In this document: piece after piece, positions 1 through 64,000 of the stretch
Layout: the number at the start of each line of letters is the position of its first letter
Position numbering within the stretch: position 1 is the first letter of the stretch
Assembly (NCBI GenBank): GCA_949130485.1
Contig: OX422183.1
Coordinates: 19,995,934 to 20,059,933, forward strand
Reading direction: 5' to 3'
Length of the DNA: 64,000 bases
From: Agelas oroides
Lineage: Eukaryota > Porifera > Demospongiae > Agelasida > Agelasidae
Program-made: the position numbers and the translations under genes
Notes under the pieces: model-generated
What the model saw: the letters and a program-made list of their open reading frames with translations, nothing else
What the model was told of the DNA's origin: nothing
Databases searched by the model: none

Positions 1-248
1 TCCCCTAAGTGAACTGCAGATGGCAGTCCCCCCTCCAGATGGCATTTACCCTCAATGTCAACAAAACCAGGATACTGTGACCACCATTACCATACCCAAT
101 GGTGTTGTCAATGTGACCTGCTACAGTGGGAGGCAGTTTGTGTCTGTGGCCTCTCATGTGTGTGATGAGGGCTACCAGCCTAATGCAACCTCCAGTGTAC
201 GAGTGTGCAGGGACAATGGAGTGTGGTCTGGAACTACCATAGCCTGTG
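1..248 (+). CDS. Gene 1, Sushi/CCP exon (5' edge cut by window)
   Basis: This exon encodes one Sushi (CCP) domain of a receptor whose earlier exons lie outside the window. About four bases of the exon are missing at the left edge, judged from the 252-base homologous exons of genes A, B and D. The frame contains ATG at base 20. The usual CCP signature is visible: Cys-Asp-Glu-Gly-Tyr, then Cys-x-Asp-Asn-Gly-x-Trp, then a final Cys. It ends at a good donor (TG|GTGAGT) in phase 1, which joins the transmembrane exon at 1777. No stop or frameshift is seen. Confidence 0.85.
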
Positions 249-1776
249 GTGAGTGGTTGACTTTGTAACCTTGTTCCCAGGCCTTCTCACTACCTTTGTA
301 TCCTGAATGTTGTAAGAATGCATCATGTGGTTATGGGATTCTGTGTCTCTTCTTATACTGTCACTTGATCACATCCGTACTTTGTATACTGTGGGTATAT
401 GTGTAGGTATCTCTAAACTGTTTATGTGATTTCAGATGATGAAGGTGTGCATATAACATTTATTTGCCCACCAGGGGATTCTTATCATCAGAGAGTTGGT
501 ATAGACTCTCTAGGTAGAGTTGGCATGGATCGCAATATATGTAATACTGAAGCAAAAAAACTTCTTTGCACCCAGTCTTGAGCCTTCATCTTTAAATGCT
601 TTTATAAACAATAAAAGTGCCCAAAAGTACTATGTATGTAAGACAGTCAAACACAAAATGTATGGTGGTGAAAGTGCCATTTTTCAACTTCACAACTTCA
701 AACCTAGACTTTGTTTTATGGATTTTGTCATGCAGCTATATAGCTCTGGAGAAAAATGCTATGTGACAATACTACGGAATGCTTACTGCTTGTGTTGTTG
801 TCATTGTATGGGTTGGGGAACCAGGATGTATGCACTAGGACACACGGAGCTACCAATGTCATCACGGTGCCATCGTATTACATATAAAACTTTACCAAGC
901 TTTCCTTCCCAACACAAACCTGAATAAAAACCTGTGCCACTATGACGTGGTGACGAAGTCACAAGTTCAAGGGCATTGTACCGTGATTGCACTGCAAGAA
1001 ATTAGTATAAGAAATTAGTATAACTGAAAAAAATGCAGTTTTATTTTAGTGTGATAAAAAATTTGTATAGGAATGGATATATATGGGGCTTTGTATAATG
1101 ACCTTCAACTTATATCATCCTACACTTTTCATACCTTTTAACATGCCATCCCAACTAGGCCTTGATGGATTATTCTTTTTTTTTACCCTATTATTCTATT
1201 CTTGTATTCTCAAAATTTTTACCTATTATTCTTATCATACTACCTAATATTCTTTTCATCATGCCTATTATTCCCAGTCTAAATACAATACATCGTGCAC
1301 CAAATAGAGCCTTGTTATATAGATAGCCCCATATACATATGGTATACTCACTTTGTACATTACTACACGTGACCTGAGTGGAAATGCACATGCACACTAC
1401 CCTCATCCCCCCCGGCTTCAATGTTTTCATTGGCGGCAGATGCCTGTGGGATGAGGCTACATGCACGCCTAGACTCAACGCCTAGACTCAACGCCAATTG
1501 CTGTTAGGTGTAGTCTACAAAACTAGGACCTATTATTCTTTTTTTATTACAATTTTTTACCTATTATTCTCGAATAATTCTCGATTCTTTTTGCTACCTA
1601 TTATTCTCAAAATTATGCTAGCATAATCCATCAAGGCCTAATCCCAACTTCTTTATTCTTTTTGACAGTCATGTTAAATAATTCTTGTGCTCCATTATTA
1701 TTGTCCACCAGGGGACTCTTAGGTGGTTCCTATTTCAACCAATGAGTTCATGACAATTTCACTTGTATTTCTGCAG
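249..1776 (+). other. Gene 1 intron between CCP and transmembrane exons
   Basis: This stretch is non-coding. Its 430-530 part matches the equivalent intron of gene B near 30,920-31,000, so it is an old intron shared by paralogs. It also carries the inverted-repeat element at 1156-1640. The open frames inside it have no recognisable domain. Confidence 0.7.
1156..1640. mobile_element. hAT-type MITE with perfect 8-bp target duplication
   Basis: The termini are inverted copies of TAGGCCTTGATGGATTAT. The element is flanked on both sides by ATCCCAAC (1148-1155 and 1641-1648), an exact 8-bp duplication as made by hAT transposases. The interior is AT-rich with repeated TATTATTCT-like words and no transposase, so it is non-autonomous. 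Confidence 0.8.
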
Positions 1777-2078
1777 AGAGTGAACCGACCACCCTCAGCA
1801 CAGGTGCTTCTGTGGGCATTACAGCAGTGGTGATTGCCACCATAGCACTTACTGTTGGATTCCTAGCTGGAGTTCTAGTCTACCACTGCATCAGCAACCA
1901 CAGATTCCAGAGCTCCAAGCCTAAGCCATCTTCCCACCAACACCAGCAGACAGTAGTACCACAGCGAGCTGGTCCAGAGTATGAGGAGGTGGTTGAACTG
2001 AAAGAGAACACGGCCTATGGTCCAGTGCAAAATATTGAGCTGAAGGCATGTGAAGCTTATGTGCCTGTGCAGCACTGA
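1777..2078 (+). CDS. Gene 1, transmembrane and cytoplasmic tail exon
   Basis: This is the last coding exon of gene 1. The acceptor is TTTCTGCAG. A serine/threonine-rich linker of about 12 residues leads to one hydrophobic helix, then a basic stop-transfer stretch (SNHRFQSSKPK) and a tail with EYEEV, AYGPV and AYVPV before the stop. The tail is nearly identical to those of A, B and C. The frame is open throughout, so gene 1 may be functional, but its 5' part cannot be judged here. Confidence 0.88.
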
Positions 2079-2671
2079 TTGTGATTACCAATATGAGCCT
2101 TTTCAGAATCAATAGCAAGATAAGCATTTCAGAGTTCTTATGAGTAGCATGAAGGTACTGGTCTTTTATGTATAGCTAGTTTAGTAGCACGAATTTTAGG
2201 ATACTTATGCTAGCGTTTTATATGCATAGTCTCACTTCATCATTTTTGATTTTTGAAGGCAGCAGGGTTGAATCAATGCATGTCAGAATAAGATGCTGTT
2301 TCCTTTTGCTGGCAATTGGTTTAGGAGTGTATCAGCAAATTGATAGGGAGCAGAGACAAACGGTGGAAACAGGATACTTGAATACACTGTTCAATGTGTA
2401 CATTTTACCAAACTACTGCCTCCTCACTTTGTGTAATTTGCAATGCAAGTGAAAATATTTCATCTCGGGGAGGTGGTCCAAATTTTTCGGAGGGAGTGCA
2501 TATTTTGCAGCTCCGGGGGTAACCAATTTACGGAGGTCCATTTTTACCATGACACCCTCTCGCACTGGTTTGGAACTACGGCACAAAAGGTCAAAGTTCA
2601 ATAATGATTTCATTCCACAAAACAAACTAACGCGGCAAACAATGGCTACGCTGGGTAATCTGGGCCACAGT
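2079..2671 (+). other. Gene 1 3' flank and gene A upstream region
   Basis: After the stop, the words TAGCTAGTTTAGTAG and GAATTTTAG recur at the same place after genes A and B, and in reverse after C. They are probably conserved 3' UTR. Bases 2338-2482 match 42,647-42,815, so this part is a dispersed repeat. No promoter motif could be assigned. Confidence 0.5.
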
Positions 2672-2696
2672 ATGTCGCTGCTACCGCGTCCCATTG
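2672..2696 (+). CDS. Gene A, leader exon 1 (start codon)
   Basis: The exon encodes MSLLPRPI and ends CCCATTG|GTAAGT in phase 1. I chose this ATG because the same ATG followed by x-L-L-P-R-P is kept in genes B and D. An in-frame ATG ten codons upstream (2642) is not conserved in D, where upstream frames hit stops. The exon was found only by comparing the three paralogs. Confidence 0.7.
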
Positions 2697-2771
2697 GTAA
2701 GTATAGTGTGTATAGCTTGCAAGTAAAGGTTGCGTCAAATTTTTGATGACAAGATATCTTGCTTACCACAG

Positions 2772-2813
2772 CTGCTGCTACTCTACTCTCCTTTACTATT
2801 CTACAGTATGCAG
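2772..2813 (+). CDS. Gene A, leader exon 2 (signal peptide core)
   Basis: This 42-base exon lies between CTTACCACAG and GTGAGA. With exon 1 it gives a typical signal peptide: an arginine in the n-region, a hydrophobic core (AAATLLSFTIL), and QYA-G as a likely cleavage site. The equivalents in B and D are 45 bases and encode the same ending. Confidence 0.72.
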
Positions 2814-3320
2814 GTGAGATTACACATGGATTATAGATTACTGTGATGTATATGATACACATCATATGATATGAATATGATGATATGTGTATGGTGTAGT
2901 CTCATATCCCGCACTCTTGGGTCAAGGGAACAGCTGCCAATGGCTGTAATTATGTAGCCAACCAATCTTAGTAAGCTGTAAAATTCAGCAGAACTGTAAA
3001 CAACTTGTACAGTACAATTAAGGCCGTTCCAAGTTGTACTTCTGTTTCTAGTACTAGGATTCCCCTGCGCTTGGGCAGTACACCTTGGTATAAACAAACA
3101 CATTACTGTATAAGAAAAAAAATCCAAAAATATCATTACAATTTACCTTGAAGCATATGCTATTTCCGTCTACCGTACCTACATATCAATGCAGTTAACC
3201 TATGTTCTAGGTCATCCTCTCTTGAGCCATTCTATTATGCATGCTGAGCTAGCAGTTTGCCCGTGCAGCTAGCCATTTGATCTGTGTCCTAGTACATGCT
3301 TTCTAAAGTGCCCTCAGCGC

Positions 3321-3473
3321 ATGTTGCGGAAAGAAAGGACTAGGCGGTCCTGGATTAGGAGAGTGTGCGGTGAGCACGTCACTGGTTGCACTCTCCCGGG
3401 AGGGTCCAGGAATCACCCACTGTCTTTAATAGAGAAATTGCTGGATGATGTACAGAAACGAGATGATAAGTGA
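3321..3473 (+). other. Unassigned short coding-like stretch in gene A intron
   Basis: This 50-codon frame begins ATG and is basic at its start (RKERTRRSWIRR), then acidic at its end (EKLLDDVQKRDDK). It sits in locally GC-richer sequence (about 3300-3870) unlike the surrounding AT-rich intron. That suggests a transposon or retrocopy insertion. I cannot match it to a family, and the frame may be chance. Confidence 0.2.
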
Positions 3474-4204
3474 GGTGTGGGTGGGTGGGAGAGATTGCAG
3501 TGTCTGAGAGCGAGATTATATGTAGCGGAGTGCGTCCACTTGGATTTTTTGAATGCGTCGACTGTGAGAGCAATGATCCATTCTGTCTTGTATATTGGCC
3601 GTGTGGGCTGCGGCGCTTGGCGCTGAAGAGGGCAGCCTAACATCTATTTGATCCTGTAAATGCGCTGGCCGCAGCGCTTAGTCCTGCATGGGGGGTCTGA
3701 CACCTACTTGACCTCGTTATCTGCACCCGCCGCAATGCTTTGAGTTACACGGGCAGCCATACAGTTGTCTGACCCCCCCCCCTAGCGAGGAGGCCAGGCC
3801 TGACCTTACCCGGTTAAATCCTGTCTGCCTGTGTCCATGCAAACAGCCATGTACAGTCAAGGCTGGAAATAATAAAGATACAACTCTCATCTGCACAGAA
3901 ATTAACTGTGGAGCTTTGGATTCCAGTGTACAAAGCTTCTGCGCTTGTGCATTATACTATGATGATCATAAATAGTAATGATCCAGAAAAGTGTAGGCAG
4001 AAGGTCAGAAAGAGAAGTAAAACTTGGAAATTTTGTATATGAGATGGCACACCTGAGCTTTCATATTTCTCATAACACTTTGCTATGCACATTGTGTTCA
4101 AGTTCATACTTCATTATAGAGAGCTAGGTCATGAAAAACGGAATCAAACATCCAGTTGTGTACCCAGGGAGGAGGTAAATGTTTTCCATGCACTTTTATA
4201 CCAG
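3474..4204 (+). other. Gene A intron before the Ig exon
   Basis: The first 400 bases are GC-richer than their surroundings, with no clear coding frame and a C-tract near 3771. The last 60 bases match the corresponding intron end of gene D, so the Ig exons of A and D share ancestry including intron sequence. Confidence 0.4.
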
Positions 4205-4555
4205 GTAATGTTACTGGGCAGTTCACTGCAGCTCCCCCCACCTGTCCTGGTGATACCTTCATCTTCAGATGTACTGTTACTGGAGACATGAGTGGAATCA
4301 CCATCTGGAGAGCGGGTGTGGGCAATGAGTGTACTCTGGCACATAGCACACCAGGTGCCTCATCTACATGTGGAGTTGGCGGTGTCTTCACAACTAGATC
4401 TGGGACTGGGTTTGGAACAAATGCTACTTTCTTCTCATCAACACTGAGTGGCACTGGAACCCCTGCACTGGATGATACATTGGTTGAGTGCTTTGGACCA
4501 GCCATTTCCAGAGATGCTGGGAACAGGGCGGGAGGCAGCATACTCCAGATATTAG
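4205..4555 (+). CDS. Gene A, Ig-like exon (type 1)
   Basis: The exon is 351 bases, phase 1 at both ends, between ATACCAG and GTCAGT. The protein shows the Ig pattern of CPGDTFIFRC, a tryptophan in ITIWR, and a late cysteine in LVECFGPA. An extra cysteine pair lies between them. The exon is the same length as that of gene D and closely similar, but very different from the Ig exon of gene B. The frame is open. Confidence 0.82.
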
Positions 4556-4725
4556 GTCAGTAACGCTCCATGATATTGTGGTATGTCTGTCATTACACTA
4601 TCTGCATTGTGTACATATGAAAATGGGGTTCTGCATATATACTGTGTCCCATAAATTTATGCATACACACTGAATCAAGGGTCACCACCTAGGTTGCTTG
4701 TGGTAGGAGTTTATGTAGGGTCGTC

Positions 4726-5519
4726 CCTAGTCTTGCAAGGCAGACCCACTTCTGCATAAAAGGGAAGGGTCTGGTGAACTGCTAATATAAGCCGTGTCCC
4801 ACTGAAATGCAATTAGCTAGATGACGTAACCAAATTTCAAATACCGTAATCTCCTGAAAATACGCCCATGGGCGATGAACTTAAGTGGCTCCTAAAAGAG
4901 GGGGGTGGGCGTATTTTCAAGAGTTGTGATATTTCTCTCGAAAATACGCCCACCTCACACACAGTTAGTCTAGCCCTTGTTATTTGCGCATGCAGTGATT
5001 CGGCTTCAATGCCTCTTTTGTCATGCACTTGCTTACACAATAACAGCAAATGGTGTCTGCCTTCATTTGTTAGTCCCTCCTCTTGCACTGTGCTGCTTCT
5101 TCAGTGCTTCTTGCTTAACATAACAGCATGTACTGCTGCATAAATGGATGGGTGTACTTTCGAGAGAAAAGCACCCTTTGCAACCACTTCATTCAAAAAA
5201 GGGGGGTGGGCGTATTTTCAAGGGTGGGCTTATTTTCGGGAGATTACGGTAATGCACTCTTGAAATACCTGTTGCAAAATGCACACACTCTTCGAAAGGT
5301 ATAGCCAAAGTGTTTTTATAGCTCCTGTCCTAGCTCTCTGTCACCATTTTCAAGACCATTATTGCAACTCAAATGGTGATGTGATGTAATGTGTCATGTG
5401 ACAAAATACTGTAATGTTGATTGGACTGTACCGTACAGTGCGGCAGGACACTGCTTGTATATGCAGTTCACCTGACCCTTCCCTTTTTTGCGGAAGTGGG
5501 TCTGGGTTGCGAGACTAGG
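4726..5519. mobile_element. Inverted-repeat element, host of a nested MITE
   Basis: The ends are inverted copies: CCTAGTCTTGCAAGGCAGAC at left and its imperfect reverse at right, continuing about 60 bases through a purine block. The element is non-coding and contains a second complete element at 4842-5251. The outer one therefore inserted first. Confidence 0.6.
4842..5251. mobile_element. TA-flanked MITE (TACCGTAATCTCC family)
   Basis: Perfect termini TACCGTAATCTCC and GGAGATTACGGTA bound 410 bases. CGTATTTTC-like words repeat inside. TA at both ends fits a Tc1/mariner-type duplication. A second, more decayed copy lies in reverse at 53,404-53,798 in gene D. Confidence 0.75.
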
Positions 5520-7737
5520 TTTTCACTTGCTACCACTGATGATGCAAGTTGCTTTGATGCCTCTTGGCTTAGTATCAACACAGGTGCCACATTTGAGTGC
5601 AACATTGTGAGGAAACCGGGCTGTATGCTTGAAACTAATACCCCCTTCCACTTTACTGTAGTGTAGTAGTAGTGTGCAAAAAAAGGTGGGGCTATTATTG
5701 TAAGCTTATATACATCTGTGTGACTAACAGAAACACTTCCAGATGTACGGGGAGCTCAGAATTAATTGCAAGAAAACGTAATTAGTTTGTGAACATGTTG
5801 GTGCCTAGCTGCTTGTGTTTTCGATAAGTGACAAGTCTAATGGTTATCCTTCCATAGATGGTGAAGTTTGGTATGCATGAGGGTTGTTAGCGTTGTAAGC
5901 TACCCTAGGGATCAAGTGTGATAGCCAGGGTATGAGGGTTATTAGCAATGTTTATTGGCAGTGGAACACTGACACTCAGTGCATTATGCAATATGGAATC
6001 CTCAAGAACTGAATGCATGTGTCCTGCATGTGTAGTGGGTGACTTTGTATATCATCTAGGCCTGCCTCTTCTCAGGGAGATGTGGATGCGCTATAGGTGT
6101 TTTGTAATTGCAGGCATTTAAACAAGTGAAAATTACCTATGAAAAGTGTATATGTAAGAACTTTGGAAGTATAGAGGACGGAAGGCATTTGCTTGAAGGA
6201 AACGTACTTGTTGCACAATTACATACACCCAGCTTTCTGTCGCTTGCAGTAAGGAAAAGCGAGGAGAGCCTGGTATCTTTTCTCACATGTACATGACATA
6301 ATCGAAACATTTTCAGAATGAACAGGTTGCATTTCACGTATTGTTCAATTGACTACATGCTTGAGTTTCCTGATACCTTGGCTCTTTTTGCTGTTCTGGG
6401 CCCTGTGCACCCACGCACAATTAAACCCTTTCTACCATCCTTTCAATCCTGATGTCACTCACGTGAGAAAAGTACTGCAAGCGACGGCCTTCCACAACAT
6501 GCGTGCGCAAAAAATATTACCTTGTAGGTTTTGCATTTGCCATTTGTTGTACAGTTCGTCTGTCACTGTATTGGATCTAAGATCAAGCACACCCTCTATA
6601 GCATCTTTCAGTCTGTACAGCGACCTGGCACCTTTGCAACTGGGGGGAGAAATTTCATCACTCCTCTTCAGGTGGACAACGTGGGCAGCAAAGGCCTACC
6701 GCTGTGTCGTGCCCAGGCAAACGAGTTGAAGGTTGAATGCGAGCAGGCTCCGTATGGGCGCAGAGAGGAGACAATCGTGGACACGAACTACACTACACTT
6801 GTACATTCCTTGCTACTACAGCTAGTATGCCACATTTCTTCATGTATTCAAAATGATGCTGGGAATGGGTATTAGGCTATTATGGCCGGTGTAGCCATGT
6901 TGTGAGCTATCATGTTTTTGTGAGAGTTTGTGCTGCTGCTAGTACAAGGTTCAAAGTTTAGAACTTGTGCTTGGTATTGAATGGAGAGAATCATATAGCC
7001 ACATACACAATGTAGGTTGTTGAATTTACTGGCCAACCTGAGTCTCTCAAGAAAACAAAATTTGGTAGTTGCATGCATGGTCACGAAGCAACCTGCATGA
7101 AGCAGCCTTGGAAGAAGCATTGTTTGATATTTTACTTGAGATGGGTGGGGGGATGGGGAGGAGTGGCAGATATTGTTGTATGTCTGCCGTTACACTATCT
7201 CTATGTGTACATATGAAAAGTCTACACAATTTGGGGGTTCTGCATATATACACAGTGAAACTAATGTAAGAAGAGCTTGGTCACACTTCTAGATGTACTG
7301 GGAACTCAGCAGAGCAATAGAATTTCATTAGGTTGTGAACATGGTAGTGTCTGTAGCTGCTTCTGTTTTCAATATGTGACAAGTTTGATGGTTATCCTTG
7401 TACTCTAGTAATAAAAGGCATACCCTAAATTATATAGGGATGAAGAGTGAGAGCCAGGGTGGCTAAACTCATTCTACAATCCCAAGAAAATGTAATGTGA
7501 ATACATGTGTCCTGCGCAGCAGGTAACTGTAACTAGTGTGTTTGACCTTATAAATAGAGAAGTGTAGTGTACAAAGCATGCACCACCTGGACTACGAACC
7601 AAATTACACTTGTACATCCTTGATGCTTCAGTATGCCGGATTCAAAATGATGCTGGGAATGGGTATCAGGCTACTGTACAGCCAATATGGCTATGGTCGT
7701 ACTAGTTTTTGTGAATAAATGAATTTAGATGTTATGA
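5520..7737 (+). other. Gene A large intron, dispersed and locally duplicated repeats
   Basis: This stretch has no gene. Bases 6190-6480 match 18,230-18,540 (parts of a TAGCC-end element). Bases 6834-6900 and 7630-7690 are copies of each other. Bases 5735-5960 and 7265-7470 belong to a repeat also found near 10,880-11,150 and 51,500-51,700. Bases 7170-7270 repeat sequence just after the Ig exon. Confidence 0.5.
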
Positions 7738-7850
7738 GGCGAAAATAGAGGAAAGTGAAAAAGCCGGCAGCCGCCGGGAGTCCAGCCCAGGACACCTCTG
7801 GCTTGAGCCGCCAGTGCTCTGCCACTGAGCCACAACAGCTGGATAACCAC
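7727..7850 (-). repeat. tRNA-derived SINE (minus)
   Basis: Read on the minus strand, it has a tRNA-like A box (TGGCTCAGTGGCAGAGCACT) and then a B-box-like stretch (here GGGCTGGACTCC). A tail follows with TTTTTCACTTTCCTC and CCTCATAACATCTAAATT. The tail is shared by the other copies, which marks it as a SINE and not a tRNA gene. Confidence 0.65.
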
Positions 7851-8859
7851 CAGCCCTCACAATCCTCTATATGTACTGCACAGGTGGTACTGAATGCCTC
7901 AGTCGCACATCTGGCAGCCACTCAGTATGTGCTGTCAGAACTCCATTAGGGGTCGACCAGAAAATTCTCTCCATCAGGAAAGAATCCATGCTGAGTGGTT
8001 TTCTCACTCTAAATGCTCAGAGCCTCACGCTGGAAATAAATTGATATCTCAAACCAGAGGTGTCCTGGGTTCGACTCCTGGCGGCTGCCGGCTTTTTCAC
8101 TTTCCTCTATTTTCGCCTCATAACATCTAAATTTCCAGCGTGAGGCAAGATGCTCTGAGCATAGTTTTTGTGAACTATCACATTTTGTGAGATATCATGC
8201 TGTTGCTCAGAGGAGGCACACAGGAATAGCACAAGGTTCAAACTTTAAACATTGGGAATGTGTGATCGCAACTTAATGGAGAGAGTTGCATGTTGCTACG
8301 TAGGTCACCCGCTACACAGGACCCATGTATTCACATCACTATACTTTTCTTGGGATTGTAGAATGAGAACTAGCCACCTCACACCCTGGCTCACATCTTT
8401 CTAGGCAAGTCCAAAGTCATGTTTGTTATATTTAACAAAATGAAATTTGGTTGGCCACAAAGCCACCAGAAGCAGCCATGGAAGAGGTAAATTTTCCCTG
8501 CGAAGGGAGGGGATGGGGTGGTATAGATTCAACTAATACATTTTGGCATCCATGCATTTGGGATTTGGCCAAACAAGGGTTCTCTATACAGTGATAGAAA
8601 TGGCAAAGAAACATTTGGTGGAACATTGAAACTCAGTTTATTGTCATTATGGTTTATTTGGGTGCTCATGTTTACAGTGATTGATATACATGATAAGAGA
8701 AAAGTGTTCTTAAGGGTACTGGTAAGTGCCACTTTCATCGTTTACAGTGATCTGTATTGGGAAGCAGATAAACCAAACTTTGCTACACTATGTGGTGTGC
8801 TTACTATACATGCTGCATGAAAAGGAGTGGAGTGAATACTTCACTGTCTGTAGCGCTGT
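7851..8859 (+). other. Intron sequence with a second SINE half
   Basis: Bases 8056-8137 are an inverted partial copy of the preceding SINE (B box GGTTCGACTCC and tail). Bases 8300-8400 resemble 51,400-51,560 in gene D. No coding evidence. Confidence 0.45.
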
Positions 8860-8954
8860 CTCATTTTTCCTACTAAGGAACACTTTGTGTCATTTCGCCT
8901 ACTCAACATATGATTACATAACAAGCAATCATACAGTATGCCTAGTGACATTTA

Positions 8955-9521
8955 ATGATTCGACCTAAGAACTTGTGTGTTGATGTCTTTAGTGGTGATA
9001 GCTACATCAAAGGAATGAATATAGGGGGGGATTGGCATTTAAACAGATTTACAGAGATTACAGAGTCTACGGTCATTCTGAGCTACTATGGAGTTCACTA
9101 TCACTCAGAGAGGTACCCGCTGGTTCATTGGTTTCTATCACTCCGAGAAGAACCCGCTGGTTCATTGGTTTCTATCACTCCGAGAAGAACCCGCTGGTTC
9201 ATTGGTTTCTATCACTCAGAGAGGTACCCGCTAGTTCATTGGTTTCTATCACTCAGAGGGGTACCCGCTGGTTCACTGGTTTCTATCACTCAGAGGGGTA
9301 CCCGCTGGTTCACTGGTTTCTATCACTCAGAGAGGTACCTGCTGGTTCATTGGTTTCTATCACTCAGAGAGGTACCTGCTGGTTCATTGGTTTTCCAAGG
9401 CTATAAGTATGTGATCAACCAAAGGGGACGAGATGGAAGAATATTCTGGAGGTGCACAAAGAGCAGAAGCTGTGATTGTGGGATGACTACAATAGAAGAT
9501 GAAATTATTTCAGTCTGCTAG
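8955..9521 (+). CDS. Hypothetical protein with 37-bp repeat and FLYWCH-type finger
   Basis: The frame has three parts. About 47 ordinary residues come first. Then about 99 residues are encoded by eight 37-bp DNA repeats; because 37 is not a multiple of three, the protein repeat is 37 residues long and uses all three frames. Last come about 40 residues matching a FLYWCH zinc finger (GYKYVINQRGRDGRIFWRC, then CDC). The finger is the only recognisable domain. The frame may be an exon of a decayed transposon gene, because FLYWCH starts after a possible acceptor (TTCCAAG). Expression is unknown. Confidence 0.4.
   Translation: MIRPKNLCVDVFSGDSYIKGMNIGGDWHLNRFTEITESTVILSYYGVHYHSERYPLVHWFLSLREEPAGSLVSITPRRTRWFIGFYHSERYPLVHWFLSLRGVPAGSLVSITQRGTRWFTGFYHSERYLLVHWFLSLREVPAGSLVFQGYKYVINQRGRDGRIFWRCTKSRSCDCGMTTIEDEIISVC
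9098..9393. repeat. Tandem repeat, 8 copies of 37 bp
   Basis: Eight exact-length units (296 bases) of CTATCACTCAGAGAGGTACC plus CGCTGGTTCATTGGTTT, differing by a few bases. Variants such as GAGAAGAACC appear in neighbouring units, consistent with unequal exchange. Confidence 0.9.
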
Positions 9522-9788
9522 GTCAGCGCTGTACCGAGCAAGGTGTGTCTGCACATACTAATCTGTAATCATGATTACCTAGATTGACTCTTCTGTGAGT
9601 ATTGTAATAATGTTGAATGACACAAATTGGTCCTTAGTAGGCAAAATGAGAGTAGGCGAAATGAGCCTAAACCCATGAGCTGTACTAGACAAGTTATACA
9701 ACACATTGCAGTATAGTGTGGCGATGAATTAAGGGCTAAGTTTATGTGAGACGTGAGTGTGACAGTACAACACATCAATGCTTCTATG

Positions 9789-10220
9789 GATTGATGAGAG
9801 TAGGTGTGACATGCAGGCGAAATAGCATGCTTAAGTCTGCATGAAGTATTAGAAGTTCGACATCATGATACTTGTGTGTAGAACCCGATATTCAGCCATC
9901 TCCATTACGTCAGTGAAGGGTATCCATGGTGTTAGCTTACTTGAAAGTTCTGCTCTGAAAGATTTGAATCCTTCATCAGAAGCTGTCTGCTACCAATTTT
10001 GCAGCCATTCAATGGAACAAACCAGCAATCTGTGGTCATCCTAGATGATGCATCTATCCATCATGGCATTGCTGATCTAAATGAGAATCAAGGTGGTGCT
10101 CGCTTACTGCATCTGCCACCATACTTGCCAGATTTCAATCTGTTGAAGGAAATGTTCAGTCAAATTAAGAGCATAATGATTTCCTGTTTCAAGTTGCCAC
10201 CTTTCCTAGAGTACTCCTAA
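9789..10220 (+). pseudogene. IS630/Tc1-type DDE transposase remnant
   Basis: Pieces of the catalytic core can be read in changing frames. WIDES with the first aspartate is near 9790. A stretch like RTRYSAISITSVKGIHG is near 9881-9931. Then comes an open C-terminal segment with VVILDDASIHHG (second aspartate) and PPYLPDFNLLKEMFSQIK (the usual PYSPDFNPIE region, glutamate kept). At least two frameshifts and in-frame stops separate the pieces. It is inactive and unrelated to the receptor gene whose intron it lies in. Confidence 0.75.
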
Positions 10221-10547
10221 CTACGGGCTTTGGAATGATAAGTAAAGAACACTGTCATTGGTATACATCCTTAATATTATTATATGTATTATATAAACAA
10301 CCTATACAGATGCATCCTTAGACTATTAAGTTGCTTCAACAATGTCTAGCTTTTCTGAGCAGTTTATTCTTCAGTAGGTTGAGAACCTTTCAAATTTTGC
10401 AACTCAGACAACTGCCTATATAATCATGACAATGTCATGTTTTCTATGACAGAATTATAGTAATTGCAGAAGCAGCATCCGTTAATGCTTTGACCATTGC
10501 TTGTGTGCATTACTTCCATGATCAGTTCTCCCCAGATACAATATTGC
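10221..10547 (+). other. Intron sequence without features
   Basis: AT-rich sequence; I see no gene, repeat or motif here. Confidence 0.4.
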
Positions 10548-10888
10548 ATCGGTGAATACCTGCAACAATGTTTCTCTTTCATTCCATCAACCACACTTTG
10601 CACAGCTTCATCTGCATCTACATGTTTTTGTTTTTGTTTCTTATGGGGAGCTCAGAATCGAATCGGCGAATACTTACAACAATGTTTCTCTTTCATTCCA
10701 TCAACCACACTTTGCACAGCTTCATCTGCATCTACATGTTTTTGTTTTTTGTTTCTTATGGGGAGCTCAGAATCGAATCGGCGAATACCTGCAACAATGT
10801 TTCTCTTTCATTCCATCAACCACACTTTGCACAGCTTCATCTGCATCTACATGTTTTTGTTTTTTGTTTCTTATGGGGAGCTCAGAAT
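10548..10888. repeat. Tandem repeat, 3 copies of 114-115 bp
   Basis: Units start ATCGG(T/C)GAATAC and end TTATGGGGAGCTCAGAATCG. The copies are almost identical; one extra T in a T-run makes the second unit 115 long. The overlapping open frames through it follow from the repeat and are not evidence for a protein. Confidence 0.9.
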
Positions 10889-10995
10889 TGCAAGAGAATT
10901 TCGTTAGGTTGTGAACATGGCCGTAGTGTATCTAACTGCTCCTATTTTCAAGTCTGATGGTTATCCTTGAAAGCGTACCCTGTAGGGGGTAAAGT

Positions 10996-11077
10996 TAGTC
11001 TATCAAGCTAGACCATCTCTCACCCTACAGAAAAGCACTTTTCTGGAGGGTGAGAGAGGGTCTAGCTTGATAGACTA
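10996..11077. mobile_element. 82-bp hairpin element with direct flanking repeat
   Basis: A near-perfect hairpin TAGTCTATCAAGCTAGACC ... GGTCTAGCTTGATAGACTA is flanked by GGGGTAAAGT on both sides (10,986-10,995 and 11,078-11,087). Related repeats near 5900 and 7430 lack the hairpin. Confidence 0.75.
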
Positions 11078-11876
11078 GGGGTAAAGTGTGAGAGCCAGGA
11101 TGTGAGGTTGACTCAGGTTGTTAGCAATGGGTGCTAGTGTACTACACAGTCTCTCAGTATCTATAAGTCATCATCCATGTTCCCACGTTTGCAACTACCT
11201 GTCTGTGCCACCATTTCCTTCCCTGTTGCCAATCCATTGCACCAGATTGTTGTGTTATGCTGAGGTTGTCTTAAAAGAGCCCACAATCCCTTAAATGTTG
11301 TGTGGTATGCATTCTTACAACAATGGACTGTTGGAAATATCAGACATTACTTTGTCACTAAAACTCTGCCTAATGATGCTCTTGAGGTCAGCACATGACC
11401 TTATAGGAGACAAATTATAATGCCATAATCTTTCTTGTTTTACTTACTGCTTTCAAAAGCACCTTAGATACCACACTTCTTTCTTGCTGAGACAGAAAGG
11501 TCTGTGTAGGTTGAGTGGTGATCAAATTGACTTGAGGTAATGGAGTGTGATTTGAAGCCACAGACAGCAGAGTCACCAATACCCATCTTCTAATTCCAGC
11601 TTGTCCACAGGACACAGAACCATTGTGGACAGTTACATTAGGCTGCTTGCCACTGAGAGAGATGCTGCAAGCTTCACAAGAAGCCATCTTGTAAATCACA
11701 TGATCCTGCAAGAGTGCCAATTTTTTAACCGATCAGAATTCTTAAAACCATTACCAAGCATGTACGCACAGCGAAAAGGATAACCGTCTTGAAAACCTCT
11801 ATACGTGTACTACTATGTAGCTATAATACTTAGAACAATTGTTGGCATGCATATGGCTTCATATCCACACTCTTAC
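11078..11876 (+). other. Intron sequence, no gene seen
   Basis: The first 70 bases continue the dispersed repeat also present near 5900 and 7430. The rest shows open frames on both strands without domains or splice-flanked similarity to the paralogs. Confidence 0.4.
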
Positions 11877-12013
11877 TAGCCTCGTTCCGAGGCCTCTCCC
11901 ATTTTGTTTTTCGGTTTGCGTTCAGTATAATACACAAGTGGAAAAGCAGCAAAAAATGTATTGTACTGATGCAAACCAAATAACAAGAACAGAGGAGCCT
12001 GGGAACGAGGCTA
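11877..12013. mobile_element. TAGCC-end MITE just upstream of gene A FN3 exon
   Basis: The termini are TAGCCTCGTTCC and GGAACGAGGCTA. The flanks carry a perfect 9-bp duplication, CACTCTTAC (11,868-11,876 and 12,014-12,022). The insertion is about 40 bases from the surviving FN3 exon, in the place where paralogs have the polypyrimidine tract and acceptor. Confidence 0.85.
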
Positions 12014-12052
12014 CACTCTTACTGCATGTGAGATAAAGTGTGTGAAGCATGT

Positions 12053-12332
12053 ACCTCTCCTGTGTTGGCCTCTCTGAAGATGTCAGTGGAGCTGTGAATG
12101 TTACTGTGAGCTGGACACTGAGTGGTGGAGACAGTGCTGATTTCTACCTCATCAGCATTATCACCAATGCTACCCAGACCCCATATGGGGGACTTCTGAA
12201 CATCACCACTGCCAGTGTCACACTGACTGGTTTCATGACAGGCTATGAGTACAACATCACAGTACATGGTGTCAACTGTGGGAGTCAGGAGGGGAGGGAG
12301 GGTGAGCCCTTGACAATTAGCTACTCAGCAAG
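12053..12332 (+). pseudogene. Gene A, FN3 exon with lost acceptor and frameshift
   Basis: The protein (LSCVGLSEDVSGAVNVTVSW onward, ending YEYNITVHGVNCGSQEG) is clearly the FN3 domain found in B and D. The first 20 or so exon bases and the acceptor are absent, and I find no upstream AG that restores the frame. AGCT is inserted at 12,319-12,322, so joining to the next exon would put it in a frame that stops after about nine codons. Confidence 0.8.
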
Positions 12333-12623
12333 GTATAGGCACAAAGTAAACTTGGGGTAGTCATTTTAACTTATGGGCTATGTTGACAGTGTTGAGTGTG
12401 TGGCATATCATAACAGTGACACTGTCAGTCTATCATAGTTTAAGGAGTGCAAAACAAACATTCAGAGACTAATTTGCAACCATGCAATGTTAGTGTGGCA
12501 ATGAATAATATTACTTCATTTGGGATATTACTTATTTGTACATTTGTCTCATAATGTCCTTTTATCTTGGGCAATGTCTATGTCGCCTAACATCCTGTCT
12601 CGTCCCAGCTAGTGTTGTTGGAG

Positions 12624-13359
12624 TGTCTCTAATTGTTGGACTGGAATAATTATGGAACGGAACGATGGAATGGAAAATGGAATGGAACACAGTTATAACT
12701 AACTCGTGTAACTGGCGCTGTCTCAGTCTAGGTTGAACTACCTAGTGTATCTCTAGGGGTGTTATCTCACCACAGAAGCTTTATGAGCAAGTACGGCATT
12801 GCCCACTGTCATGCTTCTATATCCAAGCATGGTACCGTTGCTGGCACATCAATAGATGCATTGTTATTGTAGTCTTGCAAAGCCAGGCTCTCGAACGAAA
12901 AACAAGGGCCTGGCTTCGCAAGACTATAGTTATGGTCTTCGTATACAAACTTGAATGTGCTTGATGGCAGAAATTAGTGCTCGACCTCAGTCTTTTGGCT
13001 TTGGTCTTTGTCTGTGCACCTCGATCCTCGGTCACTCCTAGGTCTCACAACCTTAGTAGCTAGCACCCTTCCTTAACGGTAGTAAGCATGGCTCCTATGC
13101 ATGGTACTGTAGCTGGTCTCTGGGGACCCCAAGTTCTGACTGTGACATCATGATACCAGACAAGGAAGAATGCTGGCAACATGCACTGGACATGCTCATA
13201 CAGCCTTTGCAGTGAGATAAGAGCCCTAGACACATAGTAGCTAGCTAGCTCTTGAAGAACAGCGCTAGCTATATGAGTTAGCTGTAACTATGTACATTCA
13301 CCGTTCCATTCCATTTTCCATTCCACCGTTCCATTCCATATTCCATTCCAGCGATTAGA
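12624..13359. mobile_element. Foldback element (TGTCTCTAAT ends)
   Basis: Long inverted arms of about 200 bases begin TGTCTCTAATTG and end CGATTAGA, with GGAATGGAA blocks and a TCTAGGG/CCCTAGA pair. A small hairpin element (12,870-12,926) sits inside. Relatives are at 20,181-20,600 (one arm plus centre) and 25,444-25,725 (compact copy). Confidence 0.7.
12870..12926. mobile_element. 57-bp hairpin element
   Basis: TAGTCTTGCAAAGCCAGGC and its inverse GCCTGGCTTCGCAAGACTA enclose about 20 bases. It is nested in the foldback element. Confidence 0.6.
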
Positions 13360-13997
13360 TTTGTTGTCTCTGTAAACTGGTCACATTCTATTTTAATTGC
13401 CATGACTTTCACAATCACTAGCTAAGAACACCACTGGGTGTGTGTGTGTTACAGATTTTCATTCTGAGACAATCAAACGATAGTTTGGTGTCTTCTTTAT
13501 GGGAGATGTTTGCTAGAAGTACCGCTGGCCATGCAGAGCTCTACATGCAGTCATTTTATTAGCTTACCTTCTTTACACCTTTTAACTTTCTAGTTAATGT
13601 GAAAGATTTTGCTGTATACAACTCACTAATTAATTAAATGGTTTTCGCCAGCTTGTGGTGAAACAAGTGCTTGTGTTGCTGGTAGCTGAATTATACATAC
13701 AGCTACTAAATGAGCATGAAGAGTAGTAACATGTGCTATTAAGCTCACTCAGCCCACCCCCAGAGTAATTAGTCTGTGCATGGAGAGGGTCTACCTTACC
13801 AAGTAAATCTTACGTCGCTTTCCAACATATCTTCAACATTCACTAGCTACCAATATGATGCAAGTCTCTGTTTGGTTTAAACAGTCTCATGTTCAGAACA
13901 CAATAATATCATGCAGCTTCACCTTGTTCATATGCTTCACCTTGCAGTGATTCACCTTAAACTACACCTTTAGGCAATCCTCACATTCTTCTTACAG
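13360..13997 (+). other. Gene A intron, conserved with gene D
   Basis: Bases 13,500-13,720 match 49,020-49,200 in reverse, the corresponding intron of gene D. This is inherited intron sequence, with no gene. Confidence 0.5.
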
Positions 13998-14092
13998 TCC
14001 CTGCAGCTCTCAGCAGCTATAACACCACCCTATCATACAACCAATCATCACGGAGACTCCTGTTCATCAACAGCACCTGGGATACTGTACCA
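13998..14092 (+). CDS. Gene A, first half of second FN3-like domain
   Basis: This 95-base exon lies between TTCTTACAG and GTAAGT, entering in phase 1 and leaving in phase 0. It encodes a short strand pair with RRLLFINSTWDTVP. The closest copy is gene D's. It is intact on its own, but upstream lesions in gene A prevent it being read in frame. Confidence 0.75.
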
Positions 14093-14634
14093 GTAAGTTG
14101 CATGACATACAGTAAGTCATGATAAGTTTCTCAAGAAACTGCAAAAACCCTTAATGGCCCCAGTTGTGATGCAGCTGTCTCCCAAGCAGTCCTAGTAACC
14201 ATAACCACTGTCGCTTATGAATATAGCTACTATAGGATTGCTAGGTGGACACCAGAGTGTCTCACAACTGGAGCCTTTGTCTTCAATAATTATAAGGTGT
14301 CACATGCATTATAGCCTGTTTACAGTTTCCCCCGTAATGGCATCTCAAATTAACAAGTAGGTTGTGTCACTTTGATGTGGAAAGGCAGCATAAGAACTAC
14401 TGCAGTTGCTGTTTTGTCCCAAAAATGGCCTCAGAAGCAATCTCAGATTTTCTGAAGGGAAACCCCCCCCCCACCCCCCAGTATGCTTACACATGCACTC
14501 ACTATACTCAGCCACCTGAAGTATCCTCTTCTACCACTGTCATGATATATAATCCATGTGCACGTCTGTGTCATGATATATAATACATTACCTAGGCAAT
14601 ATAATTATTATGAATGCTGCTCATACAGGGTTTC

Positions 14635-14925
14635 ATACAGGGTTTCATACAGGAATTTTTCCTGGGAGGGGGAAATGTACATGCGTGCAAAGGATCCACG
14701 TGCACATCGGTGCACCTCCTAGGGTTTTTGTGGATTTTATTGAAATTCTGGACACATTTAAGATCAAGAATCGTCAGATTCTGCTATAATACATTAAGCC
14801 TATAATTATGCTGTACTTTGTTATTGTGTTATAGCTGTTAAAGGCAATTATGACATCAAAATTTCTCGGGTGGCGGGGAATCCCAATGCCCCCCCCCCCC
14901 CACCCTTCCTCTGTATGAAACCCTG
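14635..14925. mobile_element. MITE with ACAGGGTTTCATACAG ends
   Basis: The inverted ends ACAGGGTTTCATACAG and CTGTATGAAACCCTGT bound about 290 bases with G and C tracts just inside. The first 14 bases are duplicated in tandem at the left end. A second copy near 18,130-18,710 is split by another insertion. Confidence 0.65.
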
Positions 14926-15420
14926 TCGTATCATTCTTTTGCCTTAGTATATATTGCCCAAGATAATTGATTATATATTATATATTCCTCCCATGGGAAC
15001 GGTCTTCCACATTGGTGTGCCTGACACCACTATGCCTGACAACATTGTGTAAAACGAGGGAGGGATATAAGTATTACATAATAGTGTGTACATGAACTAT
15101 GAGTTGTGTGTTTGCTGCCACTCTTTCTCACATACAGGCAAAGAAGCTATTAGTCAGATGTAGCTAAATGTTTGCATGGTGGATTTTCAGTGGCTAGATT
15201 GGCACTTGCATTATTTGATGTCAGTTCAGTGAAAATAACATTCCTATAATAACCACTACAGTGGAACCCTGAACAGACACCCCTCAACAGTAGACAGACA
15301 ATTCTGAAAGTCCTGACTGTTTTTCCATAGACTTCAATACATTAGAAACCCCTGAATAGTGGACACGTATAATGGACACTTTTCATGCTTCCAATTGTAC
15401 AATAACAATACTCAGCAGCA

Positions 15421-16070
15421 TTAAGGCATGGGCAGCTCATTAACAGTGCCTTAAATGCAAAATTTGAATAACTCAAAAAGTATGATCACATTGGCCACCA
15501 AACTTTACAGTGACCTAGAACTAATGAAATTATGAGGCCACGCCCACTATGGTGATCACGTGACTTTTATATTGGAGCCAGTGATGGCCAAGCCACTTTC
15601 AGCCAAAAACCATTTCTAATACCTTAGCCACCAATTTTTTTTTGCTGCTAATGTGATAAAGTACATCCTCTTCACTAAGAATCCTGGATGGGAAAGTATG
15701 AATCCATTTGCTTTTGGAGAAAACAGTGACTTTCTAATTAGTGCACACCAAATAAATGACGTTATTGGCCATAATTTGTTTTGTACAAAATGGTTTTGAT
15801 CCCCATGCAGGATCTTGGTGATATCAACTGTTTACTTTTGCCTCATACCATTTTTAAACTTACATCTAAAGGAAAAGAAATGGTATTTTGGCGATGTATT
15901 TTTAGTTCCGTTTTGGAAATAGTGACATCATAATTGGTCACGTGGTTACCAGAGTGGGTGTGGCAATTCCTGTTAATGAGCTACATATTCTCTCTAAATT
16001 TGGACAACGTGTGCTAAGCAGAAAGAAAGTTATGGAAACCTCCTACTTTTGTTTTCCACCCGTGCCTTAA
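15421..16070. mobile_element. 650-bp element with TTAA ends
   Basis: It begins TTAAGGCATGGG and ends CCCGTGCCTTAA. TTAA on both sides fits a piggyBac-type target duplication, though the inverted repeat is short and no transposase is present. TATA-less AT-rich interior. Confidence 0.45.
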
Positions 16071-16447
16071 TACACCTGAGTACATAATGACCCTGATTCT
16101 GTGGACATTCGTCAACCTTTTCAGCAAGATTGTCCACCACTGCTGCTGGAGTTAACAACTTGATATTATATTAGCGCTGTTACTCATAGTGCTAGCCTCT
16201 GCTTAGAATTCCCCAACAGCATACTGCAAGGGAAAGCTCAGAAAACGTAACCACATTGTGCTAACGCCCCCATTACGCAGTACCACACCTACCAGAAATA
16301 TACAGGAAGCGCCTGAGGTAGCCTCACTATAATGGACAAAATTGTTGGTCCCAATATATTATGTGTCCGCTATATATCTATAGGTACAGACAGTGCAATT
16401 TCAACTTTGCTGCATAGTTCTATTTTAAGTATAATATCTCTCTCCAG

Positions 16448-16685
16448 AGCTCAGTCGACCCAGCGGAGGCATGTCAAGGTCCAAGTGGGAACATTACACA
16501 ATACCAGATCAGATTCCAGACTGGATCTGTTGTGGTTACTGAGAATGTGAACATTGCCAGGTGCACAGTTCGGAGGTGTAGCCACACCTTTGAGCCACCC
16601 TCAAATCCTCCCTCAACCTATGACAGTGTGTCAGTGGCTGCTGAGAATGTGGTGGGAGTGGGAGCTGCAAGAACATGAACCATCA
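16448..16685 (+). pseudogene. Gene A, second half of FN3-like domain with premature stop
   Basis: The protein runs SSVDPAEACQGPSGNITQYQ through YDSVSVAAENVVGVGAARTstop. Compared with gene B, nine bases are missing after AGAACATG, which turns the cysteine codon into TGA at 16,676-16,678. Splice borders (CTCTCCAG, ATCA|GTGAGT) are kept. The stop removes the last four residues of this exon and everything downstream. Confidence 0.82.
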
Positions 16686-16986
16686 GTGAGTTGAACATTG
16701 ATTATTATGGACTGCAATATTGCGTAATGGTGTTACTCTACTGGTGTTCATCTTGAACCATTTCCGAGCATGATAAAAACTTTAGTCTCTTAGTTCTCAA
16801 AGTTCTCACCACCTCACCTTTCTGTGAGATGATAAGAAGGTGCTTTGCATTGGAGATTACAATATACAATATAGTGCAAGAGTGTTTAGTGTTCTCTCTA
16901 GGTTAGTCTCATATAGACCCCAGATATAATGACTTTTTCAAGGTTTCTTTTCATTCATGTACAATATGTTGTATGTGGTCATTCAG

Positions 16987-17295
16987 CTACAACTAACAAT
17001 ATCCTGAGAGTAGCAGTGGTGAATGTGAGCTCTCCTGCTAATGGTCAGCTGCAGTGTGCATTTCTATCTGGGTTCATTGGCTCTGCTCGCTGTACACTCA
17101 AATATGGGACTGACCCAACCTACATGAACCTGCCATACTCTGCTGAGTCCACTGAGACTGGTACAGCAGGGGACACTGTCAGTGTGGTACTGAGGGAGCG
17201 ACTGAACTCCTCAACTGTGTACTACTACACTGTCTCTGCAGTTAGTGGAGATATCACTGTGACAGTGCAAGGGACCTTCACAACACCTCAGTACA
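16987..17295 (+). CDS. Gene A, beta-rich ectodomain exon
   Basis: The exon is 309 bases, phase 1 at both ends (CATTCAG, GTAAGT). It encodes about 103 residues with two cysteines and strand-like stretches (VSVVLRERL, VYYYTVSAVSG) that resemble an FN3 or Ig fold, but I cannot assign a family. It is open, very similar to B and D, and downstream of the stop. Confidence 0.75.
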
Positions 17296-17760
17296 GTAAG
17301 TACTGTAGCTACAGTCAGAACCATAACGCTACACACTGGCCCCGCCCATGAAGAGCCCAGGCATGAGGCTAAGTTAGTACTACCGGATAGCAGGAAATTT
17401 TCTTGGGACAGAATTTTCATGAGAACAAACTTTGTGGAGTTCACTTGTCATATAGTTTAGAGAACTGTATAGGAGGTTCTCTCCCTTCACTGGCTAGCTC
17501 AAAGTAGTTGTATAATTCCATGGCAGCAAGCAGACTGTCATCTAAAGTTCACCAAAGACCAAATCCTTGAAGTCTATAAAGTTTGTCTGCGCCAACCATG
17601 CAGTATGTTGTGGAACAAACCTTTTTAGACCAGCTTACTAGCTTTTGCCACATACAGTGAAGTCTGTTGAAAACTAAGAATAGTGGTGGTGGCCTGGGAA
17701 TGAGATGTCACATCATGGCAACATACAATGTGGCCTTATATTTTGGTTCTTCCTGAACAG
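17296..17760 (+). other. Gene A intron before the CCP exon
   Basis: Bases 17,440-17,690 match 46,130-46,420 of gene D in reverse. No other feature is seen. Confidence 0.45.
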
Positions 17761-18012
17761 ACTGTCCTCTGAGTGAACTACAGGCAACAGGCCCCCCTCC
17801 AGATGATAACTACCCTCAATGTCAACAAGACCAGGATACTGTGACCTCCATTACCATACCCAATGGTGTTGTCAATGTGACCTGCTACAGTGGGAGGCAG
17901 TTTGTGTCTGTGGCCTCCCATGTGTGTGTTGAGGGTTACCAGCCTAATGCAACCTCCAATGTACGAGTGTGCAGGGACAATGGACTGTGGTCTGGAACTA
18001 TCATAGCCTGTG
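17761..18012 (+). CDS. Gene A, Sushi/CCP exon
   Basis: A 252-base exon, phase 1 at both ends (TGAACAG, GTGAGT). Six cysteines include the CCP set; CVEGY replaces the usual CDEGY. It is otherwise intact but lies after the premature stop. Confidence 0.82.
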
Positions 18013-18769
18013 GTGAGTGGTTGACGTTGTAGCTTAACTTTTGGTGCTCTTTGTGTGGCAGTTCTTACACTGAAATATATATCACATCTGCACTAGCTGT
18101 GAAATCAATGTTCATGTTGATTAAAACATGGTTCCCCATCAGGAGCAAGGTTTCATATGAATTTAGGGACAAGAATCGTCAGATTCAGCTGTAATACATC
18201 AAGCCTATAATTATGCTAGCCTCGTTCCCAGGCCCTGACCAGCTTTCCGTCGCAGTACAGAAAAGTGGGGAGAGCCTGGTATCTTTTCTCACATGAGCAT
18301 GATATAATCAGAAAATGTTCAGAATTAGCAGGCTGCATTTCGCATTTTTTCAACCAACTACACGCTTAATGCTTAGTGTATACGACAAACTCTCTCTGCT
18401 AGCTAGATATGTGTGCTAAGTTACCTGCTATGTAGGCTCTTTTTGCTGTTCTGGGCCCTGTGCACCCACGCACAATTATTAAACCCTTTCTACCATCCTT
18501 TCTATCCTGACGTCACTCACATGAGAAAAGTTACCAGGCCCTCTCCTACTGAAAGTGATGGAAAGCTGGGCGGGGCCTGGGAACGAGGCTATAAATACAC
18601 ATGCTGTACTTTGTTATTGTGTATTGTAGCTGTTGAGGCAATTATGACCCCATAATTTTAAAATTTCTTGGGGAGGGGGGTGTATCCCTCTCGTATGATA
18701 CCCTGAGGAGTTATCAGGTGGTTTTACTACGTGCTTGTTATATATTATATCACTTATATATTTCAGCAG
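18013..18769 (+). other. Gene A last intron, element within element
   Basis: An ACAGGGTTTCAT-type element (18,130-18,710) is split by the TAGCC-end element at 18,217-18,591. The two halves join seamlessly when compared with the uninterrupted copy at 14,755-14,870. Confidence 0.6.
18217..18591. mobile_element. TAGCC-end MITE, 375 bp
   Basis: The ends are TAGCCTCGTTCCCAGGCC and GGCCTGGGAACGAGGCTA. Internal sequence is shared with 6190-6480. Confidence 0.8.
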
Positions 18770-19089
18770 ATTATGTACAGACAACCTTTAGCACATATCC
18801 TGCTGTGGAGATTTCAGCAGCAGTTACTGGCATCATTGTACTTGTTGTTGGAGTCCTGGCTGGGTTCCTGGCTGGAGTTGTTGTCTACCACTGCATCAGC
18901 AAGCATCGATTCCAGAGCTCCAAGCCTAAGCCATCTTCCCACCAACCGCGGCAGGCAGCAGTATCACTACAGCAGCGAGCTGGTCCGGAGTATGAGGAGG
19001 TGGTTGAACTGAAAGAAAACCAGGCCTATGGTCCAGTACAGAGTATTGAGCTGAAGGCATGTGAAGCTTATGTGCCTGTGCAGCACTGA
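18770..19089 (+). CDS. Gene A, transmembrane and tail exon
   Basis: A hydrophobic helix (VTGIIVLVVGVLAGFLAGVV) is followed by HRFQSSKPK and a tail with EYEEV, AYGPV and AYVPV. The acceptor is TTTCAGCAG (a NAGNAG site); I used the second AG because the paralogs start there. The linker YVQTTFSTYPAVE matches gene C, supporting an A-C relationship. Confidence 0.8.
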
Positions 19090-20180
19090 TTGTAACTAAA
19101 TGTAAGAACCAACAGCAACATCAACACTGCAAAGTTCTTACGTGTGAGTATAGCATAAATGTGCTTGTTGTCTTTATACATAGCTAGTTTAGTAGCAAGA
19201 ATTTTAGTCAAGTTTATATGCATAGTTTCACTTCATTTCTTATGATTTTACATTTGTAACTGTTTCTTTTTCAATACTATCCAAACATATTCTCATCCCA
19301 GGCCCAATGTTTTAAATACATGGATGTAATGAAGCTATGAGAGAAGACACACGTTTGCTAATCATCTCCGACTGTTGGAATGGTAGGTTCTCTTCTAGTT
19401 CAAAAGATATATAGGTATATACTGCTTATAAGTATAGTTTAAACTACTACAAAATCCATGGAGTAACCTAAACAGGTGGCTAAATACTTACTATTGCATA
19501 ATATTCAAGGTTACAGCATCCAGGAAAACCAAAACCAACTGAAAATTTTCTATAACCAGGATACAAACAATAAACCTGAAAAGGTGACAAAGTGAGAAAT
19601 GGTGCAAAGTCAAACCCTCATTTCCAGCTTGGGAATTATAGGCCAGGAAGTTACTAGAAGACTCTATAGGTGTATAATATGAATGCGCTTTTTGTGCTTT
19701 GTGACTATAGCTCTTTCTTACATGTGGAAATGGGAAGAGTAGAACAAATTAGTCCAGAAACTGCAAATCCAATTGTGCAGTATTGGCCAATGGAGCATTT
19801 TCTGCTGGTGTCACTTCTAGATTTCCCCCTAGAATGCATTGCATGTACTTAGGTGATATCACAAGTTTGCATGATACAGGAGATCTGCACCAGTGACTAA
19901 TTTCCCATAGAATGTTTAGTAGAGCAACTTTTGCCACCACCCCCGTTTCTCATTAACTGGCAATACGTACAAGCTAGCTAATGAAAATATCAAGCATGAG
20001 ATTGATATAGTGTCCCACGGGCAGTCTGAATAATCAGAATTGAAAACGTGAACACATCAAGTAAATTTAATCCTATATATGCCTCAAAATACACATAGAT
20101 CCCTGAACTGCATGCCCTATTTGAAATCTCAGATCCATGCATGCAACAAATGCATGATGGTGGGAGCGACACAGTTGGGG

Positions 20181-20600
20181 TGTCTCTAATCGCTGGAATG
20201 GAATATGGAATGGAACGGTGAATGTATGTAGTTACAGCTAACTCGTGTAACTGGCGCTGTTCTTCAAGGTTGAGCTAGCTACTATGTGTCTAGGGCTCTT
20301 ATCTCACCGCAGAGGCTATATGAGCAAGTTCAATGCATGTTGCCAGCATTCTTCCTTGTCTGGTATCATGATGTCACGGTCAGAACTCGGGGTCCCCGAA
20401 GACTAGCTACAGTACCATGCATGGGAGCGACACTTACTACTGTCAAGCGAAGAAACTGAGGATCGAGCGCTAATTTCTGCCATCACATTCTTCGTCTGTG
20501 CAACTTGATCCTCGGTCACTCCTAGGTCTCACAACCTTAGTAGCAGTATTCCTTGACAGTAGTAAGTGTGGCTCCTATGCATGGTACTGGTATGGACTTG
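20181..20600. mobile_element. Partial foldback element (TGTCTCTAAT family)
   Basis: One arm and the centre of the element seen at 12,624-13,359 are present, in the opposite relative order for the centre. The second arm is missing. Confidence 0.55.
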
Positions 20601-20653
20601 CTGAGCTCTAACATTGACCCACTATACATTCAGTAATGAGGTGTGATTGTATG

Positions 20654-20701
20654 TAGCCTCATTCCCAGGCCACTATACCAAACAAACTAGGTATGAGGCT
20701 A
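20654..20701. mobile_element. 48-bp TAGCC-end hairpin with 9-bp duplication
   Basis: TAGCCTCATTCCCAGGCC leads to GGTATGAGGCTA. GATTGTATG is repeated exactly on both sides. Confidence 0.8.
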
Positions 20702-20715
20702 GATTGTATGGAAAC

Positions 20716-20790
20716 TGAGGGTTGCTTGTGGCCTAGTGGTTAATGCACTGGACTGCTGATCAAAGGTCCAAAGTTCCAGTCCCACAGCTA
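20716..20790 (+). repeat. tRNA-derived SINE head
   Basis: A-box TGGCCTAGTGGTTAATGCA and B-box AGTTCCAGTCC are spaced as in a tRNA, but no acceptor stem pairs. A decayed relative lies at 54,950-55,020 on the minus strand. Confidence 0.55.
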
Positions 20791-21294
20791 CTGGCACACT
20801 ACCAAACAGCTTGGGTACAAGGCTAGAGTGTATGGTGAGAGCGGATCCCCTTATAAAAGGAGCTTGTCCTACCCTCTCACTGTTAATATTTGAAACCAGC
20901 ACTTTTATGCCTGAACCACTGATGTCTTGCAATGTATAAGCTTTCCAGTATGTGCAAGGTATCAACAGTGAGTCATCCACTAACCACATGACTGAAGTTC
21001 TTATAGGCAGTGAAAGCTTCAGTAATTCAGTCACATCTACACTTTCCATGGATACACAAAGTAGCTAGTTTAGTGGAAAAATTTTAGTCTAATCAGTCTA
21101 GTACATCACTATTGTAGCTGTTTCAGTGAATATTCAAATATTTGTTTTTATAGGATGCTGTGTTAGTTTAGGACAATCACATGATTCACATGCTGACGAA
21201 TCCACTACATGGTAACATGGGAATGAGACTGAAGGCAGTGAACAAGCCCACCCAACGAGAAGCCCACAGCCATGCTGGCAGCCTGGGCCACAGT

Positions 21295-21319
21295 ATGTTG
21301 CTCCTACCACGTCCCAATG
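21295..21319 (+). CDS. Gene B, leader exon 1
   Basis: Encodes MLLLPRPN and ends CCCAATG|GTAAGC, phase 1. An in-frame ATG 24 codons upstream (21,223) is possible, but the downstream ATG is the one shared with A and D and gives a normal signal peptide. Confidence 0.7.
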
Positions 21320-24300
21320 GTAAGCAGTAACTTGTATAACCTCCCTTCAAATCCACTGAAGATTGCGTCAATAATTTGATGACAAGATATCTTGCTTACC
21401 ACAGCTGCTGTTACTGCTCTACTCACCTTCACTATTCTACAGTATGCGGGTGACATTACAGATAGCTATGATGCATACAATATGAATCAGATCAGATCAT
21501 ATGATGTGTATGGAGTCTCATTTCCCACACTCTAGTTTCTTGGATTAGCCTGCTTTCTGGTCAAGGAATTGCGGCAAATTGAGCAGTGCTGTTTGACCTT
21601 AGTCTTCCAAGCCAGACCCTTTCTGCTCCTCAGTGACTGACCGCTGACCGCTTGCCCTTCTCCTCTGTGTGCCGATACTGAAAGCGATTGGCACTGAGGA
21701 ATGAAAAGGGTCTGATTATAGAGATAATTGAGGAAGTTGGTGAGTTATCCACCAAGTCTAGTTGATGGAATTTCTAGCTGATGAGTCACTTCAAATCTGA
21801 GAAATTCTAGCAGGTTTTTCAGCATTGTTGTGCACATCTATGAAATCACAAATTATTGGTGATGTCACAATGTCTTTCCTTAACCATGGCAAGTATATAG
21901 AGATGCTGAAACTCCCAGCACAAGCTGTTTACATGGAAATAACAGTAGTTCACACAAGTAAACAAGGTAACAGAAAAGTTGTACTATGAAATTTGATGTA
22001 CATGTGCTTCAAAAGTTTTGCCTCGGTACACTGTATGTTTTAGGAGTACCACTTTTTAAGGTACCAGAATTAATGCAGTGAATTGAATGTATGTGAGCCT
22101 CACACCCCACAACCCTACTCCCTGTCATTGCTCTTAGAGTTATACATAATTATTACACACATTCTGGCAAGTACAAGAATGGGCAGGCCCTACACGGCTG
22201 AAAAGTCAACTTTCTACTGCACCTTTGCCAGAGAGAACTGTGTGATGACACTCGTCTTCCAGGATGTCTCTCAACCTTTCAAGCATACTCACAAGCATTA
22301 AAGCCCACTCCTTCTAGCTTTTTACACACAAATAGCTAAGCCTTCAGCGAGCTAAAAAAATTTCTTAGTGTCTTTTCTTTCCTTTTTTATAAAGGATTTC
22401 TTCAAGGTTCCATTAAAGTGCTGCTAGTTCATTACGAAGGACCACACGCCACATATCAAAAGGGTATGCCCCCTTCTTGATTCCAGTTGCCGCCATGGGA
22501 AACAAGCCAATGAATCTTAACAGTGTGCTCATGGTCACATGACCTTATTAGTTATTCATGAGTCTGTATCAGGCCGATCTGGATTCAAGATTGTCCTACC
22601 TTAAGCAAGGGTTTATGGCACACTATCAAGAAGAACCAGTTAAAATGCAGCTCCATGCCGGCAGACGTGGAAGTGGACAGTTCACAATGTTGTTAGGTGT
22701 CTTGGCTGCCTATCTATATACTGGTTGCTACACATACTAGTGCCTTTTTGTTCCCACAGGATATGACATTGTCCAACTCCTTAGGCCATATTACACACGA
22801 CACTGTGCAGGCTACAATCATTAATGTACATGTGCTGCTACATCCAGATGTTTCTTTTTATGTAATATATTAAGCTGGCTAATTTATATGTTGATATAGT
22901 TGAGAAGTAGCCTTGTCCCAGGCACCAACCGAAAAATTGAGAGAAGGGCCTGCATGGTCACACTTGCAAAAATTCCCATATACACTGACTCAGCAGTCTT
23001 CTATTGAATCACATTTGTTCATTATTAATTTCTAAATTCTTGATCATGTGAAAGTAGTAGTCTCATTCTAAGACCATTTGAAAAATGGGAATGAGGCTAG
23101 CAGACTTTGTGGGCCTTGAATTTCAGAAACTTGGAGCACATTTATACATGATAAGCTGCTGCTATCTCCTCCCAGAATTTTTCTCTAGTCCCTCCTTGGC
23201 AAGATCTATTTATCTACTCTGTAATGCCATCGATATCATCAACAGTAGCTGGCAACCACATAAGCACGCAAGGCATGTAATTGTTACATACTACACTGAC
23301 TCAACACATACCAGAAATTTTACAAATGTGACCAAACCTCTTTCCCAATTTTTCGAGCAGGGTCTGAGGATGAGGCTAGTTGGGAAGTGTATAAGAGGAG
23401 TCATTTTCTTGATAGCAGCTTCTAATCAACTGTAGAAATTTAAATTTGTGGGCATTGTCTGTATTTTAACATGTTTGCATGAACAATTGAAGGACCAAGA
23501 AGTAAAGTGGACTAACCCAAAATCAAGTACTGGAAATTTCATAAAATGCAATAAAATACATGCATACCCTATGAGCATAAGATCAAAAACTGAAACACAT
23601 TTCAACAGTATTTCCAAGTAAGGGGTTAGTCCACTTTACCTCTCAGCCCTTCGATTGATGCATTTCTGAAAGAAGGTAGACCTAGATGTTATGCAAAAGT
23701 AACATCTAAGTCTGCACAGGATGAGTTTCCGCCAATACCAGGCCTAATTAGCTGTGCTGGGGTGAGTGGAAGATGAGAGCTGCTATCTCTTGCACAATTG
23801 CATATGTGCCGCAATATTGACGCACAAATTACTTTTATTTGCCAAGGATTTGTCTTGTGTACTACGCATACATATAGCCTCCACATACACCTACATACAA
23901 CTGTAATAGTGCATTATGCTTCTTACACGGAACATACATGCATACATGAAAAAACCTTCAATGCATGCTTTTGACATTTTCTGCTTGAGTAAGCCTTTTG
24001 TAGAATGATTGACAGCGTTTATTAGAATAGTATGCTAACTATCTTATATGGGAATACCAAATTGATACTGACAGATTACACTGTCTCTCAGATGCAGCAG
24101 GTGACACACTTTGCCCCGGTCAACAAGTGAGCTACAGCTGTAGTGGTCTAGCTGCCCATGAGTGGACTGGTTCAGCCTTCAATGGAATGTGCCCCACTGC
24201 TACACCAATTGCTGGTAGTATTGCCATGGTTGCGTCTGACAGAACAGAGGGTGACGTACTAGAGTGTGGGATATTCAATGCCACTGTCACTAGCATCACC

Positions 24301-27300
24301 CCAGTAGGACTTGGTGTCATGCGCATTGACAGCAACCTTACCTTTACTTCTACAACAACTTTGCCAAAAATTGGATCAGTTGTTATCTGTCAAGATGGTG
24401 TCCAAATGCAACTTGAGAGACATACCATCAACATTCAAGGTGAGATGAAATATCAGGTGATGGATTTAAATTGCAAGGTGAATATGTTGGAGCCCCTCCC
24501 CTTGAATGACCACCTTCAGAGTTGTGTCTACAGTGTCGGAGTGAATATAATGTCCCCCTGTGAATAATGTCCCCTCTGGTGAATAATGTCCCCTCTGATG
24601 AATAATGTCCCCCCTTGTGCATGCAAGGTGGTCTGGCATTTTTATTTGCTAAGTTCAGAGCATTACAACTGGCAGCCAGGAACACGCATGGCCTGACAAC
24701 AGCAGCGCAACCCACAATCCAAGGTGAAATACAGCTTGCAAGGATACGCAGTAAGTCTTGCGTGGCACTGCGAGACTAGACACGCTTAGCCTTGTACCCA
24801 GGCCTTCTGGACTTGTGTTTGTCATTCACGGAAGCTTACCTTTCAGGCTTGTTTCCCTGTGTTAGCACTGCAAGCGACCAATGGTGGGGTAAGAACGTCT
24901 AGGAGACACTCACTCTATGCATAAATCGAATGTGTGCCAAGAATGCTGTACACATGACTCCATAGTTTCGCAGGCCTGTGTGGCTTGTGAGGTCACTTCA
25001 AATTACTTGCTTGTTTCTAAATGAACTTGTCTTCCCACCTACAGCTTGTCTACTAGTGCCTGAATCCCCACAGGTGACAGTTTTCAACCTTGTTCTAGGG
25101 GGGAGGGGGGGGACAATATTCACTGAGGGGGGACCGATCTCGCAATCTCACTGGTCCTTACTACTTTTGGGGAATAAGCCCAAGGAATTTGACTTCGTTC
25201 ACCAGACCGTTTCTCGTGGGGAGGCACATGTGGGCTGGGCACAAGACTAATTTTATTCTTGCATGTGTTACTGGTTACTAGCTGACACAGCTTTAACTTA
25301 GTGAGTGATACTCTTGTTTGTGGAGTTCTGCAATTGTCTCAAAGAAGACCCACCATAATCTGAAGAGCAGGCTCTTTGACGTGTTAACTGAAGAAAGCAT
25401 CATGCACTTGGTACATTATCTGCATGGTACAGCGAAGAATGTGTGTCTCTAATCACTGGACTGGAATATGGAATGAAATGTTGATTGTATAGTTATAGCT
25501 AGCTCATGTAGCTGGCCCTGTTCAATCTAAGATGAGGTACTTGCTATGTCTCTAGGGCTCTTATCTCTCTGCAATGAGATAACAGCCCTAGAGACATAGC
25601 AGGTAGCTCGGCCTTGATTGAACAGCGCCAGCTGCATAGCTAGCTATAACTGTGTACATTCACCATTCCATCCCGTATTCTATTTCACCATTCTATTCCA
25701 TATTCCAGTCCAGCAATTAGAGACATCCAGCAGAGAATGCTACTCTTCGTGAAGGTGGGTGGTTTGCAACAAAGAGCTATTGATCCAGTGTAGCTCAATA
25801 ACAACAATGAAGCTTCTCAGTTCCCACTAATCTAATTCATGAAATTCAACCCTTGGAATTTGTGGGTGATTAGCACATCCTCACTCAATTTGCATTGTAT
25901 TAGAAAGCCAGACTAGTGTGTGATGAAGAGTATTTATTTTAGTCTTGAACAGTTGGCGAAGTTCATGCATTTAGAATCTCAGTGTATATGTACACAGTAG
26001 GCACATGCCATCATATTGCTGAGAATAGACATGACCACATAACCACCCCCCACCACCATTTATAATCCTGACTATGGGCTTGGTGTTTCATGTTCAAGCT
26101 AGTCGTTCATTTCCTCAGGTTCCCCCTCTGCACCCACCCTCTCCTGTGTTGACCTCTCTGAAGATGTCAGTGGAGCTGTGAATGTCACTGTGAGCTGGAC
26201 ACTGAGTGGTGGAGACAGTGCTGATTTCTACCTCATCAGCATTACCACCAATGCTCCCCGGATCCCATATGGAGGACTTCTGAACATCACCACTGGCAGT
26301 ATCACACAGTATGAACTAACTGGTTTCATGACAGGCTATGAGTACAACATTACAGTACGTGGTGTGACATCAAATTGTGGTGGTCTGGTGGGGAGGGAGA
26401 GCGAGCCCCTGACAATCACTCCTCAAGGTACATTTTAATCCTTTGGCAAGTTACTCATCATCCAGCTGTGTGCTATCAGTTGGCACAATTCAGTTTGAAG
26501 ATAGGTTTAGATACTAGCAAAAAGGGGAAGGTGGGCAGGTTTAGGCACTGGGTGCTGTATAATGAATTGTTTAACATTTCTATAATATATGGACCAGTCT
26601 TCATGTATGGCCAGAATTTGTCCACTGAATGCTGTGATGTTTACACTTACTACTCACACAAATGTGGCAAACAGTGACACTATCTTCAAGGCTTATATAA
26701 ACTGACAAGTTTGGTGCTATAGTGGTTCAGGGAATGCTTCTCTTTCAAACTGGATCACAAATGTTTTAAGCTGGTACAACTGCAGTATGTGTTTTATCTT
26801 GAAAATGGCAGACCGTCCAAGTTCAACATCTCCTTACAAATAATCTTTGTACCAATGAAGCTCTGTAGCAGTTGTAGTACTCCTGGAATGTCCTCACTAT
26901 AAGTTGTCAACATACATGGAATAACAAACGTACATACATAACATCTAGCTAATTGGCCACTACTGAGTGAACAATGATATCAGCATAGTCAGCGCAAAAG
27001 GTATTCATTTCCGGAGGTGAAAATAATTGGGACGAGCCTAAGTGAGTTAATGGTGGACTTCTCCCACTCATGAACTGTGATCTTAATGCAAAGCGATTTT
27101 CACCCAGCTGATTGACATATAAATTTCATTCATGAAGCCAGTAACAGCGATTGTGTGGATGAATATAGTTGTGAGTGACTATCAAGAAGAAAAGCTGGAG
27201 CATAAAAGTAGCTAAGGGCAGACAAGCCAGACCATTATTAGAATACAGAGGACAGCAGAGATTCTCCTGTCAACTTTGTATTTTGCACGTATAACTTCAG

Positions 27301-30300
27301 TGGCAGTCATGGTGCGGACTTGATCGTAGTACGTAGCTGCACTGGGAGGACAAGTGGGTATGTGGCAAGTATCCTCCGGGTTCATGACAAAACTGGTACA
27401 TTGACTGCAGGCTCATGTAAGGAATTGTGCATGGTGCAGCTTAGGTTAAAAATAACAAAACAAAAAGCAGTTGCTATAAAGCAACATGTACTGTCTGTGT
27501 ACTGTGCCAAGCTATGATTTAGCAGTGTGCTACTCACTCTGGTTCATTCCCCAATCATGAAGCACCTCCATTGTATTACGCATGCTTGGTTGGACATACG
27601 TACTTACAGTATCACACGAATCCAAGGTAATTTCAAAACTCACAACAGGGCAGCAACTTCTCTGTATATGAGGCATAAATAGAGGAAAGAGCAAAATTGG
27701 CTGCTAGTAGAAATCGAAGCCATCAGTGCTCTATCTCTGAGCTATATGACAATGTATAGGCAGTGTAAGGACTGATATATAGGATTGTGAGGTTGATGGT
27801 TGTCTGGTGGGATGTAGCTCAGTGCCAGAGTACTGGGTTTGATTTCTGGCAGTTGCCGGCTTTTCACTCTCTATTTTTGGCCCATTTCCACCTGAGTGCC
27901 GGTGGTTGTGCAGTGGTCATAGCTCAGTGGTAGAGCACTGGCAGCTCAACCCAAGAGCCATGGGCTTGATTCCCAGTGGCTGCTGACTTTCCAGTTCCCC
28001 CTAAATTTACCTCATAATATCGAATATGTCCATAGGGCTAAAGTGTTGTAAATTTGCTAATCCTAATTTTAATATTGCTTTACGTAATCTGTAACCAAAG
28101 TTGTGATCTTCTTTGTGGTGCTTTGTTTTCTTCCGTGTTTAGCTGGTTATGCAAACTTATTTTATCTTATATATCATGTAGTTCCTAAAGCTCCTGTCAA
28201 CTGTACTAGTACTGCCATCTATAGAGAGCCTTCAGGGCTACTACTATCCATTGACAACACCTGGAATACAGTACCTGTAAGTTGTCATAAGTTGTCGCTG
28301 TAATATGTTAATATATGACTTACACAGTATGTTGTTGTAGTATCCAGCTACTTTGACATTGGCATTACAGAGTGTGTGGAAAGATTTTGCCAGGAGGTTA
28401 CTAAAAGCAAATCCTGGGAGATGAGAGTAGTAGTCAATCATGCATAAAAGTGCTCGATGTTCTAAGCCATTTTCCATAGTTTTGGAATGAGGCTACTAAT
28501 TTCACAGTCAGGAATTTAGTAATCCATAGAATATGAATGCGGTTCATCTAACCTCAGCACATAAGAGACATTTTGCAAGTGTGATGGTTGCCTTTTTACT
28601 AGAACAAATTCTTTTCTGAATGATGTAAATGAATACTGGACTGGCAAATAAATATTTTAAGCATTCCTTGTACCCCTATGTACAAGTACCTCTTTCTGTG
28701 TACAAGTGTCAGAAATAATTACCCTAGGATGCAAAACAGACTGTTTCTCAAAAATCAAAAAGACTTATTCCAAATTTAAAAAGCTTCTGTCAGTCCCTCA
28801 GGTAGGTCCAGAGGTATCAGCCTACAGTACCATTCAGCAGGGAGTTTTTGTGACACTGAATTTACAAGATTGACAACACATGCATTACTGCTTGTATGAG
28901 ATTACTCTTCAGTTGTTGTTGTATGCATTCATTGAGTGCTCCTTTGCTTATTCTATAGCTGCATGGAGTGCTTCTTCACTTATTCTACAGCTGCATGGAG
29001 TGCTCCTTTGCTTATTCTATAGCTGCATGGAGTGCTTCTTCTCTTATTCTATAACTGCATGGAGTGTTCCTTTGCTTATTCTACAGCTGCATGGAGTGCT
29101 CCTTCTCTTATTCTATAACTGCATGGAGTGTTCCTTTGCTTATTCTATAGCTGCATGGAGTGTTCCTTTGCTCATTCTGTAGCTGCATGGAGTGTTCCTT
29201 TGCTTATTCTATAGCTGCATGGAGTGGTCCTTTGCTCATTCTATAGCTGCATGGAGTGCTCCTTTGCTCATTCTGTAGCTGCATGGAGTGTTCCTTTGCT
29301 TATTCTATAGCTGCATGGAGTGGTCCTTTGCGTATTCTATAGCTGCAATCATGCAAGTGCACGTAACCACCAGGAGTTGTTAAAAACTGGTCTGCTGACT
29401 ACACCCCCATTACATACCTGGGAGTGCTTGTACTATGTAAAGAAAAGACATCTCATCATTTTGTATCAGCCATTATTTCCATAGTAACATAGTTTTTGTT
29501 AAGAAAATCTGAGATATATGACTTCCCACCTGACTCTACTTCTTCTCCCTCTAGAACCCAGTGGACCCAGACCCAAAGGATGCATGTCCAGGTGCAAGTG
29601 GCGATATCACACAGTACAAGATCAGTTTCCAGGCTGGGTCTCTTGTGGCTACTGAGAATGTGAACATTTCCAGGTGCACAGCTGGGAGGTGTAGCCACAC
29701 CTTCGAGCCACCCTCAAATCCTCCCTCAAGCTATGACAGTGTGTCAGTGGCTGCTGTGAATGTGGTGGGAGTGGGAGCTGCAAGAACATGTACAGCACAA
29801 ACCATCAGTGAGTTCCTAGTCTTACAATTGACTACAATGCAGTCAGAGCACTAGTGAACCATTTTGCAGTGATAAAAAATATGTTGATATTACTCTAGTT
29901 AGTTTTTCAAAGTTCTCATCACCTCATCATTTGTGTGACCCCTCAAAGTTCTAAATTACCTGGATAGTATTATACCTGATACTTGGTCATGCAGGTACAA
30001 CTAACAATATTCTAAGAGTGGTAGTGGCAAACGTGAGTTCTCCTGCTGATGCACAACTGCAGTGCACATTTCTATCTGGGTTCACTGGCTCTGCTCACTG
30101 TACAGTCCAGTATGGGACTGACCCAACCTACATGAACCTGCCATACTCTGCTGAGTCCACTGAGACTGGTACAGCAGGTGACACTGTGAGTGTGGTACTG
30201 AGGGAGCGACTGAACTCCTCAACTGTGTACTACTACACTGTGTCTGCAGTTAGTGGAGATGTCACTGTGAGAGTGCAAGGGGCCTTCACAACGCCACAGT

Positions 30301-31886
30301 ATAGTAAGTATATACCTACAGTAAGTATGTAGCTACACCCAGTTTGTGCATCAGCTTTTTACTACTTGCCATGGTCCATCTGTAAAGATGTATGCTGTAA
30401 TCTGGTAATGCACTGGTGAAGCTTGCTTTTCGCCTCCATTAATTTTGGCTCTATTATGTCAACATTCAACAATGCTATGTTGTGTGTTACCTGGTATAAT
30501 CATTTGTTTCTCCCCAACAGATTGTCCCCTGGGTGAACTACAGATGGCAGGGCTACCTCCAGATGACAATTACCCTCAATGTCAACGAGACCAGGATACT
30601 GTGACCTCCATTACCATACCCAATGGTGTTGTCAATGTGACCTGCTATAGTTGGAGACAGTTTGTGTCTGTGGCCTCCCATGTGTGTGATGAGGGCTACC
30701 AGCCTAATGTAACCTCCAGTGTACGAGTGTGCAGGGACAATGGACTGTGGTCTGGAACTAACATAGCCTGTGGTGAGTGGTTGACTTTGTAGCTTAACTT
30801 TGTCTCTTGAATGTTGTAAGGATATAAAGATGTATGGTGTAGTTAGAGGAGTGTCTCCTCTTTTACTGGCATATCATCACTTTGTGTGCTGTAGGCTATC
30901 TCCAACCTGTTTGTGGATGATCAAGGTTCCGTGTATTATTTATTTGCCTACCAGATGATTCTTATCATCAGAGCATTGGTTGACTCAATGTAGGGATAAT
31001 ATACTTAGGCGAAACCATAGATTTGTACCTAGTCTTGAGCCTTCATCTTTGAATGTTTTATAACCAGCAAGACTCCTACAGTTACCCCAAAGCACTGTAG
31101 AAGACAGTTCAACACACAAGTGTGCGGTAACTTTAAAGCTTCAAATCCAGGCTTTCTGTTATGGATTTTGCCATGTGGCTCTGGAGGAAAATCAGTTAGA
31201 AAGCCTGGAAGTATTTCACTAATGATACGGAGTCAGTGTGATGTCATCAGTGTACTAGATACAATGGTAACCATATATCACAGAATACGCTTCTGTTGTT
31301 GTGTGAGTTGGGGAACAAGACAAGCAAGAAGACACACAGAGCTACCAGTGTCATCATGGTGCCACTGTATCACATGCAAAGCTTTCCTTTCCATGGCCAC
31401 AAGACAAAACGCTGGGTTGAAGGTCTTTAGGAAAGAAGTTCAGTTACACTCTATAATGTCTTTTCATTATGTCGTTTTTGTAATTATTGTCCACAAGGGG
31501 GCTGCTATTATGTCCTATTATTGTAGCTCTTACATCAACCACTTGTTATTTGTATTCCTGCAGATAGTGAACCGACCACACTCAGCACAGCTGATACCAC
31601 CAGCAAAGGTGCTGCTGTGGGCATTACAGCAGTGGTCACTGCCATCATTGCACTTTTCATTGGAGTCCTGGTTGGAGCTCTCCTCTTCTACTGCATCAGC
31701 AAGCATCGATCCCAGAGATCCAAACCTGAGTCATCTTCCCACCAACAGCAGCAGGCAGTAGTACCACAGCAGCAAGCTGGTCCGGAGTATGAGGAGGTGG
31801 TTGAACTGAAAGAGAACACGGCCTATGGTCCAGTACAAAATATTGAACTGAATGCATGTGAAGCTTATGTGCCTGTGCAGCACTGA
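21295..31886 (+). CDS. Gene B: intact Ig/FN3/CCP membrane receptor (652 aa)
   Basis: Nine exons join into one open frame: signal peptide 1-23, Ig-like 24-139, FN3 140-242, a second FN3-like domain 243-358, a beta-rich segment 359-461, Sushi/CCP 462-545, helix about 564-590, tail to 652. It should be a type I plasma-membrane protein with many N-glycosylation sites. Tyr621 (EYEEV), Tyr633 (AYGPV) and Tyr647 (AYVPV) could be kinase and SH2 targets. No enzyme domain is present, so signalling would need partners. The Ig exon differs strongly from those of A and D. Ligand and pathway are unknown. The model rests on splice sites and paralog alignment, with no transcript evidence. Confidence 0.8.
21405..21449 (+). 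CDS. Gene B, leader exon 2 (signal peptide core)
   Basis: A 45-base exon between CTTACCACAG and GTGACA. It encodes AAVTALLTFTILQYA, a hydrophobic core with cleavage expected after QYA. Confidence 0.72.
22908..23378. mobile_element. TAGCC-end element, 471 bp, near-perfect 9-bp duplication
   Basis: Ends TAGCCTTGTCCCAGGC and GATGAGGCTA. Flanks are GTTGAGAAG and GTTGGGAAG (8 of 9). The interior, with CAGTCTTCT and GATATCATCAACAG areas, matches the element at 33,148-33,462. An internal TAGTCTCATTC ... GAATGAGGCTA pair near 23,060 may be a second insertion. Confidence 0.65.
23502..23639. mobile_element. 138-bp MITE (GTAAAGTGGACTAACCC ends)
   Basis: Perfect 17-base inverted termini GTAAAGTGGACTAACCC and GGGTTAGTCCACTTTAC around an AT-rich centre. 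Confidence 0.75.
24092..24439 (+). CDS. Gene B, Ig-like exon (type 2)
   Basis: A 348-base exon, phase 1 at both ends (TGTCTCTCAG, GTGAGA). The Ig pattern is CPGQQVSYSC, tryptophan in HEWTG, and a late cysteine in SVVICQDG, with two further cysteines. Apart from the CPG...C opening it shows little similarity to the type 1 Ig exon of A and D. This is the distal domain and so the likeliest ligand-binding part. Confidence 0.78.
24546..24612. repeat. Short tandem repeat, about 19 bp
   Basis: Three to four units of GTGAATAATGTCCCCTCTG with small changes. Confidence 0.7.
25444..25725. mobile_element. Compact foldback MITE (TGTCTCTAAT ends)
   Basis: The element is almost entirely two arms of about 130 bases, from TGTCTCTAATCACTGGACTGG to CCAGCAATTAGAGACA. 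The arms meet at TCTCTGCAATGAGA. It is the shortest full member of its family here. Confidence 0.8.
26119..26427 (+). CDS. Gene B, FN3 exon
   Basis: A 309-base exon, phase 1 at both ends (TTCCTCAG, CAAG|GTACAT). It encodes an FN3 domain from SPSAPTLSCVDLSEDVSGAV through NVTVSWTLSGG and YEYNITVRG, with two cysteines. Closely similar to the exons of D, A and C. Confidence 0.85.
26428..28181 (+). other. Gene B intron with SINE copies
   Basis: Bases 26,428-27,660 show no gene or clear repeat. Bases 27,668-28,023 carry three tRNA-SINE pieces. Confidence 0.45.
27668..28023. repeat. Three tRNA-derived SINE fragments
   Basis: A minus-strand piece (27,668-27,780) and two plus-strand pieces (27,812-27,900 and 27,915-28,023) have A-box words such as TAGCTCAGTGGTAGAGCACT. 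The last has a B-box-like TTGATTCCC and a tail with CCTCATAATATC. Confidence 0.55.
28182..28276 (+). CDS. Gene B, first half of second FN3-like domain
   Basis: A 95-base exon (ATCATGTAG, CCT|GTAAGT), phase 1 in and phase 0 out. It encodes PKAPVNCTSTAIYREPSG and then LLLSIDNTWNTVP. The closest relative is gene C's exon, unlike the RRLLFIN version in A and D. Confidence 0.8.
28277..29554 (+). other. Gene B intron with 32-bp tandem repeat
   Basis: Bases 28,320-28,500 resemble the interior of the element at 33,148. The tandem array fills 28,934-29,347. Remaining sequence is AT-rich and featureless. Confidence 0.5.
28934..29347. repeat. Tandem repeat, about 13 copies of 32 bp
   Basis: Units read GAGTGCTCCTTTGCTTATTC plus TATAGCTGCATG. 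Two-unit variants alternate in places (TTCTTCTCTTATTC), suggesting higher-order duplication. The open frame through it is a by-product. Confidence 0.9.
29555..29807 (+). CDS. Gene B, second half of FN3-like domain
   Basis: A 253-base exon, phase 0 in and phase 1 out (CCCTCTAG, ATCA|GTGAGT). It contains DACPGASGDITQYKISFQ, RCTAGRCSHTFEPPSNPP and GVGAARTCTAQTI. The cysteine lost in gene A is present here. Confidence 0.83.
29995..30303 (+). CDS. Gene B, beta-rich ectodomain exon
   Basis: A 309-base exon, phase 1 at both ends (TCATGCAG, ATA|GTAAGT). It has the same unassigned fold as gene A's exon: two cysteines (LQC, AHC), TETGTAGDTVSVVLRE and VYYYTVSAVSGDV. No stop. Confidence 0.82.
30521..30772 (+). 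CDS. Gene B, Sushi/CCP exon
   Basis: A 252-base exon (CCCCAACAG, GTGAGT). All CCP cysteines and CDEGY, CRDNGLWSG are kept. YSWRQ replaces YSGRQ of the other copies. Confidence 0.86.
30773..31563 (+). other. Gene B last intron
   Basis: It shares sequence with gene 1's last intron (near 430-530) and has no gene. The long open frame at 31,120-31,761 crosses into the next exon out of frame and is spurious. Confidence 0.55.
31564..31886 (+). CDS. Gene B, transmembrane and tail exon
   Basis: The linker SEPTTLSTADTTSKG precedes the helix VGITAVVTAIIALFIGVLVG. Then come SKHRSQRSK, a glutamine-rich stretch, EYEEVVELKENTAYGPVQN and a related second unit ending AYVPVQH. The tail thus has two copies of an [I/V]ELx-x3-AY-x-PVQ unit. 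Confidence 0.86.
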
Positions 31887-32356
31887 TTGTCACTAAATGT
31901 AAGCCTTTTCAGAATCAACTGCACCATGAACAGTTCAAAGTTCTTACATATGAGTAGCATTAACGTACTTGTTGTCTTTTATACGTAGCTAGTTTAGTAC
32001 AAATGGTAAGACTTTTAAGCATAGTCTCTCCTTTCATTGTATATATGATTTTGAATTTGCAGCTGCAGAGTCAGAAGTGAAAACATCAAGTAAAAATGGA
32101 ACCTTAGTCCCATTTTAATCATTAGAAACTGAGTGTTTTGAAGAAGTATGATTAAGGCCTGAATAATTCTACTTCATCGCGGCATTCACATGATAGAACA
32201 GAAAGTGACATGTAGGACAGAAATGGCATAACCAATCTCCACAATGAAGAGTCGGAGCATATAATAATCAGCTATAAACTAAGGCTTGTTATCATGCATA
32301 CAGATTCTGCAAGATCGACCTTTTTGAAAGAAACAGCTTGCTCTCTGTAATGGCAT

Positions 32357-32978
32357 CAGGCCCGTAGCCAGGATTTTTAAAAGGGGGGTTACATGGGTGT
32401 CACGTCAGATGTGTATGTATGCATGCATAAGCATGCAAGACTAGGGGGGGTCTGGGGGCATGCTCCCCCAGGAAAATTTTAGAAATTAGATGCTCTGAGA
32501 TTGCTTCTGAGGCCATTTTGGGACAGAAGCAGAGCCGTAGTAGCTACATGGTTCGCGGAGTATTGCTTTGGCTGTCCACGTACGAATTTGCTAAGCTAGC
32601 TGACTTCGAATTTTCCAAGAGAGAAGGTACTAAGGTTGGCAGAGCAGCAGGTTGGGTGACATCATTGGAAGACAACTGGTGAACTCTCGAGCGCCTGAAA
32701 TAGCGATTTATTTACGCACGTATTTACGCGCGTCCTTTCATCGCAGCGGCGTAAACAGCTTACGCGAGCGTTCCGCGCTGGTCCTCCATGAACAAACTCG
32801 CATAGCTGCAACCAGACTTGTTTTGACGGCGGTGATTCTCAATAGCATCGAGGCTAGTGGACCAATTTCAAACGGTAGGGCACTTAAAATGCACAGTTAA
32901 GCGGTGCATATAAAATCTTTTCGAGCCAAAAGGGGGGTTCGACCGAACCCCCTCGAACCCCCCCTGCCTACGGGCCTG
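32357..32978. mobile_element. hAT-like element (CAGGCCCGTAG ends)
   Basis: The ends are CAGGCCCGTAGCCAGGA and the inverse of CAGGCCCGTAGGCAGG. Purine tracts lie just inside. Flanks share GGCAT only. Fragments are near 14,400 and 47,880-48,040. Interior is GC-richer, with no complete frame. Confidence 0.6.
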
Positions 32979-33147
32979 GGCATACAGTAAATACTGGAAA
33001 GTCATACCACAGTTTGTCCCATGCACTGAATTGCCTTCACGAAAGTATTCGTACCTTTCGAGTCGGTGCAGTACAAGCAGAGCGCCTTCGCATTTTCGTT
33101 CAATTGAAATTAAAAATGAAAACGGGCGTAACTTACGCATACATGTA

Positions 33148-33462
33148 TAGCCTCGTCCCCAGCCCCCACCCAAAAATCGGGAAAGGGGCCTGGTGTCACT
33201 TGCAAACTTTCCGTATGTGCTGAGTCAGCATATTATGTAAGAATTACATGCCTTACGTGATCACGTGGTAGCCAGCTACTGTTGACAATGGCATTACAGA
33301 GTAGATGAATAGATCTTGCTACGGAGCGACTACAGACAAATCCTGTGAGGCAAGAGTAGTAGTCTAGCCATGTACTCCAAACGAAGACTACTGACACAGC
33401 ACATACGGGAATTTTTGCAGGCCCCTTTCCCGAGTTTTGGGTGGGGCCTGGGGACGAGGCTA
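33148..33462. mobile_element. TAGCC-end element, 315 bp
   Basis: Ends TAGCCTCGTCCCCAGCCCC and GGGGCCTGGGGACGAGGCTA. Same interior as 22,908-23,378. No flanking duplication is recognisable. Confidence 0.7.
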
Positions 33463-33732
33463 CATTGAACGCGCAACTGGAAAGTGGTAACGCTCGATAG
33501 AGCTCACCGAAAGCTTTCTTCTGGTATATAAATATTGAAGTTTTGCAATGATCACAGCGAGCGCCTCATGAAAGAAATTTTGAACGTCTGGCATCTCTAC
33601 TGAGTAATGTTTACTGTCCACCATTCTAGACTAATTACCAAATGGCCTGCAGCTGGCTATGATTGTAAGGTGAGCAGAGCTCCTATTAAAAAGAGCTTTA
33701 ACGTCAGCTATATCTATACTGTGTGTTAATAT

Positions 33733-33850
33733 GTAGCTAGTTTAGTGGCAAAACATTAGTATAATTACATCACCGTTTTGTTAATTTTGTAGCTGTTTCA
33801 GTGCCTGTTCAAATGAGTTAATTTAGGACAATCACATGATTCACATACCA
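33733..33850 (+). promoter_or_regulatory. Orphan upstream region of a missing receptor gene
   Basis: TAGCTAGTTTAGTGG, TGTAGCTGTTTCAGTG and AGGACAATCACATGATTCAC follow the same order as at 21,061-21,190, about 100 bases before the gene B start. Here the similarity stops before the leader exon. No core promoter motif is identified. Confidence 0.35.
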
Positions 33851-34299
33851 TTTTTGCTCAGTATAGACGTTTATATACAATTGTGAACAAAAACAACCAT
33901 GGAACAGTTTGACTATCTCCAACCAATTGGCGATTTTCGAATTTGGACGCGGTTTTTACGGAAATACGTATACTTCCGTGTTATCAACATTGACTTTAAC
34001 CCCTCACCGCATGATGCGATCAACTTGTTTTCCTGTCATTCCCAGCATTGTAGTCCTGACAACTGTACTAGAATTCTCACGTTGCTGATCTTTACTGTAA
34101 GTGTAAGTTGCAAATTTCTCATAATAATTATGCTGGTAAATTCTGCAGTTGCTGTACGCAAAGACTCTATCACTGGCACCAAACTTTCCGGCACTAGTAC
34201 TACTGTTGGTGGATGTACGAAAGTTTTGCACATTTGATTGTTACGACATCTTGCCAGCATTGAAGCAAGAAGTACAGTTTGATGCTGCATTAGTTTCGA

Positions 34300-34586
34300 C
34301 AAGGGGTAGTCACTTATATGAGAAGCGTTTGTGACCAGGATCAAAATTGAATCAAGCGATCAAAGCCCTTTTGGGGGGCCAATCAAGGGATCAAGGTGAC
34401 ATCTGAACTGCTAAAAATCAACAATCAAGAACGCACGGCTGCAATGTGACCTTTGACCCCTGGAAATCAAGCGATCAAGAGCCTCAGAAGGGAATATCAA
34501 GTGATCAAGCACACTTTTTGCCGATCAAAAAACTTGATCGCGGTCGCAAACGCTTCTACAGGCAACATGTAAGTGACTACCTCTTG
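34300..34586. mobile_element. MITE (CAAGGGGTAGTCACTTA ends) with empty site elsewhere
   Basis: Inverted ends CAAGGGGTAGTCACTTA and TAAGTGACTACCTCTTG are flanked by TTTCGA on both sides. The duplicate at 62,203-62,220 reads straight through one TTTCGA without the element. Confidence 0.75.
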
Positions 34587-35645
34587 TTTCGAGTTTGATG
34601 AGCAAGGCTGAGTAAGCTGTAGCTCTGTCCAGATCTGGTGTGTAACAGCTATTGAGAAGAGAAGAGTTATGAAAAAGAACAGAAGAGTGAGGTAGTAAAC
34701 AAGCTATTGAGAGCTGCATTCACTGGTACAATGGTGTGATCAGTGTGGAGAAATACCACAATTTTCTTTTAGAGACTCTTTCAACACTTTTGTAGTCTGT
34801 ACAGTAAAACAAACAGAAGTTACAGAAGTGGTTCATACTAATGTTCAATAGTCTTCCCATTTGTGGAAATAGAAGTTCGGTTTGGGTGACTTGAAAGATA
34901 ACCTTATTTTTGCGATAAATTTGACTACCCAGAAATATTACTGCTGTGATAAAATTTTCTCAGGAAATTTTATCACCGAGGAAATATCATTGCGGCCAGG
35001 AATTTTGATCACTCATGGAATGCAAAGCATCTAGTAAGTACTTCCACATTTTCAATGATTTGTCATTTCTTCCAAATTGTACCCCCTTGCTGCAGTAGGG
35101 CCACATTTCAGCACATCAACCTTGAAATAAATTCTGCTACAGAAGCTTCTTTGAGAGTTTCTGCTTCTGTAGCTATGTATTCATTCCCCAACTCTTTCCC
35201 ATTTGATAACCTAGTATTGAGATACTGATTTTACCTTCGAATATTCAGTGTGAGCAAAAGTTAAACATTCTTGCTGTGTACCAATTCTTTGCATCTACCT
35301 GTATCAAGGCGCAAGAACGGGCGGGTTGAGTAAGATAATGTAACTCCAATAGAAGCCCGTAGTCTGGTCAAAATTATTGAGCTGTACTAAAAATAGAACA
35401 CACACGTGCTTAGCAACAATGCACTATATGTCTATGCAGCGCAGTATGCCCAGTACGTGTTACTATTTTTAGTACTGACCGTAAATTCCGACCATTTTCA
35501 AATTTTACAGAGTTACATGCTCTTACTGTAACTGTCCGTTCTTATGCGAATCAGAGCTCCTAGGAGTGAGTGACTGGGGAGTTACTGACAAGGGGAGTCA
35601 TTCACTCCTTGAAACTGTGAGCAATCAAATTTTTCTGAAAAAAGT

Positions 35646-35756
35646 TAGCCTCATTCCCAGGCCTCCCCCGTTTTTTTGTTCTTTGGTGTATTATACTGAA
35701 AGCAAACCTAAGAACAACGAAAAAAAAAAAACGGGGGAGGCCTGGGAACGAGGCTA
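35646..35756. mobile_element. TAGCC-end MITE, 111 bp
   Basis: TAGCCTCATTCCCAGGCCTC and its inverse, with an A-run/T-run stem inside. Flanks AAAAAAGT and AAACAAGT are similar. Confidence 0.75.
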
Positions 35757-37061
35757 AAACAAGTTACGCTTGGTGATAAAATTTCTCGGAGATATTAATG
35801 TCGCAATAATATCTTCAAGTGATCAACGTTACTGTAACAATGGATAACTGGAACATAGTCTATTTATCGCTATCAACAGGTGATCCCCAAACAACAATGT
35901 TAAGATTGATCCATCCTGGGGTTTCATGACAGCAAACTGTCAACGTTAATACTCGCCAGATTACTTTGCCTTCCTTCACAGAATTTTGTTATGGTACATA
36001 CCTATGTATAAGTGCATGAGGCTTTAACTTTGTTGATTCACAATCTCATTGGTAATTTCCTAAAGGTAGATGCATGCAATATGGACACAATACTAATGGT
36101 TTGGAAATGATGTGTCACGCTGCCATAGTAGCATGCAGATCGATATGAATCTATTATAGATCCCATTTACCCCAACATGCAGCTCGACAGTCAGCTCACC
36201 AATGCTCACAAGTGATAACAATAATATCATTTAAGTTTGATGGCAGTGATGGAGTACTGTGCCCCTTCTGCAGTGCTCTGAGTATAAGCAACACTGCAGA
36301 ATTTACTAGTGAAAATTTATAGTAAGTCTTGCAGTAGTGTTCTCTAATGAATTTGCAGTTGCCAAGACTACATTGTGGTCATGAGTGGAAAACTGTTGAT
36401 TGAGACAGGGAGGAGTGATTAATAAACATGCACTGAAGGACAGTACTACTGTGTTAGAGATCCAGCAAGTTTGCGTTTTCCTTGTGTGTGTGTAGTGTAT
36501 CTATATCTTGCATGAGCAAGAGAAGATATTTCCATATGACCAGAGAAACAAAAAAGTAACATTCACTTTTTACACCACTAGCCCTATCAACTGGGGTATG
36601 CGAAAGCTGCTGTAAGAGACTTGCTGCAAAGTTGAGTGAGAAGAGAGACAGCCATACAGCAAAATGATAGGGTGGATATGTTGTCACTTGAGCTTTGCCC
36701 TGCTAAGAGCCTCTGTTTGTCTATCAGGGAGTTAGATCTTCTGTAAACATGCCTGGAAATGCAGCTCTGTGTGAGCCCATTGATCTTCAGTTAGAACGTC
36801 CAAGCATGAATGCTGCACCTTTTTGTAAACATTCTATATATCTATACACTCAAAGTCTCATCCTATTATACTTATACTTGACTGTAAATTTCTTGATTAC
36901 TCCAGCCACTGAAACTTTTGTTTTTCGGTAACTATGCAGTGAACATCATGGCTAGAGTAATCAAGAAATTCACAATCATGAGTCATCCTAGCCACACAGG
37001 CTAGAGTAATCAAGAAATTTGCAATCATGAGCCATCCTAGCCACACAGGACTTTTCTCATA

Positions 37062-37179
37062 TACCGTATTTCTTCGATCAGACGCCGCCCTCGAATAGAC
37101 GCCGCCCTCGAATAGTAACCGCACCAAACATACCACGAAATAAATAGTAGCCGTGGCGTCTGATCGAAGAAATACGGTA
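37062..37179. mobile_element. TA-flanked MITE (TACCGTATTTCTTCGATC ends)
   Basis: Ends TACCGTATTTCTTCGATCAG and its inverse bound 118 bases with two GACGCCGCCCTCGAATA units. It belongs to the same broad class as 4842-5251 and 52,019-52,513. Confidence 0.8.
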
Positions 37180-37566
37180 CCTCTATTACCCAGAGGAGGT
37201 AGTGCAAGTATACGGATTTTGTATACGTACATTACATCTTCCGGTGATATCCGTTATGATAATCGGAGTTATGCGGTTGTCGTACAACGAAAGAGCTGTG
37301 CCAGACGGCAGATTTCGGCACCATCTGTTTCAAGCTGTGTTCATGCGAACGACCTATCCTTCAAGATATGTGTATTTCAGGTGGTCAAGGGTCCACACAG
37401 CTGTCGAGACCGCTGTTACTGCTCCCGTCGGTATGTGAGAACGCTGTAAAAGCCGGGTCCAGCTTCAAGCCTCTGAAATTGGTGAGATTCAAGCGCCCGT
37501 AGCGCATGAACGCAGGGTGCTATCAAGACCGGACTTGCACCAGATTAAAGATCTGTTTCTGTGCTT

Positions 37567-38093
37567 TCTGAAAATCCTCACATGATGGGGGTGACATCCC
37601 CATTAGATTTGGAGCTATAAGCCCACGAAATTAACCATGTTTTGTGGTTTTGGTGCGCATTGGTAAAATTTGTCCAATTGTATCTCCTGAACCCTACCAC
37701 CTATGGACATGAGACTTGAACCGTTGGATGCAGCAAAGATTGAAGTTTATAAGGGTATGTAAAAGTATTGTGATATCCCCATCAGATATGGAACTGTGAG
37801 CCCGTGAAATAAACCATTTTTCATGATTTTGATGCACACGGGTAAATGTGTGTGACTGTATCTCTTGAACCCTTCCCTCTACAGACACGAAACTTGTACC
37901 ATTGTATACAGCAAAGATTGAAGTTTATAAAGACTTGTTCAAGCATAGTGACATCCCCATCGCAATTGGAGCTGTGAGTCCTTGAAGTAAACCATGTTTC
38001 ATGGTTCTGTACGCATTGGTAATTCTGTGTGACCATATCTCTTGAACCCTACAACTTAATGACATGGAACTTGTACCGTAGGACACAGCAAGC
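37567..38093. repeat. 176-bp satellite-like monomers
   Basis: About three diverged units contain GACATCCCCAT, an AACCAT(G/T)TTT stretch, TATCTC(C/T)TGAACCCT and GCAAAG. The same units recur in the right arm and at 40,980-41,460. Confidence 0.75.
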
Positions 38094-38244
38094 AATTTGT
38101 ATTTGTAGTATGCCTCTGAACATTCATGCATTCAATACACTGAATTGCATTTGTTTTCAGGAACACTCTAATAAGCTAATATGTCTCTACAAGAGCGCAT
38201 TTTATTATGATTGGACGCAGCAAAGACTAAGCACAATAAAGGAA

Positions 38245-38341
38245 TTTAGTCGAACCCAGGTCACCTCTAGCTTGGGCCGCCAGTGCTCTACTACTGAGCC
38301 ACGACAGCCAGACGGTTCAACTCCCAGCTCGTTTCACTTTC
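38245..38341 (-). repeat. tRNA-derived SINE in left palindrome arm
   Basis: Minus strand: CTGTCGTGGCTCAGTAGTAG (A box) and CCTGGGTTCGACT (B box), then the SINE structure seen at 7727. Its mirror copy starts the right arm. Confidence 0.6.
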
Positions 38342-38727
38342 GTGAGCATAATTTCAGTAACATAGTGTACATGTGCTTAATGAGCCCAAACACTCAGGAT
38401 TGTAAATTTCTGAACATTTAAATTGAATGTTTACTACGAGATAGGTACATGCTCAAGGCTAGTGATACACTGACTTAGGCTGACCCATCTGTCACCTGAC
38501 ATACATTTATGTCAGCATACAAGCCTGTAATACATATCAAACATCACGGTACTTTAAACAAGAAACATCAATCTCTCATTGTGTATTACTACACTATTGA
38601 AATGCAATAGCTTATCAATTTTGTTCTGACTGGAACTGAACAATGTTTGGTGATTATTATGCGTTCTTGGTTTCTATGATTGGACTAAGCACAATAAAGG
38701 AATTTAGATGTTATGAGGCAAAAATAG
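38342..38727. other. Palindrome spacer
   Basis: 386 bases of single-copy-looking AT-rich sequence separate the arms. The last 40 bases carry AAGCACAATAAAGGAATTTAG, as in the arms. No gene. Confidence 0.5.
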
Positions 38728-39878
38728 AGGAAAGTGAAACGAGCTGGGAGTCGAACCGTCTGGCTGTCGTGGCTCAGTGGCAGAGTACTGGCGGCCCAAG
38801 CTAGAGGTGACCTGGGTTCGGCTAAATTCCTTTATTGTGCTTAGTCTTTGCTGCGTCCAATCATAATAAAATGCGCTCTTGTAGAGACATATTAGCTTAT
38901 TAGAGTGTTCCTGAAAACAAATGCAATTCAGTGTATTGAATGCATGAATGTTCAGAGGCATACTACAAATACAAATTGCTTGCTGTGTCCTACGGTACAA
39001 GTTCCATGTCTTTAAGTTGTAGGGTTCAAGAGATATGGTCACACAGAATTACCAATGCGTACAGAACCATGAAACATGGTTTACTTCAAGGACTCACAGT
39101 TCCAATTGCGATGGGGATGTCACTATGCTTGAACAAGTCTTTATAAACCTCAATCTTTGCTGTATACAATGGTACAAGTTTCGTGTCTGTAGAGGGAAGG
39201 GTTCAAGAGATACAGTCACACACATTTACCCGTGTGCATCAAAATCATGAAAATGGTTTATTTCACGGGCTCACAGTTCCATATCTGATGGGGATATCAC
39301 AATACTTTTACATACCCTTATAAACTTCAATCTTTGCTGCATCCAATGGTTCAAGTCTCATGTCCATAGGTGGTAGGGTTCAGGAGATACGATTGGACAA
39401 ATTTTACCCATGCGCACCAAAACCACAAAACATGGTTAACTTCGTGGGCTTATAGCTCCAAATCTAATGGGGATGTCACCCCCATCATGTGAGGATTTTC
39501 AGAAAGCACAGAAACAGATCTTTAATCTGGTGCAAGTCCTGTCTTGATAGCACCCTGCGTTCATGCGCTACGGGCGCTTGAATCTCACCAATTTCAGAGG
39601 CTTGAAGCTGGACCCGGCTTTTACAGCGTTCTCACATACCGACGGGAGCAGTAACAGCGGTCTCGACAGCTGTGTGGACCCTTGACCACCTGAAATACAC
39701 ATATCTTGAAGGATAGGTCGTTCGCATGAACACAGCTTGAAACAGATGGTGCCGAAATCTGCCGTCTGGCACAGCTCTTTCGTTGTACGACAACCGCATA
39801 ACTCCGATTATCATAACGGATATCACCGGAAGATGTAATGTACGTATACAAAATCCGTATACTTGCACTACCTCCTCT
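38728..39878. repeat. Right arm of the palindrome
   Basis: Reverse copy of 37,191-38,341, with the same length and few differences, so the pair is young or kept alike by gene conversion. Confidence 0.88.
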
Positions 39879-39924
39879 GTCTATTACCGGTTGTTGTACG
39901 AAAGATCTGCAGTGGCCCAGGGGT

Positions 39925-39998
39925 TAAAATCAAGCCTGATGACACGGAAGTATACGTATTTCCGTAAAAACCGCGTCCAAATTCGCAAAATTTCGAAA
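39925..39998 (-). repeat. Inverted copy of the 33,931 terminal block
   Basis: On the minus strand this reads CGATTTTCGAA, GGACGCGGTTTTTACGGAAA and TACGTATACTTCCGTGT, as at 33,931-34,000 and 61,793-61,860. The two blocks point inward across 6 kb and may be ends of a composite element. Confidence 0.6.
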
Positions 39999-40023
39999 AT
40001 CGCATACACCAGGGGAGGTAGTG

Positions 40024-40067
40024 TAGCCTCGTACCCAGGCTCGGGGAGGAGCCTGGGTACGAGGCTA
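40024..40067. mobile_element. 44-bp TAGCC-end hairpin with 9-bp duplication
   Basis: TAGCCTCGTACCCAGGCTC and its inverse make almost the whole element. GAGGTAGTG flanks both sides. The homologous sites at 37,195 and 39,870 have one GAGGTAGTG and no element, a clear empty site. Confidence 0.9.
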
Positions 40068-40127
40068 GAGGTAGTGCAGGTGTACGGATTTGTATACGTA
40101 CGTTACGTCTTCCGGTGATATCCGTTA

Positions 40128-40654
40128 TTGGGGCGAGCCTGAGCGAGGTCTACGGGAACACGTGCTTCGACCGACCGACCGATCCGACCGACCGTGTCCG
40201 TCCCAGTCACGTGATACTGATACGTTGCACGTGCCCACGCTACCGCGCCATGCCACGCGTGGTCGTGAACAGTGGAGTGCGTAGTAGTGGAGGCGGAACG
40301 GAAGGCTAGACTCAAGCACGCCAGGGAGCAATGCAGGCGTCGGAAAGCCAAAGTGGCACGGGAGCAACGACAGACGAGACGGCAGGTACGTAGGGAACAA
40401 GACTGTCGCAGGAGATCAGAGGAGACACAGGAGCAACGAGAGGCAAGTCTCCAGACACGTAGGAACAAGGCCGTGAGTCGCAGGAGGGCAGAGGAAACAC
40501 AACAACAGCGAGAGGCAATACTCCGGGCACGTCACACCGCATTCTGGACAAGACTTGCACACGCGTAATGCATATGGGCGTGCACAGACCCCACCCTCTC
40601 ACTTAGCCATGCCGCGCCGCGCCATGCCACAAGACAGCTCAGGCTCGCCCCCAA
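40128..40654. mobile_element. GC-rich element (TTGGGGCGAGCCTGA ends)
   Basis: Ends TTGGGGCGAGCCTGA and TCAGGCTCGCCCCCAA. It interrupts the third copy of the palindrome arm and has base composition unlike its surroundings. It encodes one arginine-rich frame. A fragment of the end is at 43,455-43,475. Confidence 0.65.
40272..40568 (+). CDS. Arginine-rich coiled-coil-like frame in transposon
   Basis: 98 codons, strongly basic, with repeated blocks like RRRSEETQEQREASLQTRR and RRRAEETQQQREAILRARH. Such R/E/Q repeats occur in proteins of Helitron and other eukaryotic transposons. The frame probably is a fragment of one, but I cannot assign the family. It has no catalytic domain. Confidence 0.4.
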   Translation: MECVVVEAERKARLKHAREQCRRRKAKVAREQRQTRRQVRREQDCRRRSEETQEQREASLQTRRNKAVSRRRAEETQQQREAILRARHTAFWTRLAHA

Positions 40655-40676
40655 CGATGATGATCATCTGTCTAGT

Positions 40677-41466
40677 AATAATCGGAGTTATGCGGTTGTC
40701 GTACAACGAAAGAGCTGTGCCAGGCGGCAGATTTCAGCACCATCTGTTCCAAGCTGTGTTCATGCGAACGACCTATCCTTCAAGAGATGTGTATTTCAGG
40801 TAGTCAAGGGTCCACACAGCTGTCGAGACCGCTGTTACTGCTCCCGTCGGTATGTGCTGTAAAAGCCGGGTCCAGCTTCAAGCCTCTGAAATTGGTGAGA
40901 TTCAAGCGCCCTTAGCGCATGAACGCAGGGTGCTATCAAGACAGGACTTGCACCAGATTAAAGATCTGTTTTTGTGCTTTCTGAAAATCCTCACATGATG
41001 GGGGTGACATCCCCCATTAGATTTAGAGCTATAAGCCCGTGAAGTTAACCATGTTTTGTGGTTTTGGTGCGCATGGGTAAATTTGTCCAATCGTATCTCC
41101 GGAACCCTACCACCTATGGACATGAGACTTGAACCGTTGGATGCAGCAAAGATTGAAGTTTATAAGGGTATGTAAAAGTATTGTGACATCCCCATCAGAT
41201 ATGGAGCTGTGAGCCCGTGAAATAAACCATTTTTCGTGATTTTGATGCACACGGGTAAATTTGTGTGACTGTATCTCTTGAACCCTTCCCTCCACAGACA
41301 CAAAACTTGTACCATTGGATACAGCAAAGGTTGAGGTTTATAAAGACGTGTTCAAGCATAGTGACATCCCTGTCACAATTGGAGCTGTGAGTCCTTGAAG
41401 TAAACCATGTTTCATGGTTCTGTACGCATTGGTAATTTTGTGTGACCATATCTCCTGAACCCTACT
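40677..41466. repeat. Third copy of the palindrome arm
   Basis: Same orientation as the left arm. With 40,068-40,127 it forms one arm copy split by the GC-rich element. It ends inside the last monomer at 41,466. Confidence 0.8.
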
Positions 41467-42646
41467 GAAACCTACAAATGAATGCACATTTCAAAAAATT
41501 CACAGCTTGTCTACGGGAGGGGCTCTTTCACGAGTGGAAGCAAGCATTACTAGCCCCTTATGTTGCTAAACAACTCACGGCTCTGTTCCACACACAACCA
41601 CTCTTCAGCTTTCTTGTCTACTTCAGCGTAGTACTAATGACATATTGCGCATTCTAGTTAAAGCCCAGCCAGGCACTCGAAGCTCCGGGCCACGCTCACC
41701 TACTAGGCTTGGCATACGATCGCAAGACCTGGGCCTACCCAATGAGTACAGTCTTGGCCACTGTGGCCTTTCTGCTGCTTCTAGACACAAGCTTGCTTTC
41801 ACAAGCAGGCATCACGCACTACTCATAGCTACTGACACTACAGCACTCTACTAAACTCCCTTCTTTTTAAAAAATTTTTTTTTATATATATATATATATT
41901 TTAAGTCGATCTAAGCTTATCTTCAAAGTTCCGACCACCACATGAGGGGTTCCGCCAGGCCACATCTTAACTAGCTTAATTATAAACTGATTATTGGATG
42001 GCAATGCCAACAGGAAACGGGGAAAATCCCCAATTTTACGGAGAGTGAACGGTTGAAGACTCCCAAAACTGACTGTGCGCTAAAAGAAGTCTATCAGCTT
42101 GGATTCCAGGTTTGTCGACCTTGAAAGTACAGGGTTCTCTGCCACCTTAAGTGCCAAAAATTGGGCGCAATACGGATCAAGTGACCTTTGAAGCTTCGCT
42201 ATGGCTAGTTGTACTGATGATTTCAATCAATGTTGCAAAAATGCCTGGACCACTCAAGTTTATAGCTGTGAAGAGACTATATTAGCTGTTATTTTATGTT
42301 GCAATACATTTCTCCCATAGAAGATATTGATAGTTTGAAGTGACTTTTGACAAGTAAATTTAGCAAGCACCAGTGCAATTGATTATTTACCATCGGTAGA
42401 GTATTAAAATAGCTGGACCACTCGCGTGGATAGGAATGTTCATATATAATCCCCCATATAAAATCAAAATCGCATATTTTGGCACATAACCTTCTGTTTG
42501 CTTTAAATATTTTCGGAAGAAGGAAAGTCATGGAAACTATTGTAACTGTAGTTTTCAAACAAGGTCACTTGGTTCTTGGATTTTAGCATACTTGAGTCAA
42601 GTTCGTTCGTTCTTGATTTTTTCCTCGGTACCGCTACTATCACCAA
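41467..42646. other. Central non-coding stretch
   Basis: 41,467-41,860 contains coding-like codon strings (for example EWKQALLAPYVAKQLTAL) broken by stops, possibly a transposon remnant. 41,871-41,905 is a run of A, T and TA. The rest shows nothing. Confidence 0.3.
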
Positions 42647-43013
42647 ATTGACAGGGAGCAGAGATGAACGGTGGAAACGGGATACTTGAATACACTGTTC
42701 AATGACTTTATGTGTACATCAAACTACTGCCTCCTCACTTTGTTCAAGTAATTTGCAATGTAAGTGAAAGAAATGTGTTCGTTATTTCATCTCGTGGAGG
42801 TGATCCAAATTTAGGAGTCCATGTTTTGCAATTAAAAAGATGTAGGGATGGCATGCCAAAAAGTATGCGAACAAGGTAGGGATGATGCATGAAAGCAAAG
42901 GTCAACATATTGGCAAAGTCCCATTTTTTTTACACTGCAGTTAGACCGTGCATGGGGGTCTTCCTAAAACCTACCAGAAGTTCACCCCAACCTTTACTGG
43001 CAGTTCATGGCTG

Positions 43014-43070
43014 TAGCCTCGTTTTCAGGCCACTTCCTAGCTCCTCCTACATGGCCTGGAAACGAGGCTA
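43014..43070. mobile_element. 57-bp TAGCC-end hairpin
   Basis: TAGCCTCGTTTTCAGGCCAC to GGCCTGGAAACGAGGCTA. It also occurs at the same place in the duplicate at 60,899. Confidence 0.75.
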
Positions 43071-43094
43071 CAAATTCACCAACCTTTACTACAT

Positions 43095-43151
43095 TAGCCT
43101 CGTTCCCAGGCCACTTCCTAGCTCCTCCCACGTGGCCTGGGAATGAGGCTA
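43095..43151. mobile_element. 57-bp TAGCC-end hairpin, second copy
   Basis: Same element 24 bases further on (TAGCCTCGTTCCCAGGCCAC to GAATGAGGCTA), absent from the 60.9-kb duplicate. Confidence 0.75.
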
Positions 43152-43432
43152 GTATGATCCGCCTTGTAGGTAGTGAGTTGGAGAAGACTGCAGACTATTT
43201 ATAGTAAGTGTTGGAAACATGGTTTTATCCTCATCCTGAGGCCACCTTCCTCCTCCCACCTGGCATCAGCTGTATAGGTATGCTTGCCTCGTAGGTAGCT
43301 ATCAGATAGCTACCAAGTACCTTTACTGCCAACATACTACTTGTAGTGACAGTGGCACCCTTGTTACATGCCTCTGGACACTGAGCTTGAGTGGGCTGCA
43401 GATTAGTCATGGTAATCAGTGTGAAATCTCCC

Positions 43433-44509
43433 AGTTGTACCGTCTATGTGGGGCTTGCTCAGGCTCGCCCCAATTAGACTCAGTAGAGTTGTAAGCTACA
43501 TTATAATAGCCAGTAAAACGTTGCCTTTTGCTGTCCAATGCCCTTTTGACTACAAATAGTTTCCAAATGGGTGGGGCCAACTACTTCGGAGAACAACTGC
43601 ATTATCAAGAGGTAGCAGTACAGTTGACCTTTTGCCTTGATAGTAGCTTCTACTTGTATATCTCACTTGTCACTCATTTTAGGGATTGATGGAATGCTCC
43701 TTTGCCTGCATTTTCACTGCACGCTAACCCCGCCTAAACCACACTCCGTATGCTATGAACTGGTCACTTCACCATACTGGCAGATTGATCATGCTCACTT
43801 GAGGCAAGTTTGCTTCACAACAGTGATCATGCTGGAGTGACAACTGTGGTATAAATGCAAGTTGGCAGTTTACCAGACTCCATGTGTTTTCCTATAGTAA
43901 TTAGGTATAGAACATTTACTAGACTTTTATTTGCCAGGAAATGGCTCCATTTGTGTAGTGTAAAGCTGTCTTTCTAGGCAGTACGTATACAACACCACAG
44001 GAAACTGAGACTAATTACAGGACATAAAAAGATCCAGTGAATAGAGATACCCGTTGGTGAAGACCATTCAATAAGTGGGTGTGTACAGTAAAATATTTCT
44101 ATTAATCACAAAATTACTACAAAGTCGAAGGTTGGCATCAGAAAGAAGACGAACTAACAAAACAGCTATAGAGCATGGCCAGACTAGTCAAAACTAGCAA
44201 ACAGTGATGTTTTCACTGCCCACTGTAGCACATCACATTGACAACACCATTGGGTACCATATATAGGAATGTGATTGTCATATCCTCACTATGAACAGTT
44301 TTGATTAAAAATTAAACAGCTACACAATTGACATCGGCAGTAATGTCAACTGAATAACAAAAAATTCTTAACTAGCCAAAACTAGCAAAACAGTGTCTAC
44401 TAACGCTTTCACTACCCACTAGATCTTTGGAATGCTCGTGTGGCTAGTGCATGACTGTTGATGTACTCTGCACAGTCATACTAAAATGTTTACATATAAA
44501 GTGGAAAAA
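43433..44509. other. Gene D 3' flank
   Basis: No gene. 44,230-44,420 repeats AACTAGCAAA(A)CAGTG words. Sequence near 44,040-44,160 resembles 49,020-49,130 (a gene D intron). Confidence 0.4.
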
Positions 44510-44823
44510 TCAGTGCTGCACATGCCCATAAGCTTCATTGACTCTCAGTTCAATACTCTGTGCTGGCCCATAGGCCACATTCTCTCTCAATTCAATCTTC
44601 TTGTCAACAGGCACCTCCTCGTACTCTGGACCTGCCTGCTGCTGTTGGTGGGAAGATGACTCAGCCTTGGAGCCTTGTGATCGGTGCTTGATGATACAGT
44701 GATGAAGCAGAGCCCCAGCCAGGACTCCAACCACTAGTGCTATGGTGCCAGTGATTACTGCAAGTCCCACAGCAACACCTGTGCTGAGGGTAGCACCAGT
44801 GTTGAGACTGGCCGGTGCAGCAT
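44510..44823 (-). CDS. Gene D, transmembrane and tail exon
   Basis: Linker with ASLNTGATLSTG, helix VGLAVITGTIALVVGVLAGA, then HHCIIKHRSQGSK. The tail has PVDKK inserted after EYEEV, and IELRENVAYGPAQS followed by IELRVNEAYGHVQH. Acceptor CATGCAG. Confidence 0.86.
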
Positions 44824-47800
44824 CTGCATGAACACACTAATAATATTAATAAGCATTCAGTACCTCACGTAAAAGTCACCTGATTTAAAATCCCAGTAAA
44901 ATAGTAGCCTTGTTCCCAGGGCCCAACTGCCAAAACAACGCACTGGATCATCCATTTGAGCACTCTATAGCTGTTTTGGACTCCAGACATTAGAGTGATC
45001 GAAACTACTCATCTTGACTGGTAAGAAACTCGCTTTTAAGTTTAGTACGTACATATTAGAATATCGTCCACGCCTCCCCTATATCCACCTCGCATGCACT
45101 CACGTGATGAATGCTCCCAGGCCTTCCCCGTTTTTCACCGGTCTTCTGCTCCCATGTATAATTGTGAACACAAACGGAAGGTAAAAACAGGGGAGGCCTC
45201 CCCCCCTACGTCCACCTTGTGTCCACCTGACATCATTCACATGATGAAAGTTCCCAGGCCTTCCCTGTTCTTTGCCAGCCGTGTATTATTGTGACCGCAA
45301 ATGGGGGAGGCCTGGGAATGAGGCTAGTGAAATAGTATGTGTATGAGCACTAGCCTCGTTCCCAGGCCATTCCCGCCTCCAGTTTTTGATCGCTTGCAGT
45401 ATAAAACCGGAGGGGAAGGCCTGGGAGAAAGAGTCACGTGCGTAACATCAGGTAGACGTGAGGGTAGACATGAGGGGGGCGGTGCCCGATCGTTGTAACT
45501 CAAACTTTGCGTTGATCAGACTCGAGTCTACCAAACAACGAGCTGTATTGATGCTGTCTTTCAAACGTTACAGTCTCAAGTTCTTGGACAAGATATTACA
45601 AGAAGGACCTCGAGATTCTTCGTCGGGCACCGCCCCCCTCACGTCTACCCTCACGTCTACCTGACGTCACGCACGTGACTCTTTCTCCCAGGCCTTTCCC
45701 TCCGTTTTTATACTGCAAGCGATCAAAAACTGGAGGCGGGAACGGCCTGGGAACGAGGCTATATGAGCACCATGAATCTTGTTCTACAAAGTCAACCACT
45801 CACCACAGGCTATGGTAGTTCCAGACCACACTCCATTGTCCCTGCATACTCGTACACTGGAGGTTGTATTAGGCTGGTAGCCCTCATCACACACATGGGA
45901 GGCCACAGACACAAATTGCCTCCCACTGTAACAGGTCACATTGACAACACCATTGGGTATGGTAATGGAGGTCACAGTATCCTGGTTTGGTTGACAATGA
46001 GGGTAATTGTCAACTGGAGGGGGCCCTGCCGTCTGTAGTTCATTCAGGGGACAGTCTGTTGGGGAGGATAAATAAATAAGGTCACATTGTATATTGTCAT
46101 CATGTGACATCTCATTCCCAGGCCACCACCACTATTAGTTTTCAACCAAACTTTACTGTATGGCAAAAGCTAGTGAGCTGGTCTAATAAAGTTTGGTCCA
46201 CAACATACTGTATGGTTGGAACAGACAAACTTCCTAAGGATATTGTCTTTGGTGAACTTTAGATGACATTGCAATAGTCTGCTTGCTGCTATGGAATTGT
46301 ACAACTACTTTCAGCTAGCCAGTGAAAGGAGAGAACGCACAAGTCTACAGAAATGCAGCTGTCCACCATTACTCTCTCTAAACTGCATGACAAGTGCACT
46401 ACACAAATTTGTTCTCATGAAATTTTGACTAGAGATTCCTGCTATCTGAACAAACTTAGCCTGGGCTCTCTGTGGTATGAGGCTAGTATTTACTATACTG
46501 TGGAGTTGTGAAGGTCGCTCGCACTATCACAGTAACATCTCCACTAATTGTGGACACAGTGTAGTAGTACACAGTTGAGGAGTTCAGTCGTTCCGTCAGT
46601 ACCACACTGACAGTGTCCCCTGCTGTACCAGTCTCAGTGGACTCAGCAGAGTATGTCAGGTTCATGTAGGTTGGGTCAGTCCCATACTGGACTGTACAGT
46701 GAGCAGAGCCAGTGAACCCAGACAGAAATGTGCACTGGAGTTGAGCATCAACAGGAGAGCTGACATTCACAACTGCTACCTTTAGGACATTGTTATTCGT
46801 ACCTGTATATGAACACAAATAACATTATATGAATGAAAAGAAACCTTGAAAAAGTCAACCCTAGAATCTGGGCCCAGTATGAGACTACCTTTGACTGGAA
46901 AGAACACTAAATACTCTTTGGAAATTGTATATCTCCAGCATAAGCACCCTTTGAACAAGCAACTTCTTATTATCATCTCACAAGAAAGGTGAGGTGATGA
47001 GAACTTTGAGAACTCGAGGAGACTGTATATACCTCTGAATAGAAGGAAATCTGTATCATACCTTTTAATCATGCACCTCAGAAATGGTTCAAGATGAACA
47101 CTAGTAAATAACATGGTGTTCTTCACCATCACACAAGATTGCAGTCCATCAATGTTCAACTCACTGATGGTGTGTGTTGTACATGTTCTTGCAGCTCCCA
47201 CTCCCACCACATTCTCAGCAGCAACTGACACTCTGTCATAGCTTAAGGGAGGATTTGAGGATGGCTCAAAGGTGTGGCTACACTTCCTAGCTGTGCACTC
47301 AGCAATGTTCACATTCTCAGTATTTACAACAGACCCAGTCTGGAATCTGATCTGGTGCTGTGTGATGTTCCCACTTGGGCCTGGACATGCTTCCCCTGGG
47401 TCAACTGGGTTCTGGAGAGAGGTATGATACTTAAAGCAAAGTTGATATTGCACTGTATGCGTGTGCTTGCACTTCAGCTTGTATGCGTGTGCTTGCTGAG
47501 ACTTTCACACTAAGCGTGGACGCTTCACACTCATGCTTCACGCACATGCTTCATGCACATGTACGTTCATTCCAAATTTAACAGTAGTGTGGGCGATGGA
47601 ACGTTAGTGCTGGGCCCAGAAGCGAGGCTACGCCGTTGAAAGTATCGTACAGTCAACAATTATGAATCTCACGAGTTGTGGCAGTGCTGTTCGCAATCAA
47701 CCCCACATTGGTAACTAGTATACCCAGCAGGTAGACAAACGTCGCAATGAGAACGGTGACTTAGCTATATATATATCTGCACACTTGCACCCAAGACTGC

Positions 47801-50800
47801 ATGTTTGAACTACATTCTCTTGTAATGTATATATGCTGCAACGCATACATGTCAGTTTGTTTGTCAGACTCGACGTAGCACCCAAAACTGGTCTCAGAAA
47901 CAATCTCAGAGCATATATTTTCCAAAAATTTCCTGGGGGAGCATGCCCCAAGAACCCCCTAGTTACACATGCACAATCTGAGGTCAACCCCCAGGATATA
48001 AGAATACCCCCATTGGCTTAACCAGCCTACGGGCTTGGATAATGCAAGGGCCAACCTAGCCACTGAAAATCCACCATGCAAACACTTAGCTAGAGCTTCT
48101 TTACTTATATCCCTCCCTCACTTGAAATTACCTATAGATATAGTGGTTACTATAGGTATATCCCTCCCTCACTTTACACAATGTTGTCAGGCATAGTGGT
48201 GTCAGGCACACCAATGTAGAAGACCGCCCCCATGGGAGGAATATATAATCAATTACCTTTGGCAACACTACTGCAAAAGAAAGATGTGAGCAACATTCAT
48301 ATAAATATTGCCTAGGTAATGTATTATAAGTATATCATGACAGTGGCAGAGGAAGATTCTTCAGAATGGGGGTGGTTGAGTATAATGAGTGCATGTGTAG
48401 GCACACTGGGGGGTTCCCTCCAGAAAATCTGAGATTGCTTCTGAGGCCATTTTTGTGACAAAACAGCAACCATTTTAAGTGTTGCCTTTCCATATCACAA
48501 CAGTGACACAACCCACTTGTTAATTTGAGATGCCACTACGGGGAAACTGTAACCAAGTTATAATGCGTGTGACACCTGTTTAGAATTTTATGATGCTTAC
48601 TGGTACAGTATTCCAGGTGGTGTTGATAAACAGAAGCCTTCTTGATGACTGGTCAAATGATAGGGTGATGTTACAGCTGCTGGGAACTGCAGGGACTGTA
48701 AGGAAACATGGATTGACTAAAAGTGTAGTTTAATGTGAGTCACTGCAAGGTTCAAGGCAAGAGTAAGGCAATAGTGAACAAGCTGAAGCTGCATGACGTG
48801 CATGACGTTATTACTGTGTCATTCTTTGTCCTCAAGACGAGACTGTCTAAACCAAACAGAGACTTGCATAGGTTGTCAGATATATTGGTAGCTAGTCAAT
48901 GTAGAAAATATGCTGGAAAGTGATGTAAAAAGGGCCGATATAGCACAAATTATTATTCTTCATGCTCGTTCAGTAGCTGTACATATAATTCAGCTACCAG
49001 TTTCATAGCAAACACAAGCACTTGTTCCATCACAAGTTGGTGAAGACCATTTAATTAGTTAGTTGTATATATACAGCAAAATCTTTCTAAAGTCACATTA
49101 ACTACAAGTTAAGAAGGCAAACTAATAAATGACTGCATGTAGAGCTCTGCATGGCCAGCGGTACTTCTAACGAACAGCCCTCATAAAGAAGACACCGTAG
49201 TTGTGGAATTCATGAAACTAGAATGACCTGTTTGCGGAGACAACACTGGCTGGGACAAGATAGGATGGTAAAGACATAGACATTAGCCAGGATACAAAAG
49301 GCATGACAAATGTATGTTTGTTGCCCAAATAAGTAATGAGGTTCAATGTCACACTAACATTGCATGGTTGCAAATAAGTACTGGGATCAAAGCTGGAATG
49401 TTTGTTCTATACTCATTAAAATCACCTCCAGTTCCTCTGCTATGATATCACCACGCACTCAATACTGTCAACATAGTCCGTACTCAGAACAGTTAGGCAG
49501 CCTTAACTATACAAATCATACGTCCATCAACTTTTTACATAGTAAATTTAACTGTAAATATCTCATGAACCCATGGCAGTATGAACATGGGGTCTGCAAC
49601 AATGACAACAATGATGCTCCCCAATTCTGTAAATGAAAACAATTTGTTGTCATGGCAACTAATTAACAGCAGTCACGCTCGTGTAAACAAACCATTTGTA
49701 GCAATAAATACAGCAAAATGCGGAACTGAAGACGTAGCCTGAGAGCTAAGCCACTGTAGCTACTATTACTACTGGTCATGGTCTAGCAGAAACACAGTGG
49801 CATGAAACAGCAATCCTTTTTATGGCTGCTATATAATTGAAAAGAGGCGAAAATTTGGGCATATTCGGGTAGCCCTTAACATTTAAACATTAAGGCTTTT
49901 GCAACACAGCATTAACAGCACAAATGTCACTGCGTTATGACAACTTCAACTCCTCCTGTACACAGAAATGCCATCAGATCTTGGTTCCAAGGCTGGCGAG
50001 TGTTCCGCATAAACCGCCAAAGATGATCGGTCATCGTCGCTCGAAATGACTTGAGCTTTACTTCTGTCTTCTGCTCGCAGAAACACGCAGCTCTCGGTCT
50101 CAGTGATATCCCTTCTGAAGTTCGGACATACCTACTTCACAATCAGCGCTAAAACAAAGCTTTACAGAAAAGACTAACGGTCAGAATAACGATGACAAAG
50201 CTAATAACTTACACTCGGCAGCCATTCAATTTCCGTAAACTATTGCAATATCCTCGTGTACTTCCGTGTTACGAATAATAAATTTAAGGCCGCCTTAATC
50301 ATTCTGAGTAAGTTAAAATGACTACCCTAAGTTTACTTTGTGCCTACCTTGCTGAGTAATTGTTAGGGGCTCACACTCTCTCCCCTCCTGACTCCCACAG
50401 TTGACACCACGTACTGTGATGTTGTACTCATAGCCTGTCATGAAACCAGTCAGTTCTTGCTGTGTGACACTACCAGTGGTGATATTCAGAAGTCCCCCAT
50501 ATGGGGTCTGGAGAGCATTAGTGGTAATGCTGATGAGGTAGAAATCAGCACTGTCTCCACCAATCAGTGTCCAGCTCACAGTGACATTCACAGCTCCACT
50601 GACATCTTCAGAGAGGTCAACACAGGAGAGGATGGGGGCAGAGGGGGGACCTGAAGAAATGAAGGATTACCATGAGTCCCATAATGTTCAAACCCTCCAA
50701 ATGCTTTCCTAATTTACTGTCTACAGTACAGTGTTTTTATATCAACAAAACATCATATACACTAGTGCTTACATGCATATACATGCTAAATTGAATGCTG

Positions 50801-53800
50801 CATGTATGTACATGCCTCACACCCATTTCTTTTTAGGAAACAAGTATAGGTATGAAGCCATGTACATGCCAACAATTATCACATTTTGTTCCTAGGCATA
50901 TACCTATAGTGCAAAGATACTAAAAATTAATGCCTGATGCAAAGCCACTTTAGTTGGGTGATTGTTATTCTCCTCAGGCAAACAGATCCTTAGGTAAGTG
51001 GCACAAGAGGAAATTTCCATTCGTTCAGTCCACTACAAACCTCACTCAACTGTCCAGTAAGTTCTCGTCACCAGCAATGTCCAGTGATGGGCCTCCAGCG
51101 AAGCAACATTGAACTTGCAGAGCACATTTGTCAACCTTGTATCAACAAGCAGTTAAATTGACCAGGTCAAAGCATAAGCAACAGGCCACTGCTGGTGGAA
51201 AAGTAAGGACACTCGATGTATTGTTTTTTTCACCAAAAACTTCATCATCAACAGACAATTTTGATGTCAACTCTTGACTTTTAGTGTAAATCGTCCCGTG
51301 CACTGTAAAAAGTGAGCAGCTCAACCAGAATGACGATAAACTGACGCTAAAGAAAAGCCAGGCCTAGATGTTATACAAAGTCACCACTGCACAGGACATG
51401 CGCATTCAGCTTCCTTATTGCATTATGCATTAACTGAATATCAGTGTTCCAATTTGATTTGCTGTTCACATCACTGCACTTTTCCTGGGGAGTTTTACGC
51501 ATCATTCTAGTCAATCATGGATTGTAGAATGAGTTAGTTAGCCATAACGTCACACCCTGGCTCTCACACTTCATCACTAGGGTATGTTTACAAGGATAAC
51601 CATTAGACAAGTCACTTATTGAAAACAGGAGCAACACACTCCCTTGTTCACAACATAATGATATTCTACTGCAATTCTGAGCTTCCAGAAGTGTCACCAA
51701 ACTCTACTGTTAGTTGCACTTACATATACATGTACACATGCAGAACCCCATATTGTGTAGACGTTTCATATGGACACATGCAGATAGTGTAATGGTAGAC
51801 ATACCACAATATCATAGAGTGTTACTGACCTACTATCTGGAGTCTAATGCCTCCAACCATGTTTCCAGCATCTCTGGAAAAGGCTGGTCCAAAGCACTCA
51901 ACCAGTGTACCATTCCGTACAGTGGTTGCAGTACCACTCAGTGTTCACAACATAATGAAATTCTATTACAATTCTGAGCTCCCTATACATCTAGCTCTTC
52001 TGTTAGTTTCACTATGTATACTGTAGTCTCGCGAAAGAGCGCCCACTCACAAAAGAGTGCCCACCCCCTACTTTTGGCCCATTTTTCTGTATAGGGTCAA
52101 CGTTTACTCAAATCAGCGCCCACCCTAGAGTGAGCTTCGTGTGGAGTTTGAGAAGCACAGCCTCAAGCACTATGCATATCTGAGGTAAGAAACTTTGTGT
52201 TATGCTTCACCAAAGGCATCTGTGCATAGACGGACGTAATTAATGTGGTTCACACCGCGACCTACACCATGCTCACTGTGACGTGGTACCATTCAGTGTG
52301 CTGTGTGCCATCAGGACTCGACTTCCAAGCCACTGGTGGTTCCATTGTACGTTATTGTTTGTCCAATTATTTGCTTCGAGGGCATCCAGTCGCTGTAAAC
52401 ATGCATGATATGAGCACTCTTTCATAGTTAAATGCGGAACCACTCGAAAGAGCGCCCACCCCCCTCGTTGGCAGACTTTTAAGGTGCTCCGCCCTCTTTC
52501 GCAAGACTACGGTGAATGCAGAACCCCATAATTGTGTACACGTACACATGCAAATAGTACCAGAATATCATGGAGTGTTACTGACCTATTATCTGAAGTC
52601 TACTGTTTCCAACCATGTTCCCAGCATCTCTAGACAAGGCTGGACCAAAGCACTCAACCAGTGTACCATTCAGTGCAGGGGTTGCAATGCTGCTCAGTGT
52701 TGATGAGAATAAAGTAGCACTTGTTCCAAACCCAGTCCCAGGTGTGACTGTGAAGGCACTGCCAGACCCACAAGGACCAGGGGCACTTGCTGTATTATGT
52801 ACCAGTGAACACTCACCACTCCCAACCACTCTCCAAATGGTGATCCCATTCAGGCCCCCAGTAACAGTACATCTGAAGGTGAAGGTATCACCAGGACAGG
52901 TGGAGAGAGCTGCAATGAACTGTCCAGTGATATTCCCTGGAGAGAAAAGTGGAAATGTGCATGAAAAACATTTACCTCCTCTCCCTGGGTACACAACTGT
53001 ATGTTTGATTCTGTTTATCATGTTGGTCATGATCACCAAGCTCACTATAACCATGTGCAAGTAACACAAACACATAGTGGTGTAAGAAACATGTGTTATG
53101 ACAAAGGTGAAGCTCAGTTGGCATAGATGTGCCATCTCAAATACAACAACAGACAATAGGTCACTCCAGGCCGTACTTCAGTTTCTGTTCCTCTGCCTCC
53201 ACCCTTCTGCACTGTTCCAATTTATGAGCATCCCCAGTATAATGAGCATATGCAAAAACTTTACACCAGAATCCAAAGCTTCATGGTCAACTTTGTGTAG
53301 ATAAGAGTTGTAATGTCAGCCTTCACTCTACCTGCTTTGATATGTTTATATAGAGAAGGATGGAAATATTATATTGTCGCTTGTGTGCTTCAAAGTAAAA
53401 TAGTACCATAATCTCCTGAAAATAGGCCCACCCTCGAAAATAAGCCCACCCCCCTTTTTTGAATGAAGTTGTTGCAAAGGGTGCTTTCCTCTCGAAAGTA
53501 TGCCCACCTATTTATGCCGCAGTACATGCTGTTATGGCAAGAAACACCAAGGAAGCAGCACTGTGCAAGAGGAGAGGCTAACAAATGAAGGCAGACACAA
53601 TTTGCTGTTATTGCATAATAAAACAAGCGCATGACAAAAGAGGCATTGCAGAATCACTGCATAACTAGGGCTAGACTAACTGTGTATGAGGTGGGCGTAT
53701 TTTCAAGAGAAATATCACACAACTCTAGAAAATACGTCCACCCCCCATTTTGAGGAGCCAGTCCATCGCCCATGGGCATATTTCAAGAGATTGCAGTAAT

Positions 53801-54314
53801 GATATTTTGGGGCGCATAAAGTGATGTGTTTGTTTGTACTGGCAAGTACTTACATTTACACTGCTACTTGTGTGCCCATGCACCCAAGTGCATAGTAGTA
53901 GGGGATTCCTAGGACCAGAAACAGCAGTATAACTTGGAATATTGCCTTGTACTGTACAAGTTACTTACAGTTCTGCTGGATTTTACAGCTTACTAAGATG
54001 TGGTTGGCTACATAATTATTATAGCCATTGCGGCTGTTTCCTGGATGAGAAAGCAGGCTAACCCGAGAAACTAGAGTATGCATGAATATGAGACTACACT
54101 ATACACATCATATGATACGATCTGACTCGCATCACATGCAGCATAGCTCTCTAGCCTCACCTGCATACTGTAGAACAATAAAGGTGATTAGAGCAGTAGC
54201 AGCAGCTGTGGCATAAAGCAAGATATCTTGTCATCAATTGACGCAACCTTTAGTGGATGTGAAGGGAGGTTATACAAACTACTACTTACCACTGGGACGC
54301 GGTAGCAGCGGCAT
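44510..54314 (-). CDS. Gene D: intact Ig/FN3/CCP membrane receptor (646 aa)
   Basis: Nine minus-strand exons give one open frame: signal peptide 1-23, Ig-like 24-140 (type 1, as gene A), FN3 141-241, second FN3-like 242-355, beta-rich 356-458, Sushi/CCP 459-542, then helix and tail to 646. Tail tyrosines are Tyr610 (EYEEV), Tyr627 (AYGPA) and Tyr641 (AYGHV); this is the most diverged tail. The role is inferred as a type I cell-surface receptor or adhesion protein, as for gene B. All introns have GT/AG ends with the shared phase pattern. An extra, truncated Ig exon copy lies in the Ig-FN3 intron. No transcript evidence is available to me. Confidence 0.8.
44824..45803 (-). other. Gene D last intron
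   Basis: Contains two more decayed TAGCC-end elements around 44,905 and 45,110-45,330 and the foldback at 45,351-45,761. No gene. Confidence 0.5.
45351..45761. mobile_element. 411-bp TAGCC-end foldback with 9-bp duplication
   Basis: Arms of about 135 bases begin TAGCCTCGTTCCCAGGCC. TATGAGCAC flanks both sides exactly. The centre (about 135 bases) is GC-richer and not palindromic. Confidence 0.85.
45804..46055 (-). CDS. Gene D, Sushi/CCP exon
   Basis: 252 bases between CCCCAACAG and GTGAGT. Intact CCP with CDEGYQPNTTSSVRVCRDNG and final TIAC. Phase 1 at both ends. Confidence 0.86.
46056..46493 (-). other. Gene D intron between beta-rich and CCP exons
   Basis: Aligns in reverse with gene A's intron at 17,440-17,690. 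No other feature. Confidence 0.5.
46494..46802 (-). CDS. Gene D, beta-rich ectodomain exon
   Basis: 309 bases (ATATACAG, ATA|GTAAAT), phase 1 both ends. Same cysteine pair and VYYYTVSTISGDV ending as the paralogs; open. Confidence 0.82.
47165..47411 (-). CDS. Gene D, second half of FN3-like domain
   Basis: 247 bases, phase 0 in and phase 1 out (TCTCTCCAG, ATCA|GTGAGT). EACPGPSGNITQHQIRFQ and ECTARKCSHTFEPSSNPP are visible, ending ARTCTTHTI. Two codons shorter than gene B. Confidence 0.83.
47412..48600 (-). other. Gene D intron inside the second FN3-like domain
   Basis: 47,460-47,560 has a GCGTGTGCTTG / CACGCACATGCTTCA repeat patch. 47,880-48,040 is a fragment of the hAT-like element. 48,060-48,560 aligns in reverse with gene A's intron near 14,335-15,200. 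Confidence 0.5.
48601..48695 (-). CDS. Gene D, first half of second FN3-like domain
   Basis: 95 bases (CCTTACAG, CCA|GTAAGC), phase 1 to 0. Encodes VPSSCNITLSFDQSSRRLLF then INTTWNTVP; like gene A. Confidence 0.78.
48696..50347 (-). other. Gene D intron after the FN3 exon
   Basis: 49,020-49,200 matches gene A's intron. The remainder, including GC-richer 49,940-50,250, shows no gene I can support. Confidence 0.4.
50348..50650 (-). CDS. Gene D, FN3 exon
   Basis: 303 bases (TTCTTCAG, CAAG|GTAGGC), phase 1 both ends. FN3 with NVTVSWTLIGGDSADFYLIS and YEYNITVRGVNCGSQEG. Open. Confidence 0.85.
51830..51945 (-). pseudogene. Truncated duplicate of the gene D Ig exon
   Basis: The last 116 bases of the Ig exon with the donor side (LVECFGPAFSRDAGNMVGG) are repeated about 0.75 kb after the full exon. 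The upstream two thirds and acceptor are missing, so it cannot be spliced as a domain. Confidence 0.75.
52019..52513. mobile_element. MITE (TACTGTAGTCTCGCGAAAGA ends)
   Basis: Inverted ends share GTAGTCTNGCGAAAGAG and GCGCCC. Similar in layout to the TACCGTA elements. It separates the truncated and full Ig exons. Confidence 0.7.
52586..52936 (-). CDS. Gene D, Ig-like exon (type 1)
   Basis: 351 bases (TCTCTCCAG, ATAG|GTCAGT), phase 1 both ends. CPGDTFTFRCTVTG, ITIWRV and TLVECFGPALSRDAG mark the Ig-type cysteines and tryptophan. Open. Confidence 0.82.
52937..54160 (-). other. Gene D intron after the leader
   Basis: Contains the TACCGTA-type MITE. 53,960-54,120 resembles 2860-3000 near gene A's leader. 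No gene. Confidence 0.45.
53404..53798. mobile_element. Decayed TACCGTA-type MITE
   Basis: Reverse copy of 4842-5251 with several changes in the ends (TACCATAATCTCC, GAGATTGCAGTA). Confidence 0.7.
54161..54205 (-). CDS. Gene D, leader exon 2 (signal peptide core)
   Basis: 45 bases between TATGCCACAG and GTGAGG. Encodes AAATALITFIVLQYA. Confidence 0.72.
54290..54314 (-). CDS. Gene D, leader exon 1
   Basis: Encodes MPLLPRPS, donor CCCAGTG|GTAAGT. In-frame TGA codons lie upstream, which fixes this ATG as the conserved start. Confidence 0.75.
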
Positions 54315-54600
54315 ACTGTGGCTCAGGCTGCCCAGCGTGGCCGTCGGCGTGGGCTTGTTTCACTGCTTTCAGTCTCATCCCCATGATACCATGTAGTTGA
54401 AGTTTGTTCCCGGACCCCAGATTGTTGGGACGCGCGCCGACGCGGCGCCGGCAGTTTATGACGTCACCACATGAACCCCTTGGCCATTGATTGCGCTATC
54501 GTTTCTGCTATCGTTTCTGCTGTTCATGACTTGTTTCGTGTCTCGCAGAACCAGACTCTCACATGAAAAGCGTGAGAGTCTGGCTCCGCGAGGCTATACT
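54315..54600 (-). promoter_or_regulatory. Gene D upstream region, GC-rich with CRE-like site
   Basis: A GC-rich patch (54,428-54,452) and the palindrome TGACGTCA (54,459-54,466) lie about 120-150 bases before the start codon. CREB/ATF proteins bind this octamer in animals. Use here is inference. A hairpin element (54,540-54,596, GAGAGTCTGG stem) is just upstream. Confidence 0.3.
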
Positions 54601-56349
54601 GTTTCAATGCATGGCCCTTTTACTGTTAATGCGCAAAACGATTGAACCATGTGATTGGCCCAAACTAACTTGGCACCCTCAAAACCAAAACAGATACAGC
54701 TACAATACCGACAACAGTACTAAAATGTTTGCTACTAACTATAGCTATGCATGAAAACAGTAGATATAGACTGCATTTACTGATGCTTTCCTGACTACCC
54801 ACCAAGAACGTCCATGTGGCTCAGGCAAGGATGAGCGTTGATCCCTGATCCAGTTAGCAAGCAAGGAAACCCCACTGGACCGACAATTTTTTGAGGCAAG
54901 GCTGAGTGCACCCACAAGAGGAATCCAGAAGAACCTCTGTTGCAAGTAGGACTGGAATTTAGTGTTGGACCTTTCTACCCACAGTCCATTGCTTTAACCA
55001 CTAATTCAACTTGTGAATTGCCTGCTCATCCATAATTATAGTTATTTGTTGCATGCATGGATCTGAGGTCTCACTCCACCCAAACAGGACAGTCAGGTTA
55101 TAGGGGTGTATACATTTTGAGGCCTATTCCTGCAGGCATGCATGACAGGTCGGCTTTGCAATCCACATCAGCTAAGTTTCAATAATGAGAAATCTGTTCT
55201 GTTTCATGATGGTCTAAAGATGAAATAAAAGTAGGAGTGATAAATGTGAATAAGGTTCAATTTTGTGTTCATGTGTTCACTTCTGACTATTCAGACTGCC
55301 CTGGGGACACTATAATTATATCGATCTCATGTTTGATATTTTCATTCGCTAGCTTGTGCCAGTTTAATGAGAGATCGTGGTGGTGGCACAAGTTGCTCTA
55401 CTAAACATTCTATGGGAAATTGGTCACTGATGGAGATCTCCTGTATCATGCAAACTTGTGATATCACCTAGGTACATCATGCAATGCAAGAAATCTAGAA
55501 GTGACATCAGCAGAAAATGCTCCATTGGCCTATACTGCACAATTGGATTGGCAGGTTTGGACTAGTTAATTCCACTCTTACCATTTCCACATGTAAGGAA
55601 GATACAGACCTTTGCAAGTTGCTTGACAAAAAAGTAGCATGATTATATATAGACAAATGGGCGTTTCCTGAGTGCATATGCTTGTATTAATGGGCACTGC
55701 CCATTTCACCATTGTCTATTCCCTATTTACCTATTTTTGTAATCAAACAAGTTGCAAAAGTCTGTAGAGCTAGTCACACAGAACAAAAAAGCATATTCAT
55801 ACTATACACCTAGAGAGTCTCTTTCTTTTTAGTAACTTTCTGGCCTACTTCTCAAGGTGGGAATGAGGCTTTGACTTTGCACAATTTCTCACATGTGTCA
55901 ACCTTTTCAGATTTACTGTGTGTATCCTGGTTATCAAAAGTTTTTCCTGAACGCTGTAACCTTGACAATAGTAAGTATTTACCCACCTGTTTAGGTTAAG
56001 GCATGGATTTTGTAGTAGTTTAATAATTGTAAGCAGTATATATATTATCCTGTGGACTAGAAGATAACCTTTGAACTGTTCCAACTGTCATAGATGATTA
56101 GCAAACCTGGTTTCATTACAATTACATGACATTTTAACAAATTGGGCTTGGGATGAGACTTTGTTTGGATGCTATTAAGTTACAAATCTACAATGAAGTG
56201 AGGTTATGCATAAAACTATCATAAGTATTCTAAAATTATTGCTACTAAACTAGCTACATATAAAAGACAATAAGCAGTACTCACACATAAGAACTCTGAA
56301 GTGTTCATGTTGTTGTTGATTCTGAAAAAGCTTGCCATTATAGTGACAA
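54601..56349. other. Spacer between genes C and D
   Basis: Non-coding. 55,380-56,050 matches the A-B spacer in reverse. 54,950-55,020 is a decayed minus-strand tRNA-SINE head. 56,190-56,300 holds the conserved 3' UTR words in reverse. Confidence 0.55.
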
Positions 56350-56666
56350 TCAGTGCTGCACAGGCGCATAAGCTTCACATGCCTTCAGTTCAATATTTTG
56401 CACTGGACCATAGGCCGTGTTCTCTTTCAGTTCGACCACCTCCTCATACTCCGGACCAGCTCGCTGCTGTGGTACTACTGCCTGCTGCTGTTGGTGAGAG
56501 GATGGCTTAGGTTTAGAGTTCTGCGATCGGTGCTTGCTGATGCAGTAGAACAAAAGACTTCCAGTCAGGACACCAGCCAGGACTCCAATGACAAGTGCAA
56601 TCGTACCAGTAACTGCTGCTGTAACCTCCACAGCAGGACAAGTGCTGCAGGTAGTCTGTACACTAT
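56350..56666 (-). CDS. Gene C, transmembrane and tail exon
   Basis: Linker SVQTTCSTCPAVE, helix VTGTIALVIGVLAGVLTGSL, then SKHRSQNSKPKPSS and the standard tail with EYEEV, AYGPV and AYAPV. Open, but not reachable in frame. Confidence 0.82.
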
Positions 56667-56776
56667 CTGCAGAAATAAATCATATAATCTATAGCTACAC
56701 ACAACATCAACATGTATACTAGAACAAGAAGAGACACTCCCATAAGCACTATACAGCTACAGAGTCAACCACTCAC

Positions 56777-57026
56777 CACACACTATGGTAGTTCCAGACC
56801 ACGGTCCATTGTCCCTGCACACTCGTACACTGGTGGTTGCATTAGGTTGGTAGCCTTCATCACACACATGGGAGGCCACAGACACAAACTGCCTCCCACT
56901 GTAGCAGGTCACATTGACAACACCATTGGGTATGGTAATGGAGGTCACAGTATCCTGGTCTTGTTGACATTGAGGGTAGTTGTCATCTGGAGGGGGCTGT
57001 TGTCTGCAGTTCACTTAGGGGACAAT
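56777..57026 (-). pseudogene. Gene C, CCP exon with 2-base deletion
   Basis: Length is 250, not 252. The C-tract after ACAACAG lacks two bases, and the normal frame then meets TGA within a few codons. The rest of the CCP is readable in the shifted frame. Confidence 0.8.
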
Positions 57027-57252
57027 CTGTTGGGGGGAAGTTAAAACAATAAGTGATGCTTCGTCATACATAACAGTGAGGCATAAATAAGGAAGAATAA
57101 GGAAGAATTAGGACCCATCATACAATCATAAAGAAAATCACAATCAGTTTTTCCATGATGTGACATTGTTTAATCACCTCACTCCCAAGTCACTACAGTT
57201 TATGATTGTTTAGTGGTGGGATACAAGCCTTGGTTCACAGCATAGCACTTAC

Positions 57253-57567
57253 TGTACTGTGGTGTCATGAAGGTTGCTTGCACTGTCACAGTGACATCAC
57301 CACTAACTGAAGATACAGTGTAGTAGTACACAGTTGAGGAGTTCAGTCGCTCCCTCAGTACCACACTGACAGTGTCCCCGGGCCCTGCTGTACCAGTCTC
57401 AGTGGACTCAGCAGAGTATGGCAGGTTCATGTAGGTTGGGTCAGTCCCATACTGGACTGTACAGTGAGCAGAGCCACTGAACTTAGATAGAAATGTGCAC
57501 TGTAGCTGAGCATCAGTAGGAGAGCTCGCATTCACAATTTCTCCAGTTAGGAGGTTGTTGGCTATGC
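57253..57567 (-). CDS. Gene C, beta-rich ectodomain exon
   Basis: 315 bases (TGATGCAG, ACA|GTAAGT). Carries two extra codons (PG) in TETGTAGPGDTVSVV and a diverged start (IANNLLTGEIVNASS). Confidence 0.78.
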
Positions 57568-58067
57568 CTGCATCACAAAGAGTAATATTTTGTGTGGTGA
57601 CTGTGAACTCTAGACTCTGATTATTATTTCTGTTTCCTCCTTCTTATGTCAGGTTATGTCTATATATTGCATGCATGTATATGCTATGCTCAGTCTGTTC
57701 TTGGTGTCCTTTTGCAATTGTGCTGTTCAAGACGCGTGCCCACCTTGTCACAACACCACATTTTGTGTGAAAAATAAATCACCTTGGTGAAAGTGGGTGT
57801 GACTGGGTGTGATTAGCTACTCCTCATCACAACGCTGGAACCCATATGGCAGTACAAGTGGATAGACTTGTTAGTTGTTGACAGAGTTGACATGTCATGG
57901 TATGGTAATGTTCATTTTAATGTTGTCCCTGAAAGATGCAGCTTCAAGTATCAAAAAAGCCTTGTTGCATCCAACACTAGCATGATTTCAATCTTGTTGG
58001 AGATTTATGTGAAATACAAATTATATTCAGTGCCAGGTGATGATACCATCTGCCCCCAGTAACACAC
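57568..58067 (-). other. Gene C intron
   Basis: No gene or clear repeat. Confidence 0.4.
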
Positions 58068-58305
58068 TGATGGTTTGTGTTGTACATGTTCTTGCAGCTC
58101 CCACTCCCACCACATTTTCAGCAGCCACTGACACACTGTCATAACTTGAGGGAGGATTTGAGGGTGGCTTAAAAGTGTGGCCACACCTTCCAGCTGTGCA
58201 CCTGGCAATGTTCACATTCTCAGTAGCCACAACAGACCCAATCTGGAAACTGATCTGGTACTGTGTGATGTTCCCAGTTATACCTGGACATGAGTTCACT
58301 GGGTC
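58068..58305 (-). CDS. Gene C, second half of FN3-like domain
   Basis: 238 bases (TCACACCAG, ATCA|GTGTGT), phase 0 to 1. NSCPGITGNITQYQISFQ and RCTAGRCGHTFKPPSNPP; five codons shorter than gene B. Confidence 0.78.
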
Positions 58306-58938
58306 CTGGTGTGAATGATGCAGCAAAGTTGAAACATGTCATGCAGCTTCTAAACTGATCAGATTTGGACACTGTACATCAGATTATCAATGTGTACATG
58401 CACAAAATGAAGGTAAGCAATTGTTTTTGCTGGTTAATTGGCCTGCTTTCCAGTGAAATCCTGTTCTTTTACAGTAAAACCTTATATATATAGCAGCAGG
58501 AGTTTATTAACTCTTGATAGTAGCTAACTCATGTGCACCTAATGGAGAACAAAATGATTCTATTCTCCAGATTTCCAGCTCTTTCCTATGTAATACAAGG
58601 GGTGGTCTCTCGCATAAGTACTGTACTTATCTTAGGCAGTAACAAACTGTGACCCACTCACAAATACAAGTCCATCACTTATTGTCCATCACTTATGGTC
58701 AATAACTCTGCGATTGATGTTCATAGCAGACTATAGTAGTGTATGTTTTCGCTTAAAGAAACATCCATGTGTGATGGATATTGTATTAACAACAGACATT
58801 ACAAACTTAACTTCACTGCATGCCTGTTCAGCTGCTCATAGCTCTGTTTCCAGAACTGGACTATTGCAGATGTGAAAGTCTTTCGTCACTATATATGAAA
58901 CTATCGTACCGCCTATTAATTCCATTGTGATGACTTAC
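58306..58938 (-). other. Gene C intron inside the second FN3-like domain
   Basis: AT-rich, no gene seen. Confidence 0.4.
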
Positions 58939-59030
58939 TGGCACTGTATTCCAGATGGTGTGAATGGACAGTAGCTCTGTTGAGTGGCTATAGGTGACAG
59001 TACTTGCACAGTTGGCAGGAAGGTAAGGTA
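58939..59030 (-). CDS. Gene C, first half of second FN3-like domain
   Basis: 92 bases (CCTTACAG, CCA|GTAAGT). Encodes LPANCASTVTYSHSTELLSI then HTIWNTVP; related to gene B's exon. Confidence 0.75.
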
Positions 59031-59844
59031 CTGTAAGGGTGGGAGATATCATGTGGTGATACACAGATTAACATAAAAGAGAAGTTTTGTTGGATCCTCT
59101 AAGGTCGCATCAAGGGCATGTCAAGCTACCAAAGCTACATGGTAAAAGTGATCTTCTGCATGAGTGTATCGTAGTGATCTATGCAAGTGGTCGATGCACC
59201 TTTAGTCACGTAAATCATTGTTAAATGAAGCATACATCTGTCAAAGATGAATTGAAGATTGCAACTTGGTTGCAAGTAGCTGGTCTCCTTCATCCTTTCC
59301 TCATTATTGATAGATGAACACAGAAAGATATACCATAAAATTAATGCAAGTAGCAAAAGCAACAGAAAGTTGCTTGCTGTAGTTACATGCAATCCCTCAC
59401 ATGGAGTACTCCTAATCATGAACTTGCTGATACATACACAAAAGTGACAATGGTACAAGTAAGATTGTCAGACCTACACCATTTGCAGTGAGTGGGTAAA
59501 TCAGGTGTGGGATCAAGGACAGTGCTAACTATGTATGTGTATAAACCACAATGCATATACACGCTTGATCATGCAGACTTCAGTATTTTCTATAGTTACA
59601 ACTGTTGAGCGGCGGTTTTTGGCAAAACTACGCCAAGTGAATAATGCTGCAACCATGTGTAGGTCACATACAACTATGAAGACAAGTGCTTCAAGAAAAT
59701 TTATGGATCGGTCAGACCATGAAATGCAATATCAGTTTGAAGTGGCCTAAACAACCATCTTATAGAGCAACATTATGAGACCATCATGCACTCAATAGCG
59801 TAATGACTTAAAAACTTGACCTTCATTGCCAACAATCAATATAC
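59031..59844 (-). other. Gene C intron after the FN3 exon
   Basis: Small frames on both strands without domains; nothing else seen. Confidence 0.4.
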
Positions 59845-60151
59845 CTTGAGGTCTGATTGTCAGGGGCTCACTCTCATTTCCCTCCTGACTCTCACATTTG
59901 ACTCCACGTACTGTGATGTTGTACTCATAGCCAGCCATGAAACCAGTTAGTTCGTGCTGTATGACACTGGCAGTGGTGATGTTCATGCAGAAGTCCTTGA
60001 TATGGGGCCCAGGGATTGTTGGTGGTAATGTTGATGAGGTATAAATCAGCACTGTCTCCACCACTCAATGTCCAGCTCACAGTGACATTCACAGCTCCAC
60101 TGACATATTCAGAGAGGCCAACGCAGGAGAGGGTAGGGACAGAGGGGGGAC
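59845..60151 (-). pseudogene. Gene C, FN3 exon with 4-base insertion
   Basis: 307 bases where paralogs have a multiple of three. After CAAGGACTTCTG four bases (CATG, or TGCA) are added before AACATCACCA, shifting the frame. Both halves are otherwise good FN3 sequence (SWTLSGGDSADLYLINITTN; YEYNITVRGVKCESQEG). Confidence 0.82.
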
Positions 60152-60210
60152 CTGGAGAGACAGGTATTACACAGACTACAAACATATAAGTTCGCTTTTC
60201 AATTCCACAG

Positions 60211-60417
60211 ACTATACTCAGCACGGGTGCTATAGTAGTCATTGCAGTTGGTAGCATCGTTGCACTCATCATTGGAGTTCTCCTGTTCTACTTCATCAGC
60301 AAGCACTGCATGGTTCCAGAGCTCCCAGGCCAAGACATCCTCCCACCAACAGCAGCAGGCGGGTCCATGCATTGCATGAGGAGATTCGTGGACCTGTGCA
60401 GACTATTGAGTTGAAGC
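60211..60417 (+). pseudogene. Stray transmembrane exon, head-to-head with gene C
   Basis: After a good acceptor (TTCCACAG) the plus strand reads LSTGAIVVIAVGSIVALIIG and VLLFYFISKH, as in the receptor helix, then frameshifts. Later fragments (GGACCTGTGCAGACTATTGA) match the tail. AATAAA follows at 60,462. It is a remnant of a sixth receptor gene in the opposite direction. Confidence 0.78.
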
Positions 60418-60716
60418 CTACGATTTTTGAAGCATTGATTTTTGCCACACTGGATCATAAAAATAAAGCCATTTAAGTGTATGCACTGTATTAGTAGCCT
60501 TGTAGATTGTCACAATCCTCCGATTCTACTGCACATTCTAATGAACGTTCTACACATTCCACTCGCATGAAAATCCATGATTATGTCTTGGCTGCTAGCT
60601 ATCCATCATGCATGCAGCCAACCACCACACTGCAACCATTCAGAAGGAGACTGGAGGACACTGGTGTCTATAGCTACTTGGTGTTTTTGTTGTAAATGTC
60701 ACGGTACTTATGTCAA

Positions 60717-61340
60717 AAGACTTAAAAAACATTAAAAATGTAAAAAGATGTAGGGATGGCATGCCAAAAAGTATGCAAACAAGGTAGAGATGATGCATGA
60801 AAGCAAAGGTCTACATATTGGCAAAGCCCCATCCCTACATCTTTTTCACACTGCAGTTAGACAGTGCATGGGTAGTCTTTACTAGCAGTTCATGGCTGTA
60901 GCCTCATTCTCAGGCCATGCACTTTCTAGCTCCCACCACATGGCCTGGGAACGAGGCTAATATGAGCGTATAGATATGTGTGCCTTGTAGGTGGCTACCA
61001 AGGTTAGTAGTTTTATTGCCAACATACTACTTGTGGTGACAGTGGTACCCTTGTTATATGCCTCTGGTATAACCTAGACAGTGAGCTCGAGTGGGCTGCA
61101 GACTGGTCATAGTAATCAGTGTGTAAAACTCAAGCACTCATGCACAGCGTTAATAACTTCATGGATGGGTGCAGATTCAGCTCTCGAGCACGCTGTCTAA
61201 CTGCAGTGTGAAAAAGATGTAGGGATGGGGCTTTGCCAATATGTAGACCTTTGCTTTCATGCATCATCTCTACCTTGTTTGCATACTTTTTGGCATGCCA
61301 TCCCTACATCTTTTTACATTTTTAATGTTTTTTAAGTCTT
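60717..61340. mobile_element. 624-bp foldback element
   Basis: Arms of about 155 bases start AAGACTTAAAAAACATT and contain GATGTAGGGATGGCATGCC and CTGCAGTTAGAC. The centre holds a TAGCC-end hairpin (60,899-60,959). A one-armed relative is at 42,832-43,432. Confidence 0.8.
60899..60959. mobile_element. 61-bp TAGCC-end hairpin
   Basis: TAGCCTCATTCTCAGGCCAT to GGCCTGGGAACGAGGCTA; same site as 43,014 in the duplicate, so it predates that duplication. Confidence 0.75.
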
Positions 61341-61792
61341 GTTTCTGTACTTTTTTTTGATGTTAATCTCAGTTACAGTTAGACCTAAGCCTAAGAAGAT
61401 TTCAAGTGTAACCACAACACCAGAACTTGAAGCGGCGTTGACAGTTTAGTAGTGATTCCAGTGTGATATCTGCCCTCCCCGGAGAAAAGTGTAATAATTA
61501 TGTGCAATATAGCCAGCTAGAACCTGATGAAGGGCCAACCACTCTCCGTACCAAACTTTGTGAAACCAATTTCATGATTCAGTTGTCAATCACATGACGA
61601 CTGACCAGCTGCAGCACAGAATACTATCATAGCTACTGACAACAGACCATCCTAGCTTTACAGTTCACTGAAGCTGTGAGTAGGCTAGTTTTAGGTAGCT
61701 ACAAGTAGGCAGCTGAATGCAGCGCCTTACCTACGTGGTGTTCATAAGCCTTGCCCAATGCCGCGGGGGGAAAAGACCGTGCCAGTCACGCC
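61341..61792. other. Short spacer
   Basis: No gene, repeat or motif that I can support. Confidence 0.4.
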
Positions 61793-64000
61793 CGCGATTT
61801 TCGAATTTGGACGCAGTTTTTACGGAAATACGTATATTTCCGTGTTATCAACATTGACTTTAACCCCTACTGTACGCTTGCACACTGCATGATGCCTGTT
61901 TTCCAGTCATTCCCAGCATTGTAGTCCTGACAACTGTATTAGAATTCTTACGTTGGTGATCTCTACTGTAAGTGTAAGTTGCAAATTCTCATAATAATTA
62001 TGCTGGTAAATTCTGCAGTTGCTGTACTGCACTGTAGGAGGGGGTAGAAGGCATCAAACTTTCACTAGTACTGTTGGTGGTCTTCAAAGGTATAATAAAG
62101 GGATCATACATGTATGAAAGTTTTGTACATTTGATTGTTACGACATCTTGCCAGCATTGAAGCAAGAAGTACAGTTTGATGCTCATGAGTTCCATCTTGC
62201 ATTAGTTTCGAGTTTGATGAGGAAGGCTGAGTAAGCTGTAGCTCTGTCCAGATCTGGTGTGTAACAGCTATTGAGAAGAGAATAGTTATGAAAAAGAACA
62301 GAAGAGTAAGGTAGTAAACAAGCTACTGAGAGCTGCATTCACTGATACAGTGGTGTGATCAGTGTGGAGAACTACCATTATTTACAATTTTCTCTGTAAA
62401 ATTTGAAACCGGTCGGAATTTACCACTAGTACTAAAAATAGTAACACGTACTGGGCATGCTGCACTGCATAGACATAGTGCATTGTTGCTAAGCACGTGT
62501 GTGTTCTATTTTTAGTACAGCTCAATAATTTTGACCGGACTACGGGCTTCTATTGGAGTTACATGATCTTACTCAAGCCGCCCATTCTTGCGCCTTGATA
62601 CAGGTAGATTAATGTCGCAATAATATCTTCAAGTGATCAATGTTACTGTAACAATGGATAACTGGAACATAGTCTATTTATCGCTATCAACAGGTGATCC
62701 CCAAACAACAATGTTAAGATTGATCCATCCTGGGGTTTCATGACAGCAAACTGTCAACGTTAATACTCGCCAGATCACTTTGCCTTCCTTCACAGAATTT
62801 TGTTATGGTACATACCTATGTATAAGTGCATGAGGCTTTTTAACTTGGTTGATTCACAATCTCATTGGTAATTTCCTAAAGTAGATGCATGCAATATGGG
62901 CACAATACTAATGGTTTGGAAAAGATGTGTCACGCTGCCATATATAGTAGCATGCAGATCGATATGAATCTACAAACGTTGCTAATTCATCTAAAGTGTA
63001 GGCAATTATGTAAAACTGATAAGATAAAACTGAGCTGAGGATATTATAGATCCCACTTACCCCAACATGCAGCTCAACAGTCAGCTCACCAATGCTCACA
63101 AGTGATATTTCCCAACATTAAATACAGGCCATTGTACCCAATGTTTAAAATGAATGCAGCCCTTAGTAGCTTGCTACTAAAAGTAGTATCATTTAAGTTT
63201 GATGCTAGTGATGGAGTACTGTGCCCCTTCTGCAGTGCTCTGAGTATAAGCAACACTGCAGAATTTACTAGCATAATAATGATCGATGAAAATTTGCAAC
63301 TTATAGTAAGTCTTGCAGTAGTGTTCTCTAATGAATTTGCAGTTGCCAAGACTACATTGTGGTCATGAGTGGAAAACTGTTGATTGCGACAGGGAGGAGT
63401 GATTAATAAACATGCACTGAAGGACAGTACTACTGTGTTAGAGATCCAGCAGGGAGCATGCTACAGTTGTTCAGAAACAAAAAAGTAACATTCACTTTTT
63501 ACACCACCAGCCCTATCAACTGGGGTATATAATGGGAAGAGCTGCCACATCTTCTGTAAGAGACTTGCTGCAATGTTGAGTGAGAAGAGAGACAGCCATA
63601 CAGCAAAATGATGGGGTGGATATGTTGCCACTTGAGCTTTGCCATGCTAAGAGCCTCTGTTATGTCTATCTGGGAGTTAGATCTTCTGCAAACATGCCTG
63701 GAAATGCAGCTCTGTGTGAGCCATTGATCTTCAGTCAGAACGTCCAAGCATGAACGCTGCACCTTTTTGTAAACATTCTAGATATAGATACACTCAAAGT
63801 CTTAAAAGATTTTACATCCTATACTTGACTGTAAATTTCTTGATTACTCCAGCCACTGAAACTTTTATTTTTCAGTAACTATGCATGGCTAGAGTAATCA
63901 AGAAATTCACAATCATGAGCCATCCTAGCCACACAGTTACCATCACCAAAATAAATGTTTCATTGGCTAGGCCTAGAGTAATCAAGAAATTTACAGTCAT
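61793..64000. repeat. Right copy of the segmental duplication (runs off window)
   Basis: Matches 33,931-36,985 in order, without the elements at 34,300 and 35,646. Bases 61,975-62,060 and 63,190-63,310 are inverted relatives of each other (both encode SCKF..IIIMLVNSAV in opposite directions), so the block has its own internal inverted repeats. No gene recognised. Confidence 0.75.
63828..63997. mobile_element. 170-bp MITE (ACTGTAAATTTCTTGATTAC ends)
   Basis: Inverted ends with an internal partial copy (TAGAGTAATCAAGAAATTCA). In the left copy (36,880-37,030) the right part is duplicated instead. Confidence 0.65.

What the first reader, a model, noticed from the sequence alone, without database searches (positions are those of the whole stretch)
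1..60417. Clustered Ig/FN3/CCP receptor family with intact and broken members
Seen: five gene copies plus one stray exon share one exon plan; B and D are open from signal peptide to stop, A and C carry clear lesions, gene 1 is cut by the window. Known: birth-and-death clusters of single-pass Ig-type receptors with tyrosine tails underlie recognition systems such as the Hydractinia Alr cluster. Inference: this could be a recognition receptor cluster in an early-branching animal.
Basis: partly seen in the sequence, partly recalled or inferred. Interest (0 to 1): 0.85.

Follow-up and report, generated by a model that had tools for sequence, protein, structure and literature searches.

The report
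Mosaic receptor gene cluster in animal
The window is a small slice of a very large cluster of cell-surface receptor genes on one animal chromosome, in which the middle parts of the proteins stay alike between copies while the outer tip and the inner end differ, a pattern expected of recognition receptors.

Summary
Five copies of a nine-exon, single-pass receptor gene lie in the window: signal peptide (2 exons), Ig-like, FN3, FN3 split in two, FN3-like, CCP, TM plus tyrosine tail. Two copies (B, C in my labels) are open from ATG to stop, 652 and 646 aa; two (A, D) are broken; one is cut by the window edge. In the window's own genome (259 Mb, unnamed) the exons recur in high number, almost only on contig C1: tail 134 of 136 matches, Ig 77 of 77, exon 7 108 of 108.

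New result: exon-by-exon mosaicism. In ten copies, introns define four lineages, yet exons 4, 6, 7, 8 are about equally alike within (median dS 0.16) and between lineages (0.18), while exons 3 (Ig), 5 and 9 differ more between lineages (0.19 against 0.60). Best reading: exon-sized exchange homogenises the stalk, while tip and tail escape it. Recognition is inferred from anatomy, not shown. Species, expression, polymorphism and fold could not be tested. Closest in working: the Hydractinia Alr complex; membership is not claimed.

The parts
1..248 (+). gene 1, exon 8 (CCP), cut at 5' end by the window
1777..2078 (+). gene 1, exon 9 (TM + tyrosine tail)
2672..2813 (+). gene A, exons 1-2 (signal peptide; 2672-2696, 2772-2813)
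4205..4555 (+). gene A, exon 3 (Ig-like)
12054..12329 (+). gene A, exon 4 (FN3-1), broken: acceptor region lost, frame changed near the end; ends approximate
13998..14092 (+). gene A, exon 5 (first part of FN3-2)
16448..16685 (+). gene A, exon 6 (rest of FN3-2), in-frame stop
16987..18012 (+). gene A, exons 7 (FN3-like, 16987-17295) and 8 (CCP, 17761-18012)
18770..19089 (+). gene A, exon 9 (TM + tail)
21295..21449 (+). gene B, exons 1-2 (signal peptide; 21295-21319, 21405-21449; exon 2 donor GTGAC is weak)
24092..24439 (+). gene B, exon 3: rare Ig type, 18-29% aa identity (B and E) to the common type in five copies, 3 matches in the genome search
26119..26427 (+). gene B, exon 4 (FN3-1)
28182..28276 (+). 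gene B, exon 5
29555..29807 (+). gene B, exon 6
29995..30303 (+). gene B, exon 7 (FN3-like; Pfam Pur_ac_phosph_N below cut-off)
30521..30772 (+). gene B, exon 8 (CCP/Sushi)
31564..31886 (+). gene B, exon 9 (TM, tail with YEEV, YGPV, YVPV)
54161..54314 (-). gene C, exons 1-2 (signal peptide)
52586..52936 (-). gene C, exon 3 (Ig-like, common type)
51830..51945 (-). relic: 3' part of a second Ig exon inside gene C
50348..50650 (-). gene C, exon 4 (FN3-1)
48601..48695 (-). gene C, exon 5
47165..47411 (-). gene C, exon 6
46494..46802 (-). gene C, exon 7
45804..46055 (-). gene C, exon 8 (CCP)
44510..44823 (-). gene C, exon 9 (TM + tail, class shared with gene H outside the window)
44219..44256 (-). 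relic: 38 bp of a CCP exon
59845..60151 (-). gene D, exon 4, frame broken; no exons 1-3 found upstream
58939..59030 (-). gene D, exon 5
58068..58305 (-). gene D, exon 6
57253..57567 (-). gene D, exon 7
56777..57026 (-). gene D, exon 8, frame broken
56350..56666 (-). gene D, exon 9
60206..60414 (+). stray tail exon, head-to-head with gene D

Best explanation
The window is a slice of a chromosome-scale cluster of single-pass cell-surface receptors. SHOWN from sequence: nine exons, phase 1-1 cassettes except a split FN3; intact and broken copies; the family sits almost only on contig C1; ten copies fall into four lineages by introns; exons 4, 6, 7, 8 are about equally similar within and between lineages, while exons 3 (Ig), 5 and, less cleanly, 9 (TM/tail) differ more between lineages. 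INFERRED: exon-sized exchange between paralogues (gene conversion or unequal crossing-over) keeps the FN3-CCP stalk alike, and the Ig tip and tail escape it and diversify. INFERRED: the receptor is exported by the signal peptide, the Ig domain at the tip binds a ligand, and repeated YxxV-type tyrosines in the tail, once phosphorylated, bind SH2 proteins; the many tips make the cluster a repertoire for recognition (of microbes or of other individuals).
For: Gene models: 22, 24, 66. Domains: 15, 68, 116, 117. Within the window, B-C synonymous differences: exon 3 48.7/77.7 and exon 5 15.3/23.3 against 47.0/272.5 in exons 4, 6, 7, 8 (p 3e-14 and 2e-6). Intron flanks of exons 3-7 in every pair with B or D score below the 99% null level, while A-C exceeds it at 7 of 12 flanks of exons 3-8; B exceeds it at introns 1-2 and, with gene 1 and D, after exon 8. 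Simulation finds homology with power 1.0 at d<=0.28 and 0.93 at 0.5. Sister gene E outside the window: 6.6 of B's 9.3 kb of exon-masked DNA aligns with E, none of C's, yet E-C exons 4 and 8 are as similar (92%, 92.5%) as E-B (93%, 92%). Ten copies: core exons within lineage median dS 0.16 (n=23 exon pairs), between 0.18 (n=100); exons 3, 5, 9 within 0.19 (n=15), between 0.60 (n=72). Genome counts: 93-96, 103-105; at least 29 loci, the broken A among them, with Ig, exon 7 and tail in order on one strand. Tail: three tyrosines in B and C; of the 30 best tails, L030 and L031 hold ten AYG repeats each in the stretch read.
Against: No transcripts, binding data or alleles. The Ig fold is supported weakly (best Pfam 5.6e-4 in one of 30 copies; best PDB profile E 0.017); AlphaFold could not be run. 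No canonical ITAM/ITIM by regex in B or C. A Sawyer-type run test on core exons alone was not significant (p 0.066), and lower identity at exon edges was equal in the A-C control, hence uninformative: I have no direct conversion tracts. Core-exon similarity is slightly lineage-dependent in exon 7 (p 0.049). The saturated exon-3 values all involve B or E; the 8 between-lineage pairs without them have dS 0.26-0.64. Exon 9 does not follow the intron lineages (A-C 0.58, D-J 0.49 within). The ten copies were chosen, not random: the window's five plus five neighbours with clear core exons, which biases core exons towards similarity; of 44 CCP matches 24 are of another kind at 32-47% identity.
Confidence: 0.62

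Rival explanations
1. Ordinary adhesion or matrix-receptor family: tandem duplicates under purifying selection, with no recognition repertoire; the tips differ because the copies have different structural partners or tissues.
For: FN3/CCP stalks are common in adhesion proteins (recalled); pooled dN/dS of exons 4-9 is 0.34-0.60 for all ten pairs in the window, broken exons left out; no positive selection shown. One search shows the exon-4 FN3 also in a tandem array of about 36 copies, as in a long structural protein.
Against: Copy number, broken copies, the tyrosine tail, and tip divergence with stalk homogeneity fit receptors better.
Confidence: 0.25
2. No conversion: the lineages arose recently by exon shuffling, a young FN3-CCP block being inserted between older tips and new introns. 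(This rival and the next concern how the mosaic arose; they do not exclude the recognition or adhesion readings.)
For: The cassettes are phase 1-1, so exon swaps keep frame; B-type Ig is rare and its remotest kin lies 7.5 Mb away; exon classes recombine in D (exon 5 with J, exon 9 with I).
Against: Exon 5 lies between two core exons in the same order in the copies read, and introns on both sides of exons 4-7 are unrelated between lineages; several precise swaps per gene would be needed instead of repeated local exchange.
Confidence: 0.2
3. Synonymous sites in exons 4, 6, 7, 8 are under constraint (splicing or codon signals), which alone keeps dS low between old lineages.
For: Between lineages mostly exons, not introns, are conserved.
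Against: Exons 3 and 5 of the same genes have between-lineage medians of 1.41 and 0.90 with the same splicing needs, and within-lineage dS of core exons is no lower than of exons 3 and 5 (123).
Confidence: 0.07

Closest known systems
Hydractinia allorecognition complex (Alr1, Alr2 and relatives; [quoted passage not shown]
   Same: Clustered family on one genomic interval, single-pass Ig-superfamily receptors, intact genes beside many presumed pseudogenes (passages in PMC11067881); [quoted passage not shown]
   Different: Here one Ig-like domain with extra conserved cysteines, then three FN3-type units and a CCP; no ITAM by regex; polymorphism and function unknown; no sequence comparison with Alr was possible.
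Botryllus fester
   Same: Likely cell-surface receptor with one SCR/sushi exon and a TM exon; diverse by alleles, copy-number haplotypes and splice variants (passages in PMC3549757).
   Different: No Ig or FN3 exon mentioned in the passages seen; here a large array and a tyrosine-repeat tail.
Expanded sponge SRCR/FN3/Ig domain repertoires (Stylissa, Amphimedon, Aplysina, Dysidea)
   Same: Large FN3/Ig/Sushi receptor repertoires, some regulated by microbial signals, including a 'FnIII domain and Sushi repeat-containing gene' (passages in PMC4772301; PMC6208332).
   Different: No SRCR domain seen here; exon-level evolution not described in the passages seen; phylum of the window not established.
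CEACAM family of mammals
   Same: Concerted evolution by gene conversion with escape of some members (title and start of abstract of PMC7042247, search listing).
   Different: Different domains and animals; escape there is of a paralogue, here of single exons; no homology tested.

Membership tests
Immunoglobulin superfamily | Ig domain by curated profile | tested here: inconclusive
   window exons: no Pfam hit; of 30 genome copies 12 hit Ig_3 (best 0.017), 8 ig (best 5.6e-4), 2 I-set at E<=1 (117); cut-offs not reported in that mode
Immunoglobulin superfamily | B-strand Cys, C-strand Trp about 12 residues on, F-strand Cys | tested here: met
   C22, W34, C95 invariant in 30 of 30 copies aligned, the best 30 of 77 matches; the motif itself is recalled. 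Rare B type not included in this alignment
Immunoglobulin superfamily | Ig fold | not tested
   Structure prediction was busy at all 20 tries
FN3 protein | PF00041 above cut-off | tested here: met
   exon 4 of B 32.3 bits against 25 (68); C below: 16.2 in the full protein, 21.3 as exon alone
CCP/Sushi protein | PF00084 above cut-off | tested here: met
   B 26.4, C 23.9 bits against 20.7 (68)
Hydractinia Alr family | sequence homology to Alr1/Alr2 | not testable with these tools
   no cnidarian sequence collection on hand
Hydractinia Alr family | highly polymorphic extracellular domain controlling fusion | not testable with these tools
   one assembly only
ITAM/ITIM receptors | Yxx[LI]x6-12Yxx[LI] or [ILVS]xYxx[ILV] in the tail (consensus recalled) | tested here: not met
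   absent in B and C; YxxV-type repeats instead; the other tails were not tested

The most novel reading that the evidence does not exclude
This is the recognition locus, possibly the allorecognition locus, of an early-branching animal: a multi-megabase cluster on one chromosome in which gene conversion keeps a common stalk while old, rare and common Ig-tip types and tyrosine-repeat tails are kept apart and recombined, so that copies, broken ones included, act as a reservoir of exons.
Probability: 0.2. Interest if true: 0.9.

Novelty: new variant of a known kind. Interest (0 to 1): 0.62.

Why it matters
If the reading holds, it gives an animal receptor cluster in which the exons that homogenise and the exons that escape can be read directly, so the long-standing question of how invertebrates build recognition repertoires without somatic rearrangement becomes testable: sequence exon 3 in several individuals and ask whether the Ig types segregate, and compare expression of B-type and common-type tips in contact or infection assays.

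Tried and rejected
Rejected: artefact or chance repeat (exon-limited identity, consistent phases). Rejected: single-copy or purely local family. Tested and not supportive: Sawyer run test on core exons alone (p 0.066; on exons 4-9 and on exons 8-9 it gave 0.0005, but these mix exon classes); edge-versus-middle identity (lower at edges also in the A-C control); raised dN/dS in the A-C Ig pair (p 0.086). Led nowhere: prokaryote and viral collections with exon 7 (none confirmed of 30 and 38 pattern matches); PDB with the window-only Ig profile (six antibodies at E 0.45-2.5) and with exon 7 (three at E 0.17-0.5); Pfam on ten other open frames (one DDE_3 above cut-off). A phylum test with PF00112, as a lead to silicatein, did not complete. 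Literature: 10 searches; 10 papers seen by passages only, one look-up not held; in these I saw no description of an exon-mosaic Ig-FN3-CCP cluster, which is not proof that none exists.
Full report
WHAT IS THERE. The window holds five copies of one gene plan on both strands. The plan is nine exons: 1-2 signal peptide, 3 an Ig-like domain, 4 FN3, 5 and 6 one FN3-type domain split by a phase-0 intron, 7 an FN3-like domain, 8 a CCP/Sushi domain, 9 transmembrane segment and tail. All other internal junctions are phase 1, so exons 2, 3, 4, 5+6, 7 and 8 are interchangeable cassettes. B (652 aa) and C (646 aa) are open with GT/AG introns throughout; each has one strongly hydrophobic stretch before the tail, 22 cysteines and three tail tyrosines. 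A and D are broken and gene 1 is cut. For D no Ig or signal exon was found in the window, and in the genome searches the nearest minus-strand Ig match upstream of it lies at C1:20.35 Mb. Three relics of single exons lie between or inside the genes.

DOMAINS. Pfam puts exon 4 of B (fn3) and exon 8 of B and C (Sushi) above the curated cut-offs; fn3 of C is below. Exon 7 resembles the N-terminal domain of purple acid phosphatases, below cut-off; that this domain is FN3-like is recalled. Exons 5 and 6 hit nothing in Pfam, so 'FN3' for them is my reading of the sequence. The Ig call needed more copies: 30 genome copies (the best 30 of 77) share C22, W34, C55 and C95 without exception; scanned singly, 12 of 30 hit Ig_3, 8 of 30 ig and 2 of 30 I-set at E<=1, and five other families one copy each; the profile's 7 PDB matches at E<=1 are four Robo1/Robo2 chains (best E 0.017) and three antibody chains. 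No fold could be predicted.

THE FAMILY IN ITS OWN GENOME. After ten unanswered tries the window's genome could be searched: 259,295,671 bases in 141 contigs, the window being C1:19995934-20059933. With single exons as queries: tail of B 136 matches, 134 on C1; Ig of C 77, all on C1; Ig of B only 3, all on C1; exon 7 of B 108, all on C1; CCP of B 44, 43 on C1, of which 18 are close (78-100%), 24 lie at 32-47% and 2 are short pieces; exon 4 of B 118, 115 on C1; exon 6 of B 83, all on C1. Counts are lower bounds where candidates exceeded those scored. Chaining 76 of 80 Ig, 98 of 108 exon-7 and 119 of 136 tail matches by order, strand and distance gives at least 29 loci with Ig, exon 7 and tail, and 67 exon-7 copies with an Ig exon upstream; 66 of the 98 exon-7 copies lie at 18.9-21.5 Mb and 16 at 27.8-29.5 Mb. 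Whether these loci are intact genes was checked only for the window's copies; in E, G, H, I and J the matched exons hold no stop.

THE MOSAIC. In the window, silent divergence differs sharply between neighbouring exons of the same pair: B-C dS is 0.23 in exon 4, 1.57 in exon 5, 0.16 in exon 6; Fisher tests. Intron flanks of exons 3 to 7 score below the 99% null level (373 random flank pairs, at least one of them a true overlap) in every pair with B or D, although exon dS of 0.11-0.28 (exons 4, 6, 7, 8) would leave neutral introns easily alignable (43; power 1.0 at d 0.28). To test this I fetched five neighbours (E, G, H in part, I, J; 101, 108). Exon-masked comparison sorts the ten copies into {A,C,H}, {B,E,gene 1}, {D,I,J} and {G}; alignments of up to about 0.46 kb between groups remain, probably signal-peptide introns and 3' ends. 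Against these groups: exon 4 within 0.14 (n=2), between 0.17 (n=13); exon 6 0.16 (7), 0.18; exon 7 0.17 (7), 0.23, p 0.049; exon 8 0.17 (7), 0.16; but exon 3 0.17 (3), 1.41, p 0.008; exon 5 0.05 (3), 0.90, p 0.014; exon 9 0.32 (9), 0.45, p 0.035. Pairs share sequences, so these p values are descriptive. Two saturated exon-3 pairs were set to dS 3; without B and E the 8 between-lineage exon-3 pairs run 0.26-0.64. Exon 9 follows other groupings (C with H, D with I, A nearer to B and gene 1 than to C), so tails have probably moved between lineages. Caution: the five neighbours were picked for clear core exons near the window, and elsewhere other CCP and exon-7 classes exist.

HOW IT WORKS. Shown: architecture, copy number, intact and broken members, and exon-level mosaicism. 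Inferred with good support: recurrent exchange among paralogues limited to exons, since flanking introns are too different to pair; no conversion tract was shown directly (61, 73). Inferred with moderate support: a surface receptor with the Ig tip as binding site and a tyrosine tail as signalling end; tails repeat a unit around AYGPV, three tyrosines in B and C, and two of the 30 tails read (L030, L031) with ten AYG each in the stretch read (119). No canonical ITAM or ITIM was found in B or C (66). Speculative: which ligand. B and its sister E carry an Ig type that is 18-29% identical to the common type and whose only other match is at 12.5 Mb (95, 112, 114), next to a weak exon-6 match in the same orientation (E 3.7e-4; 105), so the type is probably old in the family and not a foreign insert.

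COMPARISON. What it works like: the Hydractinia Alr complex, which has clusters of Ig-type receptors, presumed pseudogenes and proposed donors among paralogues (passages in PMC11067881 and PMC3276163). Whether it is a member: not testable here; domain plan and tail differ. Botryllus fester has a sushi exon and a TM exon (passages, PMC3549757). Sponges are reported to have large FN3, Ig and Sushi receptor repertoires (passages, PMC4772301 and PMC6208332), and in one Amphimedon grafting study no significant enrichment of cell-adhesion or aggregation-factor genes was seen (passage, PMC5450542); but the window's phylum is unknown.

VERDICT. The added value is the demonstration that the window is part of a chromosome-scale family with homogenised middle exons and more private tips. 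Novelty: new variant of a known kind. Interest 0.62.

Noticed in passing
G000:C1:19620108-19637366 (-), outside the window: About 36 tandem copies of the exon-4 FN3 unit (81-90% identical to B's exon 4) in 17 kb, some inside open frames of 433-741 aa: a long FN3 protein or an exon reservoir (counted by eye).
   Followed up: no
G000:C1:20548338 and 20766346, 20571716 and 20789694; 28894285, 29221568 and 29295860: Groups of matches repeat at constant offsets (about 218 kb; 327 and 74 kb) with equal or nearly equal scores: recent segmental duplications or uncollapsed haplotypes.
   Followed up: no
window 37191-38341 and 38730-39879, with a third copy at 40678-41465: A 1.15-kb inverted repeat, 98.8% identical, containing a 178-bp tandem repeat.
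   Followed up: no
window 33930-36999 and 61794-63936: Segmental duplication in pieces, 81-97% identical, of the region downstream of B, now beside the stray tail exon and the truncated 5' end of D.
   Followed up: partly
window 8949-9518 and 9945-10217 (+): FLYWCH zinc-finger and DDE_3 endonuclease fragments above Pfam cut-offs inside an intron of A: probably remains of a DNA transposon.
   Followed up: no
window 7766-7839 (-), 27893-28024: tRNA-Glu-like sequence with related copies: probably a tRNA-derived SINE.
   Followed up: no
window 28930-29347: 13 copies of a 32-bp minisatellite in intron 5 of B; its pieces also match one place in sister gene E.
   Followed up: no
G000:C12, C2, C8, C19, C18, C1: The genome holds very many FN3 domains in other clusters (150 matches, 150 of 1900 candidates scored).
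   Followed up: no
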